From the NCBI GenBank assembly GCA_015179045.1, contig WHUZ01000018.1, positions 186,001 through 250,000 of the forward strand: DNA of 64,000 bases, read 5' to 3'. Each line of letters begins with the position of its first letter. Position 1 is the stretch's first letter. Made by a program: the position numbers and the translations under genes. Shown here piece by piece: positions 1-64,000 of this stretch. Source of the stretch: Kalaharituber pfeilii (Eukaryota > Ascomycota > Pezizomycetes > Pezizales > Pezizaceae). Under the pieces are notes generated by a model that ran no database searches, was not told the DNA's origin, and saw only the letters and a list, made by a program, of their open reading frames with translations.

Positions 1-670
1 AGGAGCGGGGCCGCGGAGTTACTTCGACACCCATGGCTGAATGAGCTTGATTGAAAGTTCTGATTGGGGGTTCCTTTCAATATAGCTCCAGTTGCTCAAT
101 TGATTTATGTATCTCAATGTGAGGTGGGGCAGTCAATCATGAGAGCTATCATATTTTAATAAGAATCGCTGCGGCAGTGAAAACTTCATGTTACGGAGGT
201 AGCTGATCAATATACAAATTTAATCATTTGAATAAAGCTAGGTTCATGTCAGTCGGACTACTTGATGGTGTTGTGGTGACGAGGACGGAATGGGACGTAA
301 AGGTAAGCTTGGCCTGGAAGACACGTGGAGATAAGGGCAGCATGCGAGGCGATACCCTATGTATATAGACTTTCTGTACTGTAGCACATACAATCAACAA
401 CCTTCTCTTCTCTTCTTTTCGCACCCGCACTTTCGCACTCGCACTCGCATTTGGTCGTACGTTCGCTCCGCCAGTTCTCGGCTCTCTGGTCCATCGAAAG
501 ACAGTAGTGAATACTATCTGTCTATCTTACAGTGTCCATCGGACTGGCATAACCGCTCCAAAAGGTTAGCTGCCTTTTCGGATCCGCTCGCATTTCCACA
601 ATGTCACGCTGTTCTCGTTCGCAGACTATTATTTTTCGGCCTCCGCCTTGCTTTGGCCCTACAGTAGTCT
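1..670. other. No gene recognised
   Basis: I see no convincing coding region, RNA gene or named repeat here. Short open frames exist on both strands but none shows a recognisable motif or splice structure. Confidence 0.4.
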
Positions 671-675
671 GGAAC

Positions 676-988
676 TGAAGCTACAAATACAGAAAAGGTG
701 CGCAGGGATACGTATTGTATTGTTCTCACTTGTCTCTTGTGTATTCCACGTACAATATATGCTCCTAACACCCACATATATATAGACATGAGCTGCCAGC
801 AAATTGGTGCGAGTATGAGGTTGCTCATCATTACAACAAGCGTATCCAGAACTAGATACCTCATCATCACATTGGGATTACCTCATACCATGATCTCGGC
901 TCATGTGCTATCCACATTCTAGTGGTTTCTTCACACATGACAGCCTAACGTGATATGTCCCGTGATGCTCGTTGCATAATCTTCAACA
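676..988. mobile_element. Solo LTR, copy 1
   Basis: The 313-bp segment starts TGAAGC and ends TTCAACA, so it has the TG...CA ends of an LTR, and it is flanked by a perfect 5-bp duplication GGAAC (671-675 and 989-993). A diverged relative of the same sequence lies at 56342-56637 with its own 5-bp duplication. No internal gag or pol adjoins it, so it is best read as a solo LTR left by recombination. Orientation is not determined. Confidence 0.88.
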
Positions 989-993
989 GGAAC

Positions 994-1745
994 AGTCGGC
1001 ACCTGGGGGCTACCTTGGCGCGTCCGTCAATGGGTGCACGCTTGGCAAAAGTGTCGGCCGAATGTTATTGCATGAAGTTCTGTCGTGTTTTGCGTATGCA
1101 AGTAGCATTTAGACTTGTTTGTCATTGAAAGATTAGAGCACTTTCCTAGGGGGATTTGAAACTTTCACTTTCATTTTATTTTTGACTTTTACTTACAATA
1201 TGAGCAGCCGCCCTTCGCTAGCAGCAAAGCTACCGCCCCCGCAGAAAAGCAAGCCCCTCGCAGCAGGTAGCTGCATGTCATTGGAACTCGTCAGTTTCAC
1301 TCGAACCTGCCCTGCCGGCCGAACTCTTCATTTTCCTTGAATGTTACCTTTTCACTCCTCTTTTTTACTTTTGGCTAGACTATTCACTGTGTAAAAATTC
1401 TTGGTGCATGAATGTGTACAATATCACGAGCTTAACCGTTTATGCGTATCGCCTAATGGTCTTGGTGGAATATGTCTGAGGATTTAGAGGGATGGGACGT
1501 TGACCTAGTTCAAGCTGTGAGCAGTAAGATTGGGAGGGCAATGCTTATTAGAAAGCCTTCGCAATATGCATAAGACTGTGGAATGTGGCCCGTCATATAT
1601 AATTATCACTTGGGATTGACAACGTTGTACTGTACTGTTATCGTGAAAAGACTACTACCGACAATGGAGGGGATACTGGATACAACAGTTAGGTTCACTG
1701 CCAAGACCTTGTTACCAGCCTGCGTGGGGCCGCAAATTTGTATCA
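994..1745. other. No gene recognised
   Basis: Nothing supportable is seen in this stretch beyond short open frames without motifs. Confidence 0.35.
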
Positions 1746-2147
1746 GTGGATCGCAATTCCCAGCCCGACAAGGGAGATCGGGTCCGCGTACATCCACATC
1801 AGGCGTCGGAACAGGAGTTGGTTTGGCTCAGGATGCTGGGAAGAATCGGGAAGCAGGAGAGCCTTGGATTGCCGACATTTTTGAATTGGTTGGATTCCAT
1901 GGTGCCTGCAGAGTCTTCCAAGAATGTTCAGATTCCGGAGCATGTCGAGCCCGGCAATCTTCACAATCAACTAGGACAAGCCATTATCACACGAGGTATT
2001 CAGAGAGGATTGACTTGGGAGGTGCGCGACTGGCAAGTGGATGTGGTAGCCAAGTTTACTAGAGTTTCAGTACGGGAAGGAGCAGCTGAACATCATTTTG
2101 CTTACAAATTCCGACATTCTATTTACCTGGAAGTTGTGTTTTGGTAG
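1746..2147 (+). CDS. Hypothetical ORF, 133 aa
   Basis: An open frame of 133 codons ends 14 bp before the mariner-like element at 2162. The product is mixed in composition with no signal peptide, membrane segment or family motif that I recognise. It could be the remnant of an older coding sequence or chance. The overlapping frame at 1583-2062 is also open, which weakens the case for this one. Confidence 0.2.
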   Translation: MDRNSQPDKGDRVRVHPHQASEQELVWLRMLGRIGKQESLGLPTFLNWLDSMVPAESSKNVQIPEHVEPGNLHNQLGQAIITRGIQRGLTWEVRDWQVDVVAKFTRVSVREGAAEHHFAYKFRHSIYLEVVFW

Positions 2148-2161
2148 TATCACCATTGCTA

Positions 2162-2926
2162 TGGTGCCGGAAGTTAGAGCGGACATATTGTAACATTGCC
2201 AGCCCGCATTAGTAAGCAGCATCATCTGTGTCAATTTGCTAGTAAGAATTGTGAGCAATCGCACTTTTCAGGTCGCTTACACGGCGGCAATCTACTGTGC
2301 ACGTCGTTTACTAGCAAATGAACGAGATTTCAGAGAGCAAAAGGGTAAGTTTCAAGAAATGATTGAGGCACAGGGACATATTGTTTTATTTTACCCTCGA
2401 TTTCATTGTGAAATTAATTTTATAGAGCTATTTTGGGGTGCAGCAAAAAAATATACTCGTGAGAACTGTGAGTATTCTTTAGCAGGTTTACGAGAAACGA
2501 TACCCAAGGCTCTTTTTTCTATTTCAGATATCTCTATTTGGCGTTATTATAATAAGTGCCTCCGTATTATGCAGGCATATAAAGATGGCCATCAATATGG
2601 TACAGAGGCCTTTGAAAATCATGTATATTAGAGCCACAGGCGGGTGCGAGAGAGGGGGAGCCCTTTGATGACTAATCCATTTTTGTATGAGGCTTGGCAT
2701 GTAACATCTGGTAGATTTCCTAACAAAGTAAAAAACTTTGAACCTTATCAGTTTTACAACGAATAAAGATTTCGCCATGAAAAAATCATAGAGTGATAGA
2801 GCATCTCAAATACTATCGACTTTTGATATCTCTATCTTAATTCATGTCATGTTGTGGTTGTTGATAGGTTTTGCGTTGGGTTAGTTGTATCGCAATTTTC
2901 ATGTCCGCTTTTAACTTCCGGCACCA
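2162..2926 (+). mobile_element. Deleted Tc1/mariner-like DNA transposon
   Basis: Terminal inverted repeats of about 25 bp are visible: the left starts TGGTGCCGGAAGTTAGAGCG at 2162 and the right is its near-perfect complement ending at 2926. Both ends abut TA (2160-2161 and 2927-2928), the target duplication of the Tc1/mariner superfamily. The 765-bp interior carries only the C-terminal part of a transposase (2236-2631), so this copy is an internal-deletion derivative that could move only if a full transposase is supplied elsewhere. Confidence 0.87.
2236..2631 (+). pseudogene. DDE transposase, C-terminal fragment
   Basis: About 120 residues are recognisable, beginning around VAYTAAIYCARRLLANERDF. 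The segment FYPRFHCEINFIELFWG matches the region around the third catalytic acid (the E of NFIE) of the fungal mariner-like DDE endonuclease family, and the following YTRENCEYSLAGLRETIPKA and IWRYYNKCLRIMQAY blocks match the usual C-terminal end. The N-terminal DNA-binding domain and the first two catalytic Asp residues are absent, so the product cannot be an active transposase. It sits wholly inside the TIR element 2162-2926. Recognition is from memory of the family, not a search. Confidence 0.8.
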
Positions 2927-2974
2927 TATGTTTAATGAGAGATCAAGTACAGAAATGCGAAGCCGTGGGAACAA

Positions 2975-3020
2975 TTTTTTTTTTTTTTTTTTTTTAATAT
3001 CATTAATCGCGCGAGAATCA
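2975..3020 (-). mobile_element. Ultra-short type A retroposon, 46 bp
   Basis: A 46-bp insertion consisting of a poly(A) tail (poly-T on +) and about 28 bp of the LINE A 3' end, flanked by a perfect 12-bp duplication CCGTGGGAACAA (2963-2974 and 3021-3032). Only the 3' half of the hairpin (GCGCGAG and TTAATGATATT) is present. It is the shortest clear insertion in the window. Confidence 0.85.
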
Positions 3021-3032
3021 CCGTGGGAACAA

Positions 3033-3817
3033 GCGAAGTAACTTTAACCGCGCAAATATACAGGATGTGCCGTCAATTACAGTATATCTACGGTTGCCGA
3101 GGTCAGATAACAAAATTATACACATGACGCTCGTTTTTCATAAACTCCATTTAATGATATATTTGAAAAATAAAAATTTATAAACTCCAGTCCCACTAAT
3201 GAGGTCTTGGAGAGCGTTCATCGCATGCAATTTTCCAGCGCATTCTCGCGAAACAATATGCCCACTCTTGTTTAGATACTTCTATTCCCTCACTCCATGG
3301 CACCAGCAATGAGCTCCTTTAGCAATAAGGTTGGCTTTTCATCCTTTCTCGAAATGCTCGCACTACTCTTGCACCGCGCAATTCTCCATGTGTTGTATTT
3401 GGAGGGAATCCTGACAGAAGAAGGCGCAGAATTAAATATTCGGCTTGGCCACCCGCTGCATATGAGAAAAACGTCTCGTAAGTTTTACCTCTATAATAAG
3501 CTTTTAAAGTTACTTTCAAGGAATCTAAAAAGTCCAAGATTAAGGTGCGAAAAAAAAAAGGGCTAAATAACATCATGCGTAAAAAGCGTAATTCCAGGAA
3601 TACATTCGGCAATAGTATTTACCTAAGGAGCTTAATGTTACTATGCCTCGCCTTCATTACGCTCTATTAGTTACCATCTAATATTACTGAATTGAGAAAC
3701 TTGGCAACCTTTAAGTAAAGTTCCAACATCTCATAAGGCACGCTACGCCTTATGACACAGCGGAAGATGGAGAACATGAGCTGGTAGCCTGTATGCGGAG
3801 TTACTTGACCCCCCCCC

Positions 3818-3866
<49 letters not shown>

Positions 3867-4548
3867 GCAAGAAGTCGAACTAACGATAGTCGTCGACACA
3901 CAGGTACCAGGGGGGTGGAGATTGATCGCCTGGGAGTGAGGTGCAAGTCAGTGATTAGGAAGGACTTTGGCGTGTGATGTAGGTAGAGGCTATCAGGAAA
4001 GGGCACATGGTTCGTAGTGCAGTTGGCACTTTTAGAAGAGAAGGAGGAGGGGACATCGCCACCCTTGCCAGGTGCGGCATCAAATGTGGCTGAGGGTTAG
4101 CGAAGCGAGGCATAACCCATAACTTGACATGATGGAGATCAATATTCTGGATCCAATGTAGCTCTGATGTCATTGTGTATTGTTATATTATTTCCTCTGT
4201 ACATACAGGACCCGTAAAAGGTCTTGGGAATTAGGCAATATTGGGGTAAGTGCCTAATCCCCAAGAACTTCTATGGGTCACTGTAGCTTCTGCTTTCCTC
4301 ACCACTCTCTGCCGAGATTAATACATATGGAGATACAACAACAACGCCTTTTTGATTTTTCTTTATCTTTTATTTATCACTAATTTTTAAATAATCCGAA
4401 AACAAAAGTAAGACGTTGTAGATACAAGGTCATGGACGTCATCGCACTACTTCAAATGGTCTCCTACTCCAAAACCCCATACGAGTCATTTGACCATAGC
4501 TCCGGAGATTGTACCCGGATAATTGAGATGTATGTACTCTACTTGCGT
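3033..4548. other. Gene-poor stretch
   Basis: No gene is supported. The stretch contains the type C retroposon remnant at 3778-3866 and short unrelated open frames on both strands around 3297-3612 that contradict each other. Two runs of tandem ACA/CAA triplets occur, near 3828-3866 and 4338-4346. Confidence 0.35.
3778..3866 (+). mobile_element. Type C retroposon with (ACA)n tail
   Basis: The segment GAGCTGGTAGCCTGTATGCG followed by GAGTTACTTGAC is a diverged copy of the LINE C 3' end. In place of a plain A-tail it runs into a C-tract and about 13 ACA triplets. I could not find a target-site duplication, so it may be old, or the tail may have been replaced by microsatellite expansion. Confidence 0.5.
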
Positions 4549-5190
4549 ATTGGGTGCCTTCCCCTAAGGGTTTATGTGAAATTCAAACCCCGGCTTTGAA
4601 ATAAAACCGGGGTCCATATCCCTGTTTTATTGTTTGATAGAGCATTCGAACAATTTTTGTGAAAGAGGGTTACCCCCCCTCTTTCAAAATACTCACTTGA
4701 ATAAACAATAAACAATAAATTACAAAAGCAGCTAGTTAGAGTACACTACTGCTGAAGAAGTAGCATAGTTTATAATAACTATACCATTTAAAGGATATTT
4801 AAATTCACATTTGCATTATTTGTACCTAGTCCTCCTTGCACATGTAATATCCAGCAGTAATGCATTCTTATCCTCCCGTGGAAAATTTTCATTGAGAGTT
4901 CAGCCTCCTCTACTCTTTTACTTATTAGATACATTGCTGTTTCTTAAGACCTAGTGCTTTCTCTTGGAGCTTGAAACCTCATGCTGTCTTTTGTAGTAGA
5001 TTGACAGCTTGTTTACGAGCTTATAATTTCTGCATTTATGGTGTAAATGTCTGTATAACAAAAAGTTTTCTAGATTTATTATTTACTCATGTCCAAGTGC
5101 TTAGAGAAACTGCCTCCTGCTTGCGGTGGAAATGTACCCTAGTAAAATTTGGTTTGAATTTCCCAAATCCTTCGGGGAAGGCACCCATTG
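4549..5190. repeat. MITE-like element with inverted ends
   Basis: The left end (TTGGGTGCCTTCCCC, about 4549) and right end (GGGGAAGGCACCCATTG, ending 5190) are inverted copies, with homology extending about 40 bp inwards to GAAATTCAAAC. TA occurs just outside each end. The 640-bp interior has no coding capacity that I recognise. It is probably a non-autonomous DNA transposon of a TA-targeting family. Confidence 0.6.
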
Positions 5191-5797
5191 TATAATTCAA
5201 TAATGAGGTGCTCCTGACGCCAAGTCTAAGCCTCGGCTGGCTTAGGAAGAACTAAGCTTTTGTTTGTGGCTTGGCTATTTAAGTACTGACCCCTGCTGCA
5301 CCCCTGCTCTCATAGTTAAGGAAGTGCGGCGCAGCGGAAGCTTCAGCGAGAAAGCCTCACCCGATTAAAGCTCTACAGCTGGAACTTCAAATATCTCAAC
5401 GCTCTGTAAAGGAAGACAGCTGGAGAATTCTAGAAACCCAAATAATTAACTAATGGGTCTGGAACAGGAAGCTAGGTTTGTAGCTGCTCCTGCTGAAGAT
5501 GGTGAGGTCATGACCAAAGGTTTTTGGCATTCTAAAGCCTGCAAGGTTGACACCTTGGTTCTTGGCATTTCGGAAGGTTCAAAGAGCTTCTTGCAAAGGT
5601 CTGTACCGAACGCTGGATGCAACAGGGCCCCATTTCTAGTACTGTCTCGGCAGCTGTAGCCGTAGAAGCCTCCAGAGGCCCACACCTGTACATCCTTAAG
5701 CTTATGATATTAGCACGTTGCTGCGATAAGATGACATGATTTAATTCTCAAAAACGTTCCCAGCCACAAAGATCCCCGTACATAGCCATGTTCTAGC

Positions 5798-5850
5798 GTT
5801 TTTTTTTTTTGTTATCATTACTCCCGTGTCGCCCTGAGGGCTATGGCGAG
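5798..5850 (-). mobile_element. Type A micro-retroposon, 53 bp
   Basis: Poly-T followed by the complement of the LINE A hairpin (ending GGGCTATGGCGAG), flanked by the duplication ATGTTCTAGC (5788-5797 and 5851-5860). The hairpin carries several substitutions, for example CCCGTGTCGCC for the usual CGCGTGCCGCC. Confidence 0.82.
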
Positions 5851-5860
5851 ATGTTCTAGC

Positions 5861-6490
5861 ATTACAACCTTGAAAGTTGAAGAATTCTGCCTCCTTCTCT
5901 TGACGCTGGAATACTCTGCTCAACAAACTGTAATCTTTTGGGAGAAGAGAGTTTATTTGCTCGCTCGGTATCTTGGGGGATCTTGTCTATCTACATTTCG
6001 CGGAATTTACAGGTCCCTTTATATCCTTCAATCCTTCCTATGCGACTTCTTTTCTCAACTACGGTCGGAGGGTTGGTGCAACCAGACTATTTCTCAACTG
6101 TCCACTTATATTTCCGTTTCGGGTCCATCCACTACAGTTCCGTTTTAGGTCTAGGGTAGGCTTTAGGGGCTAAATCCTTGCACAAACTTGAGTCAAGCGG
6201 CAATGTGAGACAGAGTGGCAGGGGCTTATAACCACCTTGTGATGGAACGAGATGAGATTATATAGCACCCAACTTCGACCAGTCATTTGTACGGAAACAA
6301 CAGCACAATCAAAAACAAAAGACTGAAATCTGAAATCTTTTATTGCGTGGTCCTAAACAGATATCAATATTCCCCGCATCAACATCCTCTTCGACAATAA
6401 TATACTTTCCAAAAAGGAAATCGAAAGCGTTCCACTCCCAAACCTTGCTTGAATTTTCACTTTCAAAGGAACCCCTATTTGATCGACAAA
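5861..6490. other. 5' flank of the membrane protein gene
   Basis: No gene is seen. The stretch would hold the promoter of the gene starting at 6492, but no TATA element is obvious enough to call. Confidence 0.3.
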
Positions 6491-6491
6491 T

Positions 6492-7406
6492 ATGACCACC
6501 ACGAACGAGGATGATGCTACCAAAACCCCAAGCCTAGAAGAGCTAAGCCTAAAAAACAAGAACATCCGTTACCACTTCTATTCACAACTCGCATTCTGTA
6601 TAATCATTTTATGCGCCTCAATAGAACCCCTCGCCAATTCAAGCAAGTACGAGTACACCCTAAAATCCCGTCTCTCTCGCCATTCGCTTTCCTACCCAGA
6701 TTTCAATACCGATGACAGCCTTCATGGCCTTTACCCACGTAAAGGCGGAAGAGGCAATGGAGGAGGGAGTGGAGGCGGCCGTCGTGGAGGTTCTGGTTCT
6801 ATCGAGTTCACGTGGAGATTAATTTGCTCCCTTTCTCTTACAGTGTCTACTGTTTACATTTTTTACGTCTTGCTGTGGTTGTACCTGCACAAAGTAAAAA
6901 AGATCGACTTCCTCTCTATCAGAGGCATTGGATGGAACTGGTTCTTTCTGTTCTGGTTTGTGTTTATTGCTGTGCTCAATAGGGTATGGGCTGCGGTGGG
7001 AGAACCCAAGAAGAAGAGAGTAACCCTGAACGCGGCTGCCATGCAGCCAGCATTCATAGCGCAGTTTGTCGGGGATGCACTGATGATGTATGTTAACCTC
7101 AGGTCTTGAATGTGATTCTAGGGTTGCTAACAATAGTTCAACTGCAGACTCTCTCTCACAGCATTTATCATTTTCTGCTACCGCATGCGCAAGCGCTACA
7201 ACAAAAAGTGGAAGATGACGCCCATGGATTTGGAGAAAAGCATAGACACAGAGGAGACGCAGACAGTTACTACCGAGAACCCAGCTACATCCGAGTCACA
7301 ACCATTTCTAAACCAACATACAGTGCGAGTTAGTGTAGCAGAAGCACAACCTGCACCAGAGACGAACCTTACACGGTTGCAAACCAGCGAGAAAACAAAT
7401 GTATAG
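6492..7406 (+). CDS. Four-pass membrane protein, unknown function
   Basis: Two exons, 6492-7087 and 7148-7406, join in frame across a 60-bp intron with donor GTATGT, a CTAAC branch site near 7126 and acceptor CAG, giving 284 residues. Predicted membrane segments are at about 27-47 (FYSQLAFCIIILCASIEPLA), 110-133, 145-167 and 188-208; the last is completed only by splicing (FVGDALM joined to ILSLTAFIIFCY). A Gly-rich stretch (about 86-103) lies between segments 1 and 2, and RMRKRYNKKWK follows segment 4, which suggests a cytosolic C-tail of about 75 polar, Thr/Glu-rich residues. There is no catalytic motif and I do not recognise the family; a MARVEL-like tetraspan or fungal-specific membrane protein are possibilities. 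The clean splice and reading frame make it a likely functional host gene. The start chosen is the first ATG of the open frame. Confidence 0.72.
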
Positions 7407-8731
7407 GTCGACAAGCACATTGCAATACTGGCATACCTGGCCTCACAGCAGCGATAAGCTCTCTCAGCTGGTGCACACTGGTTCAAACCTGGACATTTGC
7501 TCCTTGTCGACAATTCCTTGTGAACTGCAATAGGCTGCAATTATACCATTCCTTCATTCATCGGCTTTCAAGGTCTAGTTCTTACTATCACGAATGTGTG
7601 GTCATGCATTTTGTTCATCTTACGATCGGCCAAGTACAGCCCGAATTTGTCTTATTGGATATTATCGTAATGTTAGGAGAGCCTGCAACATCATTCGTCG
7701 CAATAGCAGCTATCGATTGAGCTAGCGCTAATATTTCATTTCGATGTACATAGTGGTGTGGAAAAGGAGTACAGAGGAATAGGCTCAGAGATGTGTGTAT
7801 TCAATTCTAATGATCGATCAAGAACGGGGCTTCCAGAGCCCATATATATACAAAAACTCTATAACACGAAGTTGCATACAAAACCAGTGAACAGAACAGC
7901 TAAGTATTTGGACTGCCTAATATGGAATACTCAGTCCGGAGTGTTTGGGCCATCGCGGATGTTCGGAGTGCTTAGGCCATCGCGGATGTTCGGATGTTTT
8001 ACACACTCGGACTGTTTCGCTCGGACTGTTTCGCTCGGACTGTTTCGCGTGTGTTCGGCTCATGGTTTCTAACAAGTGGCAATAGAGGTAATAGATGTAA
8101 AGTATGGATTATAAGCTCAATAGAGACGCTCTAGTGAGTACATTGATGTGAATGGTAGGTGGTGATCATAGTTTGAGGAACAGGGGTATGAGGACAATTC
8201 TGACAGGCTATTCGCCTTTATGATGCTTATTGCGCAATACTGTATATTCAGCAATTTGTTTTGTAATTGAAAGTACCTCAAAGCAAATCTTTACCGATTC
8301 TCAAGAATATCAGGAAAACCACAAGTTTGCGCAACTGCGCCTGACACTCACGGCGCTCGAGAGTAAAGTCAAAAGTCAAGAACAGGAAGTGGCCACAGGA
8401 GCATGGAGTCCTTTATGAGTGGCATCAACCCTCATTGTTGAGCTTTTGGAGCACTTCGCGAGTACGAATTAATAATTCGCAATACATACATAGATCAATA
8501 CCTTTCTGCATGCTGAGTCTGTTGATCTAATCCTTATTCCGAAATAGCGCCACCATCGCTTCTCCACACGCAATGGCCTATCAATAGACAATCGCTGTAC
8601 TTATCGGTCAACACTAGAGATGAGCTTTTATAGAGGCTCAAGAGATGCCTCCCACCAAGGGAATCTGTTCCCACCATTTATTATATTTCTCTTATATTTC
8701 TCTTGCTTCCCATGATTCTTATGTTTCTCAT
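7407..8731. other. Gene-poor stretch 3' of the membrane protein gene
   Basis: No gene is seen. It includes a small tandem repeat (7925-8055). Otherwise it is unique-looking sequence with short unsupported open frames. Confidence 0.35.
7925..8055 (+). repeat. Short tandem repeats around CGGA motifs
   Basis: Two repeat types are adjacent: a unit of about 27 bp (GGCCATCGCGGATGTTCGGA, two copies near 7950-7990) and a 14-bp unit GTTTCGCTCGGACT repeated about three times near 8017-8050. No function is evident. Confidence 0.7.
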
Positions 8732-9228
8732 CCGGCATGCGACAACTATCAAGATCCCAGAGGGCCACGGAAAGGAACAGGCTGGACCTCAACTATAGGC
8801 CACTGCAACGATTAGGACGGAGGGTATCGACACTGGCGGGCATCCTCGGGGCAAAGGCCTAAGACGATGGAGACACGAAACGGGCAAGGCGGACAGCCCG
8901 GAGTGCCGGTGATGCAGGGAAGAGGAGGAAACCACACCTCACGTACTCACACGGTGCAAGGTCTGGAAGAAGAAATGACCTGGAGGGGAGGCGGACCTGC
9001 TCCGACCCCCGAAAAACGACCAGAAGGACAAGGACGCATTGAGGGATCTCCTAGAATGAGCGGGGCGCTGAACGGAATAGGTGGGTAGCCTAGGTTTCAC
9101 TGTTGCTTCATAATTTTTCATAATTTTCGTGCAGCTACTTTTCTTCCTCACTTTGCATGTAACTAAAAACCTCGCTATAGCCCATAGGGCGGCACGCGAG
9201 CACTGATATAAAAAAAGAAAAACAAAAA
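8732..9228 (+). mobile_element. LINE A fragment, 5'-truncated
   Basis: A 5'-truncated Tad-like LINE whose remnant codes for the C-terminal end of ORF2 (block DLNYRPLQRLGRRVSTLAGI, matching the intact copies at 20983-22499 and 60580-62055) with broken frames, then the 3' UTR, the hairpin (CTCGC...GCGAG) and an A-rich tail. It is flanked by the 13-bp duplication TTATGTTTCTCAT (8719-8731 and 9229-9241). The CysCysHisCys knuckle region is present but frame-shifted. Confidence 0.85.
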
Positions 9229-9250
9229 TTATGTTTCTCATATACCTAAT

Positions 9251-9313
9251 CTCACCATAGCCCACAGGGCGGCATGTGAGTAATGATAAAAAAAAAAAAA
9301 AAAAAAAAAAAAC
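9251..9313 (+). mobile_element. Type A micro-retroposon
   Basis: A LINE A hairpin (CTCACCATAGCCC...GGGCGGCATGTGAG) plus TAATGATA and a pure A-tail of about 24, immediately downstream of the LINE A fragment. No clear target-site duplication was found because the left flank is itself the duplicated site of the neighbour. Confidence 0.7.
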
Positions 9314-9366
9314 CATCATTTACTCCACAGTCCCCAACACCTACAGCCCCACCAACCCTGGACGGG

Positions 9367-9431
9367 GCCCTGCCATGGCGAGCGGCTGTGTGCGGGGTCA
9401 CGTGACAAAAAAAAAAAAAAAAAAAAAAAAA
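9367..9431 (+). mobile_element. Type B micro-retroposon, 65 bp
   Basis: GCCCTGCCATGGCG...GCGGGGTCACGTGAC plus an A-tail of about 27, flanked by a perfect 13-bp duplication AACCCTGGACGGG (9354-9366 and 9432-9444). Confidence 0.88.
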
Positions 9432-9444
9432 AACCCTGGACGGG

Positions 9445-10105
9445 AGAACTCCCGACAGGTAGTTCCTGTACGGTAAGCGGATTGCCGGTGGCGCACGCTA
9501 ATATCCAGAGTTTTGGAGGGTGGCTAGCTCGCATGTACTCGAGGACAACTTGATGAACATATCGATGATATGGTAGCTTCCCACTCACAGCTTTTCTCTT
9601 TTGCCTCTGCTATCGCGGAATAGCAACTAGTTACCACTTGATAGCCATGACGCGTGGTCTTTCTACCGTCACTACAGTACCACCGAGGTTCGTCATAGGT
9701 CCATTAAGTCCACCAGTAGTACAGACCATTTATTTACTCGTATTGTTGCTGGACTCTACCAGATTGAATGGCTATTATATGATACAGTAAAAAAAAGACT
9801 GTCGCCGCAATATTGTAAATACCTGGCTAAGGGGCTTTAATAGCATATAAGGCTCTTGAAGACTGTTCTGGTATATGTTTTCTGTCTGCTGCTTATTCAA
9901 TAGCTCACGCTGCCCACTCTCACTGAGCATTACCTATTATCTCAGTCTCATTCTACTTGGCAACACCTAGCCTCACGGATATCTTGTAATACCCAAATAG
10001 GCAATATGGGTGATAGATATGATATACCTGCACTACATTGAGGCATCCCAACTACTGTACTTGAAAGCAGTATGCCTTTGCTGATGATGTATTACATCGG
10101 CCCCC
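9445..10105. other. No gene recognised
   Basis: Nothing supportable is seen in this stretch. Confidence 0.35.
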
Positions 10106-10156
10106 TTTTTTTTTTTTTTGCTTTTATCATTACTCGCATGCCTCCCCATGGGCTAT
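10106..10156 (-). mobile_element. Type A micro-retroposon
   Basis: Poly-T, then CTTTTATCATTACTCGCATG and CCCATGGGCTATAG, the complement of the LINE A 3' end. No clear duplication was found; the LINE B insertion that follows directly may obscure it. Confidence 0.6.
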
Positions 10157-10181
10157 AGTATGTTTCATGACCGCTGCGCTC

Positions 10182-10454
10182 CGCCCAGAAGGTTTTGAGA
10201 AGTGGAGCGACATGGGAAAGGATTGGAAAAGAAAGGCGGAGAATGGGGAGGAGTATGACGTTTTGGAGAATTTCTTCGCTGGGGTCAAGTTCTAGAAGGT
10301 AGGAGAATGTGGGGTCAAGTTCTAGAAGCTAGGGGAGCGGGGGCGACGGCGCGTGGGGGCCATGTACGTAGAGAGTTAGTTTAGCCTGTCTCCGGGCTAT
10401 GAGGGCTTGCCCAGGGACCCTGCCATGGCCAAGTGCTACAAGCGGGGTTATGTG

Positions 10455-10484
<30 letters not shown>
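10182..10484 (+). mobile_element. LINE B 3' fragment
   Basis: The sequence matches the last 300 bp of the LINE B copy at 29732-32775: the ORF end (PEGFEKWSDMGKDWKRK), two copies of GGGGTCAAGTTCTAGAAG, then CCCTGCCATGG...GCGGGGTTATGTGATT and an A-tail of about 27. It is flanked by the duplication ATGACCGCTGCGCT (10167-10180 and about 10485-10498), so it is a 5'-truncated insertion. Confidence 0.88.
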
Positions 10485-10485
<1 letters not shown>

Positions 10486-10585
10486 TGACCGCTGCGCTGC
10501 AAACCACACATACTAGAGCTGCTATAAGATGCTTGTCACGGGTTCATCACGTCCCTGCCGGAGCAGAGCCATGCTGTAAGAGGGG

Positions 10586-10641
10586 TTTTTTTTTTTTATT
10601 TATTTCATTACTCGCATGCCGCCTGATAGGCTATGGCGAGG
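10586..10641 (-). mobile_element. Type A micro-retroposon
   Basis: Poly-T with TTTCATTACTCGCATGCCGC and GGCTATGGCGAGG, the complement of the LINE A hairpin. The duplication is unclear. Confidence 0.65.
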
Positions 10642-10842
10642 TTCCTTTATATACATGTGAACTAAGTAATCAAAAGCCTGTTCCTACTCTTGACTTGCCC
10701 ATTCCAATATCTCCGCCAATTTGTCTTTTGTAAGAGGGGAGCGATAGTGCCTACTATCCTCAGAGTGACCGGAAGGTTGAGAACTGGTGGAATACACACA
10801 AGGCTTGTATTCACATGTTGAATAGCGAATGCGAACCATGGC

Positions 10843-10898
10843 GCTCAGGGCGGCATGCGATTAATGATTAAAAATAAAAAAAATAAAAAAAAATAAAA
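10843..10898 (+). mobile_element. Degenerate type A micro-retroposon
   Basis: GGCGCTCAGGGCGGCATGCG, then ATTAATGATTAAAAAT and an A-rich tail broken by T residues. The flanks share GCGAA/GGATGCGAA, so a short decayed duplication is possible. Confidence 0.55.
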
Positions 10899-11414
10899 CC
10901 GTGGATGCGAAGTGTAGTATTGCAAGTTTGCCGAAAAGATTATCCTACTGTAATAACAGAACAAACATGCTACTTTAATCTACATATTAACAAAGGAAGC
11001 AAAGAAAGTAATAACTCGAATCACAAAGTAAAGAAAGATTCTATGTCACAAGAATTCTAATAAGGAAAGAAGTCCAAATGATCATGAAGCCATAGAAAGA
11101 TCCATCCTTTATGCCAGAGTGACAACCCGGTATCACGAGGCTTGGCCTATTCTGGTGCAATACCAATTCTTTCAGCTTCCCCACAATGAGGGGCGAAGGC
11201 ACAACCACACAGAACAAAGTGATGAAGGCAACCATTGGCACCCCTGATTGAATGCGTACGTACGTTGGCACAAAGATTAGGTTATCGCCGTACCCATCCC
11301 AATTGGCTGACAGCTGCTAAGCACAATAAACACATAGCGGCTTACTAATATGCTGGTCGTGGGCATGCATTCCCTCAAGACAAGGTGATGTGTCACTGCA
11401 GCTATATCCAGCAC

Positions 11415-11471
11415 CTCGTAGCCCGTAAGCGGCACAAGAGTAACATTATAAAAGGCAAAAAAGCAAAAATT
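11415..11471 (+). mobile_element. Diverged type A micro-retroposon
   Basis: CTCGTAGCCCGTAAGCGGCA then CAAGAGTAACATTATAAAA is a diverged LINE A hairpin and tail, flanked by the perfect 10-bp duplication TATCCAGCAC (11405-11414 and 11472-11481). The preserved duplication with a diverged body suggests a distinct subfamily and not simply old age. Confidence 0.78.
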
Positions 11472-11915
11472 TATCCAGCACAAACCACCGAGGAACAAAC
11501 GGTGTCAGCAACCCAAAGGATTGAGCACAGAATCAGATAATCTATCTGTGTCTAAACAAAACGCACTTTCACCTAACATATCTGATCTTCGGAGACACCG
11601 TTTGTTATCCTACCAGTACTTCGGGTTTCTAATGTCCCTTTGCCAATATCACAAACCTGAATGGGGCTACGAGACTAAAGGCGGGCCAGTTTTCATGGGT
11701 TCTAGATAATGACTGGGATCGGATTAACCTTGACGGATCTAGGAACCAGATCCCATAAATAATGCTGGTAGTCAGATTCTGCATAAGAGTCACTCCCGCC
11801 GGCTTACAGGTCCTTACAACACCTCCAGGCCTCCTATAGTATGGGAATTGTCGTGGATGCATTTAGATGTGATAAGGGCTTCAAAGCAATGTCTTCTGTG
11901 ATTGAGAACGTTGAC

Positions 11916-11977
11916 TCCCTGCCATAGGCTCGTAGCCTGTATGCGGGGTTATGTGACACCAAAAAAAAAAAGAAGAA
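11916..11977 (+). mobile_element. Type C micro-retroposon, 62 bp
   Basis: TCCCTGCCATAGGCTCGTAG, CCTGTATGCGGGGTTATGTG and an A-rich tail match the LINE C 3' end, flanked by the duplication AACGTTGAC (11907-11915 and 11978-11986). Confidence 0.8.
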
Positions 11978-11986
11978 AACGTTGAC

Positions 11987-13410
11987 GCAATGGTATCATT
12001 CTGATAAGGGTTGCGTGCTTCAATAGCCAACTGGGATAACTGATGTGCAACATACTGTAACGGGTATCAGATTCTCCTGTTTACCACCTCTGCACTTCGG
12101 ACAATACAATCAAAACAGGATGAGTGGGCGGGTGGGGTTTCAGGTGCACTCTGGCAGATACAGCGATCTGATTATGTGTTCTGATGTAACCGCTTCAGAA
12201 TTCCTGACAAATTGTGGATCCAGGATCTGATACAAGTCATCTGTGTACCACCTATTATGCACTCTAGCAGATCCTCGCACTCACTTGGTAAGTCCTCGCT
12301 GGCACGTCGACTAGTCCCTTAATCAGGTCGTCGGCCAACATGCAGTTGTGTTCCTACAGTACGCTTAAAACCTTTCCCACGTGGCCAACAAGTTTCCCAT
12401 ATTCCCCTTCCCCCGCAATCCCCACTCTGAGGTGCGTCAGAGAATCTGATACCGATTCCCTAGAATACATTGACGCTACGTGCTGTACTGGTACAATCTG
12501 AGCCTGCGCGTGCTAAAGTGCAACAACGAATTACGCTAACAACAGACCTACCGCTTACTTAAGGCATTTTTGTAATTAAATGAATAATGCGTCAAACAAT
12601 TGCTTTCAGATTCAGACCACTTATACTGGTAGCAGTGAGGAGATAATTGAGCTCTCCATACGGTAAGCACGGCAAAATCCAACTGTCCACGCAGCGTATT
12701 GCGATCCAGCCCAACGGTGTGTAGGATCAGATAGTTCCATTAGCATCTGGTGCAGCAGTACTGGCGTTGATAATCAGATTTTGCAGCATACGCAGGATCT
12801 CCTGGACCGGATTGTAATTGCAATTCGGACGTGGACAGCAGGCAGATAGGTCATATCAGGATGTGGTACGTCACAACCGTGATTCTTCTACAACGGTCTG
12901 TAGTCTGAGTACCCTCTTGTGAAAAACGGATTTTTTTGTCAATTTGGAAACCGGTTTTGGGTCCAAAAATCCACCAGAATTTATGCATGCCAGGTCCTGA
13001 ATACTGCATCAAGGCCCGCAAGATGCATCATATATATGCAGTTGTCGCAAAAATCCTACTGGATTTATTTCGTGAAAAAACACGAAATTGACTGGTTTGA
13101 CTGGTTTATAACATGAAAAAACCAGATAAATTTTTGCATGGAGATGACCGAATTTTCCGGACTTGATAAATTCTGAAATCTGCAAAATCCGGCCAGATTT
13201 TTCTAATCTGAATACCACTAATGCTCCGTACTTTCACTTATTGGATGAAAGGAATTAACCAAAAACCTGTAGTGCACGTACGTGTGATTACAGTATGTCT
13301 AGCCGTTCTGGTCTACCCGTCAAGTACATTTTTTCCCGTAGGGCGGGACGCGATTAATGATATAAAAAAAATAAATAAAAAAATTCATTTTTGGTGTAAT
13401 AGGCCGGCCT
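11987..13410. other. Gene-poor stretch
   Basis: No gene is seen. Near its right end (about 13338-13390) CCCGTAGGGCGGGACGCGAT plus TAATGATAT and an A-rich tail is a partial type A micro-retroposon; possible flanks are TACATTTTTT and TTCATTTTTG. Confidence 0.4.
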
Positions 13411-13509
13411 TTTTTTTTTTTTTTTTTTTGATATCACATAACCCCGCTTGCAGCTGTTCGCCATGGTAGGCCCCCTGGGCCAAAGCCCGCAATGCTCGGA
13501 GGCAAGCAT
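13411..13509 (-). mobile_element. Type B retroposon, 99 bp
   Basis: Poly-T, GATATCACATAACCCCGCTT, GCAGCTGTTCGCCATGG, then about 45 bp further into the LINE B 3' UTR (GGGCCAAAGCCCGCAATGC). It is flanked by the 13-bp duplication AATAGGCCGGCCT (13398-13410 and 13510-13522). Confidence 0.85.
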
Positions 13510-13935
13510 AATAGGCCGGCCTGGTTGGGATATTTGTAGGCCATTCAAGAACACTTTACTCACTTTCGTGCGTAATCATTGCTATTGTCTCGGTATGCAT
13601 GGCCTTGCTATATCAGTACACTATGTTGTTCTAAATACGCGCATCTTTAGCTATCCACGGCAACTGGTAAGCCACAGGGCCACGCCAGTGGCGCCTGTCC
13701 GGAGGTGTTCTCAATGGCCCGTTACACAATTGAAGAGGCCGAAGATAACTCGATTTTATTGCGTCCCCTCTCTAGCACGTTACTAACTACTGATGAAAGT
13801 GTTCCGTTCAAAAATCAATTAAACCATAACCGTCCAAAATGTAAAATTCCTTGCACAGCCACCATAGTGTAACGAACATAATCCAGTGCATCCCTCTCAA
13901 CTAAGGTTGCCACTTCATGATTCTGCCTTGCATAA

Positions 13936-15999
13936 TCAAGCATCATGATCGGGCAGCCCTAATTCATCCCACCGCATTCCTTCCCTCGATTTGATATGCA
14001 CCTTCAAGTCCGGCTTCGTCCATAGTACCCAAGTCCTTGATTTCTCCTCCCAGTCGAGATCTGTGTTCACCCACTCGAGGTCGTAGCAGTAGAGCATCTT
14101 TGCAAGGATCAGCCGAAGCTCCATGTATGCCAAACTATGATTCCATTAGCAACATAACACCGATAAACACAACAATGCTCGGTCACTCACTTTCTCCCAA
14201 GGCATCCTCTCGTGCCAAGCAAAAAGGGCTGACTAGCCTCTTTTCGATCATTGAACTTCCCTTCCTGCAGCCATCTCTCGGGCAAAAACCTGTCCGGCTC
14301 GGCGAAATTGTCAGGATTATGTGAGGCCGAATAAGCGTGAACGGAAACTTCGGTGCCTGGAGGAATGAAGTGTCCCGCCACCATTGCGCCCGGGGAAATT
14401 CGTGGCAAACCGACTGGAACAGGTGGGTAGATTCGCAGTCCCTCTTCGATTACAGCATTGAGATACGGGAGATGTTGGGTGGAAATGGAGTCAATGTCAG
14501 AGTAATTTTGAAAAGAAGTGCGGATTTCTTCCGTGAGCCGTTGGTAGGCCTCTGGCGTTTTGAACAGATAGTATGTCAATCCAGAGAGGAGGGTAGCGGT
14601 CGTTTCGGAACCAGCAATGCTTATTATTCGTGAATATCACTGTCTTGATTCATGCATTATTAGGTAGCCAGATTACTTACACCAAGACCTCTGCATTTGA
14701 TGGGATATCGATATGAGGAAAGGAGTCCTTCTTGTCCAAAATATATGCCATGAAATCCTTTCTATCAGTATCCATGTTCATCCGTCTGCCGCAAGGTTAG
14801 CATCATAGTTAAATTCTGAGACCGTGTCAGATATAAGGATTAATAGAACATACCCTTTGACGAGTGCTTCACTATACTGCATATTTTGAATCCGACCATC
14901 GAGAAGTTTCTTCGGGGTGAAAAAGTAGCCTAATTTAAGCATGAACGGATATCGGCGGAATATATTTGCAAGACTGACGACATAGATCGAGTTCAAAATC
15001 ATGGTGACAAAAGGATGCGGTTTCGCTGTAAATACAAATTTAGCTTGACACCCCAACCTCAAAATCGCGGCAAGATGGGCCGCAAATACCATTCTCTAAA
15101 CACCCAAACGCGGCTGCATCCCCGAACGCCAAGTCGCCAATGACATCAAATGTCGTGAAATTATACCAGTGGACCAAGTTACAATGCTCTCCATCCGGCC
15201 CCTTTTCTTTATCTGCATACCGCTTTCCGAGCCTCTGAACAAACAAGTCGATGTGCTTATGAATAAGCTCTTCTTGTTCTTGAAGTGCCTTCGCCGAGAA
15301 TGCATGCGCCAGCAGTCGCCGGACTTCAGCGTGCCTCACGATGTCTTTTTCACTGATTATATTTACTCGGTTGTAAGTGTTATCACGGGTAAAATAAAAG
15401 TCCGATTTAACGAAGGCGGACCGCGAGGCCGGTGGCCGTGGATGTCTTTCCATGCGGCAGCTGACGAGAACGAGAGCTCATTAGGTGCGACCCGAATTAT
15501 GGGGCCTGTAGATGTAGCAAAGTGTAGTGTAAGAAGTAATTCTAGATCGGACTGTCGTATGATGCCCGGATGAGGGCGTACTAACCATATGTCTTGTGCG
15601 CCTCCTGGTAATACCAAATCGATCTTCCACTGAGGCTAACCCAGGAATGCCAAAGCTATGATGATGGCGGATTAGCATATGAACGTACGCATCAAGTTGG
15701 TATAACGTGGTCGACAATCATCAAAAGAAAAACGCAAGACTTGCCGGCGAGATAGCAGCCAACTTGGGACCCGGGAACTTCGCTAATGGATGCAAATAGA
15801 GGTTATAATAACATTTCCATATGATGGATCCGACGATAAGCTGCGTAAAATGCGGCGCATGAGTATTGTTTAAATGGCAAGGAAGTCAATGCTAACATAC
15901 GGAGATAATTCCAAATAACAACGTAAAAACCAGATCCTCCCTCGTCTCGATTCTGCCATACCTGTTGAACCAAACCAAAGAGTCTAACTGTGTAAGCAT
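13936..15999 (-). CDS. Cytochrome P450 monooxygenase
   Basis: Heme-thiolate monooxygenase, expected in the ER membrane. Exons I can place: 15999-15901 (ATG start, N-terminal anchor FTLLFGIIS running into [20 protein letters not shown]), 15840-15745 ([11 protein letters not shown]), 15629-15586 ([11 protein letters not shown]), from 15505 ([13 protein letters not shown]), then to 15090, 15025-14854, 14785-14681, 14619-14191 and 14134-13936. The last five junctions are GT-AG and keep frame exactly. Motifs: AGSETT in the I-helix, the ExxR motif in [17 protein letters not shown], and the heme-binding FxxGxRxCxG as [10 protein letters not shown]. Two places do not resolve: the join between [11 protein letters not shown] and GPIIRV (the proton-rich K/Y loop before GPI is missing, and the obvious splice is out of frame), and a frame change near 15440, between GHRP and FVKSDFYF. 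The 15744-15630 intron uses GC-AG. It is either a functional gene with an unplaced small exon or a recent pseudogene. No neighbouring biosynthetic genes are visible. Confidence 0.8.
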
Positions 16000-16330
16000 T
16001 GTATCGTCTATTGACTACGTCTCAAACCAAGCAGTGTGAAGAACAGGTGCTTCCTCAGGAATTCCGTGCTCCTTATATACAAGTGGCAGTAGCCATTTCC
16101 GTGTAATCAGCCCGGTGTCCCACTAGAGTGCATGACAGATTTCCTATCATGCGTCTACTCCTCTCGACTCCAACTTGGTTTGCAGGACTGTATGCATGGG
16201 AGGCATCCCATTTGGTCCATGGAGTCTACGGTCTGTGCAAGAGAGATTCGGGGAAGGGTGGGTCATAATTGGCGGTATTGACACATAGTGAGTCGAGATG
16301 TGACAAGGTGAAGTTTCCAAGTTGCATGGA

Positions 16331-16389
16331 TTTTTTTTTTTTTGACTTTTTTCACGTGACCCCGCGTGCAGCTGTTCGCCATGGCAGGG
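16331..16389 (-). mobile_element. Type B micro-retroposon, 59 bp
   Basis: Poly-T, TTCACGTGACCCCGCGTGCA, GCTGTTCGCCATGGCAGGG, flanked by the 13-bp duplication CAAGTTGCATGGA / CAAGTCGCATGGA (16318-16330 and 16390-16402, one mismatch). Confidence 0.87.
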
Positions 16390-16829
16390 CAAGTCGCATG
16401 GATGACTGCGGAGGCTGAAGCTTGCAAACAACTGCAGGTCAGCAAGATAGAAGTAGCCAGAGTTTGATATGACGTATGTACTGCCAGAGTATCACAGGAT
16501 AGCCTAGATCGAAAATCTCCAGCGATGGCAAGGCTCTTTTCGCTGCAATTGTAACACAGAGTTGTACTAGTGGCTTGAAGGAGAACGACCTCCGAGGCAA
16601 GGGAGCACTAAGAAAAAAGGCGCGCCCATATTACATTACCAAAAGTAGTAATCCGGAGTAACATCGGGTTGCACATTGTATTGAAAAAACTAGCATACAC
16701 AAAGTTCACATGAGTATCAACTTTACTTTCAGCCTCATTGCATGTCCCATTTAGGTACATTCATTCAGGTCACATTCACGTCAATTCAGTCCTATTGCAG
16801 GTCAGGAACCTCTCGTGGTCACCCGATAA

Positions 16830-17290
16830 ATTAAAACTGGTCAGGTACCCCCGGCTTCCCGCATGCACAACACGCAATCCCTAATTTCCATACAGTTCTC
16901 CCTTACAATACCAGATGCTCTCAGATTGCTACAGCCCATTCCCATACAAAGCCCTTTTGCTATACCTGATACATTTATAAGAATACAGGACCGGACAGGC
17001 ATTTACCCCCTGTCTCCATACAAATAATACTTGCGATACCGGATACACTACTGCTCATACGTCCAATCTTGGGTACCTCACCTTTGCATTCATCTTAAAC
17101 ATGCTTACTAAACTTAACATAATAGTTATTAGGCTGCCATCATTGATCTACCTCCGAATTAGGCAATTCTTATTAGTTTTGCTGGCCAACCCTATTCTAT
17201 TTCTGCTAAGCATTTTATTCTATACCGGAACCTTGCTATACTGGACGAAAAAGGCCGAATATTACAGATCCAGTATAGCAAGGGAAAATT
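16830..17290. repeat. Repeat rich in CTATACCGGA motifs, copy 1
   Basis: The segment shares order and wording with 18730-19533: CCATACAAA, GCCCTTTTGCTATACC, CTGTCTCCATACAA and, at 17205-17240, AAGCATTTTATTCTATACCG plus GAACCTTGCTATAC. Near 17230-17283 an inverted repeat of TTGCTATACTGGA forms a hairpin. The motif resembles the ends of pogo/Fot1-type DNA transposons, so it may be a degenerate MITE. No transposase coding is visible. Confidence 0.55.
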
Positions 17291-17598
17291 GTAGTCAAAA
17301 TTGTCGTTATCGATACGCGGAGAGATGGAAGTGCCTGAAGTTCACCGATGGGGCTACTTTAATTGCACTACGCACATATGCCAGCAATTTAATATGTATG
17401 CATTTTTGAATGCATGTATAAGGTATGATGCCTCCATGAGCCATCCATAAACAATCGAGCTATCAAGCCATTAATTCCTGTTGCTGCGGCCAGCGGCCTC
17501 CGAAAGTGCGAGTCATGGTTTGTATTCAGACTACTCATGCAGTAGTGGCGATCATTATCTCCCGGATCCAGACTCTACCGAGCCGACCGGCTACAGTG

Positions 17599-18026
17599 TT
17601 TTTTTTTTTTTTTTTTTCCTTAATATCAGTAATCGTGTGCCGCAGCTTGGGCTATGGCAATTTAGTTACATAGGAGAAAAGTGTGGAAATTACGAGTACA
17701 TATGGAAGCAGGAAGGAACGCATTCCGTTGCAGATAGACCATTCCGTCTCCATGCCATCAGGCCCGATTTATTCACCGTTCTATCCAGTCCAACAGGGCC
17801 CCGAGTGGGTCCGCGTTCCCTTCGTCCCCTTTCGGTGGTCTGAGCAGCGCGTCCCTGCCTCCGGGCCATTTCGTCTTCCATACCCTGCATCTGTCTAGCA
17901 CGTGGGCTGTGGTCTCCTACTCTTCCCCGCACCACCTGCACTGCGGACCGTCTGTCTTCCGCAGCCGGTATCTCCAGTGCCGGAGACCCTTGGCCCCTAG
18001 AAGGCCTGCTAGGGTCGTTAATCTGT
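17599..18026 (-). mobile_element. LINE A 3' fragment
   Basis: Poly-T, TAATATCAGTAATCGTGTGC, GGGCTATGGCAATTTAGTTA, then the reverse strand of the C-terminal ORF2 region including the ETTAH...C knuckle remnant (GTGGTCTCCTACTCTTCCCC). It is flanked by the duplication GGCTACAGTG (17589-17598 and 18027-18036). Confidence 0.85.
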
Positions 18027-18039
18027 GGCTACAGTGTAC

Positions 18040-18729
18040 AGGAACAAACCTCTACCTAAGGTGAACGAAAGAAGGAAAAGCTTACTGGGTTTTACTATAT
18101 CTCAACAATTCGACGCACCTTCACCAAATCTAGTCGTGCAGAAGAGCCTGTACCTGAACCACTAGAGCAGAAATTTGTTAGTGCTATTAGCGAACATAAA
18201 TCAATGCTTCTTCTTCATGTTCACCACCTCTGCTTGCTCACGGAACTCACTCTCAAGGAATCATGGCACTGTGAAACTTTGTAACATGTCTTGACATCTA
18301 TTTGTATGGGATTCTCATACACTACTTCAACAGACTGAACATACTACTCTTCGTCAGCATTATCACACCACTGGCCATAGCCGTGATTAAAACGCCTTCC
18401 CTAGCTGCATATTTGATTTAATTGCTTTTAGTCATTTAATTTTGATATATTGCAAAGTTGGCATGCCGACAAAGTAGGTTCTGTGGGTGGGGATATACAG
18501 GCTCTCGTTCGTTCAGTTTTTGTGGGAGAATTGCGTCGAATTTTGGTGTGCGACGAGATGTGGTGAAAACGCAGAATGTAACCGACGTAATAGTTAATGA
18601 CGGAATCGAAGTCCAAACTAACAAACCCTTCAATTTCGATCCTACTTGGCATACAGCACAATGCCATGACTGCGCTATTTAAAGCTGCTATGTTAGTTTA
18701 ACGCTGTCCGCTGGTGTACATACCTCACC
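18040..18729. other. No gene recognised
   Basis: Nothing supportable is seen. Opposite-strand open frames at 18428-18682 overlap each other and lack motifs. Confidence 0.35.
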
Positions 18730-19533
18730 CTTTGAGTAGATACATTACTACCAGACCTCTGGTTACGAGACTAATTTACCGGACCTCGCTATACCGGAAA
18801 CCTTGCTATACCGGATGGCCTGTTTCGGATAACCGTTGCCCATACAAATTGCCCTTGCTATACCAGAAGCCCTAACAATACCGAACCGGACAGATGCCTC
18901 CATACAAGTACCCCTGTCTCCATACAATGAATATTTGCTATACCGGACACGCTAATACTAATACATCTTAGAACACCTCACTTTACCACCGAGTCTGATT
19001 GTTTACTACTCTGCTGCCGTCACTGCTACCACTACTGCTGCCATTACTACTGCCAGCACTGCTGTCACCGCTGCAGCTATCGCTTGCTTCCGCTGGTGCC
19101 ACCACTGCTGCCACTGCTGCTGCTGCTCCGCTGTCGCCATTGCTGCTACCGCTGCTGTCGTTGCTACTGCTAGGAAGCTAGAAGCATGCTTATAGAGTTT
19201 GCTGCTTCTGTGGTGTGAATTGATTGGCTTTTAGGGAAACAGTCGGAATTGCATGTTTTGGCTCTAGTCGATGCTGGCATATTTGATGCTCCCCAAGAGT
19301 TTTTAATCTCGATGCTTTTCTTGATGGTGAGAGCAATGCATATTGAATAGACTTGGAGTGAGTTAATGTTTGCTACACTTGTTTATTTCCTGCTCTAGTA
19401 ATTTCTATACAAATTTTGCCATCCCCCTTCTACAGCTGTCAAGCATTTTATTCTATACCGGAACCTTGCTATACCGGATGAAAAGTGCCGGATTTTTACT
19501 CGTCCGGTATAGCAAGGTCAGACTGTAGTATCA
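18730..19533. repeat. Repeat rich in CTATACCGGA motifs, copy 2
   Basis: It holds at least six variants of CTATACCGGA. At the right end CCTTGCTATACCGGA (19466-19480) pairs with TCCGGTATAGCAAGG (19499-19513), a 15-bp perfect stem, followed by TCAGACTGTA. That end resembles a pogo/Fot1-like terminus (TACAGTCTGACC on the minus strand). Copy 1 is at 16830-17290. Confidence 0.55.
19005..19175 (+). repeat. Degenerate CTG/GCC trinucleotide tract
   Basis: A run of about 170 bp is built from CTG, CTA, CCA and GCC triplets (for example CACTGCTACCACTACTGCTG). It lies inside the CTATACCGGA repeat region. The leucine-rich translation is a by-product of the tract. Confidence 0.7.
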
Positions 19534-20982
19534 AACTTCTGAATCACAGCACCAGCGGCGACGATCAGTGACCCAAGTAATCAAGCTTTGCAAAAAAGGT
19601 AATCAAGTCTTACCCAAAGAGATGACCTACCGGAGTTCACTTTTTGCTTTATCTCATTAGAGGCCCTTAGGCAAGTAAAAGGGATTGCAGTTTTTGGTTA
19701 ACCAACTGACATCGAATGTGGAGATCTTTCATCGGATATTATTACTTGTTTGGCACACATAGGCGTTGGGAAGAGATGCTGCATTTACGTAGCACAGAAT
19801 AGTAGTCATAGTAGTACTACCCCCTGCATTCGGAAACCAGTTTTCCGCTACATCCGCGTCCAGTTCAGGAACTCTATTGCACGTACTTCTCACTCCGGAA
19901 GCCCAGTCCTCCGCCTCCCGTTGTGATGACGGCTCAACAGCATCCACTGTTTCGCACAGGTACCGGTATCTCGAGCTGCCGGAACGAAGCCTCAAGGGCG
20001 GCCTCAATGATCAAATGTCAAGGAAAGGGTCTTCAATTGTCTTGTCTGTGCGTGTCCATGTCTTCTCTGCTTGCTTGCTTGCTTCCACAGTCCTATCTAC
20101 ATACAATTTATAGACCACCTTCACCTTCCAACTGAGCCTATACATCCACATCTCGCTTCTTAAATGTAGCTTTCTTCCTCATCCTACGCATGTGGCCCTA
20201 CTGATCAGTACCGCTCCGGGCCGCGTTTGGCCTTATTCTTTCCATCGGTACCGTTGTTACCACCACACTGTCAAGATCAGGAAGTTCCTCTGGCTCTACT
20301 CTTCTTTTTCTGTCTCCAGTATTTTCGGCAACCCTTTCCTTCAGCACGGAACAGTCCCATAATAGATGTCTAGAGGTCTAGATCTCTCCCCTCCGATATA
20401 CAGTAGAGTGCATCACTTAAAAACCGATGATCACTGCGAAACCGATCAAATCCATTAACCTACGTACAGAGCTACTGTGAATGCAAATGACCCTCAAGTG
20501 GGCTCAAATCAAAGGCAGAGCGTGAGAGAACAAAGTAAATTATTTTCCACACTTTCTTTCCCAAGTTTGTAGCACATAGGGGGTGACACATTCTGGCATA
20601 TATCCAATCATATACTGGATATACATTTGAGTCACCATATGTGAATTAGATTACCTGAAGCGGTTGCAACTCAATATATCATTTATTGCTTATGCTAAAT
20701 AAGTATACCAAGTTTTGTGACTATTGGACTAATTTGTACAGAGTTACTGTCATATCAAAAAATACATCTTCGCTTACTCAGATTGATGGCAGTATTGAGC
20801 TATTATTTGATGAGAAAGATGCACACAGGCTCTGTAAAGCTATATAATAGAAATACCTGCATATGGAAATGATTTCTGAATGGATTGTAGCACTGACAAA
20901 TGGTTGAGGCAGTTGAGCACCGCGGGATATACATATGTGTAATAGCCAACTTCCTCAGTAGCACATAAAAGTATATGGCAAT
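19534..20982. other. No gene recognised
   Basis: No supported gene. Overlapping open frames at 19729-20135 on both strands share no recognisable motif. Confidence 0.35.
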
Positions 20983-22499
20983 TGTCTTTTTTTCTTTGTA
21001 TCAGTGATCGCGTGCGGCCCTGGGGGCTATGGCGATTCAGGTACATAGGAGATAAAATATGAAAAGGAGAAAAGGGAGAATGTGAAGAGTGAAGGAAATA
21101 AAAGGAAAAATTGATAGTAAAAGTCATGACCATGCACCAAGTCCGTCGCGTCTACCATTCCATCCAGTCCATCAATGCTACAAGTGGATCCGCGTCCCCT
21201 TCGCCCCCTTCTGGTGGCCTGAGCAGTACGTCCCTCCCCCCGAACGACTTTGTCTTCCATACCCTGCATCTGTCTAGTACGTGGGTTGTGGTTTCCTCCT
21301 CTTCTCCGCACCATCTGCATTCCGGTCCGTCGGTCTTCCCTAACCGGTATCGCCAGTGCCGAAGGCTCTTTCCTCCCAGTAGGCCCGCTAGTGTCGCCAT
21401 CCCGTGCCCCAGTCTCCGGAGCGGTCTGTAGTTCATGCCTAGCCTGTTCCTCTCCTCCACTCTCCAGGATTTGGCTTGTTGTCGCATGCCCACCTCTGTG
21501 ACCCCCTCGTCTTGATACTGCAAGAAGGCGCCTGATTTTGCCGCCTTGTCGGCTTCTGTGTTGCCCCTGACACCCCTGTGGCCTTTTACCCACATCACTG
21601 CCACGTCTAGGTCTCCTCTTGTGGCTCGAGCTTCCCAGGATTTCCTGACCAGCTGGGCTGCCCCTTCGTGGATAGGCCTGCCTTCTGCTATCCTTCGGAG
21701 TTTGTTGATCGCTGTTTCGGAGTCTGAGATTATGAGGATCTCCCCCGCCCGGGATTCCAGAACCTGACCCATGGCTATCAGTTCTGGGTCGTTGACAGCC
21801 GCCTTGGTGCCCATGTATATGGCGATCCTGGCTCCCTGGCTATAGGTCCCAGCCCCGTTTTCCCTTCGATTTGGCTGCCGTCAGTGTACACACAACCCCA
21901 CCCCTCGTCTTCCGCGTCGGCGATGGCTCTGTCCCATTCCTCCTTTTCGGCATTTGCTGGGAGGGATGGTAGCACGGCTAGGGGGAGGTGATCTCGGTTG
22001 TCTAGGCTGCCCCTTAGGTATCTGTGGCCTGTCTCTTCGTCTTTTACCTTCTCCTGTCTGAACCTCAGGGTTCTGGCTTCGACCCTCGCGCGTTGGGCCT
22101 CTATGAAAGTTTGGCTTGACTCTAGGTTGGCCAGACCCTCGACCACGTCCCGTCGTGTGCCCCAGGGCCCACTAGTAATTTCCCGTGCCACTGTGTACTG
22201 CCATTTTTCTAGGTCCCTGAGTTTTGAGCTCCTCGGGGGCGCCCCGTGCATAGTCTTTCGATGCCCAGCAGCCTCAGGTAGCTGTATTTCGGGCGATGCT
22301 GGTATATTGCTGTCGTCTTTTGATGGGTGCCAGTTGTGATAACTTTGAGGCTACCCTCCACGCTGCTTTCCCCAGGTGGGTCCTTTTCCTGTGGTGCTCG
22401 TTGAATTTCAATTCCCAATCTACGTGCAATCCTGCGAGTCGGTACGCTGGACCTTTGAACCCTATGATGAGAGTCTCTGATTTGTTCTGGTCTAATTCG
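20983..22499 (-). mobile_element. LINE A, 5'-truncated, with broken ORF2
   Basis: Tad-like non-LTR retrotransposon. On the minus strand, the RT thumb (KSETLIIGFKGPAYRLAG, then LHAAFPRW-equivalent and REITSGPWGTRRDVVEGLAN), RNase H (YTDGSQ, PELIAMGQVL, IISDSETAI, WVKGHRGVRGNTEADKAAK) and a terminal CRWCGEEEETTTHVLDRC knuckle are all seen, but spread over three frames (22274-22684, 21778-22251, 21152-21814), so it is inactive. The 3' UTR ends with the type A hairpin (ATCGC...GCGTG version) and a short A-rich tail at 20983-21010. The flanks ATATGGCAAT (20973-20982) and ATCTGGCAAT (22501-22510) look like a target-site duplication with one mismatch. Confidence 0.85.
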
Positions 22500-22510
22500 T
22501 ATCTGGCAAT

Positions 22511-24386
22511 ATGAGTCCATAGAGGTTCAGAAATATGTCCTGATAGCTCAATAATACTAGCATGCGCACTGCGACTGCTGGTTAAGGTGTAAAGGGCCAA
22601 CTGCGAATGAGCACCCATTATACAGCACATGCAATATGCGTGTAATGTGCATGCAACATGTGACAGCAGTAAATGCGCTTCCATCGTGAAGGCAATATGC
22701 GCTGCAAGGAAGAACTAGTAAGCATTGCTAGTTAAGTGTCTTTTTCACCCGGTGAAGGTTAATTCTTACAGATAGTATTGACATATTGACTCAGGCAATG
22801 AATCCAAGAGGCCAGGCCGGGCCGTAAGGGCCGCCTGGACCGGTCCAGGCCAACCAGGCCATTTACGTAAATTCAAGGGATTTTAGAATTTAACCCAGGT
22901 GAAATAGATTTTAATAATCCTGGATATTTGCACTATCAGTAATTCACAGTCGCCCATTAGGTATCTTCATCGAAGAATTGAACCGACTCTCAGCACAAAT
23001 ACTAGAGTCTAAAATTCATAAACCAATTTTTTTACCTATGCTTTTCAAATTTCGATACAGTAAACTATAATTCTCTTAGCGAAAAATCCTAGAAAAATTA
23101 CTAGATACGCTATAGGTATTTCTCTTGTATTTCAATAAAATTTTGAGACATCCGAAATCCTCTGCCATTCTCCATACAATTATAGGAATGCCTTGATGCC
23201 AAGGATGCTAGTTTTGGTGGTTGTATTGCCACATAGAGTATCCAAGCATCCATAGCAAGCACGTTTCAACCTGATCTCTTGCCACATTCAAAACTCAACA
23301 GTTTTAATCAAATGCCACTCTATGGGTTTTTGACTGATTGGAATGATTGATAAAGAATTAGAAAGCTAAAAGTATATAGTTTTTCATACCTTATCATTCA
23401 TTAGAATTACTTATGTATATGACTCAAAATTCATAACATAAAATAATGTAAAATTTTTGCTGCATGTTTAATCTCTTCATTTTTAAAAATTGTATCTTAT
23501 TCAGGTTTAGTGCCAGGGCTCTTGTACTTCTGTTGGTTTTTTCTTTTTTTTTTGTTAAATATTATTACTCGCATGCCGCCTTGTGGGCTATGCCGAGGAC
23601 TTCTCTTAGTTGTAAAATGCATATGCCAACAAGTTACATGTTCAAAGCATTGTTATAAAAGCAATACGGGAATTGCACTAATCAGATGAAGGAGAGCGAT
23701 GATCTTGATGTATGGTATTATTGTTATCTCTGAGATGGTTATGATAGCTTACTATGACCTTAGGTCACAAGCAAGTATATAGATATATATAGGTACCTCC
23801 AGGTACATTCATGTCCCTGACCAAACTGGATGTTCGTGGCTAGACTAGTTTATTCAGGAATCAGTCGGTTCGCGACTAACAAGGTTCCTGGCCAGGCTAG
23901 AATAGAAATACATATAGCATATCTAGTAATTGTTCTAGGATTTTTCGACAAGAGAAATATAGTTTACTGTATAGAAATTTGAAAAGTATAGTAAAAAAAA
24001 TTGGTTATGAATATTAAACTCTACTGTAGTTTTGGGCTGAGAGTAGCAAGGTACTAGTAGCCAGTAGTGCTTTACCGTAGCAATATGACAGTGGTGAAGG
24101 GGCAATATAGTGGCGAGAAGTAGCAACTTATGTAGCAACGCAGCAGTGGTAACGGGACAGTGCTTGCAAGCAGTAACTGGCAGAAGTATGGAGGTACCTA
24201 CCAGTACTTGTGCTGAGGGCATTGGTCCAGTCAGTTCATGAATAGGCTAGTTTATTCAGGAATCAGTTGGTTCGTGAACTAGCAAGGTTCCTGGCTAGGC
24301 TAGAACATCTCTCTATTTTCTACAGGTTATGAGCCCGGATTGTGCAAATCAGTCCACCGCATTCAAGTCGCATTCTTTGTTGCATC
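22511..24386. other. Gene-poor, AT-rich stretch with small repeats
   Basis: No gene is seen. It contains a GC-rich palindromic patch at 22808-22862 (GGCCGGGCCGTAAGGGCC and GGACCGGTCC), an AT-rich block 22860-23470, a type A micro-retroposon (23535-23598), and a direct repeat of about 75 bp (23840-23905 and 24242-24304, sharing TTTATTCAGGAATCAGT and AGCAAGGTTCCTGGC). Confidence 0.5.
23535..23598 (-). mobile_element. Type A micro-retroposon, 64 bp
   Basis: T-rich tail, ATTATTACTCGCATGCCGCC, GGGCTATGCCGAGG; flanked by ACTTCTGTT / ACTTCTCTT (23526-23534 and 23599-23607, one mismatch). Confidence 0.75.
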
Positions 24387-24388
24387 TA

Positions 24389-24787
24389 CAGTAGACTCTC
24401 GATACTAGCATGTCCGACATAAGAATATATTTGATATAAGATTGTTACCCCGCCCATCATACAAAAGAAGAGTATATTGGATATAAGGAGTATTCCTAAC
24501 TTTGCTGCTTAGTCACCATATATATCCTTATATTGAGTGGAGACTAGGCCTATTAGAGTAAGCTTATTGATAAGAAATCACCCCACTTGTAAAGTTACGG
24601 CAATTCCGGACCTTTTCCTGTACTTAGTTCTATATAAGAATATAACGCCCTGCCATGGTGAACAGCTGCAAGCAGGGTGACGTGAGAGGAAAAAATATAT
24701 ATATATATATATAAGAATATATTTGATATAAGAATATAACCCCCCCCCTCCCCTGCCCGATGACATTCTTATATAGAGAGTCTACTG
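24389..24787. mobile_element. Pogo-like MITE with TA duplication
   Basis: The ends are inverted copies: CAGTAGACTCTCGATA at 24389 and its complement GAGAGTCTACTG ending at 24787, each next to TA (24387-24388 and 24788-24789). The CAGTAGACTCTC terminus is typical of pogo-like elements of the Tc1/mariner superfamily. The interior has repeated ATAAGAATATATTTGATATA, no coding, and hosts a type B micro-retroposon. Confidence 0.82.
24645..24710 (+). mobile_element. Type B micro-retroposon nested in the MITE
   Basis: CGCCCTGCCATGGTGAACAG, CTGCAAGCAGGGTGACGTGA and an A-tail that has become (AT)n. It is flanked by ATAAGAATATA (24634-24644 and 24711-24721), which is also a native motif of the host MITE, so the duplication is slightly ambiguous. 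Confidence 0.72.
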
Positions 24788-25191
24788 TACTTTTATCGCA
24801 CTTACCGCTCACTAATCGCGTTTCTGCGCATCAATTATCTACTGTACCGTCCACAGTATGCATTCACCGCATTTACTCTTTACCATATCCACCATCCTCG
24901 ATATCCAGAAGTCGAAGTCAAGCTTTCTACAATGTCTACCTTTACCACTATCATTATCTCCTACGACAAGCATGGCCAAGGCCCATTGCTCACAGCCTCG
25001 AATTATCAGCAATGAAGTATTGCAATCAAGTACATTCTCACAGCCAGTATTCCCAACCGGCCAGGCCTGAAACCGCCTGGGGCGGCCCCGGCGGAGCTGC
25101 TGATGGCCTGGACCGGCTTGAAACATGCAGGCCGATTCAGGCATACCAGTTCATGCAAGTACTAATAGCATTACCAGTTGAGCCTGTGTGC

Positions 25192-25193
<2 letters not shown>

Positions 25194-25227
<34 letters not shown>

Positions 25228-25561
25228 TCACATTACCCCGCTTGCAGCGCTAAGCCATGGCAGGGTCCCTGGGCAAGCCCTTATAGCCCGGAGACAGGCT
25301 AAACGAAAATTTCTATCTACATGACGTCACCTCCCCCTCTCCGCCCCCCGCCCCCCACCGCTACAACTTTACTCCAGAAAAGAACCTCTCCAGCTCATCC
25401 CATTCCCCGCCGTCCGCTTCCACTTCTTTTCCATGTCTCCCTATTCTCTCAACTCCTCCGGACGAAGTTCCCGCTGTCTGCACTAGAAAGCTAGGTGCTC
25501 CCCAGTCTGAACTCCCCCGCGGGCTAAAAGAAAATTCTTGACTACATTAGGTCCCCCCCCC
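25194..25561 (-). mobile_element. LINE B 3' fragment, 368 bp
   Basis: T tail, AATCACATTACCCCGCTTGC, GCGCTAAGCCATGGCAGGG, then the LINE B 3' UTR and the ORF end, truncated near 25561. It is flanked by the 15-bp duplication TGAGCCTGTGTGCTT (25179-25193 and 25562-25576). Confidence 0.9.
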
Positions 25562-25792
25562 TGAGCCTGTGTGCTTAAGGAGTTATTTCATTACAGAGTT
25601 CAGTTCACTTTGATTCCCATTCCGATCATCTACTACTATAAAGAGGTGGGTACCTTTCGGATCTAACTCACACTTTCTGCCCTAGCAGAGTACACTATAA
25701 TCTCCTTCCACTTTTCGAAGTCAACATCTGCCCAATTTCACTCTCTCTGTTTCGCACCTACAGTACATCTACTCTGGGAAACTAACCCAAGG

Positions 25793-25856
25793 TTTTTTTT
25801 TTTTTTTTTTTTTTAAATCACATAACCCCGCTTACAGCGCCAAGCCATGGCAGGGT
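25793..25856 (-). mobile_element. Type B micro-retroposon, 64 bp
   Basis: Poly-T, AAATCACATAACCCCGCTTA, CAGCGCCAAGCCATGGCAGGG in two pieces, flanked by a perfect 12-bp duplication ACTAACCCAAGG (25781-25792 and 25857-25868). Confidence 0.9.
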
Positions 25857-25989
25857 ACTAACCCAAGGTTATCATCACAACTTTACATGTTAAGCACAGT
25901 TGCAAGATGACCTCGTGTTCGCTGTACTACAATGGAAATTACTCAATTCAGTCAATCCTTAATAGAGGTATGCCAAGACTGTACTTCAG

Positions 25990-27700
25990 CTGTTAATTGG
26001 TTCTAGTTTCTGCGGATGTACATATCCTCCCACCTCCCTCTTCTCCTTCCTCCAGGCCTTTATCCTCTGGCGCACCCCACTCCTGGTAGCCACCTTCCTC
26101 CACTTCTTCGCCGTCCCCTCCTTTGCCTGCTCGTTCGCCTTCTCATTCCCTGCAATTCCGATGTGAGCCTTGACCCACAGCAGTTTTGCACTCCCCCCCT
26201 TCCTCCTCCTCCTCGCGACTGCATCCACCACCCTTCTCACGTCCTCCGTTTTTCCCTTTCCCTCTCTGCTCGCCTTCTGAATCGCCATAATGGCGGCTTC
26301 AGAGTCCAGACAGATTAGGACTGGCACCTGCTCTCCTACACTCTCCAGGGCTCTTCTCATCCCGCTCACCTCCCTATCAAAAACCGTCGCCGTGCTTCCG
26401 ACCACTTCTGCTACTACTGCCCACCTCCCCTACACTCTTGCTCCCACCTTACTCTCCTCGACCTTGCTGCCATCCGAGAAGAGGGATCGCCCCCCCTCTT
26501 CCGTCCTCTTCAATCGAGGTTTCCCACTCCTCTCTCCCCCCCTTCTTCCTCCCCAACCTCTCTGCGATCTCTACCTACACCTTCTTATTCCCCCCCCCCC
26601 CCCCCCCCCCCCCCCACGAGATCCCCTCCTCCTCCTCTGAGAATCTCCCCCACTGGCCCTTCCAGTGGTCCAGGACTGTTTCATACCCATCCTTCTCTCC
26701 CAGTGCCCACTGCACTCCCCAATCTCTCCAGTTTCTTGCCTCCTCCTTTCCCTCCTCACCTCCTTTCTGGAAATCCTCGGTACATAGCTCCGCAAGCTCT
26801 GACGGTGATTTCACCTCCCGGGCGATTGCCCTCGCTTGGGCCCCGTCCAGGACTGTCTCCACATCCTCCACCCCGTATACTGCACTTACCCCCTCCACTC
26901 CCGCCCCCCTTCCTCCACCAGCCGCCTTCTTCAGCACTTGGAGCTGGACTCTCTCCATCTCCTTCCACTCCTTCTGGCCTCTCCACGTGATCTCGCTACC
27001 CCACATTGCCACCGCCCTAACCATCCCCGTATACACCTGCCTCCAGCTCTGCGGTGACATCCCCCAATCTCTATTCCCCAGCCCCGCCAGCGCTCCTGCC
27101 AGCCTTCTCGCCCTTCCCACCCTGTTCCTCCAGTGTGCATTGAATGTCAGATTCTCATCAAAAATGACCTCCAGCCACTTCAACTGCTCCCTCTCCTTCC
27201 TCTACTACTTCCCCGACCCGAATGTTATCATCTCCTACTTCGACTCCTCTAGCGGTATCTGATCTTCTTGTGCCACCTCTGCCATCACTCTCCTCACCCT
27301 CTCTCGCCGCCGCCCCATGTCCCAATAACCATGCCAATCCAGAATTGTCCCAGCTAAATCGTCCACGTATGACGGCACCTCCACCTTCACTCCCATCGCT
27401 ACCCTCCTAATCCTCTCCTCCATCTTTTCTATGGTCGAGGCCATGAAGATCAAGAAGATGACCGGTGAAAGCAGTGAACCCTGCGGGACCCCCACGTTCG
27501 ACCTGCCCCTCCCTTTCTCCTTTTCGTCCCACCATACCCTGAACTCTCTTCTGCCCATAAACTCCTCCAGCCACTTCCTCTTCCTCCGCACCTCCGCACT
27601 CCCCCTCTCCTCTATCCTTCTCATCACTACCTCCCTTCCTATGATATTAATGCCCCCTTTAACATCTGCTGTCACCCACGCTGCCCTCCCCCCCTGTTAG
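25990..27700 (-). mobile_element. LINE B fragment lacking its 3' end
   Basis: On the minus strand the RT palm (KGRGRSNVGVPQGS, SYVDDLAGTILDWHGYWDMG; 27235-27675), RT thumb (MKWLEVIFDENLTFNAHW...; 26575-27183) and RNase H (LICLDSEAAIMAIQKA, LLWVKAHIGIAGNEKA; 25986-26405) are in order but in different frames. Unlike the other LINE B copies it stops inside ORF2 (about 25990) with no hairpin or tail, so it has lost its 3' end or arose by an internal event. A run of about 26 C occurs at 26590-26616, which interrupts the link between the thumb and RNase H. It is inactive. Confidence 0.85.
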
Positions 27701-29431
27701 CTGTATAACATACCTTGGCAATGGAGCTTGAGGAAGTGAAAGACCTATACATCATTCTGTCAAGTCAAATATCTTCCTCCATAGTACCTGCATCCATTCT
27801 GAACCCCGCCTTGCTAGATACAGATATGATGCAGTATATACCTATGATTTAATGATTGCTGTTAAGTCCTGTCCTAAATTGAAACTGAGGGTGTTTCGAC
27901 ACTTAGTTGGATGTGAGTTTTGAAGCTGTTTGAGAGTTTATCAGGAGAAAGAAACAGTTTCTGCAAGATTGCCTGTGATGGTGAACTCCTTGTCCTGTGT
28001 GATATTGTTGCTGTGCTTGGTAGAAAGTGTTTTTTTTGACCTCTATTATACCTAGGTACGTTCTAGCTGTAAAGTAGTCGAGTGGGTTTCTCAGGCACAG
28101 AGGGATTCAACTTTTATTGGGCCTGCCCAGACTCTTTCATACTGGCGTTTAGGTTAACTACTTAATACTCCCCACTCACTGAAATAAAGTTGGTAAAGTC
28201 CATCGCATCTGGTTAAAAAGCTTGGTAGGAATTAACGGAGGGAGTCGTGGGGGGAGGATGAGATATTTCAACAGTGCCTTGGTAAAAAATAAAAATAGGT
28301 CATGATGGAAGGAGAAGGCGTAAGATTGTAGGGGGTGGTGTGTCGTAGCTGGTATTGGGACGTGGGTATGAGGGTAACTCGGCCGCGCCGAATCTCCTAA
28401 GGAGAAGCAAGATTGGGTCGTTCGCGGAAGATTATAGAACATGTGTGAACTACATACATTAGGTATATGTGATTGTAAGGGATATTCCCCGTGGCTGTAG
28501 TCTCGTGCCAAGACGCTGACCTGAACCATGGCCCCCATGAGGTGAGTAAAGTATATTATCAACTGCCCCCCAGCCTACCCACCTTGTGCGAGAGACTTTT
28601 TTTCTTCTCTTAAATATGCATGTGTGTGTGGGTGTGTACAGGGAATCTGTAAGCTCCAGCCACCTTCCGTCGGAGTTTCGTCAGGTACTTTCAAGCGGGG
28701 GGTATGTGGTGATTCTTTTTTTTTTTTTTTTCCTTCCTGTTTTGTTTGTCTTTGTTGATTGTTTTGATTTGTGCATGGGCAGCGGCGGTGGGAATGGTGA
28801 GTGAAGGTGGATGGTGTGGTCCAGTGCTGCTGTGTAATAGGGTGATAAGGTTGATGAGATGGATCATGGGAGGATGGGTAAAGTGGTAGGGAGAGGGTAC
28901 ATAAATACATATCTTTAAACAAAGTCAAGTCATAGCATAGGAGGGTTTGCATTGTCAGAGTGGGTGGTCATACGGAGGAGGGAAGAGAGGAAATGTGGGA
29001 AGGAGGCAGAAGATGGGAGACGGAGGATAAGCCTGTGTGCAAAGTTTGATGTTCTATTCCCAAATTTGTATCACATGTATTGAATTTCACAAATTTAACC
29101 CCACCGTCCTCTCCCTCGACAGTTTGGTGCCTTAGGACAATTCACGATATATATACCCACCCTAATTCATGCTTCATCGGCCACCATTTCATCTCCACGC
29201 CCGTTCCCAAACCTAGCTTCAGCTTCAATTCAACCCACTTCCACCATCTCTCTCCCTTCTCAGCTCCTCAATCTTCTCCATGCACTTATGAACTCGTCGT
29301 ATTGGCACTTTTCGTAACTGTGCCTCTCGTCCTAATGTGGGTTATTAGCCCCAGGTCATCCCTGCCGGGGAAACAATGGGGATAAAATAAAACTTAAACG
29401 TAACATACACTTGCACGGCAGATAGTACTCC
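27701..29431. other. No gene recognised
   Basis: No gene is supported. A CA/GT-rich G-tract region spans about 28590-28990, with a T-run at 28718-28735 that has no LINE hairpin beside it, so it is not a retroposon tail. Confidence 0.35.
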
Positions 29432-29436
29432 TTGAA

Positions 29437-29670
29437 ATGGCACCTGTTCAGCGGGACGAGCAGTCTATGGCCAGAGTTTTAAAGACTAGTTTCATAGGAA
29501 AGCAGCTAGCGTATTGCACTACGCCGATGTGCTATAGTATTTCAGCTGATGCGAGTTCCACTGTAGGCTTTGATTGGCAAATACATCAAGCAGCGTGTCG
29601 AAACATGACATCCGCCACCCGTGTTCGAGCTATCACCTTACATCCGCTACCCATATGTTGCTGTTACTAA
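29437..29670 (+). CDS. Small protein, paralogue of 40340-40531
   Basis: An open frame for 77 residues. The first 55 or so are unremarkable, but the end, CRNMTSATRVRAITLHPLPI followed by CCCY and stop, is nearly identical to a frame at 40340-40531 (CQNMTPATRVRAITLHPGP). Before a micro-retroposon hit that second copy it also continued to CCCY. Upstream the two proteins are only loosely alike, with a shared Ser-Ala and a Trp-x-Cys pattern. Both copies are followed by GTTACTAATAGATA in the same orientation. Function is unknown, and it may be the last exon of a longer gene. Confidence 0.4.
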   Translation: MAPVQRDEQSMARVLKTSFIGKQLAYCTTPMCYSISADASSTVGFDWQIHQAACRNMTSATRVRAITLHPLPICCCY

Positions 29671-29731
29671 TAGATACGTTCTTTCTGTTACTGTTACTAA
29701 TAGATAGTTCCTTCTGACTGCTGTTTCATCT

Positions 29732-32700
29732 GTTTATTTTTTTTTATTTTTTTTTTTTTAAATCACATAACCCCGCTTGTAGCACTAAGCCATGGCAGGG
29801 TCCCTGGGCAAGCCCTCATAGCCCGGAGACAGGCTAAACTAACTCTCTACGTACATGGCCCCCACGCGCCGTCGCCCCCGCTCCCCTAGCTTCTAGAACT
29901 TGACCCCGCGCGCTCCCCTACCTTCTAGAACTTGACCCCAGCGAAGAAATTCTCTAAAACGTCATACTCCTCCCCATTCTCCGCCTTCTTTTCCAATCCT
30001 TTCCCATGTCGCTCCACTTCTCAAAACCTTCTGGGCGGTTCTCCTGGCTTCTGCATCGGAAAGCGAGATGCTCCCCCGTTTGCACCTCCCCACACCTGCA
30101 CCTATCCGATTCCGCCACCCCTAGCTTCTTCAACCACCTAGCACACCTTCCTCGCTCCAGTCGCAATGCAGTGAAGTTTGATGTCGCCACCCTACTCCAC
30201 TCCATGACCTTTCCTCCTCCAAAGCCCTCCACTTCTCTCTTCTCCTTCCTCCACGCCTTCACCCTCTGGCGCACCCCACTTCCGGTGGCCACCTCCTTCC
30301 CCTGCATCACCGTCCCCTTCTTCGCCCACTCATCCGCCTTCTCATTTCCTGCAATCCCAATGTGAGCCTTAACCCACATCAGTTTCGCATTACCCCCCTT
30401 CCTCTTCCTCCTTGCCACCGCATCCACTACCCTCCTCACGTCCTCCGTATTCCCCTTCCCCTCTCTGCCTGCCTTCTTAACCGCCATGACGGCAGCTTCT
30501 GAATCCAGACAGATCAGGACCGGTACCTCCTCCGGCACACTCTCCAAGGCTCTTCTTACTCCCCTCACCTCCCCGTCGAACACTGTCGCTGTCCTTCCCA
30601 CCACCTCCGCAACCACTGCAGATCTCCCCCATACACCCGCCCCCACCTTGCTGTCCTCGATCTTGCTGCCGTCGGAGAAAAGGACTGCCCTTTTTCTTCC
30701 GGCTTCCCCGATCGCGGCTTCCCACTCCCCCTCGTCTCCACTTCTCCTTTCCGCCTCTCCACCACTTCCACCTCCACCTTCTCACACCCCCCTCCCCACG
30801 AGATCTCCTCCCCCTCCTCCGAGAACCTCGCCCACTGACCTTGCCAGCGGTCCAGCACTGCTTCATACCCCTCATTCTCGACCACCGCCCACTGCACCCC
30901 CCAGTCTCTCCAGTTTCTCGCCTCCTCCTCTCTCTCCTCACTCCCTCCGAAGTCGCCCGTGCAAAGCTCCGCCAGCTCTGACGGCGCCTCCACCTCCCGG
31001 ACGATCGCCCTCGCTTGCGCGCCATCCAGGACCGTCTCCACGTCCTCCACTCCACACACCGCACTCACCCCTCCTACCCCCGCTCCTCTCCCTCCTCCAG
31101 CCGCCTTCTTCAACACCTGCAGCTGGACTCTCTCCATCTCCTTCCTCCATTCCTTCTGTCCCCTCCACCCGATCTCGCTTCCCCACATTGCAACCGCCCT
31201 CACCATCCCCGTGTAGGCTTGCCTCCAGCTGCGTGGAGACATCCCCCAGTTCCGGTTGCGCAGTCCCGAGAGAGCCCCCGCCAGCCTCCGCGCTCGGCTC
31301 AGCCTGTTTCGCCAATGTGCGCCAAAGGTCAAGTTCTCATCGAAGATGACCCCTAACCACTTTAGCATCTCCCCCTCTTTCTTCCACCTCCTTCCCACCC
31401 CGAAGGTTATCATCTCCCACTTCGACTCCTCCAGCGGGATCTGGTCTTCCTCCGCCACCTCGCCATCGCCACCTTCACCTTCTCCCTGAGCCGCCCCATA
31501 TCCCAGTACCCGTGCCAGTCTAGGATCGTTGCTGCCAGGTCGTCAACATACGATGGCACTTCTACCTCCGCCCCCATCGCCACCCCCCTCAGCCTTCTCT
31601 CCATCTTCTCAATGGTGGGTGCCATGAAGATGAGGAAGATGACCGGTGACAGTGGTGACCCTTGCAGAACCCCCACGTTCGACCTGCCCCTCCCTTTCTC
31701 CTCGCCGTCCCACCACACTCCGAACTCCCTGCCTCCCATAAACTCCTCCAGCCACCTCCGCTTCTTTCTCACCCCCTCGCTCCCCCTCTCCTCAATCCTT
31801 CTCAGGACCACCTCCTTCCTCACGATGTTAAAGCCTCCTTTAACATCCGCCGTCACCCACGCTGCTCTCCCCCCCCTGTGCAGGCACCTCTGCACCTTTG
31901 TTACCGCCCTCGCCATCGCCTGGATCGCATTCCTCCCCTTGCGTGCTCCTAGCTGGAGCCTGTGGAAGAGTCGGTCTTCTTTCTGTAGCCTGCTGGCCAT
32001 GACTTTCTCCCCGATCTTCCCGATACAGTTAATCAGGTTGATTGGCCTCCACGCTTTCGCTGTCTTGATGTCCTTGCCCGGCTTCGGTATCATGACGACC
32101 CTCATCTCTCTCCACTCCGCTGGGGTCCTGTTCCGGATCCAGTTTTCGGCGATCTCCCTCACTAACTCATCCCCGATGGGAGTCTTCAGGGCAGCTTTGA
32201 TCAATCGGTATCCGATTCCGTCGGGTCCCGGTGCCGAATTGTTTTTGGTGCCCTGCAACGCAGCCCTCACTTCTCCTTCTAATCTCTCCCTCTCCCTCTC
32301 ATCCCCCTCCTCCTCCGCTTCCCCCTCCCCCACCTCCTCCCCCGCCTCTGCCTCCCCTTCTTCCCTCCACGCAAAATTCCTCTCCACCAGCGCCCTCACC
32401 TTCTCTCCGTCCCCCTCCAACTCCCTCCCCTCCTCATCTTTCAACCTTCCCATCCTCTCCTTTCCTCCGAAAGGGTCCTTCGCCACCCTCACCACCCTCC
32501 ATGGGTCGCTATACCCTTCCTCTTCTACGAACTCCCTCCAGCACTTCTTCTTCTCCTCCCGGATCTTCCACTTCATCCTTTGCACCGCCGCCTTCCAACC
32601 CCTCACCCTCTCCCCCTCCGTCAACCTCGCTCTGGCCCCTATCCCCCCCCGTGCCAGCCTGTTGACTTCTTTCCTCATCTCCTCTATCTCTTCCGTCCAC

Positions 32701-32775
32701 CACCTCTTGCTCCTCCCCCCCACTCTCACCTCTTTCTCTAGGGACCTCTTCCACCTTTTCAGCCTCTCGTTGGTT
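29732..32775 (-). mobile_element. LINE B, longest copy, 5'-truncated
   Basis: Tad-like LINE on the minus strand. ORF2 parts: 31410-32729 starts after the (missing) endonuclease with a basic/acidic linker and carries the RT core (NNSAPGPDGIGYRLIK, RPINLINCIGKIGEKVMA, VTADVKGGFN, LQGSPLSPVIF, catalytic SYVDDLAATI); 30565-31458 has the thumb (MLKWLGVIFDENLTFGAHW); 29954-30646 has RNase H (LICLDSEAAVMAVKKA, LMWVKAHIGIAGNEKADEWA) and a C-terminal Cys/His knuckle (CRCGEVQTGEHLAFRC). Frame shifts near 31455 and 30690 break it. The 3' UTR holds a duplicated GGGGTCAAGTTCTAGAAGG and ends in the type B hairpin and A-tail (29732-29800). I could not settle the target-site duplication. Confidence 0.9.
31410..32729 (-). 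pseudogene. LINE B reverse transcriptase segment
   Basis: A 439-codon open frame with the reverse transcriptase fingers and palm. The catalytic Asp pair is in SYVDDLAATI at about residue 395, and the first catalytic Asp is in VTADVKGGFN. The frame loses the thumb at its C-terminus by a shift near 31455, where VAMARWRRKT replaces the family VMAEVAQEDQ. The frame read on the opposite strand (31612-32808) is a shadow. Confidence 0.8.
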
Positions 32776-32824
32776 GCTGTTCTATTCTTTCATTTAACCT
32801 ATCCATGATCTACATTTCGTTGCC

Positions 32825-33026
32825 CTAATGCACATCGGCTTCGGAAAAGAGAGAAGATTTCTATCGACTATCATACATGTGAAAGAAAAGGAATGCAAGC
32901 AATATGACTCAGCGCCATCTGACTGTTGGTTTCGAGGGTTGCGGAAAAAAAGGCCTAGGGGTTTCCAACCCCCTGTGCCCTTGGCATGCCGAAGGGGCAT
33001 GCCGAAGGGCACGCCGAAGGACCCCC
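32825..33026 (-). repeat. Split direct repeat B2
   Basis: 202 bp starting CTAATGCACATCGGCTTCGG on the + strand, identical by eye to B1 (33339-33540). It contains a doubled GGCATGCCGAAGGGGCATGC motif. Confidence 0.9.
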
Positions 33027-33078
33027 CAGTCTCTCCCTCGCGGAGGTTCGAGTAGCTGGGGTTACGGGGTCGGTGGGT

Positions 33079-33338
33079 GGGTGACTTCTGCGATTTCGTA
33101 TGGCTTGCGAATCGCAGCGGCTTGAGGAGGGAATGCAAGGCCTCTCCTCCCTCTCTATATAGCACGAGGGCAGCACGTGACCATCTCCCTGTGACTTCCC
33201 GAATGGGAAGACCTCTTCTCGTGGCTTGGTGGCGACCGTGGAGGCTCTGTTGGTGGCTTGTTGGTGGCTCGGTCACGGGCCTCCGGGCCAGGGTCGCTGT
33301 CAAGCCTCGTCCATTAGCCTGCGGCCTAACCGCCAAAT
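33079..33338 (-). repeat. Split direct repeat A2
   Basis: 260 bp from GGGTGACTTCTGCGATTTCG to AACCGCCAAAT on the + strand, identical by eye to A1 (37431-37690). It directly adjoins B1 on one side and lies 52 bp from B2 on the other. Confidence 0.9.
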
Positions 33339-33540
33339 CTAATGCACATCGGCTTCGGAAAAGAGAGAAGATTTCTATCGACTATCATACATGTGAAAGA
33401 AAAGGAATGCAAGCAATATGACTCAGCGCCATCTGACTGTTGGTTTCGAGGGTTGCGGAAAAAAAGGCCTAGGGGTTTCCAACCCCCTGTGCCCTTGGCA
33501 TGCCGAAGGGGCATGCCGAAGGGCACGCCGAAGGACCCCC
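33339..33540 (-). repeat. Split direct repeat B1
   Basis: 202 bp, the internal partner of B2, just 3' of the recombinase stop codon (33559). Confidence 0.9.
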
Positions 33541-33558
33541 AAAAGGCCCCAAACGGGC

Positions 33559-34575
33559 TCACTGCCGACGTGCGCCCACGGAGGTAGGGAGCTCTGAGGG
33601 GAGGTGCAGGCGTTGTGCTAGCTGGAAGATGTGCTCTGGATGGACTTCTATGTACCGGCGGTAAGCTTCTGACTTCCACCTGCCCAGGAGTTGAATCTCA
33701 TCTGCCGATAGGCCTGCCATGTGTGCTGAGGTTGCTGCCCCTCTACGGAAAGAATGACCAGAGTACTGGCCGCGAAAACCCAATTGACGGAGGATCTGAC
33801 GCAGCCTATCCACCACGTACTCACGTGTGAATGGTAGACCGTTCTGGCGGAAGAAGAGTGGAGATTCTGGTCCGGCTGGGACAAGTTGGTACAAGCGGTG
33901 GAGTGACGCGACTGGGCATGCCTCGTCTGCCGATGCCGCAATGGTGAGGGTTATACTCTGCCGGAAGGGGTCTGTTTTGCTCGCCGGCAGCTTCAAGTAC
34001 AGCCTGGATCCGGACCCCTCGAACTGGATCGATTTGCGGGTGAGGTGCCACTGTGGGGCGTCTTGTTCCCACGCTGACCAGGTGAATTCTCCCACCCGGA
34101 GGAAACCCGCGAATGCGAGGCAGAATGCTGCGTGCAGCGTGACTTCATCAAGGGACTGACCTATCGCCAGCTGCTCTATTATTTGAAGCAGGACATCCCG
34201 GGTAATCGGAAGCCTTTCGCGCCGTCTTGTCTCTGGCTCGCTATGAAATCGCTTGATTCCCCGAATGATTCTTTGCAGCCTTAGATCTTGGAACGCCTCG
34301 ACCGGGTGGCCTAAATCGACATGAAGGGATCGGAGCCCGGTTAGGTAGAGTTTTATTGTGTCTGTCTTTATCTTTCCTGCGAGAGAGGCCACCCATTCAC
34401 AGAGGGATGCTGCGGTTGCTGGGAAGATTGGGATACCGCGAAGGGCGCAGAATAAGGCGTATTCCCTTCTTGCTGAGTGGTAGGTTTTTCTTGTGGAGGC
34501 TGAGAGGCCCCACCAGAGGTATCTAGCTGCTCGCCGCGGGAGGTCTGGGACGTCGCTGTACCACGACTCCGGGGG
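33559..34575 (-). CDS. Tyrosine recombinase of the Ngaro-like element
   Basis: Phage-integrase-type tyrosine recombinase that would insert the circular cDNA. The frame opens after a TGA at 34576-34578 and has no ATG near its start; the N-terminal SAM-like core-binding part (LSASTRKTYHSARREYALF, LCEWVASLAGKIKTDTIKLY) is upstream of the first usable start, so it is probably made by frameshift from the overlapping RT frame (overlap about 34523-34575). Catalytic residues are visible in order: Arg in FAGFLRVGEFTW, His-x-x-Arg in GHSFRRGAATS, Trp in LLGRWKS and the Tyr nucleophile in YRRYIEVHP. All are intact, so the enzyme may be functional. Confidence 0.88.
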   Translation of the reverse strand, partial: PPESWYSDVPDLPRRAARYLWWGLSASTRKTYHSARREYALFCALRGIPIFPATAASLCEWVASLAGKIKTDTIKLYLTGLRSLHVDLGHPVEAFQDLRLQRIIRGIKRFHSEPETRRRERLPITRDVLLQIIEQLAIGQSLDEVTLHAAFCLAFAGFLRVGEFTWSAWEQDAPQWHLTRKSIQFEGSGSRLYLKLPASKTDPFRQSITLTIAASADEACPVASLHRLYQLVPAGPESPLFFRQNGLPFTREYVVDRLRQILRQLGFRGQYSGHSFRRGAATSAHMAGLSADEIQLLGRWKSEAYRRYIEVHPEHIFQLAQRLHLPSELPTSVGARRQ

Positions 34576-36275
34576 TCATGCGTAACCTGGAGAGCTGGGG
34601 TGCGAGGTTAGCCACTTTCTTAAAATCAAAGCGAGATAGGCTATCAGCTAATTTGTTCTCCCCCGTAGGTATCCAGTGAGCCGCGAGCTCAACGTCTTCT
34701 TTTGCGCATAGGAGCGTGATCTTCCGCAGCGGGTCCATTGCTGCCCCCTTCATCGATCGCCTAGCGAGGCCATTCACAACTGCGGTATTGTCACTGTGGA
34801 TGTGCAGCCGTGCACCATGCCATTTGTTTCCCCAGCGGCGGAACGAGTGGAGGACTGCGGCCATTTCCTTGAAGTTGATATGTTTGCTCCGGTGCCTACG
34901 TGGTAGTCTGGAGGAGAATGCACTCTCCAGCGGGATGGCTGTGAGGTCATAAGCTGACGTTGCAGACGCTTCAAGTTTGGGGAGGTAGTAGCCCCCAATC
35001 CCTTTGCGGCCCGACGCATCGGTCCAGAGGGCGAACTCTAGGCGGTGGGGATGGATTATGGACGTTCCGTCCCATGATGGGAGAAAATTTAACCACCAGT
35101 GCAGGTCTGCACGCATCTCGGCTGTGATATGGCACCTCCGGGAGGGTGCTGAATAGGATGAGAGGGCATTGTATAAGCGTCTGAGAAAGGTACGTCCCAT
35201 TGGGACTACTTTTGCTGCAAAGGATAAAAACCCTGTCAACGATTGCAGTTCTAGCAGTGTGATTGACCGACGTTTGAGATACAGCCTAAGGAGGAGGAGT
35301 GCTTTCGTATATTTGTCCGAAGGGAGACGTGCTTGCATGGTCTCGGTATCGATTTGGATTCCTAGGAATTCGGCGACTGTCGCTCGCAAGCTCTTTGAGG
35401 CTTTGACCTGAAGACCTAGATCTTTACAGATATCGGCGAAGTCTTGCTCGTACCGGTCGGCATCTGTGTCGGCGTGTGGGTTGAGTACATTGAGGAAGTC
35501 ATCTAGGTACTGGAGTATATCTTCCCAGCTCTTCTCGTTTTCTAAAATCCATCGCAGACCTTTTGCAAACAAGTCGAAGATGAATGGGGAGGTACGCAAG
35601 CCAAAGGGGAGGTATTTGTCGTACCACCAGCTTCCTTCCCACGTGAATCCTAGCAGCCACCAGTCCTCGGGTGATACTGGAACGTGGCGGAAGGCATTCG
35701 CTAGGTCTCGTTTGACAAGAATAGCTCCCTTTCCTCTTTTCGCAACTGCCGTAAGGGCTTCGTCGAACTTAACGTATGTGAGAGTTCCCCAGGTGGGGGG
35801 TATGTGGTCATTGACTGAGTTTCCCCGGGGGTGAGATAGGTGATGGATTCTTCGCCATCCTCCATCGCCTTTTGGGACTAGACCCAAGGGTGAGGAAATG
35901 AATTTTTTGGGCAGCTCGGTGACCTGTCCCACGCGGGCATGGGTGAGTTGTTCGCGGAGGTCCTCGGTCAGGACCTGTGGGGCGTCATTCGCGGACGGGA
36001 GGTTTTTACTTAGTATTACTTGGTCAGGCCCAGTATAGCCTATCTTTGCTCCATATTCAATTATTCGTACTAGTGTACTAACATAGTAGCGATCTGGATG
36101 GTTTTTTGAGCCAGCGGGCCCATCCCTGGGGCTGCAACGGGCCTGGGTCTACTTTTTGGGGATTGTCACTGCGGGGCGTCACATGGTAAGGGAAAGACAC
36201 GAAGGACTCCAAAGAACAGTCTTTATTCTCTAGCTTAACACTAGACGTCTCAACCTGAAAATCCCCCATTAATTG
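34523..36275 (-). CDS. RT-RNase H polyprotein of the Ngaro-like element
   Basis: The reverse transcriptase core runs from VTELPKKFISSPLGLVPKGD through LVKRDLANAFRHVPV, LPFGLRTSPFIF and the catalytic QYLDDFLNVL. RNase H follows with D in LWTDASGRKGIGG, E in INFKEMAAVLHSF, D in IHSDNTAVV and a distal D in ENKLADSLSR, so the active sites are complete. Upstream of 35932 coding continues as NHPDRYYVSTLVRIIEYGAK, reached from gag by reading past the gag stop in the same frame (QLMGDFQ...) and then a +1 change at the A-run in WLKK/NHPD near 36098. That change may be programmed or a single-base lesion. There is no protease domain. Confidence 0.88.
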
Positions 36276-37343
36276 TTACCGGCCCGGTTGTTGCACTCGA
36301 TCCGCCAGTGGGGCCGTGTTCCCTTCTGATGCTGGTGCCCGGCAGTTTGGGTGGGGCTTTCCGCATGTCGAGCAGACATGTGCATAGCGGCAGTTTTGGC
36401 TTCGGCACGTCCCACTATTAAAGCGGAAGCACGGTAGGAGGTTGCCGGATGTTGACGTTGAGGGCGCTGAGGGCGGCCACTGCTTCTGCCGCTTCGCATC
36501 TGGCTCGTTACGTGGGGGGCGTTTGGTGAGGAGGTATTGGAGTGCCGGGTCGTGTTCCCGCCACCCTTTTGGGTCGTATACATCGACGAGGATTCTCTTT
36601 TGATGGAAGGCCATATGGAAGATTCGGACACTTTCCCATGTATGGACTTGGAGAAGATCGTACAGGAGGAATCTGTAATCTCCAAGAGCGGCACCCAGGG
36701 GGACCTTTACACCTTGCGGAGCAAAGTGTATTATCGCCTGACAGTAAACCTCAAAGGGTTGTATCAACATACCGATTGACCGGTATTCCTCAATATCAAT
36801 CTCTCGAGTGGTAGCGCCATGCGGGCCTGGTGTGACTTCCTGCTTGCGTTTCTTGGCTGCGGCCATGGAATAAAAAGACGCATTGACTTTTAACAAGTCC
36901 TCAGCTCTGAAACGGCCATCGAGAATATCTCGCCAGACAGTGGAATCCACTACAGGGTACCGGATGTGTAGGGGTAATATCTGAGCCTCCTTACCGTCAT
37001 CCTGTGGATTGTTTGGGGTATTTGGCACCACCGTGGTTGGAACTGCAGTACTCGGGTTTATCGTTGGGGCTCCTGCGTTCGTTGGGGTTCCTCCGTTTGT
37101 TACTGGTGCATTCGCCGTCTGTGACTGCTGCAGGCTTTGGAGGACTTGCTGAGCAATCGCATCCATTACAGCTCTAGGGAATTCGCCTATTTGTGCAGAG
37201 CTGGTGGAATCGTTAGGTAGTGGTGGTGTTCCTGGCACCTGAAGGGTCGCGGTTCGTGAGGAATTCGAGGTGATTGACGATGCAGGTGCCTGGGTTGTGG
37301 ATGTCGGTGTCTGTGACCGGGTACCGTATGGGTGGCTCATCAT
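36276..37343 (-). CDS. Gag-like protein of the Ngaro-like element
   Basis: 355 residues from the ATG-ATG at 37343 (MMSHPYGTRSQT). The N-terminal third is Thr/Ser/Pro/Gln-rich and probably disordered. The middle is a folded-looking segment (VVDSTVWRDILDGRFRAEDL ... YGKQ-type helices), and the C-terminus has two Cys/His clusters: CFRFNSGTCRSQNCRYAH (C-x8-C-x4-C-x3-H) and CSTCGKPHPNCRA, expected to bind nucleic acid. The same frame is open further upstream into repeat A1 (to 37688), but the start inside the repeat is less likely. The stop is followed by the in-frame QLMGDF of the pol region. Confidence 0.75.
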   Translation of the reverse strand: MMSHPYGTRSQTPTSTTQAPASSITSNSSRTATLQVPGTPPLPNDSTSSAQIGEFPRAVMDAIAQQVLQSLQQSQTANAPVTNGGTPTNAGAPTINPSTAVPTTVVPNTPNNPQDDGKEAQILPLHIRYPVVDSTVWRDILDGRFRAEDLLKVNASFYSMAAAKKRKQEVTPGPHGATTREIDIEEYRSIGMLIQPFEVYCQAIIHFAPQGVKVPLGAALGDYRFLLYDLLQVHTWESVRIFHMAFHQKRILVDVYDPKGWREHDPALQYLLTKRPPRNEPDAKRQKQWPPSAPSTSTSGNLLPCFRFNSGTCRSQNCRYAHVCSTCGKPHPNCRAPASEGNTAPLADRVQQPGR

Positions 37344-37430
37344 GATTTTTTTGGGTGTATAGGAAGGATTCTTGAGCAAAGCGTGCAATAGAAATGCGTA
37401 GTGAAAAAAAACGTCGTAGAGCGTGCAATT

Positions 37431-37690
37431 GGGTGACTTCTGCGATTTCGTATGGCTTGCGAATCGCAGCGGCTTGAGGAGGGAATGCAAGGCCTCTCCT
37501 CCCTCTCTATATAGCACGAGGGCAGCACGTGACCATCTCCCTGTGACTTCCCGAATGGGAAGACCTCTTCTCGTGGCTTGGTGGCGACCGTGGAGGCTCT
37601 GTTGGTGGCTTGTTGGTGGCTCGGTCACGGGCCTCCGGGCCAGGGTCGCTGTCAAGCCTCGTCCATTAGCCTGCGGCCTAACCGCCAAAT
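37431..37690 (-). repeat. Split direct repeat A1 (5' end)
   Basis: 260 bp identical by eye to A2. It contains CTCTATATAGCACGAGG, whose complement carries a TATATAGAG motif suited to a promoter for the element. Confidence 0.88.
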
Positions 37691-37747
37691 ATTATGTTTA
37701 TGAATCATGCAATAACGCCACAGCACCAACTTCATGCCACACCGCTT

Positions 37748-37816
37748 TGCCCTGCCTCTTGCCCTGCCATGGCGAACAGCTGCAAGCGGGGTCATGTGAC
37801 AAAAAAAAAAAAAATG
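37748..37816 (+). mobile_element. Type B micro-retroposon, 69 bp
   Basis: TGCCCTGCCTCTTGCCCTGC, CATGGCGAACAGCTGCAAGC, GGGGTCATGTGAC and an A-tail of 14-15, flanked by CCACACCGCTT / CTACACCGCTT (37737-37747 and 37817-37827). The right arm of the inverted repeat shows the site without it. Confidence 0.85.
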
Positions 37817-37831
37817 CTACACCGCTTAGTT

Positions 37832-37886
37832 ATCGCCATAGCCCATAGGGCGGCACGCGATTAAATATTTTTAAGAAAAAAAAAAA
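37832..37886 (+). mobile_element. Type A micro-retroposon, 55 bp
   Basis: ATCGCCATAGCCCATAGGGC, GGCACGCGATTAAATATTTT and an A-rich tail, flanked by a perfect CCGCTTAGTT (37822-37831 and 37887-37896). Its left duplication overlaps the right duplication of the type B insertion, so it landed second, at the scar of the first. Confidence 0.88.
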
Positions 37887-38519
37887 ACCGCTTAGTTGCA
37901 AGCCATGCATTCCGTGACTTCCTCACTTGCCTGATATGTTACACCTGCCTGTCTAGTCATGGTTCTGCAGTCACGTCATGCAATGCTCATCATGTATATA
38001 ATCCTGTTTGTTCTGCATCTCTTTACTCAATCAGACTTATTGGACCCAACGGTACAGATCTTCTTTATTCCTTCAGAGAAGTTCTCTTTCCTACGTGACG
38101 AAGCCCTCCTCATTCTACGTGCGAAGCCGGAATTCCAGGGTCGACGTTAAAACATAGCGGTGCAAGTCAACAATACTCTGACAACAGACTGCATCTGCCA
38201 TGGAGACTGTGCAAGAAAACATTGAGAGACATCAATTTTCACACTCTACACAGGACGCTTCACTGGACAAATTACTGTAACTTGGGCCTTTTATTGATCC
38301 AATCAAATCGTAGCTTGCATCTTCTGGTAGCCAAGCGGAAGAATCCGACGGTGTGCTGTCTCAGCACCGTATCTTCGGCTGAGTACTGTTTGAATTTTCT
38401 GCATATCAGAACCGTCCCAAAGCATCAATTCGCTGCTGCCTTGAAACAGATTTTTTGTGCGCATATCACTTCTCGCACCATCGATTTTGCAATTAAATCA
38501 GCATCAACTTTAAAACCTC

Positions 38520-38935
38520 AGGAAAAAGCAGAAAGCCCGGAGTGCCGGTGGTGCGGAGAAGAAGAGGAATCCACCACACATGTGCTCACCAGATGTAAAA
38601 CTTGGAAAAAGAAACTACCGGGAGGAAGAACAGAACTGATCGATCCACCCAAGAGCAAAGACAAAGACTTTCTGGTAGGTATCTTAGAATGGGCGGGACA
38701 ACTCTATTAGCGACGGCAGGCGACGAAAGAGTGACGGGAATATCTGACTTATCTTTTCCTTAATTTCCTCATTGACTTAATTTCCTTAAGCTTCAATCTA
38801 TTTCTGTACAGGTGACGAGAAAGAGACGGGAATATCTGACTTATTTTTTCCTTAATTTCATTGTTGACTTAAATTTCCGATGTACCTAGCCTCGCCATAG
38901 CCCATAGGAGGCACGCGAGTATTGATATTAAAAAA
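38520..38935 (+). mobile_element. LINE A 3' fragment
   Basis: Codes in frame for the ORF2 C-terminus (SPECRWCGEEEESTTHVLTR, then CKTWKKKLPGGRTELI to GILEWAGQLY, stop 38710). The 3' UTR contains a tandem near-duplicate of about 80 bp (GACGGGAATATCTGACTTAT at 38737 and 38829) before the hairpin and tail. It lies between the arms of the inverted duplication. Confidence 0.82.
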
Positions 38936-39061
38936 GAAAAAAAAATCGACTTCCAGGTTGAAGGTCATTGGCTCACTCTCACCTCTAACACCAAGGAATA
39001 GCCCAAGGGGTATATTTTTGTCCAACTCAATTATTAATGTTCCATTGGGCAGCTCTGGCAC

Positions 39062-39155
39062 ACTTTTTTTTTTTATATATATCATTACTCGCGTGCCGCC
39101 CTATGGGCTATGGCGAGGTCTAGTTACATCAAAACAAAGTACCAAGCTCTGTAGT
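39062..39155 (-). mobile_element. LINE A 3'-end fragment
   Basis: T tail, ATATCATTACTCGCGTGCCG, CCCTATGGGCTATGGCGAGG, then TCTAGTTACATCAAAACAAA, identical to the 3' UTR of the LINE A at 60580-62055. The duplication is uncertain (AGCTCTG on both sides). Confidence 0.7.
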
Positions 39156-39164
39156 ACCTTGATG

Positions 39165-39402
39165 GGAGGGCTTCATCACGTAGAACAAGAACTTCCTAGA
39201 AGGGAATAAAGAAGTTCTGTACCGTTGGGTCCAATAAGTCTGATTGATTAAAGAGATGCAGAACAAACAGGATTATATACATGATGAGCATTGCATGACG
39301 TGACTGCAGAACCATAACTAGACAGGTAGGTGTAACATATCAGGCAGGTACAGAAGTCACGGAAAGCATGGCTTGCAACTAAGCTGTGGCGTTATTGCAT
39401 GG
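39165..39402 (-). repeat. Right arm of the inverted duplication
   Basis: Reverse complement of 37705-38110 without its insertions, for example GGGTCCAATAAGTCTGATTG and GATGAGCATTGCATGACGTG. The two arms differ at scattered positions only. Confidence 0.8.
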
Positions 39403-39461
39403 ATTTATAGGTGAAATGAAAGAACAGAACAGACAGACGAAACAGCAATCAGAAAGAACTA

Positions 39462-40210
39462 GCGGTGGTCATCAATTATCTACGGTACGGTAAGGTGGAA
39501 CATTCGTACATTTCATATCCCTGTACGTCTAGCCATTTGCGGCCGGCAATTGATGACTGGTCCAAAACGCAAAAAAGCTAAGGCTTGCACTCTGGAATTG
39601 TAGTCTCATTCAACCCCTACCCCGCATATCAACACAATCACAAAATCGCAATGCCTCGTATAAGCCAAAAAGCATCAATACAGAAGAAAATAGATGCTGA
39701 AATCGATGTTTTGATGAGAGCAATGGAGTATGATTTAGATTCGGAGTTTGACTCAGAGTACAGTTCAGAGGAAGAAGAGGAGGACTTAGAGGAGCTTCAG
39801 GAGCTTATAGATAGGAGTGATAATATTGCAGCTAACCGATATTTCAACCGTGGCAAAAACTCTGCTGGAAGACAAGACTCAAATATTCTATCAAAATTGA
39901 TTAATTAATATCCAGATCCAGCATTTCTTGCTATTTTTCAGATGCAAAGAGCCTCCTTTTGGTACCGTGCGGTGCAGTGCGGTGTGGGGTTGCGTTGAGT
40001 GGGGGCGGTTTGAGGCAAATCTACGGTAAGGTACGTGGTTTTCCAAAAAGTACGGGACTATTTCGTGCCGTAGATTTTTCAGAAATGTACGGTGATAACG
40101 TACCTTGCCTTACATTTCAGGGCGGAACATAGCCAATGAGCGTTGTTGCCAAGACACGGGAAATGTACGAATGTTCTACTTACCTTACCGTAGATAATTG
40201 ATGACCACCA
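39462..40210 (+). mobile_element. PIF/Harbinger-like non-autonomous element
   Basis: 749 bp with inverted ends: left GCGGTGGTCATCAATTATCT-ACGGTA, right the complement ending TGATGACCACCA. The 3-bp duplication CTA (39459-39461 and 40211-40213) fits the PIF/Harbinger preference. Subterminal TACGGTA/ACCTTACCGTA motifs recur at both ends (39480-39496, 40020-40035, 40090-40115, 40182-40195). The interior keeps a short N-terminal transposase-like frame (39651-39908). Confidence 0.82.
39651..39908 (+). pseudogene. Acidic N-terminal remnant of a transposase
   Basis: 85 residues from MPRISQKASIQKKIDAEIDV to a stop at 39908. The middle is strongly acidic (EYSSEEEEEDLEELQEL), followed by NRYFNRGKNSAG. 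By position inside a PIF/Harbinger-like TIR element it is likely the first part of a transposase whose DDE catalytic domain has been deleted. It could still be expressed as a short protein, but I see no catalytic residues. Confidence 0.5.
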
Positions 40211-40281
40211 CTACTATCTATTAGCAACAGTAATTAGAAAGAAATATCTATTAGTAACAGCAACATAGGGGTCCCGGATGT

Positions 40282-40351
40282 TTTTTTTTTCTTTGTTTAT
40301 TTCACATAACCCCGCTTGCAGCTGTTCGCCATGGCAGGGTCAAAAGGGAAT
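40282..40351 (-). mobile_element. Type B micro-retroposon inside a small gene
   Basis: T-rich tail, TATTTCACATAACCCCGCTT, GCAGCTGTTCGCCATGGCAG and GGTCAAAAGGGAAT, flanked by the perfect 13-bp duplication GGGTCCCGGATGT (40269-40281 and 40352-40364). It interrupts the 3' end of the frame at 40340-40531. Confidence 0.9.
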
Positions 40352-40531
40352 GGGTCCCGGATGTAAGGTGATAGCTCGAACACGGGTGGCTGGAGTCATG
40401 TTTTGACATTTTCTGATGATGACACATCCCGTCTGATTTCTCCAGCTGATCACAGTGGCTATGTTACTTCGGGCTGATGGGATGACATCATGTACTGAGC
40501 ATCTGGCACTGTACTCACTGAAACACAGCAT
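40340..40531 (-). pseudogene. Small protein truncated by a retroposon
   Basis: 63 residues, ending KCQNMTPATRVRAITLHPGP and then IPF-stop, where the last residues and the stop codon come from the type B micro-retroposon at 40282-40351. Skipping the insertion (one copy of its target duplication), the frame reads on to CCCY-stop, as in the paralogue at 29437-29670. The open frame probably extends upstream as part of a longer gene. Function unknown. The insertion therefore altered the C-terminus by loss of a terminal Cys-Cys-Cys-Tyr. Confidence 0.45.
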
Positions 40532-40619
40532 CCGCTCATAACCTGCACTGTTGATCAGGGCTGTAGGAGGACCTCGTATTATGGAGAATCGAGCGATATT
40601 CTAATTGGTTTACCAGATA

Positions 40620-41485
40620 CGAAATTAACAACTACAGTAACCTGCCAAGTTTGTGTCCTTCGGGAGACAGCGATCGTCCGCAGCGAAACATTGCTGCATG
40701 ACACTAAAAGCTCGTGGAAGCAAGCTGGCAGTGTGAATTCCTCGCGTGTTAGCATCTGCATTACTCGGAGGGAACCAATTCGGTCGTTCTTGCACGCCTG
40801 CACACACCCACCTTCATTTTCTTTCCTTTTCCTGTTTCTTATTTCCTATTTTAGTCACAACCCCGCTTGCTGCCTCTTATAATCTGCAGGCGCTATTGGT
40901 CTCACCATACCAACGTGATCAACCGTTGAACACGGTTGTGGTGAAACATCGCACTTGAAATGACTATAATGCGTTTCAATAAGAGTTACTCGAGTGCAAA
41001 CATATGCGGGGAGTATCAAAACACCCATTCGTCTCGTTTGCCGGTGTGTTTGCCTAACTTGAAGATTGGTGACGAAGTAGTAGACGTTTACTTCAATTCG
41101 TTTGATTTTGCCAGGTGGGTCTTTCAATACCAGGACTACATAGGCTATGTGGCTGGCTGTTGATTGTTACTGGCTGGGTATTCTTGCGCGACTCTCCGCG
41201 CGAATAATGGACTCTATATGCAAACGAAGTATACACTTATCGCTGGCATGCACCCTGGTTGTCGAAATAATCGCCGCTTGGACAGAGCCAAGACAGAGGA
41301 AGCAGGTCTGTGGTACAGGATGGTACAGGTCCACAAGAGTTCTGCATGGATCGATAGGGTCATAAGGTCATAATGTTAGTTGAGGGCCTGAAGGTCAAAG
41401 ACACAGAGAGCTGAAAGCCAACGCAAGTTGAGAAGTCGAAGTGACGTTTCCTGCATTAGTGGATCTTGGCGATTATTAACCATAT
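40620..41485. other. No gene recognised
   Basis: Nothing supportable is seen; overlapping open frames on both strands (40579-41373) lack motifs. Confidence 0.3.
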
Positions 41486-41489
41486 CGTA

Positions 41490-41556
41490 TTTTTTTTTTT
41501 TTTTTATTTTTTTTTAATATCATTACTCGCGTGCCGCCAGATAGGCTATGGCGAGA
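41490..41556 (-). mobile_element. Type A micro-retroposon, 67 bp
   Basis: T-rich tail, AATATCATTACTCGCGTGCC, GCCAGATAGGCTATGGCGAG, flanked by a perfect 12-bp duplication AACCATATCGTA (41478-41489 and 41557-41568). Confidence 0.9.
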
Positions 41557-41855
41557 AACCATATCGTAGCACTGTGGTTCAAAGTTGTTATTGTATCAAC
41601 CCTTAGGTACTACTTTAATTATGACTACATACCTCCTCCCTGCGTCACAGGAACTTCCCAAATGATGCATGACAAATGGCAGGAAATTCAGGGCTTCCGT
41701 CTCTCCTCAGTTATGTCAATGTCAATCCCCTTGACCTCAACGCCCTCCTTTCATTGCAACCGGAGTGAAAGAAAACCTCTCGATGAAGATGTTAACCAAT
41801 ACAAATTGAAACACAATATCGCAAGTTCGTTGAGGTAAATCATATGTATCATATA

Positions 41856-42227
41856 TCACACAGCAACCTTCTTGAAGGTAATTCTTGAATCCTCGGGATG
41901 GCGCCCGCCAGTGATCCGCCCGCCAAGATGGTCTTTGTCTTGCGGCAAAATCGTTAAGCATCCCCCCTCAAGTCTCGCACTATGTTCAGGTTCGTATCTT
42001 CCTGCATCTGCAGCCCTGTTTTTATAGAGATTCTGAATCGTAATGAAGTTAAGAGGACCGGAACAGTCTGGTGCTTTTTCCCCCTCGCTGATGCTGAGTT
42101 GACCGGGCTGATCCGAGCTCTTAACATGATGGTCAATCATTATCGGTAGTGTGCACTTGTTCTCTATGGTGATATTATAAAGGTCGAGCTCCTCCATATT
42201 GGTAATTGCACACCTCGGGAGAGCCAC
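41856..42227 (-). CDS. Hypothetical small protein or last exon
   Basis: A 123-codon open frame with balanced composition. The first ATG in frame is at the NMEELDLYN block (about residue 11), and just upstream TTATCTTCTCCTAG with a CTGAC branch site (about 42230-42250) looks like a splice acceptor, so this is probably the last exon of a longer gene. A TATAAAAG on the minus strand near 42380-42388 could be its promoter. The protein has no signal peptide or membrane segment, and four Cys. I do not recognise the family; the alternating pattern (NITIENKCTLPIMIDHH, GCLTILPQDKDH, SRITFKKVAV) suggests a beta-rich fold. Confidence 0.4.
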   Translation of the reverse strand: MALPRCAITNMEELDLYNITIENKCTLPIMIDHHVKSSDQPGQLSISEGEKAPDCSGPLNFITIQNLYKNRAADAGRYEPEHSARLEGGCLTILPQDKDHLGGRITGGRHPEDSRITFKKVAV

Positions 42228-42429
42228 TCTAGGAGAAGATAAAGTCAGTCAACAATATCAATGATGTTTGCGAGCTAAGGTATAAGTACTTGAGGAAATT
42301 TATTAAACGTCGTACCACTTGCAAGTCCAAACGTGATGTTCGGGAGGTTGACTTGCAAAATGAAAGGCAAGGTTCGGAAGCTTTTATACTGGCGACTGAG
42401 TAAACGTCTACAGGAAATAATATGACACA

Positions 42430-42738
42430 TCAAATGTAGAACGGAGCAAGCTGGCTATCAATGGCAAAACCATCTGACCTCACAATTAATTTTTCTAAAA
42501 TCCTGAATTTCTGATGTCTCCAGCATCTCTTGTCGTTTTCTTCTTGTTCTATTTCCCTGTCACAAAACTGCCCCTGTAATCTTTTTACGTCACATACCAA
42601 CCCTTCTTGTAGTGCACCATTTCTCGTATTCCTGCAGTGACAATCAGTATCACTTTGATCAATCTTTGATAGAGGATGGTCTGGATGCGTTATCACACCG
42701 AAGAGTTCGCATGATGGACAAGGAGATAAAATCTGCAT
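42430..42738 (-). CDS. Hypothetical Cys-rich ORF
   Basis: 102 codons with seven Cys (PCPSCELFGVITHPDHPL, DTDCHCRNTRNG, LVCDVKRLQGQFCDRE) and a charged helical C-terminal half. The Cys spacing could bind zinc, but no family match comes to mind. It lies upstream of, and on the same strand as, 41856-42227. It could be a real exon or chance. Confidence 0.25.
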   Translation of the reverse strand: MQILSPCPSCELFGVITHPDHPLSKIDQSDTDCHCRNTRNGALQEGLVCDVKRLQGQFCDREIEQEENDKRCWRHQKFRILEKLIVRSDGFAIDSQLAPFYI

Positions 42739-42739
42739 G

Positions 42740-43560
42740 GATCATGTTACACCCGCGCTGAAGGGCTGAAGGTTAGTGACGTACTGGGAGTTGAAGTCAA
42801 CAGCATGTTGCAAAAGTCGGCGGCCTGTACGAAAGCAGATAACCTACGACAACTGGACGGGTATCCTATTGAGCGACCTAGGAGGAGTAAGACTTAGCCA
42901 TTGTTGGGTCACCAGCAGCCTTGCTGCTTAATGTGGTAAACCGTAAAATGCTCCTTGTTTATCTCACAACTTCTTGATTCTTTGTTTCCACCCACACTAC
43001 TAGCGGGATTGTGGGCACCCTCTAGTCTCGTAACCAGACGCTGATTAAGCGGAGTTTCATGCGTGTGTGTGCTCCGCTATTCTAGAGAGTGTCTGGGCCC
43101 GGTTTTGTTGGGCGTCTCTGCTCCGCCAAGTTGGTTGATCCCGCAGGTTACGAGACTAATCCCGCAGCTAGTTTTGGGACTTCCGCAACTAGTCTCGTAA
43201 CCATTCCGCAACACAGTTTTTGAGCGTTTTGAGCTACCCGATATGACCTTCGGAAATTGTAAACACTCCTACAAAGACTAAAACCCTCACCCCAAGCACC
43301 TATCCCATGGTATTTTAACCCAACTTGTAAAGTTGTACTTCAAAACGGCACCAGGAATAATAATAATACGAATACTGCTAGGCCTATAGGATTCAATGCC
43401 AGCATTGGTCCGCCAAGTTGGTTAATCCTGCAACTGACCTTGGGACTTCCGCAATGTTCAAACCATTCTGTAACATAGTTTTTGCAAAACATAGTTTACG
43501 CCCTGAGCGCAAGTAATCCTGTCGCCGGCATCGCAACGTGCAATCACACAATATATGCGC
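42740..43560. other. Repeat-bearing intergenic stretch
   Basis: No gene is seen. At 43025-43175 the segment starts AGTCTCGTAACCAGACGCTG and ends GGTTACGAGACTAAT, so its ends are inverted copies; a direct relative of its right part recurs at 43411-43490 (CCGCCAAGTTGGTTAATCCT). The GTCTCGTAACCAGACGC wording also occurs near 50711, 28500, 56695 and 18763. Confidence 0.5.
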
Positions 43561-43562
43561 AC

Positions 43563-43565
<3 letters not shown>

Positions 43566-43609
<44 letters not shown>

Positions 43610-43635
43610 CAGTACCCCTAAGGACTATGGCTCAA
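43566..43635 (-). mobile_element. Type A micro-retroposon with a long T-run
   Basis: About 38 T, AATATCAGTACCCCTAAGGA and CTATGG are a decayed LINE A 3' end. No duplication was found. Downstream (43635-43810) CTCAATATGCT-like words repeat irregularly. Confidence 0.55.
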
Positions 43636-44862
43636 TGTGCTTAATGTGTCCAATATGTACTACATCTCATATGTGCACTCAACATGCTCAATATGCTCGT
43701 GCGCTCAATATCTCAGTGTATCCAATATGCTTAAAATGCTCAATATGCTTGCGCACGCCCAATGTTTTTATGTGCATGCCCAATATGCTTACTTCGCTCG
43801 ATACGCTCAATGGCGTGAAGATGGTCAATTAACTCAATTAGGCAATATCATAGCTTGCCTTGTTAGCACATTACGGAATCGAGATCAAGTTTACGCTGTT
43901 GCAAAAGGGGTACCAGAAGGTGGGGTTGGGCTATATTGACTCGCTTAGCGGCATCTGGATCACTGAAGGGCCTTGTTGGGTCGCTGAGTTGGGTGCCAAC
44001 TTTACCACTTGGTCGCGACGCTACAACCGAGGGGTGCCCCGCATCGAAAATTACATCAACACGAAGCTCGGGACCGCCCGAGCAAGTATTTCGGCCTTTT
44101 CTACGGAATTGAGCCACAGCGTTCGGCAGAGGAGGAGAGCGTCGGAGGCGATTGGAATGCAACGTTCTACCTACGGTGGCCTGGAGTTACAGCACAAAGT
44201 GCCAAAAGTCGAAAAATGGAAAGTTGAAAAGTCCGTGCGATGCTCGTGTCATAACAAAATTACGTATTCTACGTAACATATGTCGCTAGAGATAAATGCC
44301 TAACGCGATTAATTTTTTATTAAAAATATGAATAAAAATAAAAATAAAAATAAAAAAAGGCGAAGCTAATTTCAGTCAATAGCATGAACATCTTGTAATG
44401 TCAACCATACCTATCCTCCCACTCCTTCTCATCCTTTGCATAGCTGGAGCTCTCCCGCAGACCCATTGGTTAGTTGGGTAGAGGACTAGTCACTGAGAGT
44501 ACGTGCACCTCCATCCAAGAGGACTACTTTCAGGATTAGGATACCTGGCGAGACACTGTGGGCCATGGTAGTCACAACTGCAGATAGATCATCCTCGAGG
44601 ACCTGGAAAGCTACAAGTTTGATCTAGCAGTGGACTAGCAGTGGACTAGCCTTGGTAGCGGGAAGGAAGCCTGAAAACTTCTGGGCGGTTACGCGATTTA
44701 GAAAAAAAAAAAAAAAAGGTGCAACTGGGCACTGAACCCACGTATATGACGATCTCTCACATAAAGGACCTGCCATTTATGTCGATTGGTTTTGGTAAAT
44801 AGGTACTTGCTTCTAACTGGTTTGCTGTTACTGCATGCAATTACAATAGCCAAGTGCGATGT
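43636..44862. other. No gene recognised
   Basis: No gene. A decayed A-rich tail at 44300-44358 (AACGCGATTAAT then AATAAAAATAAAA) and another at 44690-44717 (TACGCGATTTAG then A15) may be very old type A retroposons. Confidence 0.35.
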
Positions 44863-44919
44863 TCTTTTTTTTTTTCTTTTTTTTTTGGCCCGCATACAGG
44901 CTACCACCCTATAGCAGGG
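44863..44919 (-). mobile_element. Type C micro-retroposon, 57 bp
   Basis: T-rich tail, GGCCCGCATACAGGCTACCA, CCCTATAGCAGGGA, flanked by AGCCAAGTGCGATGT / GCCAAGTGTGATGT (44848-44862 and 44920-44934, one mismatch). Confidence 0.85.
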
Positions 44920-44934
44920 AGCCAAGTGTGATGT

Positions 44935-45829
44935 GAGCTGCCATTGCCAAGTATATTCATATGCTACAATGTGATATCTGTGTACGCAGGGATCTCGAGT
45001 ATTATTCTAGCAGCCCCTGTCCTGGAATTGACATGGTCGCGTTGTCGGTTACAAATGGCTGGAAACACTGGGAGTAGAGCCTTTCATCAAATGCACATGT
45101 AGCTACCACCTACTGTCCATTGTCCAACCTACCGTCAAATATCAGGCAGCAGCGCTGTTTGGCAAATCGTAATATGTATCAAATCGCACGCACGTACATA
45201 AGGTTGTCCTTTAGGACTGACTATTATCTATTGATGACACCATTATACAGAACTTTGTATGTAGAGGCTATGTATGAGACTAACTTGTATCGCGGTCTAA
45301 TGTCTAACAACGTGACCCACCAGAGGGTAAATACGATGCGTAGCGGAAGAATAAGGATAGCGGGACAAGCGCTATAGAGGAAAGACAATGGTGCAAACGG
45401 AGGCAGCAATGGAGTGGAGGCACGGAGGAAGGCAACGAGGAGAGGAGGTGAGCGACTCTATGGTATTAAGTGGGTGCGGGTTTCCGCAGACTATATACAC
45501 AGAAAGCGAGACGACTATACCTAAATGGTAGCCGTAGGCAACAAACTTGTACAGATTCGTAAAGAAAAGACGAAGTAACACAAGCTGTATGCAAGTTCGA
45601 AACAAATCCCAGCTAAATGTGATATCCGAAGTAATTCCGTAACTCATAAACGAGAAATAAGTGAAAGAATTACGTATACGATATAAAAATAGCAACCATC
45701 CATGTAAACGACATGTGAAACGAAGATAAGAAAGAATTAAGCCAATAAAACAATAACAGAACGTGTATGTCGTGATAATAGAAGGCGGGATCAGACTGTC
45801 CGTTTTGACAATGTCCACATAATTTGTCT
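44935..45829. other. No gene recognised
   Basis: Overlapping open frames (45120-45377 +, 45372-45818 -) contradict each other and show no motif. I would not call a gene. Confidence 0.3.
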
Positions 45830-46115
45830 TTATAAGATATGAGGGGACGACCTCTATTTACCTTGTTCAAGATTGGGCATCAATAATGAGGGCATTGATT
45901 CCCTCAGACGTTTAACCCTTCCTCGGCACATATATCTATTCTGTTTTTGTTCTTCTTTCTTTCCAGCGAACCTTTGTTACGCCTAGACCCTCTCAACTAA
46001 GCCGCGAGCCTTCACTGTTCTCATTTTTGGTCATTACTGGACGTGCACTGTCGTTGTGGAATAGCCTCCATTGAATTTCCTCACCTTGTCGAAATAGATA
46101 ACCACTTAGTGGTTG
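45830..46115 (+). repeat. Repeat upstream of the Gln-rich pseudogene, copy 1
   Basis: From about AATTTGTCTTTATAAGATAT to CACTTAGTGGTTGACTAAGC. An inverted copy at 58914-59170 precedes the GTPase gene. Shared words include GAACCTTTGTTACGCCT, CTCAACTAAGCCGCGAGCC and TTTTGGTCATTACTGGA. It may be an LTR or a duplicated promoter segment; I found no target duplication. Confidence 0.7.
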
Positions 46116-46141
46116 ACTAAGCTACACTCGAACCTCTCATA

Positions 46142-46853
46142 TTGGATATCCTGTCATATTGGATGAACTCTGCCTGCCAGAGCAAAATGGGCCGGCAGCA
46201 GCAGCACCTGGAAGTATTGGAAAAGCTGGAGCGGACGATGGAGGAGGAAAAACTACACCAGCGGAAGACCCTTCAGGAGCAGGAGAAGCAGCAGAAGGCT
46301 CTTCAGGAGGCTTTTTCAGGCGCAGCTGAAGGCTTTTCGGGAGCGGCAGCAGCAACTAGATACGCAGCGACAACAACTGGAGCAACACCGACAGGAAATG
46401 CAGGAGCAGGGACTGCAGCAGCTGAGGGCGTTTCAGGACGCGCAGCAGCGGCTGGAGCAGCAACGCCAAGAGGAACGCCAACACTATGAGAAACAACAGC
46501 AGCGGCTGGAGATGCAACCCCAAGGGCAACGTCAAGAGCACGAGAAGCGGCAGCAGGAGCAGCATTGGCGGCAGCGGCAGCAGCAGTGGCAGGAGCAGCA
46601 GCAGAAACTGGAGCAGCAACGCCAAGAGTACGAGAAGCAGCAGCAGGAGCGGCAGCGGCGGCAGCAGCAGCAGCAGCAACAGTGGCAGGAACAGCAGCAG
46701 AAACTGGAGCAGGCACGCAAAGAGCTATGCAAAGAGTACGAGAAGCAGCAGCAGGAGAAGCAGTGGCAGCAGCAGCAGCAGCAGCAGCAGTGGCAGGAGC
46801 GGCAGCGGAAACTGCAGCAGCGGAAACTGCAGCTGCAGCTGCAGGAGCAGTAG
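46142..46853 (+). pseudogene. Gln-rich coiled-coil fragment of the GTPase family
   Basis: The first frame reads LEVLEKLERTMEEEKLHQRK up to about 46310; coding-like sequence then continues one frame over (QAQLKAFRERQQQLDTQRQQ, LRAFQDAQQRLEQQRQEERQ ...) to a stop at 46853, so a frameshift sits in or near the TTTTT at 46313. The product is a Gln/Glu/Arg coiled coil rich in EYEKQQQE repeats, like the C-terminal half of the protein at 57019-58744, but no GTPase domain is present. Repeats of CAG drive high open-frame content in all frames, so exact limits are soft. Confidence 0.55.
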
Positions 46854-47109
46854 GAGAAAATAACATGCTTAGAGCAACGGAAACGGCCAAGGGGTCCTAT
46901 AAACTAGTTACTGACAAGCCTGTATCGAGAAACAACTTCAGGTATATTATTGCAGTCATTTTTCTGTCTGTTTTATCGAAGGGCCTGTTGGGTTATGCTT
47001 GATTTTTTTAGAATCTTTCTCTCTTGGTCATTCTCTTGCGTGAATACCTTTTCAGCCTTTTTGTTTCTTTTTTTTTTGGCGGGAGGAAGCTTCAGCTCAT
47101 AACTGTAAT

Positions 47110-47235
47110 TTTTTTTTTTTTTTTTTTTTTAATATCATTAATCGTGTGCCGCCCTTGGGGCTATGGCGATGTTTAGTTATATGAGATTATAAACAAGAAA
47201 AGCAAAGAAGAAAACAGGAATGGGTGATTCACCAC
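47110..47235 (-). mobile_element. LINE A 3'-end fragment
   Basis: T-run of about 20, AATATCATTAATCGTGTGCC, GCCCTTGGGGCTATGGCGAT, then 3' UTR. The flanks TCATAACTGTAA and TCACCACTGTAA suggest the target duplication ACTGTAA. Confidence 0.7.
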
Positions 47236-47310
47236 TGTAACAATTAACTAATGTAGATATAATAGGAATTCAACGGCAAACATCAATGCAAGTAACTATA
47301 GCAGTACAAG

Positions 47311-47368
47311 CCTTGCCATTGCGACTAGCAATAAGCATGGTTATGTGATAAACAAAAAAGAATAAAAA
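47311..47368 (+). mobile_element. Diverged type B micro-retroposon
   Basis: CCTTGCCATTGCGACTAGCA, ATAAGCATGGTTATGTGATA and an A-rich tail. Several hairpin bases differ. No clear duplication. Confidence 0.5.
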
Positions 47369-47829
47369 AAGAAAAGCAGTAAAAATAGCCAAACAGCTAT
47401 CATAAACTAATTATCATCATAACCCTCAAGCAATGAGGTCACATAATTTCCTATAAGACCAATAACTTTCTTTTCTAATACCAATACATATTGACAACTA
47501 CTTTCAGAGAATGAGTGCTTAGAAGAACTCCAACTTCCCAGCGCACTTAGAACTCAAAATTTACATTAGAGTGAAGCTCGGGACTGCCTGAGAAAGAATA
47601 TCAACTTTATTTTTCAGAATTCACATCAGGAACGGAAAATTTTTGCGTCCTGTGCGTCAGACGACACTAGCGCCTCTGATGCAGACTTGCCACCCGGGGT
47701 GCGCAGCCCTCTGACTGCTATGCCTGGGTACTGTATTGCTGCTCTCAATACCCGGAAGCTAGAGTTAAAATGTGGTGTCTGGATGCAGACCTTTGCTGTC
47801 TACTTCCAGACACATATCTGGCGTTCCAT
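47369..47829. other. No gene recognised
   Basis: Nothing supportable is seen in this stretch. Confidence 0.3.
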
Positions 47830-48050
47830 TGTCAGGACGCAATTGAGATAAATTTGCAATGCTGTACGGTCAGGACGCAATTGTAGAACTGTACTGTCAG
47901 GACGCCATTGTATTGCTGTACTGTCAGGAGGTAGTTGCGCAGCTGTACGGTCAGGAAGTAATTGTAGAACTGTACTGTCAGGACACCATTGTATTGCTGT
48001 ACTGTCAGAAGGCAATTGCAGAGCTGTACGATCGGGATGCAATTGTAATC
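47830..48050 (+). repeat. Minisatellite, about 26-bp unit
   Basis: About eight imperfect copies of a unit reading CTGTACTGTCAGGACGCCAT-TGTATTG. Copies alternate between GTACTGTC and GTACGGTC and between TTGTAGAA and TTGTATTG/TTGCGCAG, suggesting a higher-order unit of about 78 bp. The open frame through it is a by-product. Confidence 0.85.
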
Positions 48051-48541
48051 CTATAGAGTTGGGAGGCAGTGCCTTTCATATGTCTGCATCCACATCCAAT
48101 GTATTCACTCATCAAAATAGTATATTCATTCTATATACATGCTAAAGTATCAAAAGCTCTATACTGAAGGGCCTACTATGCTACATCGATGCTGTCATGC
48201 ATGCTATGTGTATGCTGCCATAGCACGCAAATGCTACCATCCTGCGTTCAATGTGGCCATACTGAGTGGATGCTGCCATGCAGGATGTACGCTGCCAGAT
48301 ACGAGAGGTTAGCCTTGCCACGACGCGATAAGCATGATACCGCAACTCACCTTGCTGCCATGCTGCGTGAATAACCAATTGTACTGCAGCAACAAGATCA
48401 ATTTTTGTTTACTGGTATTATATTGGACTCTGAAAAAGAGCTTGCAACAAGCAAGTCTCTAGAGGTCTATAACAGAGAAATAGCCCATATAGCTCTTTCA
48501 CTAATTATTAGAGCTCACCTGCCCATTTCTAGATTTTAGGG
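48051..48541. other. No gene; TGCTGCCAT-rich patch
   Basis: Between 48185 and 48365 words such as ATGCTGCCATGCAGG and ATGCTACCAT recur irregularly; otherwise nothing is seen. Confidence 0.4.
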
Positions 48542-48958
48542 TAGGGTGCGCAAATGGGTTGGATAAACCGTACCCCGACCCACTCGACCCACTCCAGGGG
48601 CGGGTTCCGCGTCGGGCGGGTTCACCATTTGAGAACCTGCCCGCAGGGCTCTGCAACACTCGCGATGAGTATAAGCAGCTATACTAGTATATGCCCACCA
48701 TGACGGCAGTATCAGCAGCTGTATATGCTCGCCGCAATGGCAGTATCAGCAGCTATATATGCGCGCCGGAATGGAAGTATAAGCAGCCATATATGCACGC
48801 CAGAATGGCTGTATTAGCAGTCATATATGCTCGCCATATATGGTCACTGTGACTATATTATATATGGCCGATATATGTGGCTTGGCGCCAACGCAGGGCC
48901 CCGCGAGCGGGTCGTAGGAGGGCAAAACCTGCCCTGACCTACCCGTTTGCGCACACTA
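48542..48958. mobile_element. hAT-type MITE, copy 1
   Basis: The ends TAGGGTGCGCAAATGGGT and ACCCGTTTGCGCACACTA are inverted copies, and the 8-bp flanks TTTTAGGG (48534-48541) and TTTTGGGG (48959-48966) match at 7 of 8, the duplication length of hAT elements. The interior has tandem units of about 39 bp (for example AGTATCAGCAGCTATATATG then CGCGCCGGAATGG), at least four copies at 48660-48850. Non-coding. Confidence 0.85.
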
Positions 48959-48966
48959 TTTTGGGG

Positions 48967-49496
48967 TGATTATATTTTCATTGCTTCTATAGAGGTATGG
49001 TAAATCTCAGGTATAGCTAGATACTCTTCTTTACAAAACTTTAGTATATCCCACCTCCATATGCTAAACTCTGCTACTAGTACTACTGTAGTCCGCCACC
49101 TCTATAGTCTGTTACCACTATAGTTTGCCTAACTACTATAGTCTACTACTATTATACTCTGAGAAAAAGCCATAGTCTACCACTATTATAGTCTACTAGA
49201 AGCTGTAGGTCATCAGAATAGTACTGGTATAGAAAGGATTAGAGGGCAATGAGAAAGTGGACAGGGCAGTGAAAATCAGGGCCCTCCTACCTACTATACT
49301 ATGACGAAGATATCATAGAAGTTGGCATATATATGGAGGGGAAAAAGTAGTGAGTGGAAAAAAAGGACAAGTTAGGATTAAACTACTAACCGCTATAATG
49401 TTTAGGGAAGCATACAGCTATACTAGTAGGTCGACTCAGGAATAAATGACTCAGAACCTAGAGGTACCAAGTAGGAAAGGTAAAGAACCCAGAGTT
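48967..49496. other. No gene; CTATAGTC-rich patch
   Basis: Between 49075 and 49215 words such as CTACTACTATAGTCTG recur. No gene is seen. Confidence 0.4.
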
Positions 49497-49560
49497 TTTT
49501 TTTTTTTTTTTTTTTTTTTATATCATTACTCGCTTGCCGCCCTAAGGGCTATGGCAAGGT
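49497..49560 (-). mobile_element. Type A micro-retroposon
   Basis: T-run of about 24, ATATCATTACTCGCTTGCCG, CCCTAAGGGCTATGGCAAGG, possibly continuing into 3' UTR (TTGTAGTTACATACATAATG). The duplication was not settled. Confidence 0.7.
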
Positions 49561-49639
49561 TGTAGTTACATACATAATGACCTTTGTCTCCCCCGAGTAA
49601 AAATGAAATAAATGAACAGATAACGCTAGTGGTATAGAG

Positions 49640-49952
49640 AAGGAGAAGAGATTGTAGAGCACATTTGGGAAGAATGCAGAGTCTGGAGGCAGAAGTGGCT
49701 GAGGGGCCAGGAGGCCATGAGGGAACCTCTAAAGGTGAAGGAGAATGGTGGAGATCTATTAATACCAATGCAAGAATAGGGGGGACCGTAACAGTGAAAT
49801 TTCCTATTTCATAAATTGACATCTCAGAATATCAGCGTGGAGAGGCCTATATCTTTTATTTCCTTTATTTCCTTCAATCTCTTATGTAACTAATCCCGCC
49901 ATAGCCCCCAGGGTAGCATACAAGTAGTGATATTAAAAAAAAAAAAAAAAAA
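49640..49952 (+). mobile_element. LINE A-related 3' fragment
   Basis: Codes for VEHIWEECRVWRQKWLRGQE, the knuckle region at the end of a LINE ORF2 (H...C spacing as in the A copies but a different sequence), then a 3' UTR, the hairpin CCCGCCATAGCCCCCAGGGT and an A-tail at 49933-49952. The hairpin is diverged, so this may be a separate subfamily. Confidence 0.65.
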
Positions 49953-49954
49953 GG

Positions 49955-50175
49955 TCTACCCAAAAGCCGTAGTCTATCAAAAGCTATTATCTACCATTAT
50001 TATAGTCCATTGGAAAGCTGTAGTCGGTCAGAAAGCTGTAGTTTGTAGGAAAGCCGTAGTTCGTCGGAAAGCTGTAGTCCGTCAGAAAGCTGTAGTTTAT
50101 GGGAAAGCTGTAGTTTATCAGAAAGCCATAGTCTGCCACTATTACAGCTGCCATAGTTTGCTGCTATTATAGTCT
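49955..50175 (+). repeat. Minisatellite, about 19-bp unit
   Basis: Around ten copies of a unit like GTCAGAAAGCTGTAGTTTG, with imperfect spacing. Related CTGTAGT/CATAGTC words extend to 50290. Confidence 0.8.
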
Positions 50176-50749
50176 ACTGAAAAGCCATAGTTCATTGGAA
50201 GGTATAAGCAAAGTTCACTGGAAAGCTATAGTCTACTACCATTATAATCTACCTAACTACTAAAATCTGCTAAACTGCACTGCTTGCTGAACTGCCATAG
50301 ACTGCCACTGCTAAACTGCTACGGCTTTAGCTATATAGTGAAGTTTACTTGTTCTCTATAGAGATTATTACTCTACTACTGCTACTATTCTGCCTCTCAG
50401 GCACTTAGTTTCAAACAAATTGTTTATCAGCAAGTACAATTTCTATTCACAATGTCTCATCAAATACAATTAAACTGAGTGATAGATGGCTGGTAATGAT
50501 GTTCAGAATTAAGCGGAAAGGTAGTCTTAAGAGGAAAGCTAGTTTGGTTAGCAGAAAGCTAGAATCAGACACCGGAAAGCCATTTCTGCTAGCTGGTTGC
50601 ATTTCCGCCAGCAGGGCTTCCGCCCAGCAAAACTTGTCGCTCAGAAAACTGGTCAAGATCTTCCAGATGCTCCTAGCGGAGTCTAACCATTTTCCTGAAA
50701 CTCCGCTTAGTTAGCGTCTGGTTATGAGACTAGTAGTAACGGGCATCTG

Positions 50750-50856
50750 AGGGTTAATATATAGAGAGTCCGGGACATACTCTGCCTGCAGTAGAGTAAT
50801 ATCACAGCTTGGTGTGCCATGATGGTAGGAGGAAGCTGACTACTAGTATGTGTAGC
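50750..50856 (+). repeat. Dispersed repeat, left part of a split copy
   Basis: TGAGGGTTAATATATAGAGA to CTACTAGTATGTGTAGC matches the beginning of 55868-56116 (TGGGGGTTAATATATAGAGA ...). The copy resumes at 52615 after a hAT MITE. TG...CA-like ends suggest an LTR, but no 5-bp duplication was found. Confidence 0.75.
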
Positions 50857-51261
50857 TAGTGTGCACAAATGGGTGGGTCAGGGCAGGTTTTGCTACTCTA
50901 CAACCTGCCCGCAACTCGCCCCACCCCATCGGCCTCTTTGGTCAATGCCCGCAGGGCCTCGCCTTTGCACCAAGCTGCATATATCAGCCACGTATAATGT
51001 GGTCGTGGCAAGCATACATGGTTGCTCATACTGCCATTACGGCGGGTATATATGGCTGTAAATACTGCCATTACGGTGAGCATATATGGCTGTAAATACT
51101 GCTATTATGGAGAGCATATTACTACTGATACTGCCATCACAGGTTTTTATGGGTTCTGCATGGCCCCGCGAGCAGGTTTTCCAATGATGACTCTGCCCGA
51201 CGGGTTCTCGGCAGAGATAGAACCTGCCCACTGAAGCAGGTCACATGAGTCAGGTTGCGGG

Positions 51262-51641
51262 GTTTTTTTTTTTTTTTTAATTAAAGGAACCCCGCATACA
51301 GGCTACCAGCCTATGGCAGAGACCCATATAGCCAGGCCAGGTTGGAGCAACTACCTATCTATTCTACATATACAATTGGGTATCCAATATACCCTCCGGC
51401 CTTCGGCTAGCCCAGATCGAGACTGGCAAACCATACCTCGACCGGGTTGCCCTCTACTCCCTCCTGCCTCCACCCTTTCTCCTTCAAGTCCTCCCAGCAC
51501 TGCCAGGTGACCTGCGCCCCATCTTTGTCCTTCTTCTGTGGCCGTTCCAGCTCAGCACACCTGAACACCACATGTTCAGCACTCCATGCCTCTCCACAGG
51601 TGCAAAGCGCTCCTCATCGCTGATCTTCCTCCGCCACATGG
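51262..51641 (-). mobile_element. LINE C 3' fragment nested in the hAT MITE
   Basis: T tail, GGAACCCCGCATACAGGCTA, CCAGCCTATGGCAGAGACCC, then 3' UTR and ORF end homologous to 53160-53520. It is flanked by TCAGGTTGCGGG (51250-51261 and 51643-51654). Confidence 0.85.
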
Positions 51642-51654
51642 CTCAGGTTGCGGG

Positions 51655-52579
51655 TTTTTTTTTTTTTTTTTTTTTTTTTTTATATCAATACTCGCAGGCC
51701 GCCCTACGGGCTACGGCGAGGGTCTTTATTAAATAAAGTGAAGAAAAGAAAAAGGCTCAATCAAATACATGTGGTACCCGCGGTGATCCTACGTGATGCG
51801 GGACAATAACTCCCTCAGAGGGCCAGTCTGTCCGTCCTACTACCGTCCCCTGTCCCATTCGTACTGGTCCGCTCTCAACCAACGTCCTCCAAGTCTCACT
51901 TTCTCCACCCCGGTCGGCTCCTCCAGGTAAACAACCACCGAACTGGTCTTCTTTCCTTCCTCGACCAGTCTTGTCTTCGGTCTGAGCCAGCTAATCCCTA
52001 CCGTCTTCCCTATCTTGTTGTTTGCCTCCAACCACTTTCGAACCTTGCCCAAGTCCTTCCTTAGGGCAATGCCGTGTACGACGATGCCATCTACGGGGGT
52101 GGTGGCATTGGGAGTGGCGGATTTTGTCTTGGGGATTCGGGGAGGGGCGCTGGAGTTTTTTGTGGGGCCTGGGGATGGGCCGGGGGTCTGTGAGCTTGTG
52201 GGGGGTTGGGGGTTTTTCCCCTTTAAGTGACTTTCGAAGGCTGCTTCTTCACTCGGCAGCCTTTGTCTCTTCGAGGTGGGGGGGGGGGATTTTCCGCACT
52301 CTCTGCGCGGGGTGGGGCTCCCAAGGCTGTGGGGTCGACCGACGAGGACGACGCGATCTTCCTGGCCTCCTCATCGCTGAGTTGGCGTTTGATCTCGTAT
52401 GGCTGATTGGGAGCTGGAGTCTTCCCCTTTCTCTTCTTTGTCCGAGCGGGGATGGGGTTGTTGCCGAACCGAGCGGGATTGGGTGACGGTGGTGGTGGAG
52501 GTGGCGGTGGTACCGGGCTCGCCGGCTCCGTGTGTACGCACGTGATGGGGCTGAGCCCCAGTGTCTGTGGTGGCGGTGG
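51655..52579 (-). mobile_element. ORF1-only LINE derivative
   Basis: From 3' to 5' on the minus strand: T tail, the type A hairpin (CTCGCAGGCCGCC...GGGCTACGGCGAG), a short 3' UTR, then the end of an ORF1-like protein (VRKWLEANNKIGKTVGISWL, SSVVVYLEEPTGVEKVRLGG, RWLRADQYEWDR, stop 51840) and its Pro-rich N-terminal part (52223-52579). No reverse transcriptase lies between, so ORF1 is joined directly to a LINE 3' end, as in HAL1-type half-LINEs. Flanked by AGGTTGCGGG (51645-51654 and 52580-52589), the same site as the previous insertion. ORF1 is frame-shifted around 52060-52220. Confidence 0.75.
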
Positions 52580-52614
52580 AGGTTGCGGGTTACCTGACCC
52601 GTTTGCGCACCCTA

Positions 52615-52792
52615 TATGTAGCTGTCTAAAGGAGCCAAGATCCCTGACCATATACATAAATGTAAGCAAGTCACTGACTGACCTGTCTATATACTCCTAT
52701 ATATACTGGCCATACTACTGGGTAGTACCAGTAATTCTACTTTTTGGTGCAACAGTTATTACAATGGTCGGGTAATAAATGTAACAGTACTA
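52615..52792 (+). repeat. Dispersed repeat, right part of the split copy
   Basis: GTAAGCAAGTCACTGACTGA to TTACAATGGTCGGGTAATAA and ATGTAACA, matching 55980-56116. Confidence 0.75.
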
Positions 52793-53132
52793 CCAATAAG
52801 GTTGCCAGTTCAAACCTTACCTGTAGCAAACATCAGATACTGCAGGTAACCTTGGAACTTAATAAGCGGCTTACAGCATAAGCTGATCACAGGTTATAAA
52901 GTACTAGGTGTAGTGAGCCTAAGAAATTGAAGCTACCATATGTGGTACTAGGTATCTATGTAGTGTTCGCACCCAGTGTGAGTTCTCAGTCAGGTTTTCT
53001 GGGTGAATCGAGTTGAGCCAGTTTATTACGCTATAAAACATACTCGACTTGGCTGCTGAGCGAGCTAGTATGAGTGTATATTTGGCGTGACTAAGTCGAT
53101 GTGTAATATACAACTACTACTTGGTACTGAGC

Positions 53133-55786
53133 TCCCTTTTTTTTTAAAAAAAAATTCACGTAACCCCGCATACAGGCTACCAGCCTATGGCTGGGACCCG
53201 TATACCCGGGTCAGGTTAAAGCAGCTACCTATCTACACTACGTACACGCTTGGTACACACCGTACCCTCCGGCCCTTCAGCTAGCCCAAATCGAGGCTGG
53301 CGAACCAAACCTCGACTGGGTTGCCCTCTACCCCCTCCTGCTTCCACCCTTTCTCCTCTAAGTCCTCCCAGCACTGCCAGGTGACCATCTCACCACTCTC
53401 CTTCTTTCTCTTGGGCCGTCCCAGCTCGCCACACTCGAACTCCACATGTTCTGCACTCCAAGCTGCTCCACAGGAACACCGCGCCTCCTCTCCACTGATT
53501 TTCCTCCTCCATATGGCTCCGCCTTTCCCAGTCCGCAGCCAGTTGGTGAGGGCCCTTCTGCACCACTTCACGAACTTGCCCTTCCCGAACCTAGCTCACT
53601 CCCTCGCCTCCTTTCTCTTTCAAACTAACTCCTGGCGCAGACCGCCCTCAGTAGCCTGCCCATCGTACCTCATGCACCTGGCCCCCTCTTTGGCCCTCTC
53701 ATCTGCGATCTCATTGCCCTCTATCCCCACATGGGCCTTAACCCATGCAAGCCTCACAGCTCCAGGATCCCTCAAGTTCCGCCGCCTTTCTGCCACGAGC
53801 TCTACCACACGTGCCAGGTCTGCGGTCCTCGCTTTTCCGGTTTTCCCTGCTGTCTTAACTGCACTGATTACTGCCTGAGAGTCTGCAAGCAGTAACACTT
53901 TCGCCCTGCCATCCACCGCCTCGAGGGCCCCTCTCATGCCTGCAACCTCTCCATCCCACACTGTCGCCTTGGTGCCAACCCACCGGGACCCTTGTGATTC
54001 TCCTGCCACTACCTGTTTCCAGCACCATCCACCTCCAACCCCTCCTTCCTCACTGCGACTACCCTCTGTGAATATGGCTACGGAATCGCCCTTGGCCTTG
54101 CTGATAGCCTTTTCCCTCTTGGCTGGAGCATCCTCCTTACCCAGCTTAAGGTCAGTGACCTCGATACCTGTTCCAAGTGGTTGGACCTCCTGCCCCAGGA
54201 CACTTTCTCATTCCCATCGACCTCAAGTGTGCTGGCAATCTTACTTGCTACTGACTCGAAGCCATCATGTTTCACTGTGGCGTATGCTAGGCTGAAGTCT
54301 CTCCAGTCTCTCCCCTTCTCCCCTTCCCGGTCTGGGTCTGCGGTTTCAACCCCTCTGAAGCTCTCAGGCCATAGATCCCTACCCCTGTAGGGTCTCTTAT
54401 TGACCTTAGAGCATATCTTGCTTGGCTCTGATCCAGGATTGTGCCCACACACTCAACGCCTGCAATTGCCTCCACCTTCCCTCTCGCTGCTCCTTCCACC
54501 GCCTCTGTACACTTAAGAAGGGCCTGATACTGAAGCCTCTCGAACTCCTCTCTCCACTGCTTCTGGCCTCTCCACCCAATCTCGGACCCCCACAGTGCCA
54601 CTGCTCTTACCATGCCTGTGTATGCCTTTCTCCATGAGAGCGGGCTCATGCCCCATTGTGAGTTGCCTGACCCAGATAAGGCGCCCAGGAGCTTCCTGGC
54701 TTTCTCAATCCTACTTTTCCAGTGATGATCGAAGTCGAGATTGCTATCGCAGATTACTCCTAACCACTTGCACCTCTCAACATCTGCCCTCCTCTTGGTC
54801 TTCTCACCAATAACTAGGACCTCCTCCTTTGAGGTCTCCAGTGGTAGGCCATAGGCCTCAGCAACCTCCCTGACTACTCCTGAATTCTCTCCCCAATTCT
54901 CCTCATATCCTTTCCTCCTCTCCAGTCCAGAATGACGCAGTTCATGTCGTCCACAAATGGGGGCAGCTCTACTTCACAATCTCTCACTGCTGCGGCTACC
55001 TTTGTCTCCATCTCTTCCAGAATTGGTGCCATGTAGATTAGGAACATGACTGGGGATAAAGGCGAGCCTTGCGGTACACCTACGTTCGACCTGCCGTTGC
55101 CTCTCACCTGTCCATCCCACTCTACCTCAAATTCCCGCTCCCGGAAGAAGGTCTCCAGCCAGGGCAGCCATTTCTCAGCCTTAGATTCCTGTACTCGGTT
55201 CTTGACCACCTCCCAACGTGTGTTCCCGAAGCCCCTGTAACGGCGGACGTGGTCTGGGGCCCGTGGATGACGGCGATCTACGGAGCGCAGGCAGGAGGCG
55301 GCAGGCGGCAGTTCAGCAGTTCGCGGGTTCAACGGTTCACAGCGGTACAGCAGTTCAGCGGATCGGCACCGCAGGTAACCACTCTACTTAGTAGAAACTA
55401 AATACAAGAGGTTGCGTAAAGAGAAAAAGGAAAGGAGAACACACAGCCATGAACACCACTTATATACACTTTCGAGACTGCAATACGCACTCAGGTCACA
55501 TCCCTTTTACCCATATATATTGTACCGACATCCTGAAATGCTTGTCAGAGGTCATCTTTTAGCGTGAAGCTATTTACCCGGCTCGCTATACAATATCCCG
55601 TTACAGCCCCCCTTGACATCCTCCATGATCCACACTGCCCCACCACCACGTGCTAAAGCTCTCTGGCTCTTCACGACTGCCCGGAACAAGGCATCAATTG
55701 CAGACCTGCCTCTCACTCCACCAAACTGCCCGTGATGGAGCAGTCCAGCTTCTTGCAAGTCATCAGCAACCACCTTCTTCAGCAAT
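53133..55786 (-). mobile_element. LINE C, 5'-truncated, split by a solo LTR
   Basis: Tad-like LINE, third family. Minus-strand coding in order: RT fingers (FGGVRGRSAIDALFRAVV, VWIMEDVKGG, then after the LTR FGNTRWEVVKNRV), palm (RSNVGVPQGSPLSPVMF, catalytic PPFVDDMNCVILDW), thumb region, RNase H (LLADSQAVISAVKTAG, AWVKAHVGIEGNEIADERA) and a CSCGAAWSAEHVEFEC knuckle. Frames are broken in several places. The 3' end has the type C hairpin (AGGCT-GGT-AGCCT) and an A-tail. It is flanked by the perfect 13-bp duplication TTGGTACTGAGCT (53120-53132 and 55787-55799). Confidence 0.92.
55236..55605. mobile_element. Solo LTR inserted in LINE C
   Basis: 370 bp with inverted ends TGTAACGG...CCGTTACA and a perfect 5-bp duplication GCCCC (55231-55235 and 55606-55610). 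Removing it and one duplication restores the LINE C reading DVKGGFGNTRWEVV exactly. It is therefore younger than the LINE. The family differs from the LTRs at 676 and 56342. Confidence 0.94.
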
Positions 55787-55867
55787 TTGGTACTGAGCTG
55801 GTGTGGCCGAGTATATACGTATGCTATAAAACTCAACACTGACTCAGCTCATACCAAATACAAACAC

Positions 55868-56116
55868 TACATCTGGGGGTTAATATATAGAGAGTCCGGG
55901 ACGTACTCTGCCTGCAGAGGAGTATGTCATAGCTTAGCATGCCATGGTGGCAGAGGGAAGCTGACTACTAGTACATGTGGCTATCTAAACGTAAGCAAGT
56001 CATTGACCAACTCGTCCGGATACTCCTATATATACTAGCTGTACTACCAGATGGTACTACTAGTTCTACCTTTTGGTGCAATGGTTATTACAATGGTCAG
56101 GTAATAAACATAACAA
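55868..56116 (+). repeat. Dispersed repeat, intact copy
   Basis: TGGGGGTTAATATATAGAGA to GGTAATAAACATAACA; the undisrupted relative of 50750-50856 plus 52615-52792. It shows the site without the hAT MITE (TACATGTGGCTATCTAAACG). It may be an LTR. Confidence 0.78.
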
Positions 56117-56341
56117 GTAAATCCTTTGGCCTTCATTTGTTTTATTACCTCTAGAATTTACACTCCTTCGTCATCAAGAACTCCTTTCTCTATTGTGTCG
56201 ACTGACATGGCTTCCTGTATATTAAAAGTGAATTATTTTGCTGTCCACAATCCAACTGTTTACAAACATACATACGGACTAAGTTGCGACCGAAACGTTG
56301 CAATGCGGTCTTGGCTGAACAACCAGGGGACAAAAAGTCCC

Positions 56342-56637
56342 TGTAGCAACATATACGGAAAAGATGCGCAGGGTGCGTATTAGTATTGTTCACTCTTATG
56401 TCTTGTGTTCAATGTACAGTATGTGCTCCTAACATCCACCTATTTATAGACATGAGCTGCTAGCAAATTGTGCGAGTATTAAGGTTGCTCAACATCACAA
56501 CACGTTTCTACAACTTAGATTCCTCATCACATGGAATTACCTTATACCTTGATCTCGGTTCATGTGCTATCCACATACTTCACACATGACAGCCTCACGT
56601 GATATGTCCCGTAATACTCGTTGCATAATCTTCAACA
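56342..56637. mobile_element. Solo LTR, copy 2
   Basis: Starts TGTAGC, ends TTCAACA, flanked by a perfect 5-bp duplication GTCCC (56337-56341 and 56638-56642). It matches 676-988 over most of its length (for example ATAGACATGAGCTGC, CTCGTTGCATAATCTTCAAC) with scattered indels. Confidence 0.9.
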
Positions 56638-56642
56638 GTCCC

Positions 56643-57018
56643 AGACGCTCCTGTGCGTCGCCAAGCAAATATTAATTACAAGACGCTAGTCAGCGTCTGG
56701 GCACGAGACTACCATACGCAACTCGTTACTACTACGTGACTGGTAGTGCCTTCCCAGTAGCAACAGGTTGTCAGCAGCAATATGATAGTGACGAGGGGGC
56801 AGCAAATGTCTTTATAATATTAGAGTTTGGATTTTTTTCTTTCTTATGATAGCAAATTCTAATTCAGCGATATCAAATTAGAATATTGTCATGTTATTTC
56901 AAGAGTGCAATATATCTACAATAAGAGTAGTAGAGCGAGGAGTGCATGGCGAGCAGTGTCAAGAGAGAGGATCGTTACATGGAGGCTAGTCTTGGCATGA
57001 GACTACATGGAGGCCCAT
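56643..57018. other. No gene; palindromic word
   Basis: At 56686-56712 AGACGCTAGTCAGCGTCT forms a palindrome followed by GGGCACGAGACTAC, related to the GTCTCGTAACCAGACGC words elsewhere. Confidence 0.45.
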
Positions 57019-58744
57019 TCAATGATTTAAAAAATAACGGGTGCTCCTGCCACTGATGTTTCGCCACTGAGGCTGATGCTCCAGCCACTGAGGCTCCAGC
57101 CACTGATGCTCCGGCCACTGATGATCCAGCCACTGATGCTCCAGCCACTGATACTCCAATGGCTGCTGCCCCAGTTGTTGTCGCTGCTGCTCCAGTTGTC
57201 GTCGCTGCTGCTCCAGTCGCTGCTGTTGCTGCTTAAACGCTTTCTCCTGCTCCAATCGCTGTTGCTCCAATCTTTGCTGCTGCTCCTCAAATGCTTTCTG
57301 CTGCTTCCATCGCTGCTGTTCCAGTTGAAACTGCTGCTCTCTCAGTTTGAGCATCATTGCCTCCTCTCCCTTTCTTATCCTTTTGATCTCTTGTGTAACC
57401 CTTTCCTTCTCCTGCTCCAAGGCAACGAAAAGTATTTCATCTTTCTCCTCTAATGCTAGTTCCAGGCTTTTCCTAAGCTCCTCCATGTCCTTCTCGTATT
57501 GTGCTTTTAGCTTCACGATCTCCTCATTCATGACCTTTCCTGCACTACTATCTGCTAAGTCCTTTTTCTGATCAACCATTTCTCGTTGAATCTGCAAAGT
57601 TGTCTCTCCTAACTTGGAATTAAGAAGCTCAGAAATGAGTTCTATAGCACTGCTTTTGGTGCCTTTAAATTGCCTCACTTTTGAGCCCTTTTCCCTCATA
57701 CCTCTCCAGTATGAATTGAGAAGCTCCTTCTCACGAGCCTTCCCCGTAGCTTCACTTACACTACCCCAGTGTGTTGTAACTAAAATAACGTGTTGTAGGC
57801 TGTCCTCTCCACATAGTTTCTTGAATACTCGCAAATTGCGCAATGCTGATCCTTCCATCCGGATGTCACTGATGCGATGGAGATAGAGGATGCCGGAGAG
57901 CTTTGCATCTTGCTGGTATGTGTTCATGAGCCAATCTGAAAGTTCACGTAAAATTTCACCTTCACTCTTGTTGGTATCATTGAAACCAGGAGTATCAATG
58001 AATGTAATATTCATTCCTTTATACTTCCAAGGCCAACTTTGGATATCCTGCGTACCTTTCCATCCATTTATGTCAGTAATCTTTACAATAGCCAATACTG
58101 CACCGTAGGAACAATTTCTACGTACAAGATTCCAAATTGTGTCCAATTGTGATTCTCTTATCGCCAGTAATGGTCTGAATAAATGTACTTTTCCCAGCAC
58201 CTGTAACCCCCATAACTGCAATTCGGATGGCATCACTGATAGCCTCCTGTTGATTTGCGTGTGTTTCACTATCAACAGCATTACTCAGCTTTCCCGAGTG
58301 CTTTATGAGTCATGTGAACTGGTACGATACCTAGCAAAAGTCTTGCTTGTGGTGCTGTAGCGATCGGGGTACGCTCCAGGGGCGGCGGCTCGAGCCCGCT
58401 ATGAGAGCTATTTATCCGTGTTTCACTATCAACGGTATTATTAGCTTTGCCGTTTGTGGATCATGTGAACTGGTACAGTCGTGCCTAGAAAAAGCCTTGT
58501 CCCTGAGCACAAAGGAGTGCTTGGGGTACGCTCTAGGCAGCCTCGGCTCGCACTCGCCATAACAACTATTTGCCCTTGTTTCACTATTAACAGCATTATT
58601 AATTAACCTTTTTCGAGTACACTGTGAGTCGTGTGAACAGGTATAATCATACCTACAACAAATCTCGCTTCTGGAGTTCTCGGGGAAAGCACCAGGTGGC
58701 TGCGGTTCGTCCTTGCTGACAGAGATGTACTTTCTCGCTGCCAT
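57019..58744 (-). CDS. AIG1-like P-loop GTPase with Gln-rich coiled coil
   Basis: The last two exons are clear: 58246-58126 with the P-loop (IRIAVMGVTGAGKSTFIQTI, consensus GxxxxGKST) and 58055-57019, joined in frame (GHNLESC + TQDIQSW) over a 70-bp intron with donor GTACGT and branch ACTGAC. Then come DTPGFNDT (G3), ILVTTHWG at the usual G4 site and about 345 residues in this exon. From about residue 200 of the exon the chain is a long Glu/Lys then Gln/Arg-rich coiled coil, ending in degenerate WLEHQ-type repeats. This is the G-domain of the AIG1/Toc34-like family common in fungi, with no membrane anchor seen. The 5' end is uncertain: an ATG at 58744 begins MAARKYISVSKDEPQPPGAF with a GT donor after it, and the region between is a triplicated 157-bp unit (58263-58735). 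How exon 1 reaches the P-loop exon in frame is not resolved. Confidence 0.75.
58263..58735 (-). repeat. Three tandem 157-bp exon/intron-like units
   Basis: GTTTCACTATCAAC recurs at 58263, 58420 and 58578. Each unit has an exon-like part (EPQPPGAFPENSR, EPRLPRAYPKHSF, EPPPLERTPIATA on the minus strand), then a donor-like AGGTATGA, AGGCACGA or AGGTATCG. The middle unit has lost the GT. Only the outermost unit has an ATG. Confidence 0.75.
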
Positions 58745-58913
58745 AGTAGATTCTTATGGGTTTCAGTATATATCTTTGAGGAAGACCTAAATAAGGTATT
58801 GATTCTAACACGCGATTGATGCTTGTAGTTTTATTCCAGATGCTTAGCGATGTGTGGGGTAGTCTCATGCAAGACCCTGTTTGGGGGCATACAGTGCCAG
58901 GGAATCCGATAGC

Positions 58914-59170
58914 TCAGTCAACCACTAAGTGATTATCTATTTCGAGAATATGAGGGAATTCGATGTAGGCTACTTCCAAGGACACTGCACATCCAGTAAT
59001 GACCAAAAATGATAAGAGCGAAGGCTCGCGGCTTAGTTGAGAGGGCCCAGGCGTAACAAAGGTTCGTAGGAAAGAGGAACGAAAAGAGAATATATATATG
59101 GCCCGAGGGAGGTTAAAAGCCTATGAGGGATAGAAGTCGTCCACTCATATCCTTTAAAGACAAATTATCT
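58914..59170 (-). repeat. Repeat upstream of the GTPase gene, copy 2
   Basis: Inverted copy of 45830-46115 (AACCACTAAGTGATTATCTA, GGCTCGCGGCTTAGTTGAG). Relative to the gene strand it lies immediately upstream of the 58744 start, as copy 1 lies upstream of the Gln-rich pseudogene. Confidence 0.7.
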
Positions 59171-59394
59171 GGCACTTAGACCATGATGTGAAGTCTTGTA
59201 TAATGGTGTCATCAACATGGATAACCTAACGGTAAGTGCATGCTATTTTGACCATGCGGGCATTACTCCCAGCTCTTGTAAATCCACCACTATGACTATC
59301 AGCAACTAGAGCATAGATATTACCATTCACAAAGAAGCGCTACCCGATATTTGTTGACGGTATGTTGGAAGGTAGCTTGTAGCTACATACGCAG

Positions 59395-59455
59395 TTTTTT
59401 TTTTTTTTTTTTTAATTTCACGTGACCCCGCGTGCAGCTGTTCGCCATGGCAGGG
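59395..59455 (-). mobile_element. Type B micro-retroposon, 61 bp
   Basis: Poly-T, AATTTCACGTGACCCCGCGT, GCAGCTGTTCGCCATGGCAG, flanked by the perfect 12-bp duplication CTACATACGCAG (59383-59394 and 59456-59467). Confidence 0.92.
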
Positions 59456-59467
59456 CTACATACGCAG

Positions 59468-60327
59468 TTGATGAAAGGCTATATTGCCCAGTGACTCGAG
59501 CCATTTGGTAATAGACAATGCCATCATGTCAATTCCAGAACAGGAGCAGCTACAGTGATGCTGGCGATGATCGCCTACACAGATCACTTCAACAGTTCAC
59601 CGATAGCAAGAAAGATTTCCACATACGATAAATTCACCTTAAGTTTTCTTACAGATAATACTGTTATGTGAAAAACTGCAAGCAAATCTGCGTTTTGATA
59701 AAGTCAATACATTTATTATTCTCGTAGCGACGAGACTGTCACCCTGTAGCATATGAATTAATTTACTTCTTGGTTAGTGCCAGTGGCAGCTCACATCGCA
59801 CTTGCCCCCTACAATAGGCTGGTAGCCTTGTATGTGGGAAACCAAAAAAAAAAAAAGAAAAAGAAAAAGAAAAATTGGGAAGGCTTTTGTGAGTGCATGC
59901 CGCAACAGCAAACCACCACTTAGAAGAAGGGACGTATCTACCTTGCCAATCGACAAAAATGGCACTTCCTTTATGTGAACGATCGTTACATACGTGGATT
60001 CGGTACCAAGTGCTATGCTGCCAGCTGTCAATGACTGATTTCACAAACTCAACCAGGAAAATTCTTAGTTACAAGCCAACTCCAATACGACAGCATAAAT
60101 TTGTAATGGATTGTCGTTATATGCCCAATCTGTTTCATGCCGATCTGACACCATTTTACACAAATATCCAGCGAAACTCCCCGTTAGCACCAAATACCTC
60201 TGCTGGCGATCAACACCGACAGGACAAGTCATCACCTTACTGCCGCACTGAAAACGCACTGAATGCCTGAGCGTGGCAGCTCAACTGCCCACGTCGCGAA
60301 AGATTTTCTGTCCCGTCAACAAGTCGC
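59468..60327. other. No gene recognised
   Basis: No gene is seen. It includes a probable type C micro-retroposon at 59804-59874. Confidence 0.35.
59804..59874 (+). mobile_element. Type C micro-retroposon, diverged
   Basis: CCCTACAATAGGCTGGTAGC, CTTGTATGTGGGAAACC and an A-rich tail (AAAAAGAAAAAG). No duplication was found. Confidence 0.6.
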
Positions 60328-60487
60328 TACTACGTCACGACCCACACTACCGAGCGCCGTGGGTTTCATACATGTTAATTAGTTAAATTTTCTTTCCTTT
60401 ATTTTATGTAACTAAACCTCGCCATAGCCCACAGGGCGGCATGCGAGTACTGATATAAAAAAAAAAGAAAAGAAAAAAAAGAAAAAA
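60328..60487 (+). mobile_element. Short LINE A insertion, 160 bp
   Basis: A piece of 3' UTR, AACCTCGCCATAGCCCACAG, GGCGGCATGCGAGTACTGAT and an A-rich tail, flanked by ACAAGTCGC (60319-60327 and 60488-60496). Confidence 0.85.
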
Positions 60488-60579
60488 ACAAGTCGCCACT
60501 TTCCGAACATTAATTGGCAACCCATCGGCATCGTGCTACTGTTACGTCACGATACGGTCTGCTTCAGCTGTACTGTAAT

Positions 60580-62055
60580 TTTTTTTTTTTTTTTTTTTTT
60601 ATATCAATACTCGCGTGCCGCCCTATGGGCTATGGCGAGGTCTAGTTACATCAAAACAAAGTACAAGTACGGAACAATAGAAGTAAATCCCCCGGGCTAA
60701 CCCCTCGCCCATTCCAAAATTCCTATCACTCCCCGAAGGCCCTCCCCTTCATCTTGGTCACCCAAGGGTCTGCACAATCCATCCTCACCCCTTGGGCATC
60801 TCTGCTTCCAGACTCTACATTGAGACAATATGTGAAGGGTCGTTTCTTCAGCCTCGCCGCACCACCGGCATTCCGGGCTGTCAGCTGCGCCGACCTTGAA
60901 TTTCCAGCGCCGGAGGCCCTTGCCTCCAAGGATGCCAGCTAGCGTTGCGACCCTATTGCCTAGTCTGCGTAGTGGCCTATATGACATATGCAGTCTGTTT
61001 CTTTCGGCCGCTCTCCTTGCTTTGGCCTCTTGTCTCATCCCGTCCTCCGTGACAATCTCGTTTTGATATGGCAGCTGTGTACCAACCTTGGCTGCTCGAT
61101 CTGCTTCGGTGTTACCTGGGATTCCTTTATGACCTTTGACCCACATTACCGCTATGTCAAGGTCGCCCCTGTCGTTTCTCCGGTCCCAAGCCTCCCTTAC
61201 TCGCTGTGCTGGCCCTTTGTGTGTTGGTTCCCCTTCGGCGATCCTTTGTAGCTTGGTTATTGCCGTCTGGGAGTCAGTGATGATCAGTAATTCAGTGAAT
61301 CGGCTTGTGAGGGCATCCTCCATGGCAATCAATTCCGCGTCATTTACTGTACTGAGAGCTCCCAGATATGTGGAAGTCCGTTTCTGGGTGTGCTGGGAGA
61401 ACGAGCCTGCCCCAGTAGAGTCACCTATTCGGCTCCCATCTGTATAAACGCTGACCCAGCCTTGGTCTTCTGCTTCGGCAATAGCTGCCATCCATTCTTC
61501 AGCTGAGGTATCGGCTGGGAGTGTGGGAAATGTAGCTAATGGAAGAGGTCTTCTACGATGTAGCGATCCCCTGAGGTATGTGGTGTCCTGGTCTTCTCTT
61601 TGTAGCAGTTCTCCCATAAACCGGAGTGTGCGTGCTTCCACCCGTATGCTTTCTCCGTCTGCGAATGTGCTGATCGACTCAAGGTTAGCCAGTCCTTCTA
61701 CTATATCTCTTCTTGTCCCCCATGGAGCCCTAGTGATCTCTCTAGCCACCACATACTGCCATCTTTCCAGAGTGTCTAGTTTCTGCCTGGCTGGAGATCC
61801 TTGTGCATAGTCCATCCAGGCCCAACATCCCCACATCCCTATATTACGGGCTATGCTAGTGTATAGTTGTCGTTTTTTCTCTGGCGCTATGGGTGTTAGT
61901 CTCGTCACTACATTCCAGGCTGCTTTGGCTAAGTGTAATCTCTTGTTGAAGTGAGTACCAAATTTCAGTTCCCAATCGACTGTCAGTCCTACCAGCCTAT
62001 ATTCTGGACCCTTTACTCCTATTATTAGTGTCTCGGACTTGTCAGGGTCGATTAA
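60580..62055 (-). mobile_element. LINE A, 5'-truncated, ORF2 open
   Basis: T-run, the type A hairpin (60600-60643), 3' UTR, then one continuous ORF2 frame from the truncated 5' end (about 62055) to the stop at 60697. The hairpin and 3' UTR are the reference for the type A micro-retroposons. The flanks ACTGTAA (left) and ACTGTAC (right) may be the target duplication. Confidence 0.88.
60697..62055 (-). pseudogene. LINE A ORF2 C-terminal half (RT thumb, RNase H)
   Basis: About 450 open codons. Blocks in order: KSETLIIGVKGPEYRLVGLT, the thumb (RNIGMWGCWAWMDYAQGSPA, REITRAPWGTRRDIVEGLAN), RNase H with D in SVYTDGSRIG, E in NDAELIAMEDAL, D in LIITDSQTAI and the distal WVKGHKGIPGNTEADRAAK, then CRWCGEAEETTLHILSQC. 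The RNase H site is complete and no stop interrupts it, so this copy is young; it lacks the endonuclease and RT palm and so cannot move by itself. Confidence 0.85.
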
Positions 62056-62724
62056 CTTCCACTGTACAAAGCAAATGAACAAATAACACCTGATATTCAG
62101 TACAGATCTCATGACTACCACAATGCACAATAGACGTAATTATCTGAATTACAGAGTAGGCTGGGCTACTGAGCGGCAGGGTCATTAAAGATTCAACCTG
62201 CAATGGTCACATAAATTATAGGTGCAGATGTGGAGCAGCAAATGCTAAGCAAGGTATTACGTTCCGATATTGATGTTGTTAATACTTCTAAGTCTTGCGA
62301 TTTAGTGCACTTGACTTGCATCTTATGCCGTACCAGGAAGTTGGAAACGTAGTTACCTAACACTAACGTTTTGAATTATGGTTTCTGGTTCGTAAGGCAT
62401 CTAGTTCAGTCATTTTGTGTGTATAGACTGGGAAAAGCAGATTAGATACTTCTAACACGGAGGAAGTCTACGTGGGCGATCCTGGAATGAACAAACTGCG
62501 GCAGTGTCCGCATTTGCTCACCTCACAATGGCATGAACTAACCGTATGATATCAACTGCATTACAATTGCAGCAGTTATGGACTGACGCATAATTCATGT
62601 AGGAAAATATTAGGCAGGGCCCAGATAGGCATTTGACGGGCAACAAGCTTGAAACAGAAGGTCAGGTGGTGGCTCCTGTATTCGTCATAGAGAGTAGTTT
62701 GCAGGGCGTCCCTAGCAGGAGGCT
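62056..62724. other. No gene recognised
   Basis: Nothing supportable is seen in this stretch. Confidence 0.35.
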
Positions 62725-62785
62725 TTTTTTTTTTTTTTTTTAATATCACGTAACCCCGCTTGCAGCTGTTCGCCATGGCAGGGCG
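62725..62785 (-). mobile_element. Type B micro-retroposon, 61 bp
   Basis: Poly-T, AATATCACGTAACCCCGCTT, GCAGCTGTTCGCCATGGCAG, flanked by a perfect 11-bp duplication AGCAGGAGGCT (62714-62724 and 62786-62796). Confidence 0.92.
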
Positions 62786-62961
62786 AGCAGGAGGCTAAGT
62801 AGCCCTTAACCATAGTGGATGGAAGGGATAATGACCCATATCATAATGAAAGGCTAGATTGATAGCTGTTGGTACAGGAGTTGAGAGATATACTCTAGAT
62901 CTTGCAGAGAATTCAATCTGCTAGCCTTGCAGATGGTACACGTATAAAAAAGTTAGGCATG

Positions 62962-63020
62962 TTTTTTTTTATTTTTTTTTATATCATTACTCGCATGCCG
63001 CCCTATGGGCTATGGCGAGG
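62962..63020 (-). mobile_element. Type A micro-retroposon, 59 bp
   Basis: T-rich tail, ATATCATTACTCGCATGCCG, CCCTATGGGCTATGGCGAGG, flanked by a perfect 12-bp duplication AAGTTAGGCATG (62950-62961 and 63021-63032). Confidence 0.92.
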
Positions 63021-63032
63021 AAGTTAGGCATG

Positions 63033-64000
63033 TGGCTGCAGATGGTGAGATACAAAATTATGATTTGAAGGTCAACGGACGCAGGTGAATAATTGAATGA
63101 TGCCTCACAACAAGCACATGACCAAGAAGCAGGATTGAAAGGACTCCTGGATTGAAGTTGCGAGACAACTTCCCAGGCCCAGAATACCATTTTGTGCCTC
63201 AGGTACAGTTAAGGCAACCTTGTGTGCAGGAAGTTGGGGTATGTTCGCAGAAAACATGTTTTGACTGTTACGCAGTGACAAAAAGACAGGCCATGCAACT
63301 GTCCCAGATCAGTTGGCTCCATGAACTGATGAGGATTGCGATATACCTGAGGGAGTACTCTCTTGAGGCCAGCTTGTATACATCCTTTCTACGAAGTTCC
63401 CCAAATGAAGTAGCTACGTAAACTTGCCCTCAAGGGCAGGGGAAGATTTGCTTTTACTGTCACGTTTAGGCTCACTTCAACACTGATGCTGACGTTGTCA
63501 GGATGCTTGTTGCAAAAGTCTCTGTGACCAGGATATCGAGAGGACTGATGGGAAAGAACAGCTAGGGTGGAACTAGGGGCGAGATTGATGATTTCATTTG
63601 AAGACTATGAATATGATGCCGCGGTGGTAGACCATAAAGTGATGAAAACATGTAAAGCAATTGAGGAAAGGCTATAGATATCAATCACCTGATTCTCTCG
63701 ACTCTACAAACAGTAACTTGTCGTGCCTCATGCGCCACCCTGTTCACAATGCTCCAGTCTTAGCCAGGTGCAGTTTGATGGATGTATGCAATTTTGTTAG
63801 CTCCCATATTACGATTAATACCAATTGCCATCATCATAATTGCCATCATCATTATTACCATCATGATAGCAATCATAGCCACGATAATAACCATTGCTAT
63901 AGTTATCAAAACTGCAATCGTCAAGCGAATCGCGAAGCGTGCTGCCATTCCAATTCCCTTCGTCGTCAACATCGTACGTAGTGCCATTCCTCTTGCCTTC
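63033..64000. other. No gene recognised
   Basis: No gene is supported. A degenerate ATCATCATT/ATAGCCATGATAA microsatellite at about 63820-63910 explains the His-rich open frame there. Confidence 0.4.

What the first reader, a model, noticed from the sequence alone, without database searches (positions are those of the whole stretch)
2975..63020. Micro-retroposons made only of a LINE 3' hairpin and an A-tail
More than twenty insertions of about 45-100 bp carry nothing but the terminal 30-45 bp of a LINE plus an A-tail, and many have clear target-site duplications (for example 2975, 9367, 25793, 41490, 59395, 62725, 62962). Ordinary 5' truncation should give a broad length distribution; here most copies start at the hairpin base (CCTCGCC for type A, CCCTGCC for type B). 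That suggests either a stop or template switch at the hairpin, or a real small RNA that the LINE machinery mobilises: in effect a minimal SINE with no Pol III head. I know of no named family this short. Basis: sequence for the insertions, established LINE 3'-stem recognition, inference for the mechanism.
Basis: partly seen in the sequence, partly recalled or inferred. Interest (0 to 1): 0.92.

Follow-up and report, generated by a model that had tools for sequence, protein, structure and literature searches.

The report
Hairpin-only retroposons with precise ends
This genome holds thousands of tiny jumping-DNA copies, about 40 letters plus an A-tail, that contain only the last hairpin of a larger element and begin at almost exactly the same letter, as if a trimmed hairpin RNA, rather than a randomly cut long RNA, were being pasted in.

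Summary
In the window, 23 of 42 hairpin hits lack LINE sequence upstream (my reading). Of 20 A-tailed insertions with target-site duplications (TSDs), 10 have inserts of 25-44 nt. In the 78-Mb genome, near-consensus 3' cores number 4497 (type A), 2129 (B) and 853 (C); reversed-pattern controls gave 0.

In samples not selected on length, inserts between TSDs form a sharp peak. B: 17 of 26 at 39-43 nt, none at 44-74. A: 17 of 37 at 36-42.

Type B micro copies start nucleotide-precisely. The base before CCCTGCC matches the parent lineage in 32 of 34; the next base out matches LINE in only 3 of 34. A small second class (4 sampled copies, one in the window) starts at the foot of the next stable hairpin.

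Best reading: the LINE machinery copies RNA templates already trimmed to the 3' hairpin. The trimming is inferred, not shown. RT release at the hairpin and a self-amplifying micro-SINE are not excluded. Interest 0.76; new variant of a known kind.

The parts
2975..3020 (-). Type A micro copy, 25-nt insert + A21, TSD TTGTTCCCACGG; starts inside the hairpin region
5799..5850 (-). Type A hairpin-only copy, 40 nt + A12, TSD GCTAGAACAT
9367..9433 (+). Type B hairpin-only copy, 40 nt + A27, TSD AACCCTGGACGGG
11415..11469 (+). Decayed type A-like hairpin copy, 42 nt + tail, TSD TATCCAGCAC; not detected by the HMM
11916..11971 (+). Type C hairpin-only copy, starts T+CCCTGCC, A11; TSD AACGTTGAC read by eye (automatic score below cut-off)
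13410..13508 (-). Second-class copy: 79-nt insert starting at the foot of the upstream hairpin H2 (TGCTTGCCTCCGAGCA, pairing read by eye and from the alignment; the minimum-energy fold of this copy does not show it), TSD AGGCCGGCCTATTA
16331..16390 (-). Type B hairpin-only copy, starts G+CCCTGCC; TSD tccatgc(g/a)actt read by eye
25793..25856 (-). Type B hairpin-only copy, 42 nt + A22, TSD AACCTTGGGTTAGT
37748..37814 (+). Type B hairpin copy with 13 extra nt before -1 that partly repeat the hairpin 5' end; TSD ATGCTACACCGCTT with one mismatch
37832..37887 (+). Type A hairpin-only copy, 44 nt + A12, beside the previous copy, TSD ACCGCTTAGTT; stem variant AUCGC/GCGAU
40281..40351 (-). Type B hairpin copy with 11 extra nt (ATTCCCTTTTG) between TSD ACATCCGGGACCC and -1
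41490..41556 (-). Type A hairpin-only copy, 41 nt + interrupted A-tail, TSD TACGATATGGTT
44865..44919 (-). Type C hairpin-only copy, 33 nt + tail, TSD ACATCGCACTTGGCT
59395..59455 (-). Type B hairpin-only copy, 41-42 nt + A19, TSD AACTGCGTATGTAG(C)
62724..62785 (-). Type B hairpin-only copy, 42-44 nt + A18, TSD AGCCTCCTGCT
62962..63020 (-). Type A hairpin-only copy, 40 nt + A9TA9, TSD ACATGCCTAACTT
29737..32729 (-). LINE copy bearing a type B hairpin at its 3' end: RVT_1 in ORF 31410-32729, RNase_H in ORF 29954-30646, hairpin about 29760-29800, A-tail. No TSD found
60579..62130 (-). LINE 3' part bearing a type A hairpin: ORF with RNase_H 60697-62130, hairpin about 60601-60640, A22. No TSD found
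25192..25561 (-). Ordinary longer type B truncation, 345-nt insert, TSD AAGCACACAGGCTCA; starts with nine G
10181..10485 (+). Ordinary longer type B truncation, 277-nt insert, TSD ATGACCGCTGCGCT

Best explanation
These are a discrete class of LINE-mobilised retroposons whose template was an RNA consisting only of the LINE 3' hairpin, about 10 nt of linker and the poly(A) tail. The best-sampled LINE RNAs (type B) end in a structured tail: a weak hairpin H3 between a stable H2 and the terminal H1. I propose that LINE RNA is trimmed from its 5' end (5'-3' decay halted at stable stems or at the bound LINE protein, or an endonuclease cutting just 5' of the stem), mostly to one nucleotide before the H1 core stem and sometimes to the foot of H2. 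The stub keeps the recognition hairpin and A-tail, so the LINE protein can still use it for target-primed reverse transcription. RT runs off the stub's 5' end, sometimes adds a few untemplated nucleotides, and the copy integrates with an ordinary TSD. Shown by sequence: the size class, the precise start, the structure by covariation, shared TSD and tail features, and shared lineages. Inferred: that the RNA is shortened before reverse transcription, by which enzyme, and that the LINE protein recognises the hairpin.
For: (1) Length peak: of TSD-bearing copies, B 17 of 26 at 39-43 nt, next 75, 77, 84, 192 and up; A 17 of 37 at 36-42. Poisson p below 1e-17 against the densest other 30-nt stretch on the long side. 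For A the short side (7 copies at 14-31 nt) is denser, and would still predict only about 3 in the peak window.

(2) Precise start in B: position -1 equals the lineage base in 32 of 34 micro copies (G in 15 of 16 of the GA hairpin group, A in 17 of 18 others). Position -2, G in all 26 long copies, is G in 3 of 34. Binomial 1.7e-17 and 0.017 against 25%. Among the 28 with a scored TSD it is 27 of 28 (my reading).

(3) Second start site: the 4 sampled TSD-bearing B/GA inserts of 75-78 nt (L094, L128, L161, L167) and the 79-nt window copy start within 1-2 nt of the H2 foot. H3 (3-4 bp) shows no such class in these samples.

(4) Structure: in eleven chosen B tails, covariation in H2 and H3 (0 of 500 shuffles reach the score; slid structures pair 30-49% against 96%); in 80 type A hairpins 94% paired against 15-53% slid, outermost pair CG 61, AT 14, innermost CG 62, TA 8.

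(5) Same machinery: TSD 13.4 vs 13.8 nt, tail 22.9 vs 25.2 nt for micro (n=43) vs long (n=22).

(6) Same lineages: B haplotypes micro vs long p 0.62. Hairpin 1.2-2.5 kb downstream of 19 of 38 LINE RT matches that I picked.

(7) Extra nucleotides before -1 in 7 of 28 junctions.
Against: No RNA evidence. Precise RT release on leaving the hairpin would give the same junctions. Type A is less sharp, and 7 of 37 TSD-bearing A copies end inside the hairpin (14-31 nt), which a protected stub does not explain. H3 in the GA group has 4 bp and gives no class, so 'any stem' is not enough. One TSD-less copy (L120) starts inside H2. Extra junction nucleotides also occur at internally truncated R1/R2 junctions (PMC2718515, passages seen). 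The GA group's micro copies nearly all carry G at -1 although 3 of its 5 longer copies carry A, which leaves room for a self-amplifying micro family. Folding gives weak support: the type B hairpin alone is matched by 29 of 200 shuffles, the 84-90-nt B tails by 46-173 of 200, and the best fold of the window 79-nt copy shows neither H2 nor H1. In one search the number of further pair types is not above shuffles (372 of 500), H1 has no change on both sides, and three tails break the two outermost H2 pairs. The H2 class was noticed in the same data used to describe it.
Confidence: 0.62

Rival explanations
1. RT release: the LINE RT starts on full-length RNA, is tethered by the 3' hairpin, copies through it, loses the tether when the hairpin is unwound, and drops off (or switches template) at the hairpin exit.
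For: Explains why H1 is the main site and why more than one LINE family shows it. Magnaporthe MGL LINE shows recurrent template-switch sites beside predicted hairpins (PMC2104539, section on template switching read). Type A copies ending inside the hairpin (7 of 37) look like early drop-off.
Against: RT pausing is expected on the 3' side, before a hairpin (general knowledge), whereas the ends are on the 5' side. It does not readily explain the H2-foot class. One-nucleotide precision over 32 of 34 B copies would be unusual for drop-off. The MGL motif GCC*A/U would put the end 7 nt further in; none of the 26 TSD-bearing B copies starts there.
Confidence: 0.2
2. A true micro-SINE: a few master loci transcribe hairpin-only RNA, which amplifies independently of LINE RNA.
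For: The GA group has 2971 hairpins against 310 copies of its G-lineage with the next hairpin attached, and the two of those I read were themselves only 76-78 nt. 15 of 16 GA micro copies carry G at -1.
Against: An internal promoter hardly fits in 41 nt. In the other B lineages micro and long copies share haplotypes. Types A and B, probably C, all do it. G-lineage LINE bodies exist: tail 1722 and 1724 nt downstream of two open RT frames.
Confidence: 0.12
3. Nascent-cDNA hairpin: once copied, the hairpin re-forms in the cDNA and pulls its 3' end off the template at the foot.
For: Would place the end on the 5' side of H1 and H2. Type A cDNA does fold somewhat (-7.2 kcal/mol, 12 of 200 shuffles as good).
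Against: For type B, the sharpest class, the antisense DNA folds at only -2.1 and -3.5 kcal/mol, with 196 and 152 of 200 shuffles at least as good; RNA wobble pairs become mismatches. The B RNA hairpins fold at -13.6 and -14.3.
Confidence: 0.03
4. Ordinary 5' truncation: the short tail of a smooth length distribution.
For: Longer truncations of the same elements exist and share TSD and tail features.
Against: Sharp peak with an empty stretch (B: none of 26 between 44 and 74 nt) and a precise start.
Confidence: 0.02

Closest known systems
5'-truncated LINE copies
   Same: 3'-anchored, A-tailed, TSD-flanked, apparently made by the same machinery
   Different: Lengths here are a discrete class with a precise 5' end, not a continuum
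SINEs sharing a 3' tail with a partner LINE
   Same: Non-autonomous in content, LINE 3' hairpin plus tail, thousands of copies
   Different: No tRNA, 5S or 7SL head, hardly room for a Pol III promoter; about 41 nt; several LINE lineages feed the class. tRNA-related SINEs described in Aspergillus fumigatus are 140-493 bp with Pol III promoter features (PMC5063351, abstract seen)
Stringent-type LINE 3' stem-loop recognition (UnaL2, ZfL2)
   Same: A 3' stem-loop recognised by the LINE protein (PMC4176376, abstract and passages seen) would explain why the hairpin is the minimum that is kept
   Different: Those are eel and zebrafish LINEs; recognition here is inferred, not tested
Chimeric retrogenes of Magnaporthe (WEIRD / Mg-SINE / MGL)
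   Same: LINE of a fungus with recurrent breakpoints next to predicted hairpins (PMC2104539, abstract and one section read)
   Different: Those are fusions with 230-5461 nt of LINE; here nothing is fused and the breakpoint is the hairpin foot

Membership tests
LINE-mobilised retroposon (target-primed) | Target-site duplications of variable length | tested here: met
   Window: 20 TSD-bearing insertions; samples: A 37 of 60, B 26 of 40 at score 9 or more, swapped-flank null 2.1%. Type C only 2 of 19 scored
LINE-mobilised retroposon (target-primed) | 3' A-tail and 3' end shared with a LINE | tested here: met
   Type B tail 1.2-2.5 kb downstream of 19 of 38 LINE RT matches that I picked, same strand; type A tail 3' of an RNase_H ORF in the window
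SINE | Head derived from a Pol III RNA with internal promoter | tested here: not met
   Inserts of 36-46 nt are hairpin, linker and tail only; no Rfam family in the window at gathering threshold
SINE | Own master genes, subfamilies distinct from the partner LINE | tested here: inconclusive
   Main B lineages: haplotypes shared with long copies, p 0.62. GA group: mostly micro, parent variants only partly sampled
Ordinary 5'-truncated LINE | Broad, continuous length distribution | tested here: not met
Stringent-type LINE | Conserved 3' stem-loop | tested here: met
   Pairing and covariation, (B's H1 varies on one side only)
Stringent-type LINE | LINE protein binds and requires that stem-loop | not testable with these tools
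   Needs binding and retrotransposition assays

The most novel reading that the evidence does not exclude
A gene-less minimal SINE: cells trim LINE RNA to a ~41-nt polyadenylated hairpin with a nucleotide-precise 5' end one base before the stem, and this stub is the most frequently integrated product of several LINE lineages. The 5' ends of insertions would then be a genomic fossil record of structured RNA-decay intermediates.
Probability: 0.5. Interest if true: 0.86.

Novelty: new variant of a known kind. Interest (0 to 1): 0.76.

Why it matters
Why LINE copies are 5'-truncated (RT falling off, or RNA already degraded) is a long-standing question. Thousands of copies whose 5' ends fall at the outer foot of an RNA hairpin, to the nucleotide where best sampled, favour degraded or processed templates for this class and make the question testable by mapping RNA 5' ends. 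If trimmed stubs are the template, hairpin plus A-tail is a sufficient natural template for target-primed insertion, and a genome can gain a SINE-like family without any SINE gene. It also warns annotators that 40-nt repeats may escape repeat libraries.

Tried and rejected
Ordinary truncation: rejected by the length peak and precise start. cDNA-hairpin termination: disfavoured by DNA folding. A single small-RNA gene: disfavoured by shared haplotypes and by at least two types doing it, not excluded for the GA group. Known RNA family: no Rfam match in the window at gathering threshold. L116 (84 nt by its score) was not put in the H2 class because its flank is a tandem repeat that makes the TSD unreliable; I count it and L123 (no TSD) as micro, from their flanks. 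The GA micro group includes four copies without a scored TSD (L152, L153, L154, L166); L153 and L154 look like duplicates of one insertion. Type C: only 2 of 19 usable copies had a scored TSD (one of 20 had no tail), so no length claim is made for it. Single-sequence folding gave little support.

A note of mine gave 10 window inserts at 40-44 nt plus one of 25; the recount is nine at 40-44 plus one of 25, and the recount is used here.

Not found in print in these searches only: (PMC open licences; listings seen, none showed such a class). Host species not identified: the 18S search did not complete and the protein database was switched off. That the LINEs look fungal (Tad-like) is recalled, not tested.


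Full report
What was checked. The window is 64 kb of a 78.03-Mb, 360-contig genome. It contains LINE pieces with RT and RNase H domains and three types of 3' end: A (YCTCGCCATAGCCCATAGGGCGGCATGCGAGTAATGATAT-An), B (RCCCTGCCATGGC-loop-GCTRCAAGCGGGGTTATGTGATTT-An) and C (TCCCTGCCATAGGCTGGTAGCCTGTATGCGGGGTTACGTGA-An). Of 42 hairpin hits in the window, I read 19 as linked to upstream LINE sequence and 23 as not; 14 of the 23 have a TSD that I accept. One search lists 20 TSD-bearing A-tailed insertions: nine of 40-44 nt, one of 25, and ten from 61 to 898 nt.

Abundance. Near-consensus cores in the genome: A 4497 (up to 1 mismatch), B 2129 (core plus A8, up to 2 mismatches), C 853 (up to 3). Reversed-pattern controls were 0 in each. 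The complete B hairpin occurs 4431 times; with eight more LINE bases attached, 1579 times. So roughly two thirds lack the adjoining LINE sequence, near the 34 of 60 in the fetched B and GA samples. Lineages with diverged upstream bases make the first ratio approximate.

Length distribution. I fetched the first 60 of 100 listed A places and the first 40 of 100 listed B places, all exact core matches and not selected on length, and 20 plus-strand C places picked from 100 listed, each with 450 nt upstream. A TSD score of 9 is reached by 2.1% of 952 swapped-flank pairings. With that cut-off, A has 37 of 60 TSD-bearing copies: 14, 16, 18, 19, 21, 24 and 31 nt, then 17 at 36-42, then 44, 50, 81, 89, 140 and longer. 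B has 26 of 40: 17 at 39-43, then 75, 77, 84, 192 and longer. C has 2 of 19 usable. Copies without a scored TSD mostly show LINE sequence running upstream (13 of 14 in B by my reading), as expected when the far end lies beyond 450 nt. A further 20 copies of the commonest B hairpin group (GAAC and near variants, here 'GA') were taken in list order from one contig, leaving out one already fetched: I read 15 as hairpin-only (11 with a scored TSD), two as 76-78 nt, and three as running further into LINE. Twenty 10-kb stretches from two contigs gave 17 hits, 8 with a TSD, 6 of them 36-49 nt.

Where the copies start. Read by column rather than by TSD, B micro copies begin at -1. That base is A in 17 of 18 copies of the CAAG, CACG, TTAG and TTGG lineages and G in 15 of 16 of the GA group. 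The next base outward is G in all 26 long copies but in only 3 of 34 micro copies (probabilities). Two of the 18 and four of the 16 have no TSD that I rely on; among the 28 with a scored TSD, 27 carry the lineage base (my reading). In 7 of 28 junctions one to five further bases that do not match LINE stand between the TSD and -1. Type A micro copies (18) begin about one base before the first stem pair: C or T at that place in 17 of 18; the base before it is A or C, as in LINE, in 13 of 18, where half would be chance. Type A is thus less sharp. For C, three copies (11917 and 44919 in the window, L143) show T before CCC, the LINE base; too few to weigh.

A second start. In B, the next upstream stable hairpin (H2, 7 bp) also marks starts: L094, L128, L161 and L167 in the samples and 13410 in the window start within 1-2 nt of its foot. 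The short hairpin between them (H3) marks none in these samples. One TSD-less copy, L120, starts inside H2. Only five copies make up this class, and it was noticed after the fact.

RNA structure. Eleven type B tails that I chose from the longer copies covary in H2 and H3 (five pairs changed on both sides; 0 of 500 shuffles reach the covariation score; slid structures pair 30-49% against 96%). Against this: the number of further pair types is not above shuffles (372 of 500), three tails break the outer two H2 pairs, and H1 has no change on both sides. Eighty distinct type A hairpins, gathered by likeness to the consensus, pair in 94% of cells against 15-53% slid, with exchanges at the outermost (CG to AT) and innermost (CG to TA) pairs. 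Energy folding is weak evidence here: shuffles at least as good were 8 of 200 for the A hairpin, 29 of 200 for each B hairpin, 3 of 200 for C, and 46 to 173 of 200 for the 84-90-nt B tails.

Same machinery, same parents. Micro (43) and long (22) copies have TSDs of 13.4 and 13.8 nt and tails of 22.9 and 25.2. Hairpin haplotypes do not differ between micro and long copies in the B sample (p 0.62; 39 of 40 copies, the one GAAC copy left out). Type B hairpins sit at the 3' ends of LINE bodies: 19 of 38 RT matches that I picked from the 105 have one 1.2-2.5 kb downstream on the same strand. For the GA group, two open RT frames lie 1722 and 1724 nt from its G-lineage tail.

Mechanism. An RT arriving from the 3' side should pause before a stem, not after it (general knowledge). 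Ends on the 5' side, at two stable stems and not at a weak one, are what a 5'-to-3' trimming process or a cut at the stem base would leave; RT would then run off that end and add stray bases. A cDNA hairpin that pulls the end off the template is unlikely because type B's antisense DNA barely folds. RT release when its tether hairpin is unwound remains possible and would need no RNA processing; it explains H2 poorly. Which nuclease acts is unknown. Decay halted at stable stems or at bound LINE protein is my first choice; cutting at the stem base, in the manner of an RNase P-like enzyme, is a recalled analogy and was not tested. The short type A copies that end inside the hairpin (7 of 37) fit drop-off better than a protected stub.

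Limits. The GA group may include a self-amplifying micro family. The proportion of hairpin-only copies genome-wide is an estimate.

Verdict. The mechanism is probably trimmed templates, not shown. Ten searches of open-licence papers (listed under Tried and rejected) showed no description of such a class.

Noticed in passing
window 32825-37696 (-): Element with a tyrosine recombinase (PF00589), an RT (PF00078) and split direct repeats of 99-100% identity; looks like a DIRS/Ngaro-type retrotransposon (type recalled).
   Followed up: partly
window 37748-37814: Type B micro copy with extra bases before the foot that partly repeat the hairpin's own 5' end, as if the RT had slipped or jumped back.
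   Followed up: partly
window 25192-25561 and L082: Longer LINE copies that begin with nine and eight G next to the TSD; possibly untemplated C addition to the cDNA, or a G-rich LINE stretch.
   Followed up: no
window 48705-48835 and 51007-51119: 34-bp tandem repeats whose units look related in opposite orientation.
   Followed up: no
window 57019-58281 (-) and 46303-46890: ORF with a GTPase domain (MMR_HSR1) and a glutamine-rich repeat tail; a glutamine-rich repeat stretch also lies at 46.3-46.9 kb.
   Followed up: no
genome, RT matches on C294, C257, C224, C295, C124, C301: Six RT copies about 53% identical to the window LINE, none with stops inside the match (capped list); two carry the G-lineage tail, perhaps a currently intact LINE group.
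   Followed up: partly
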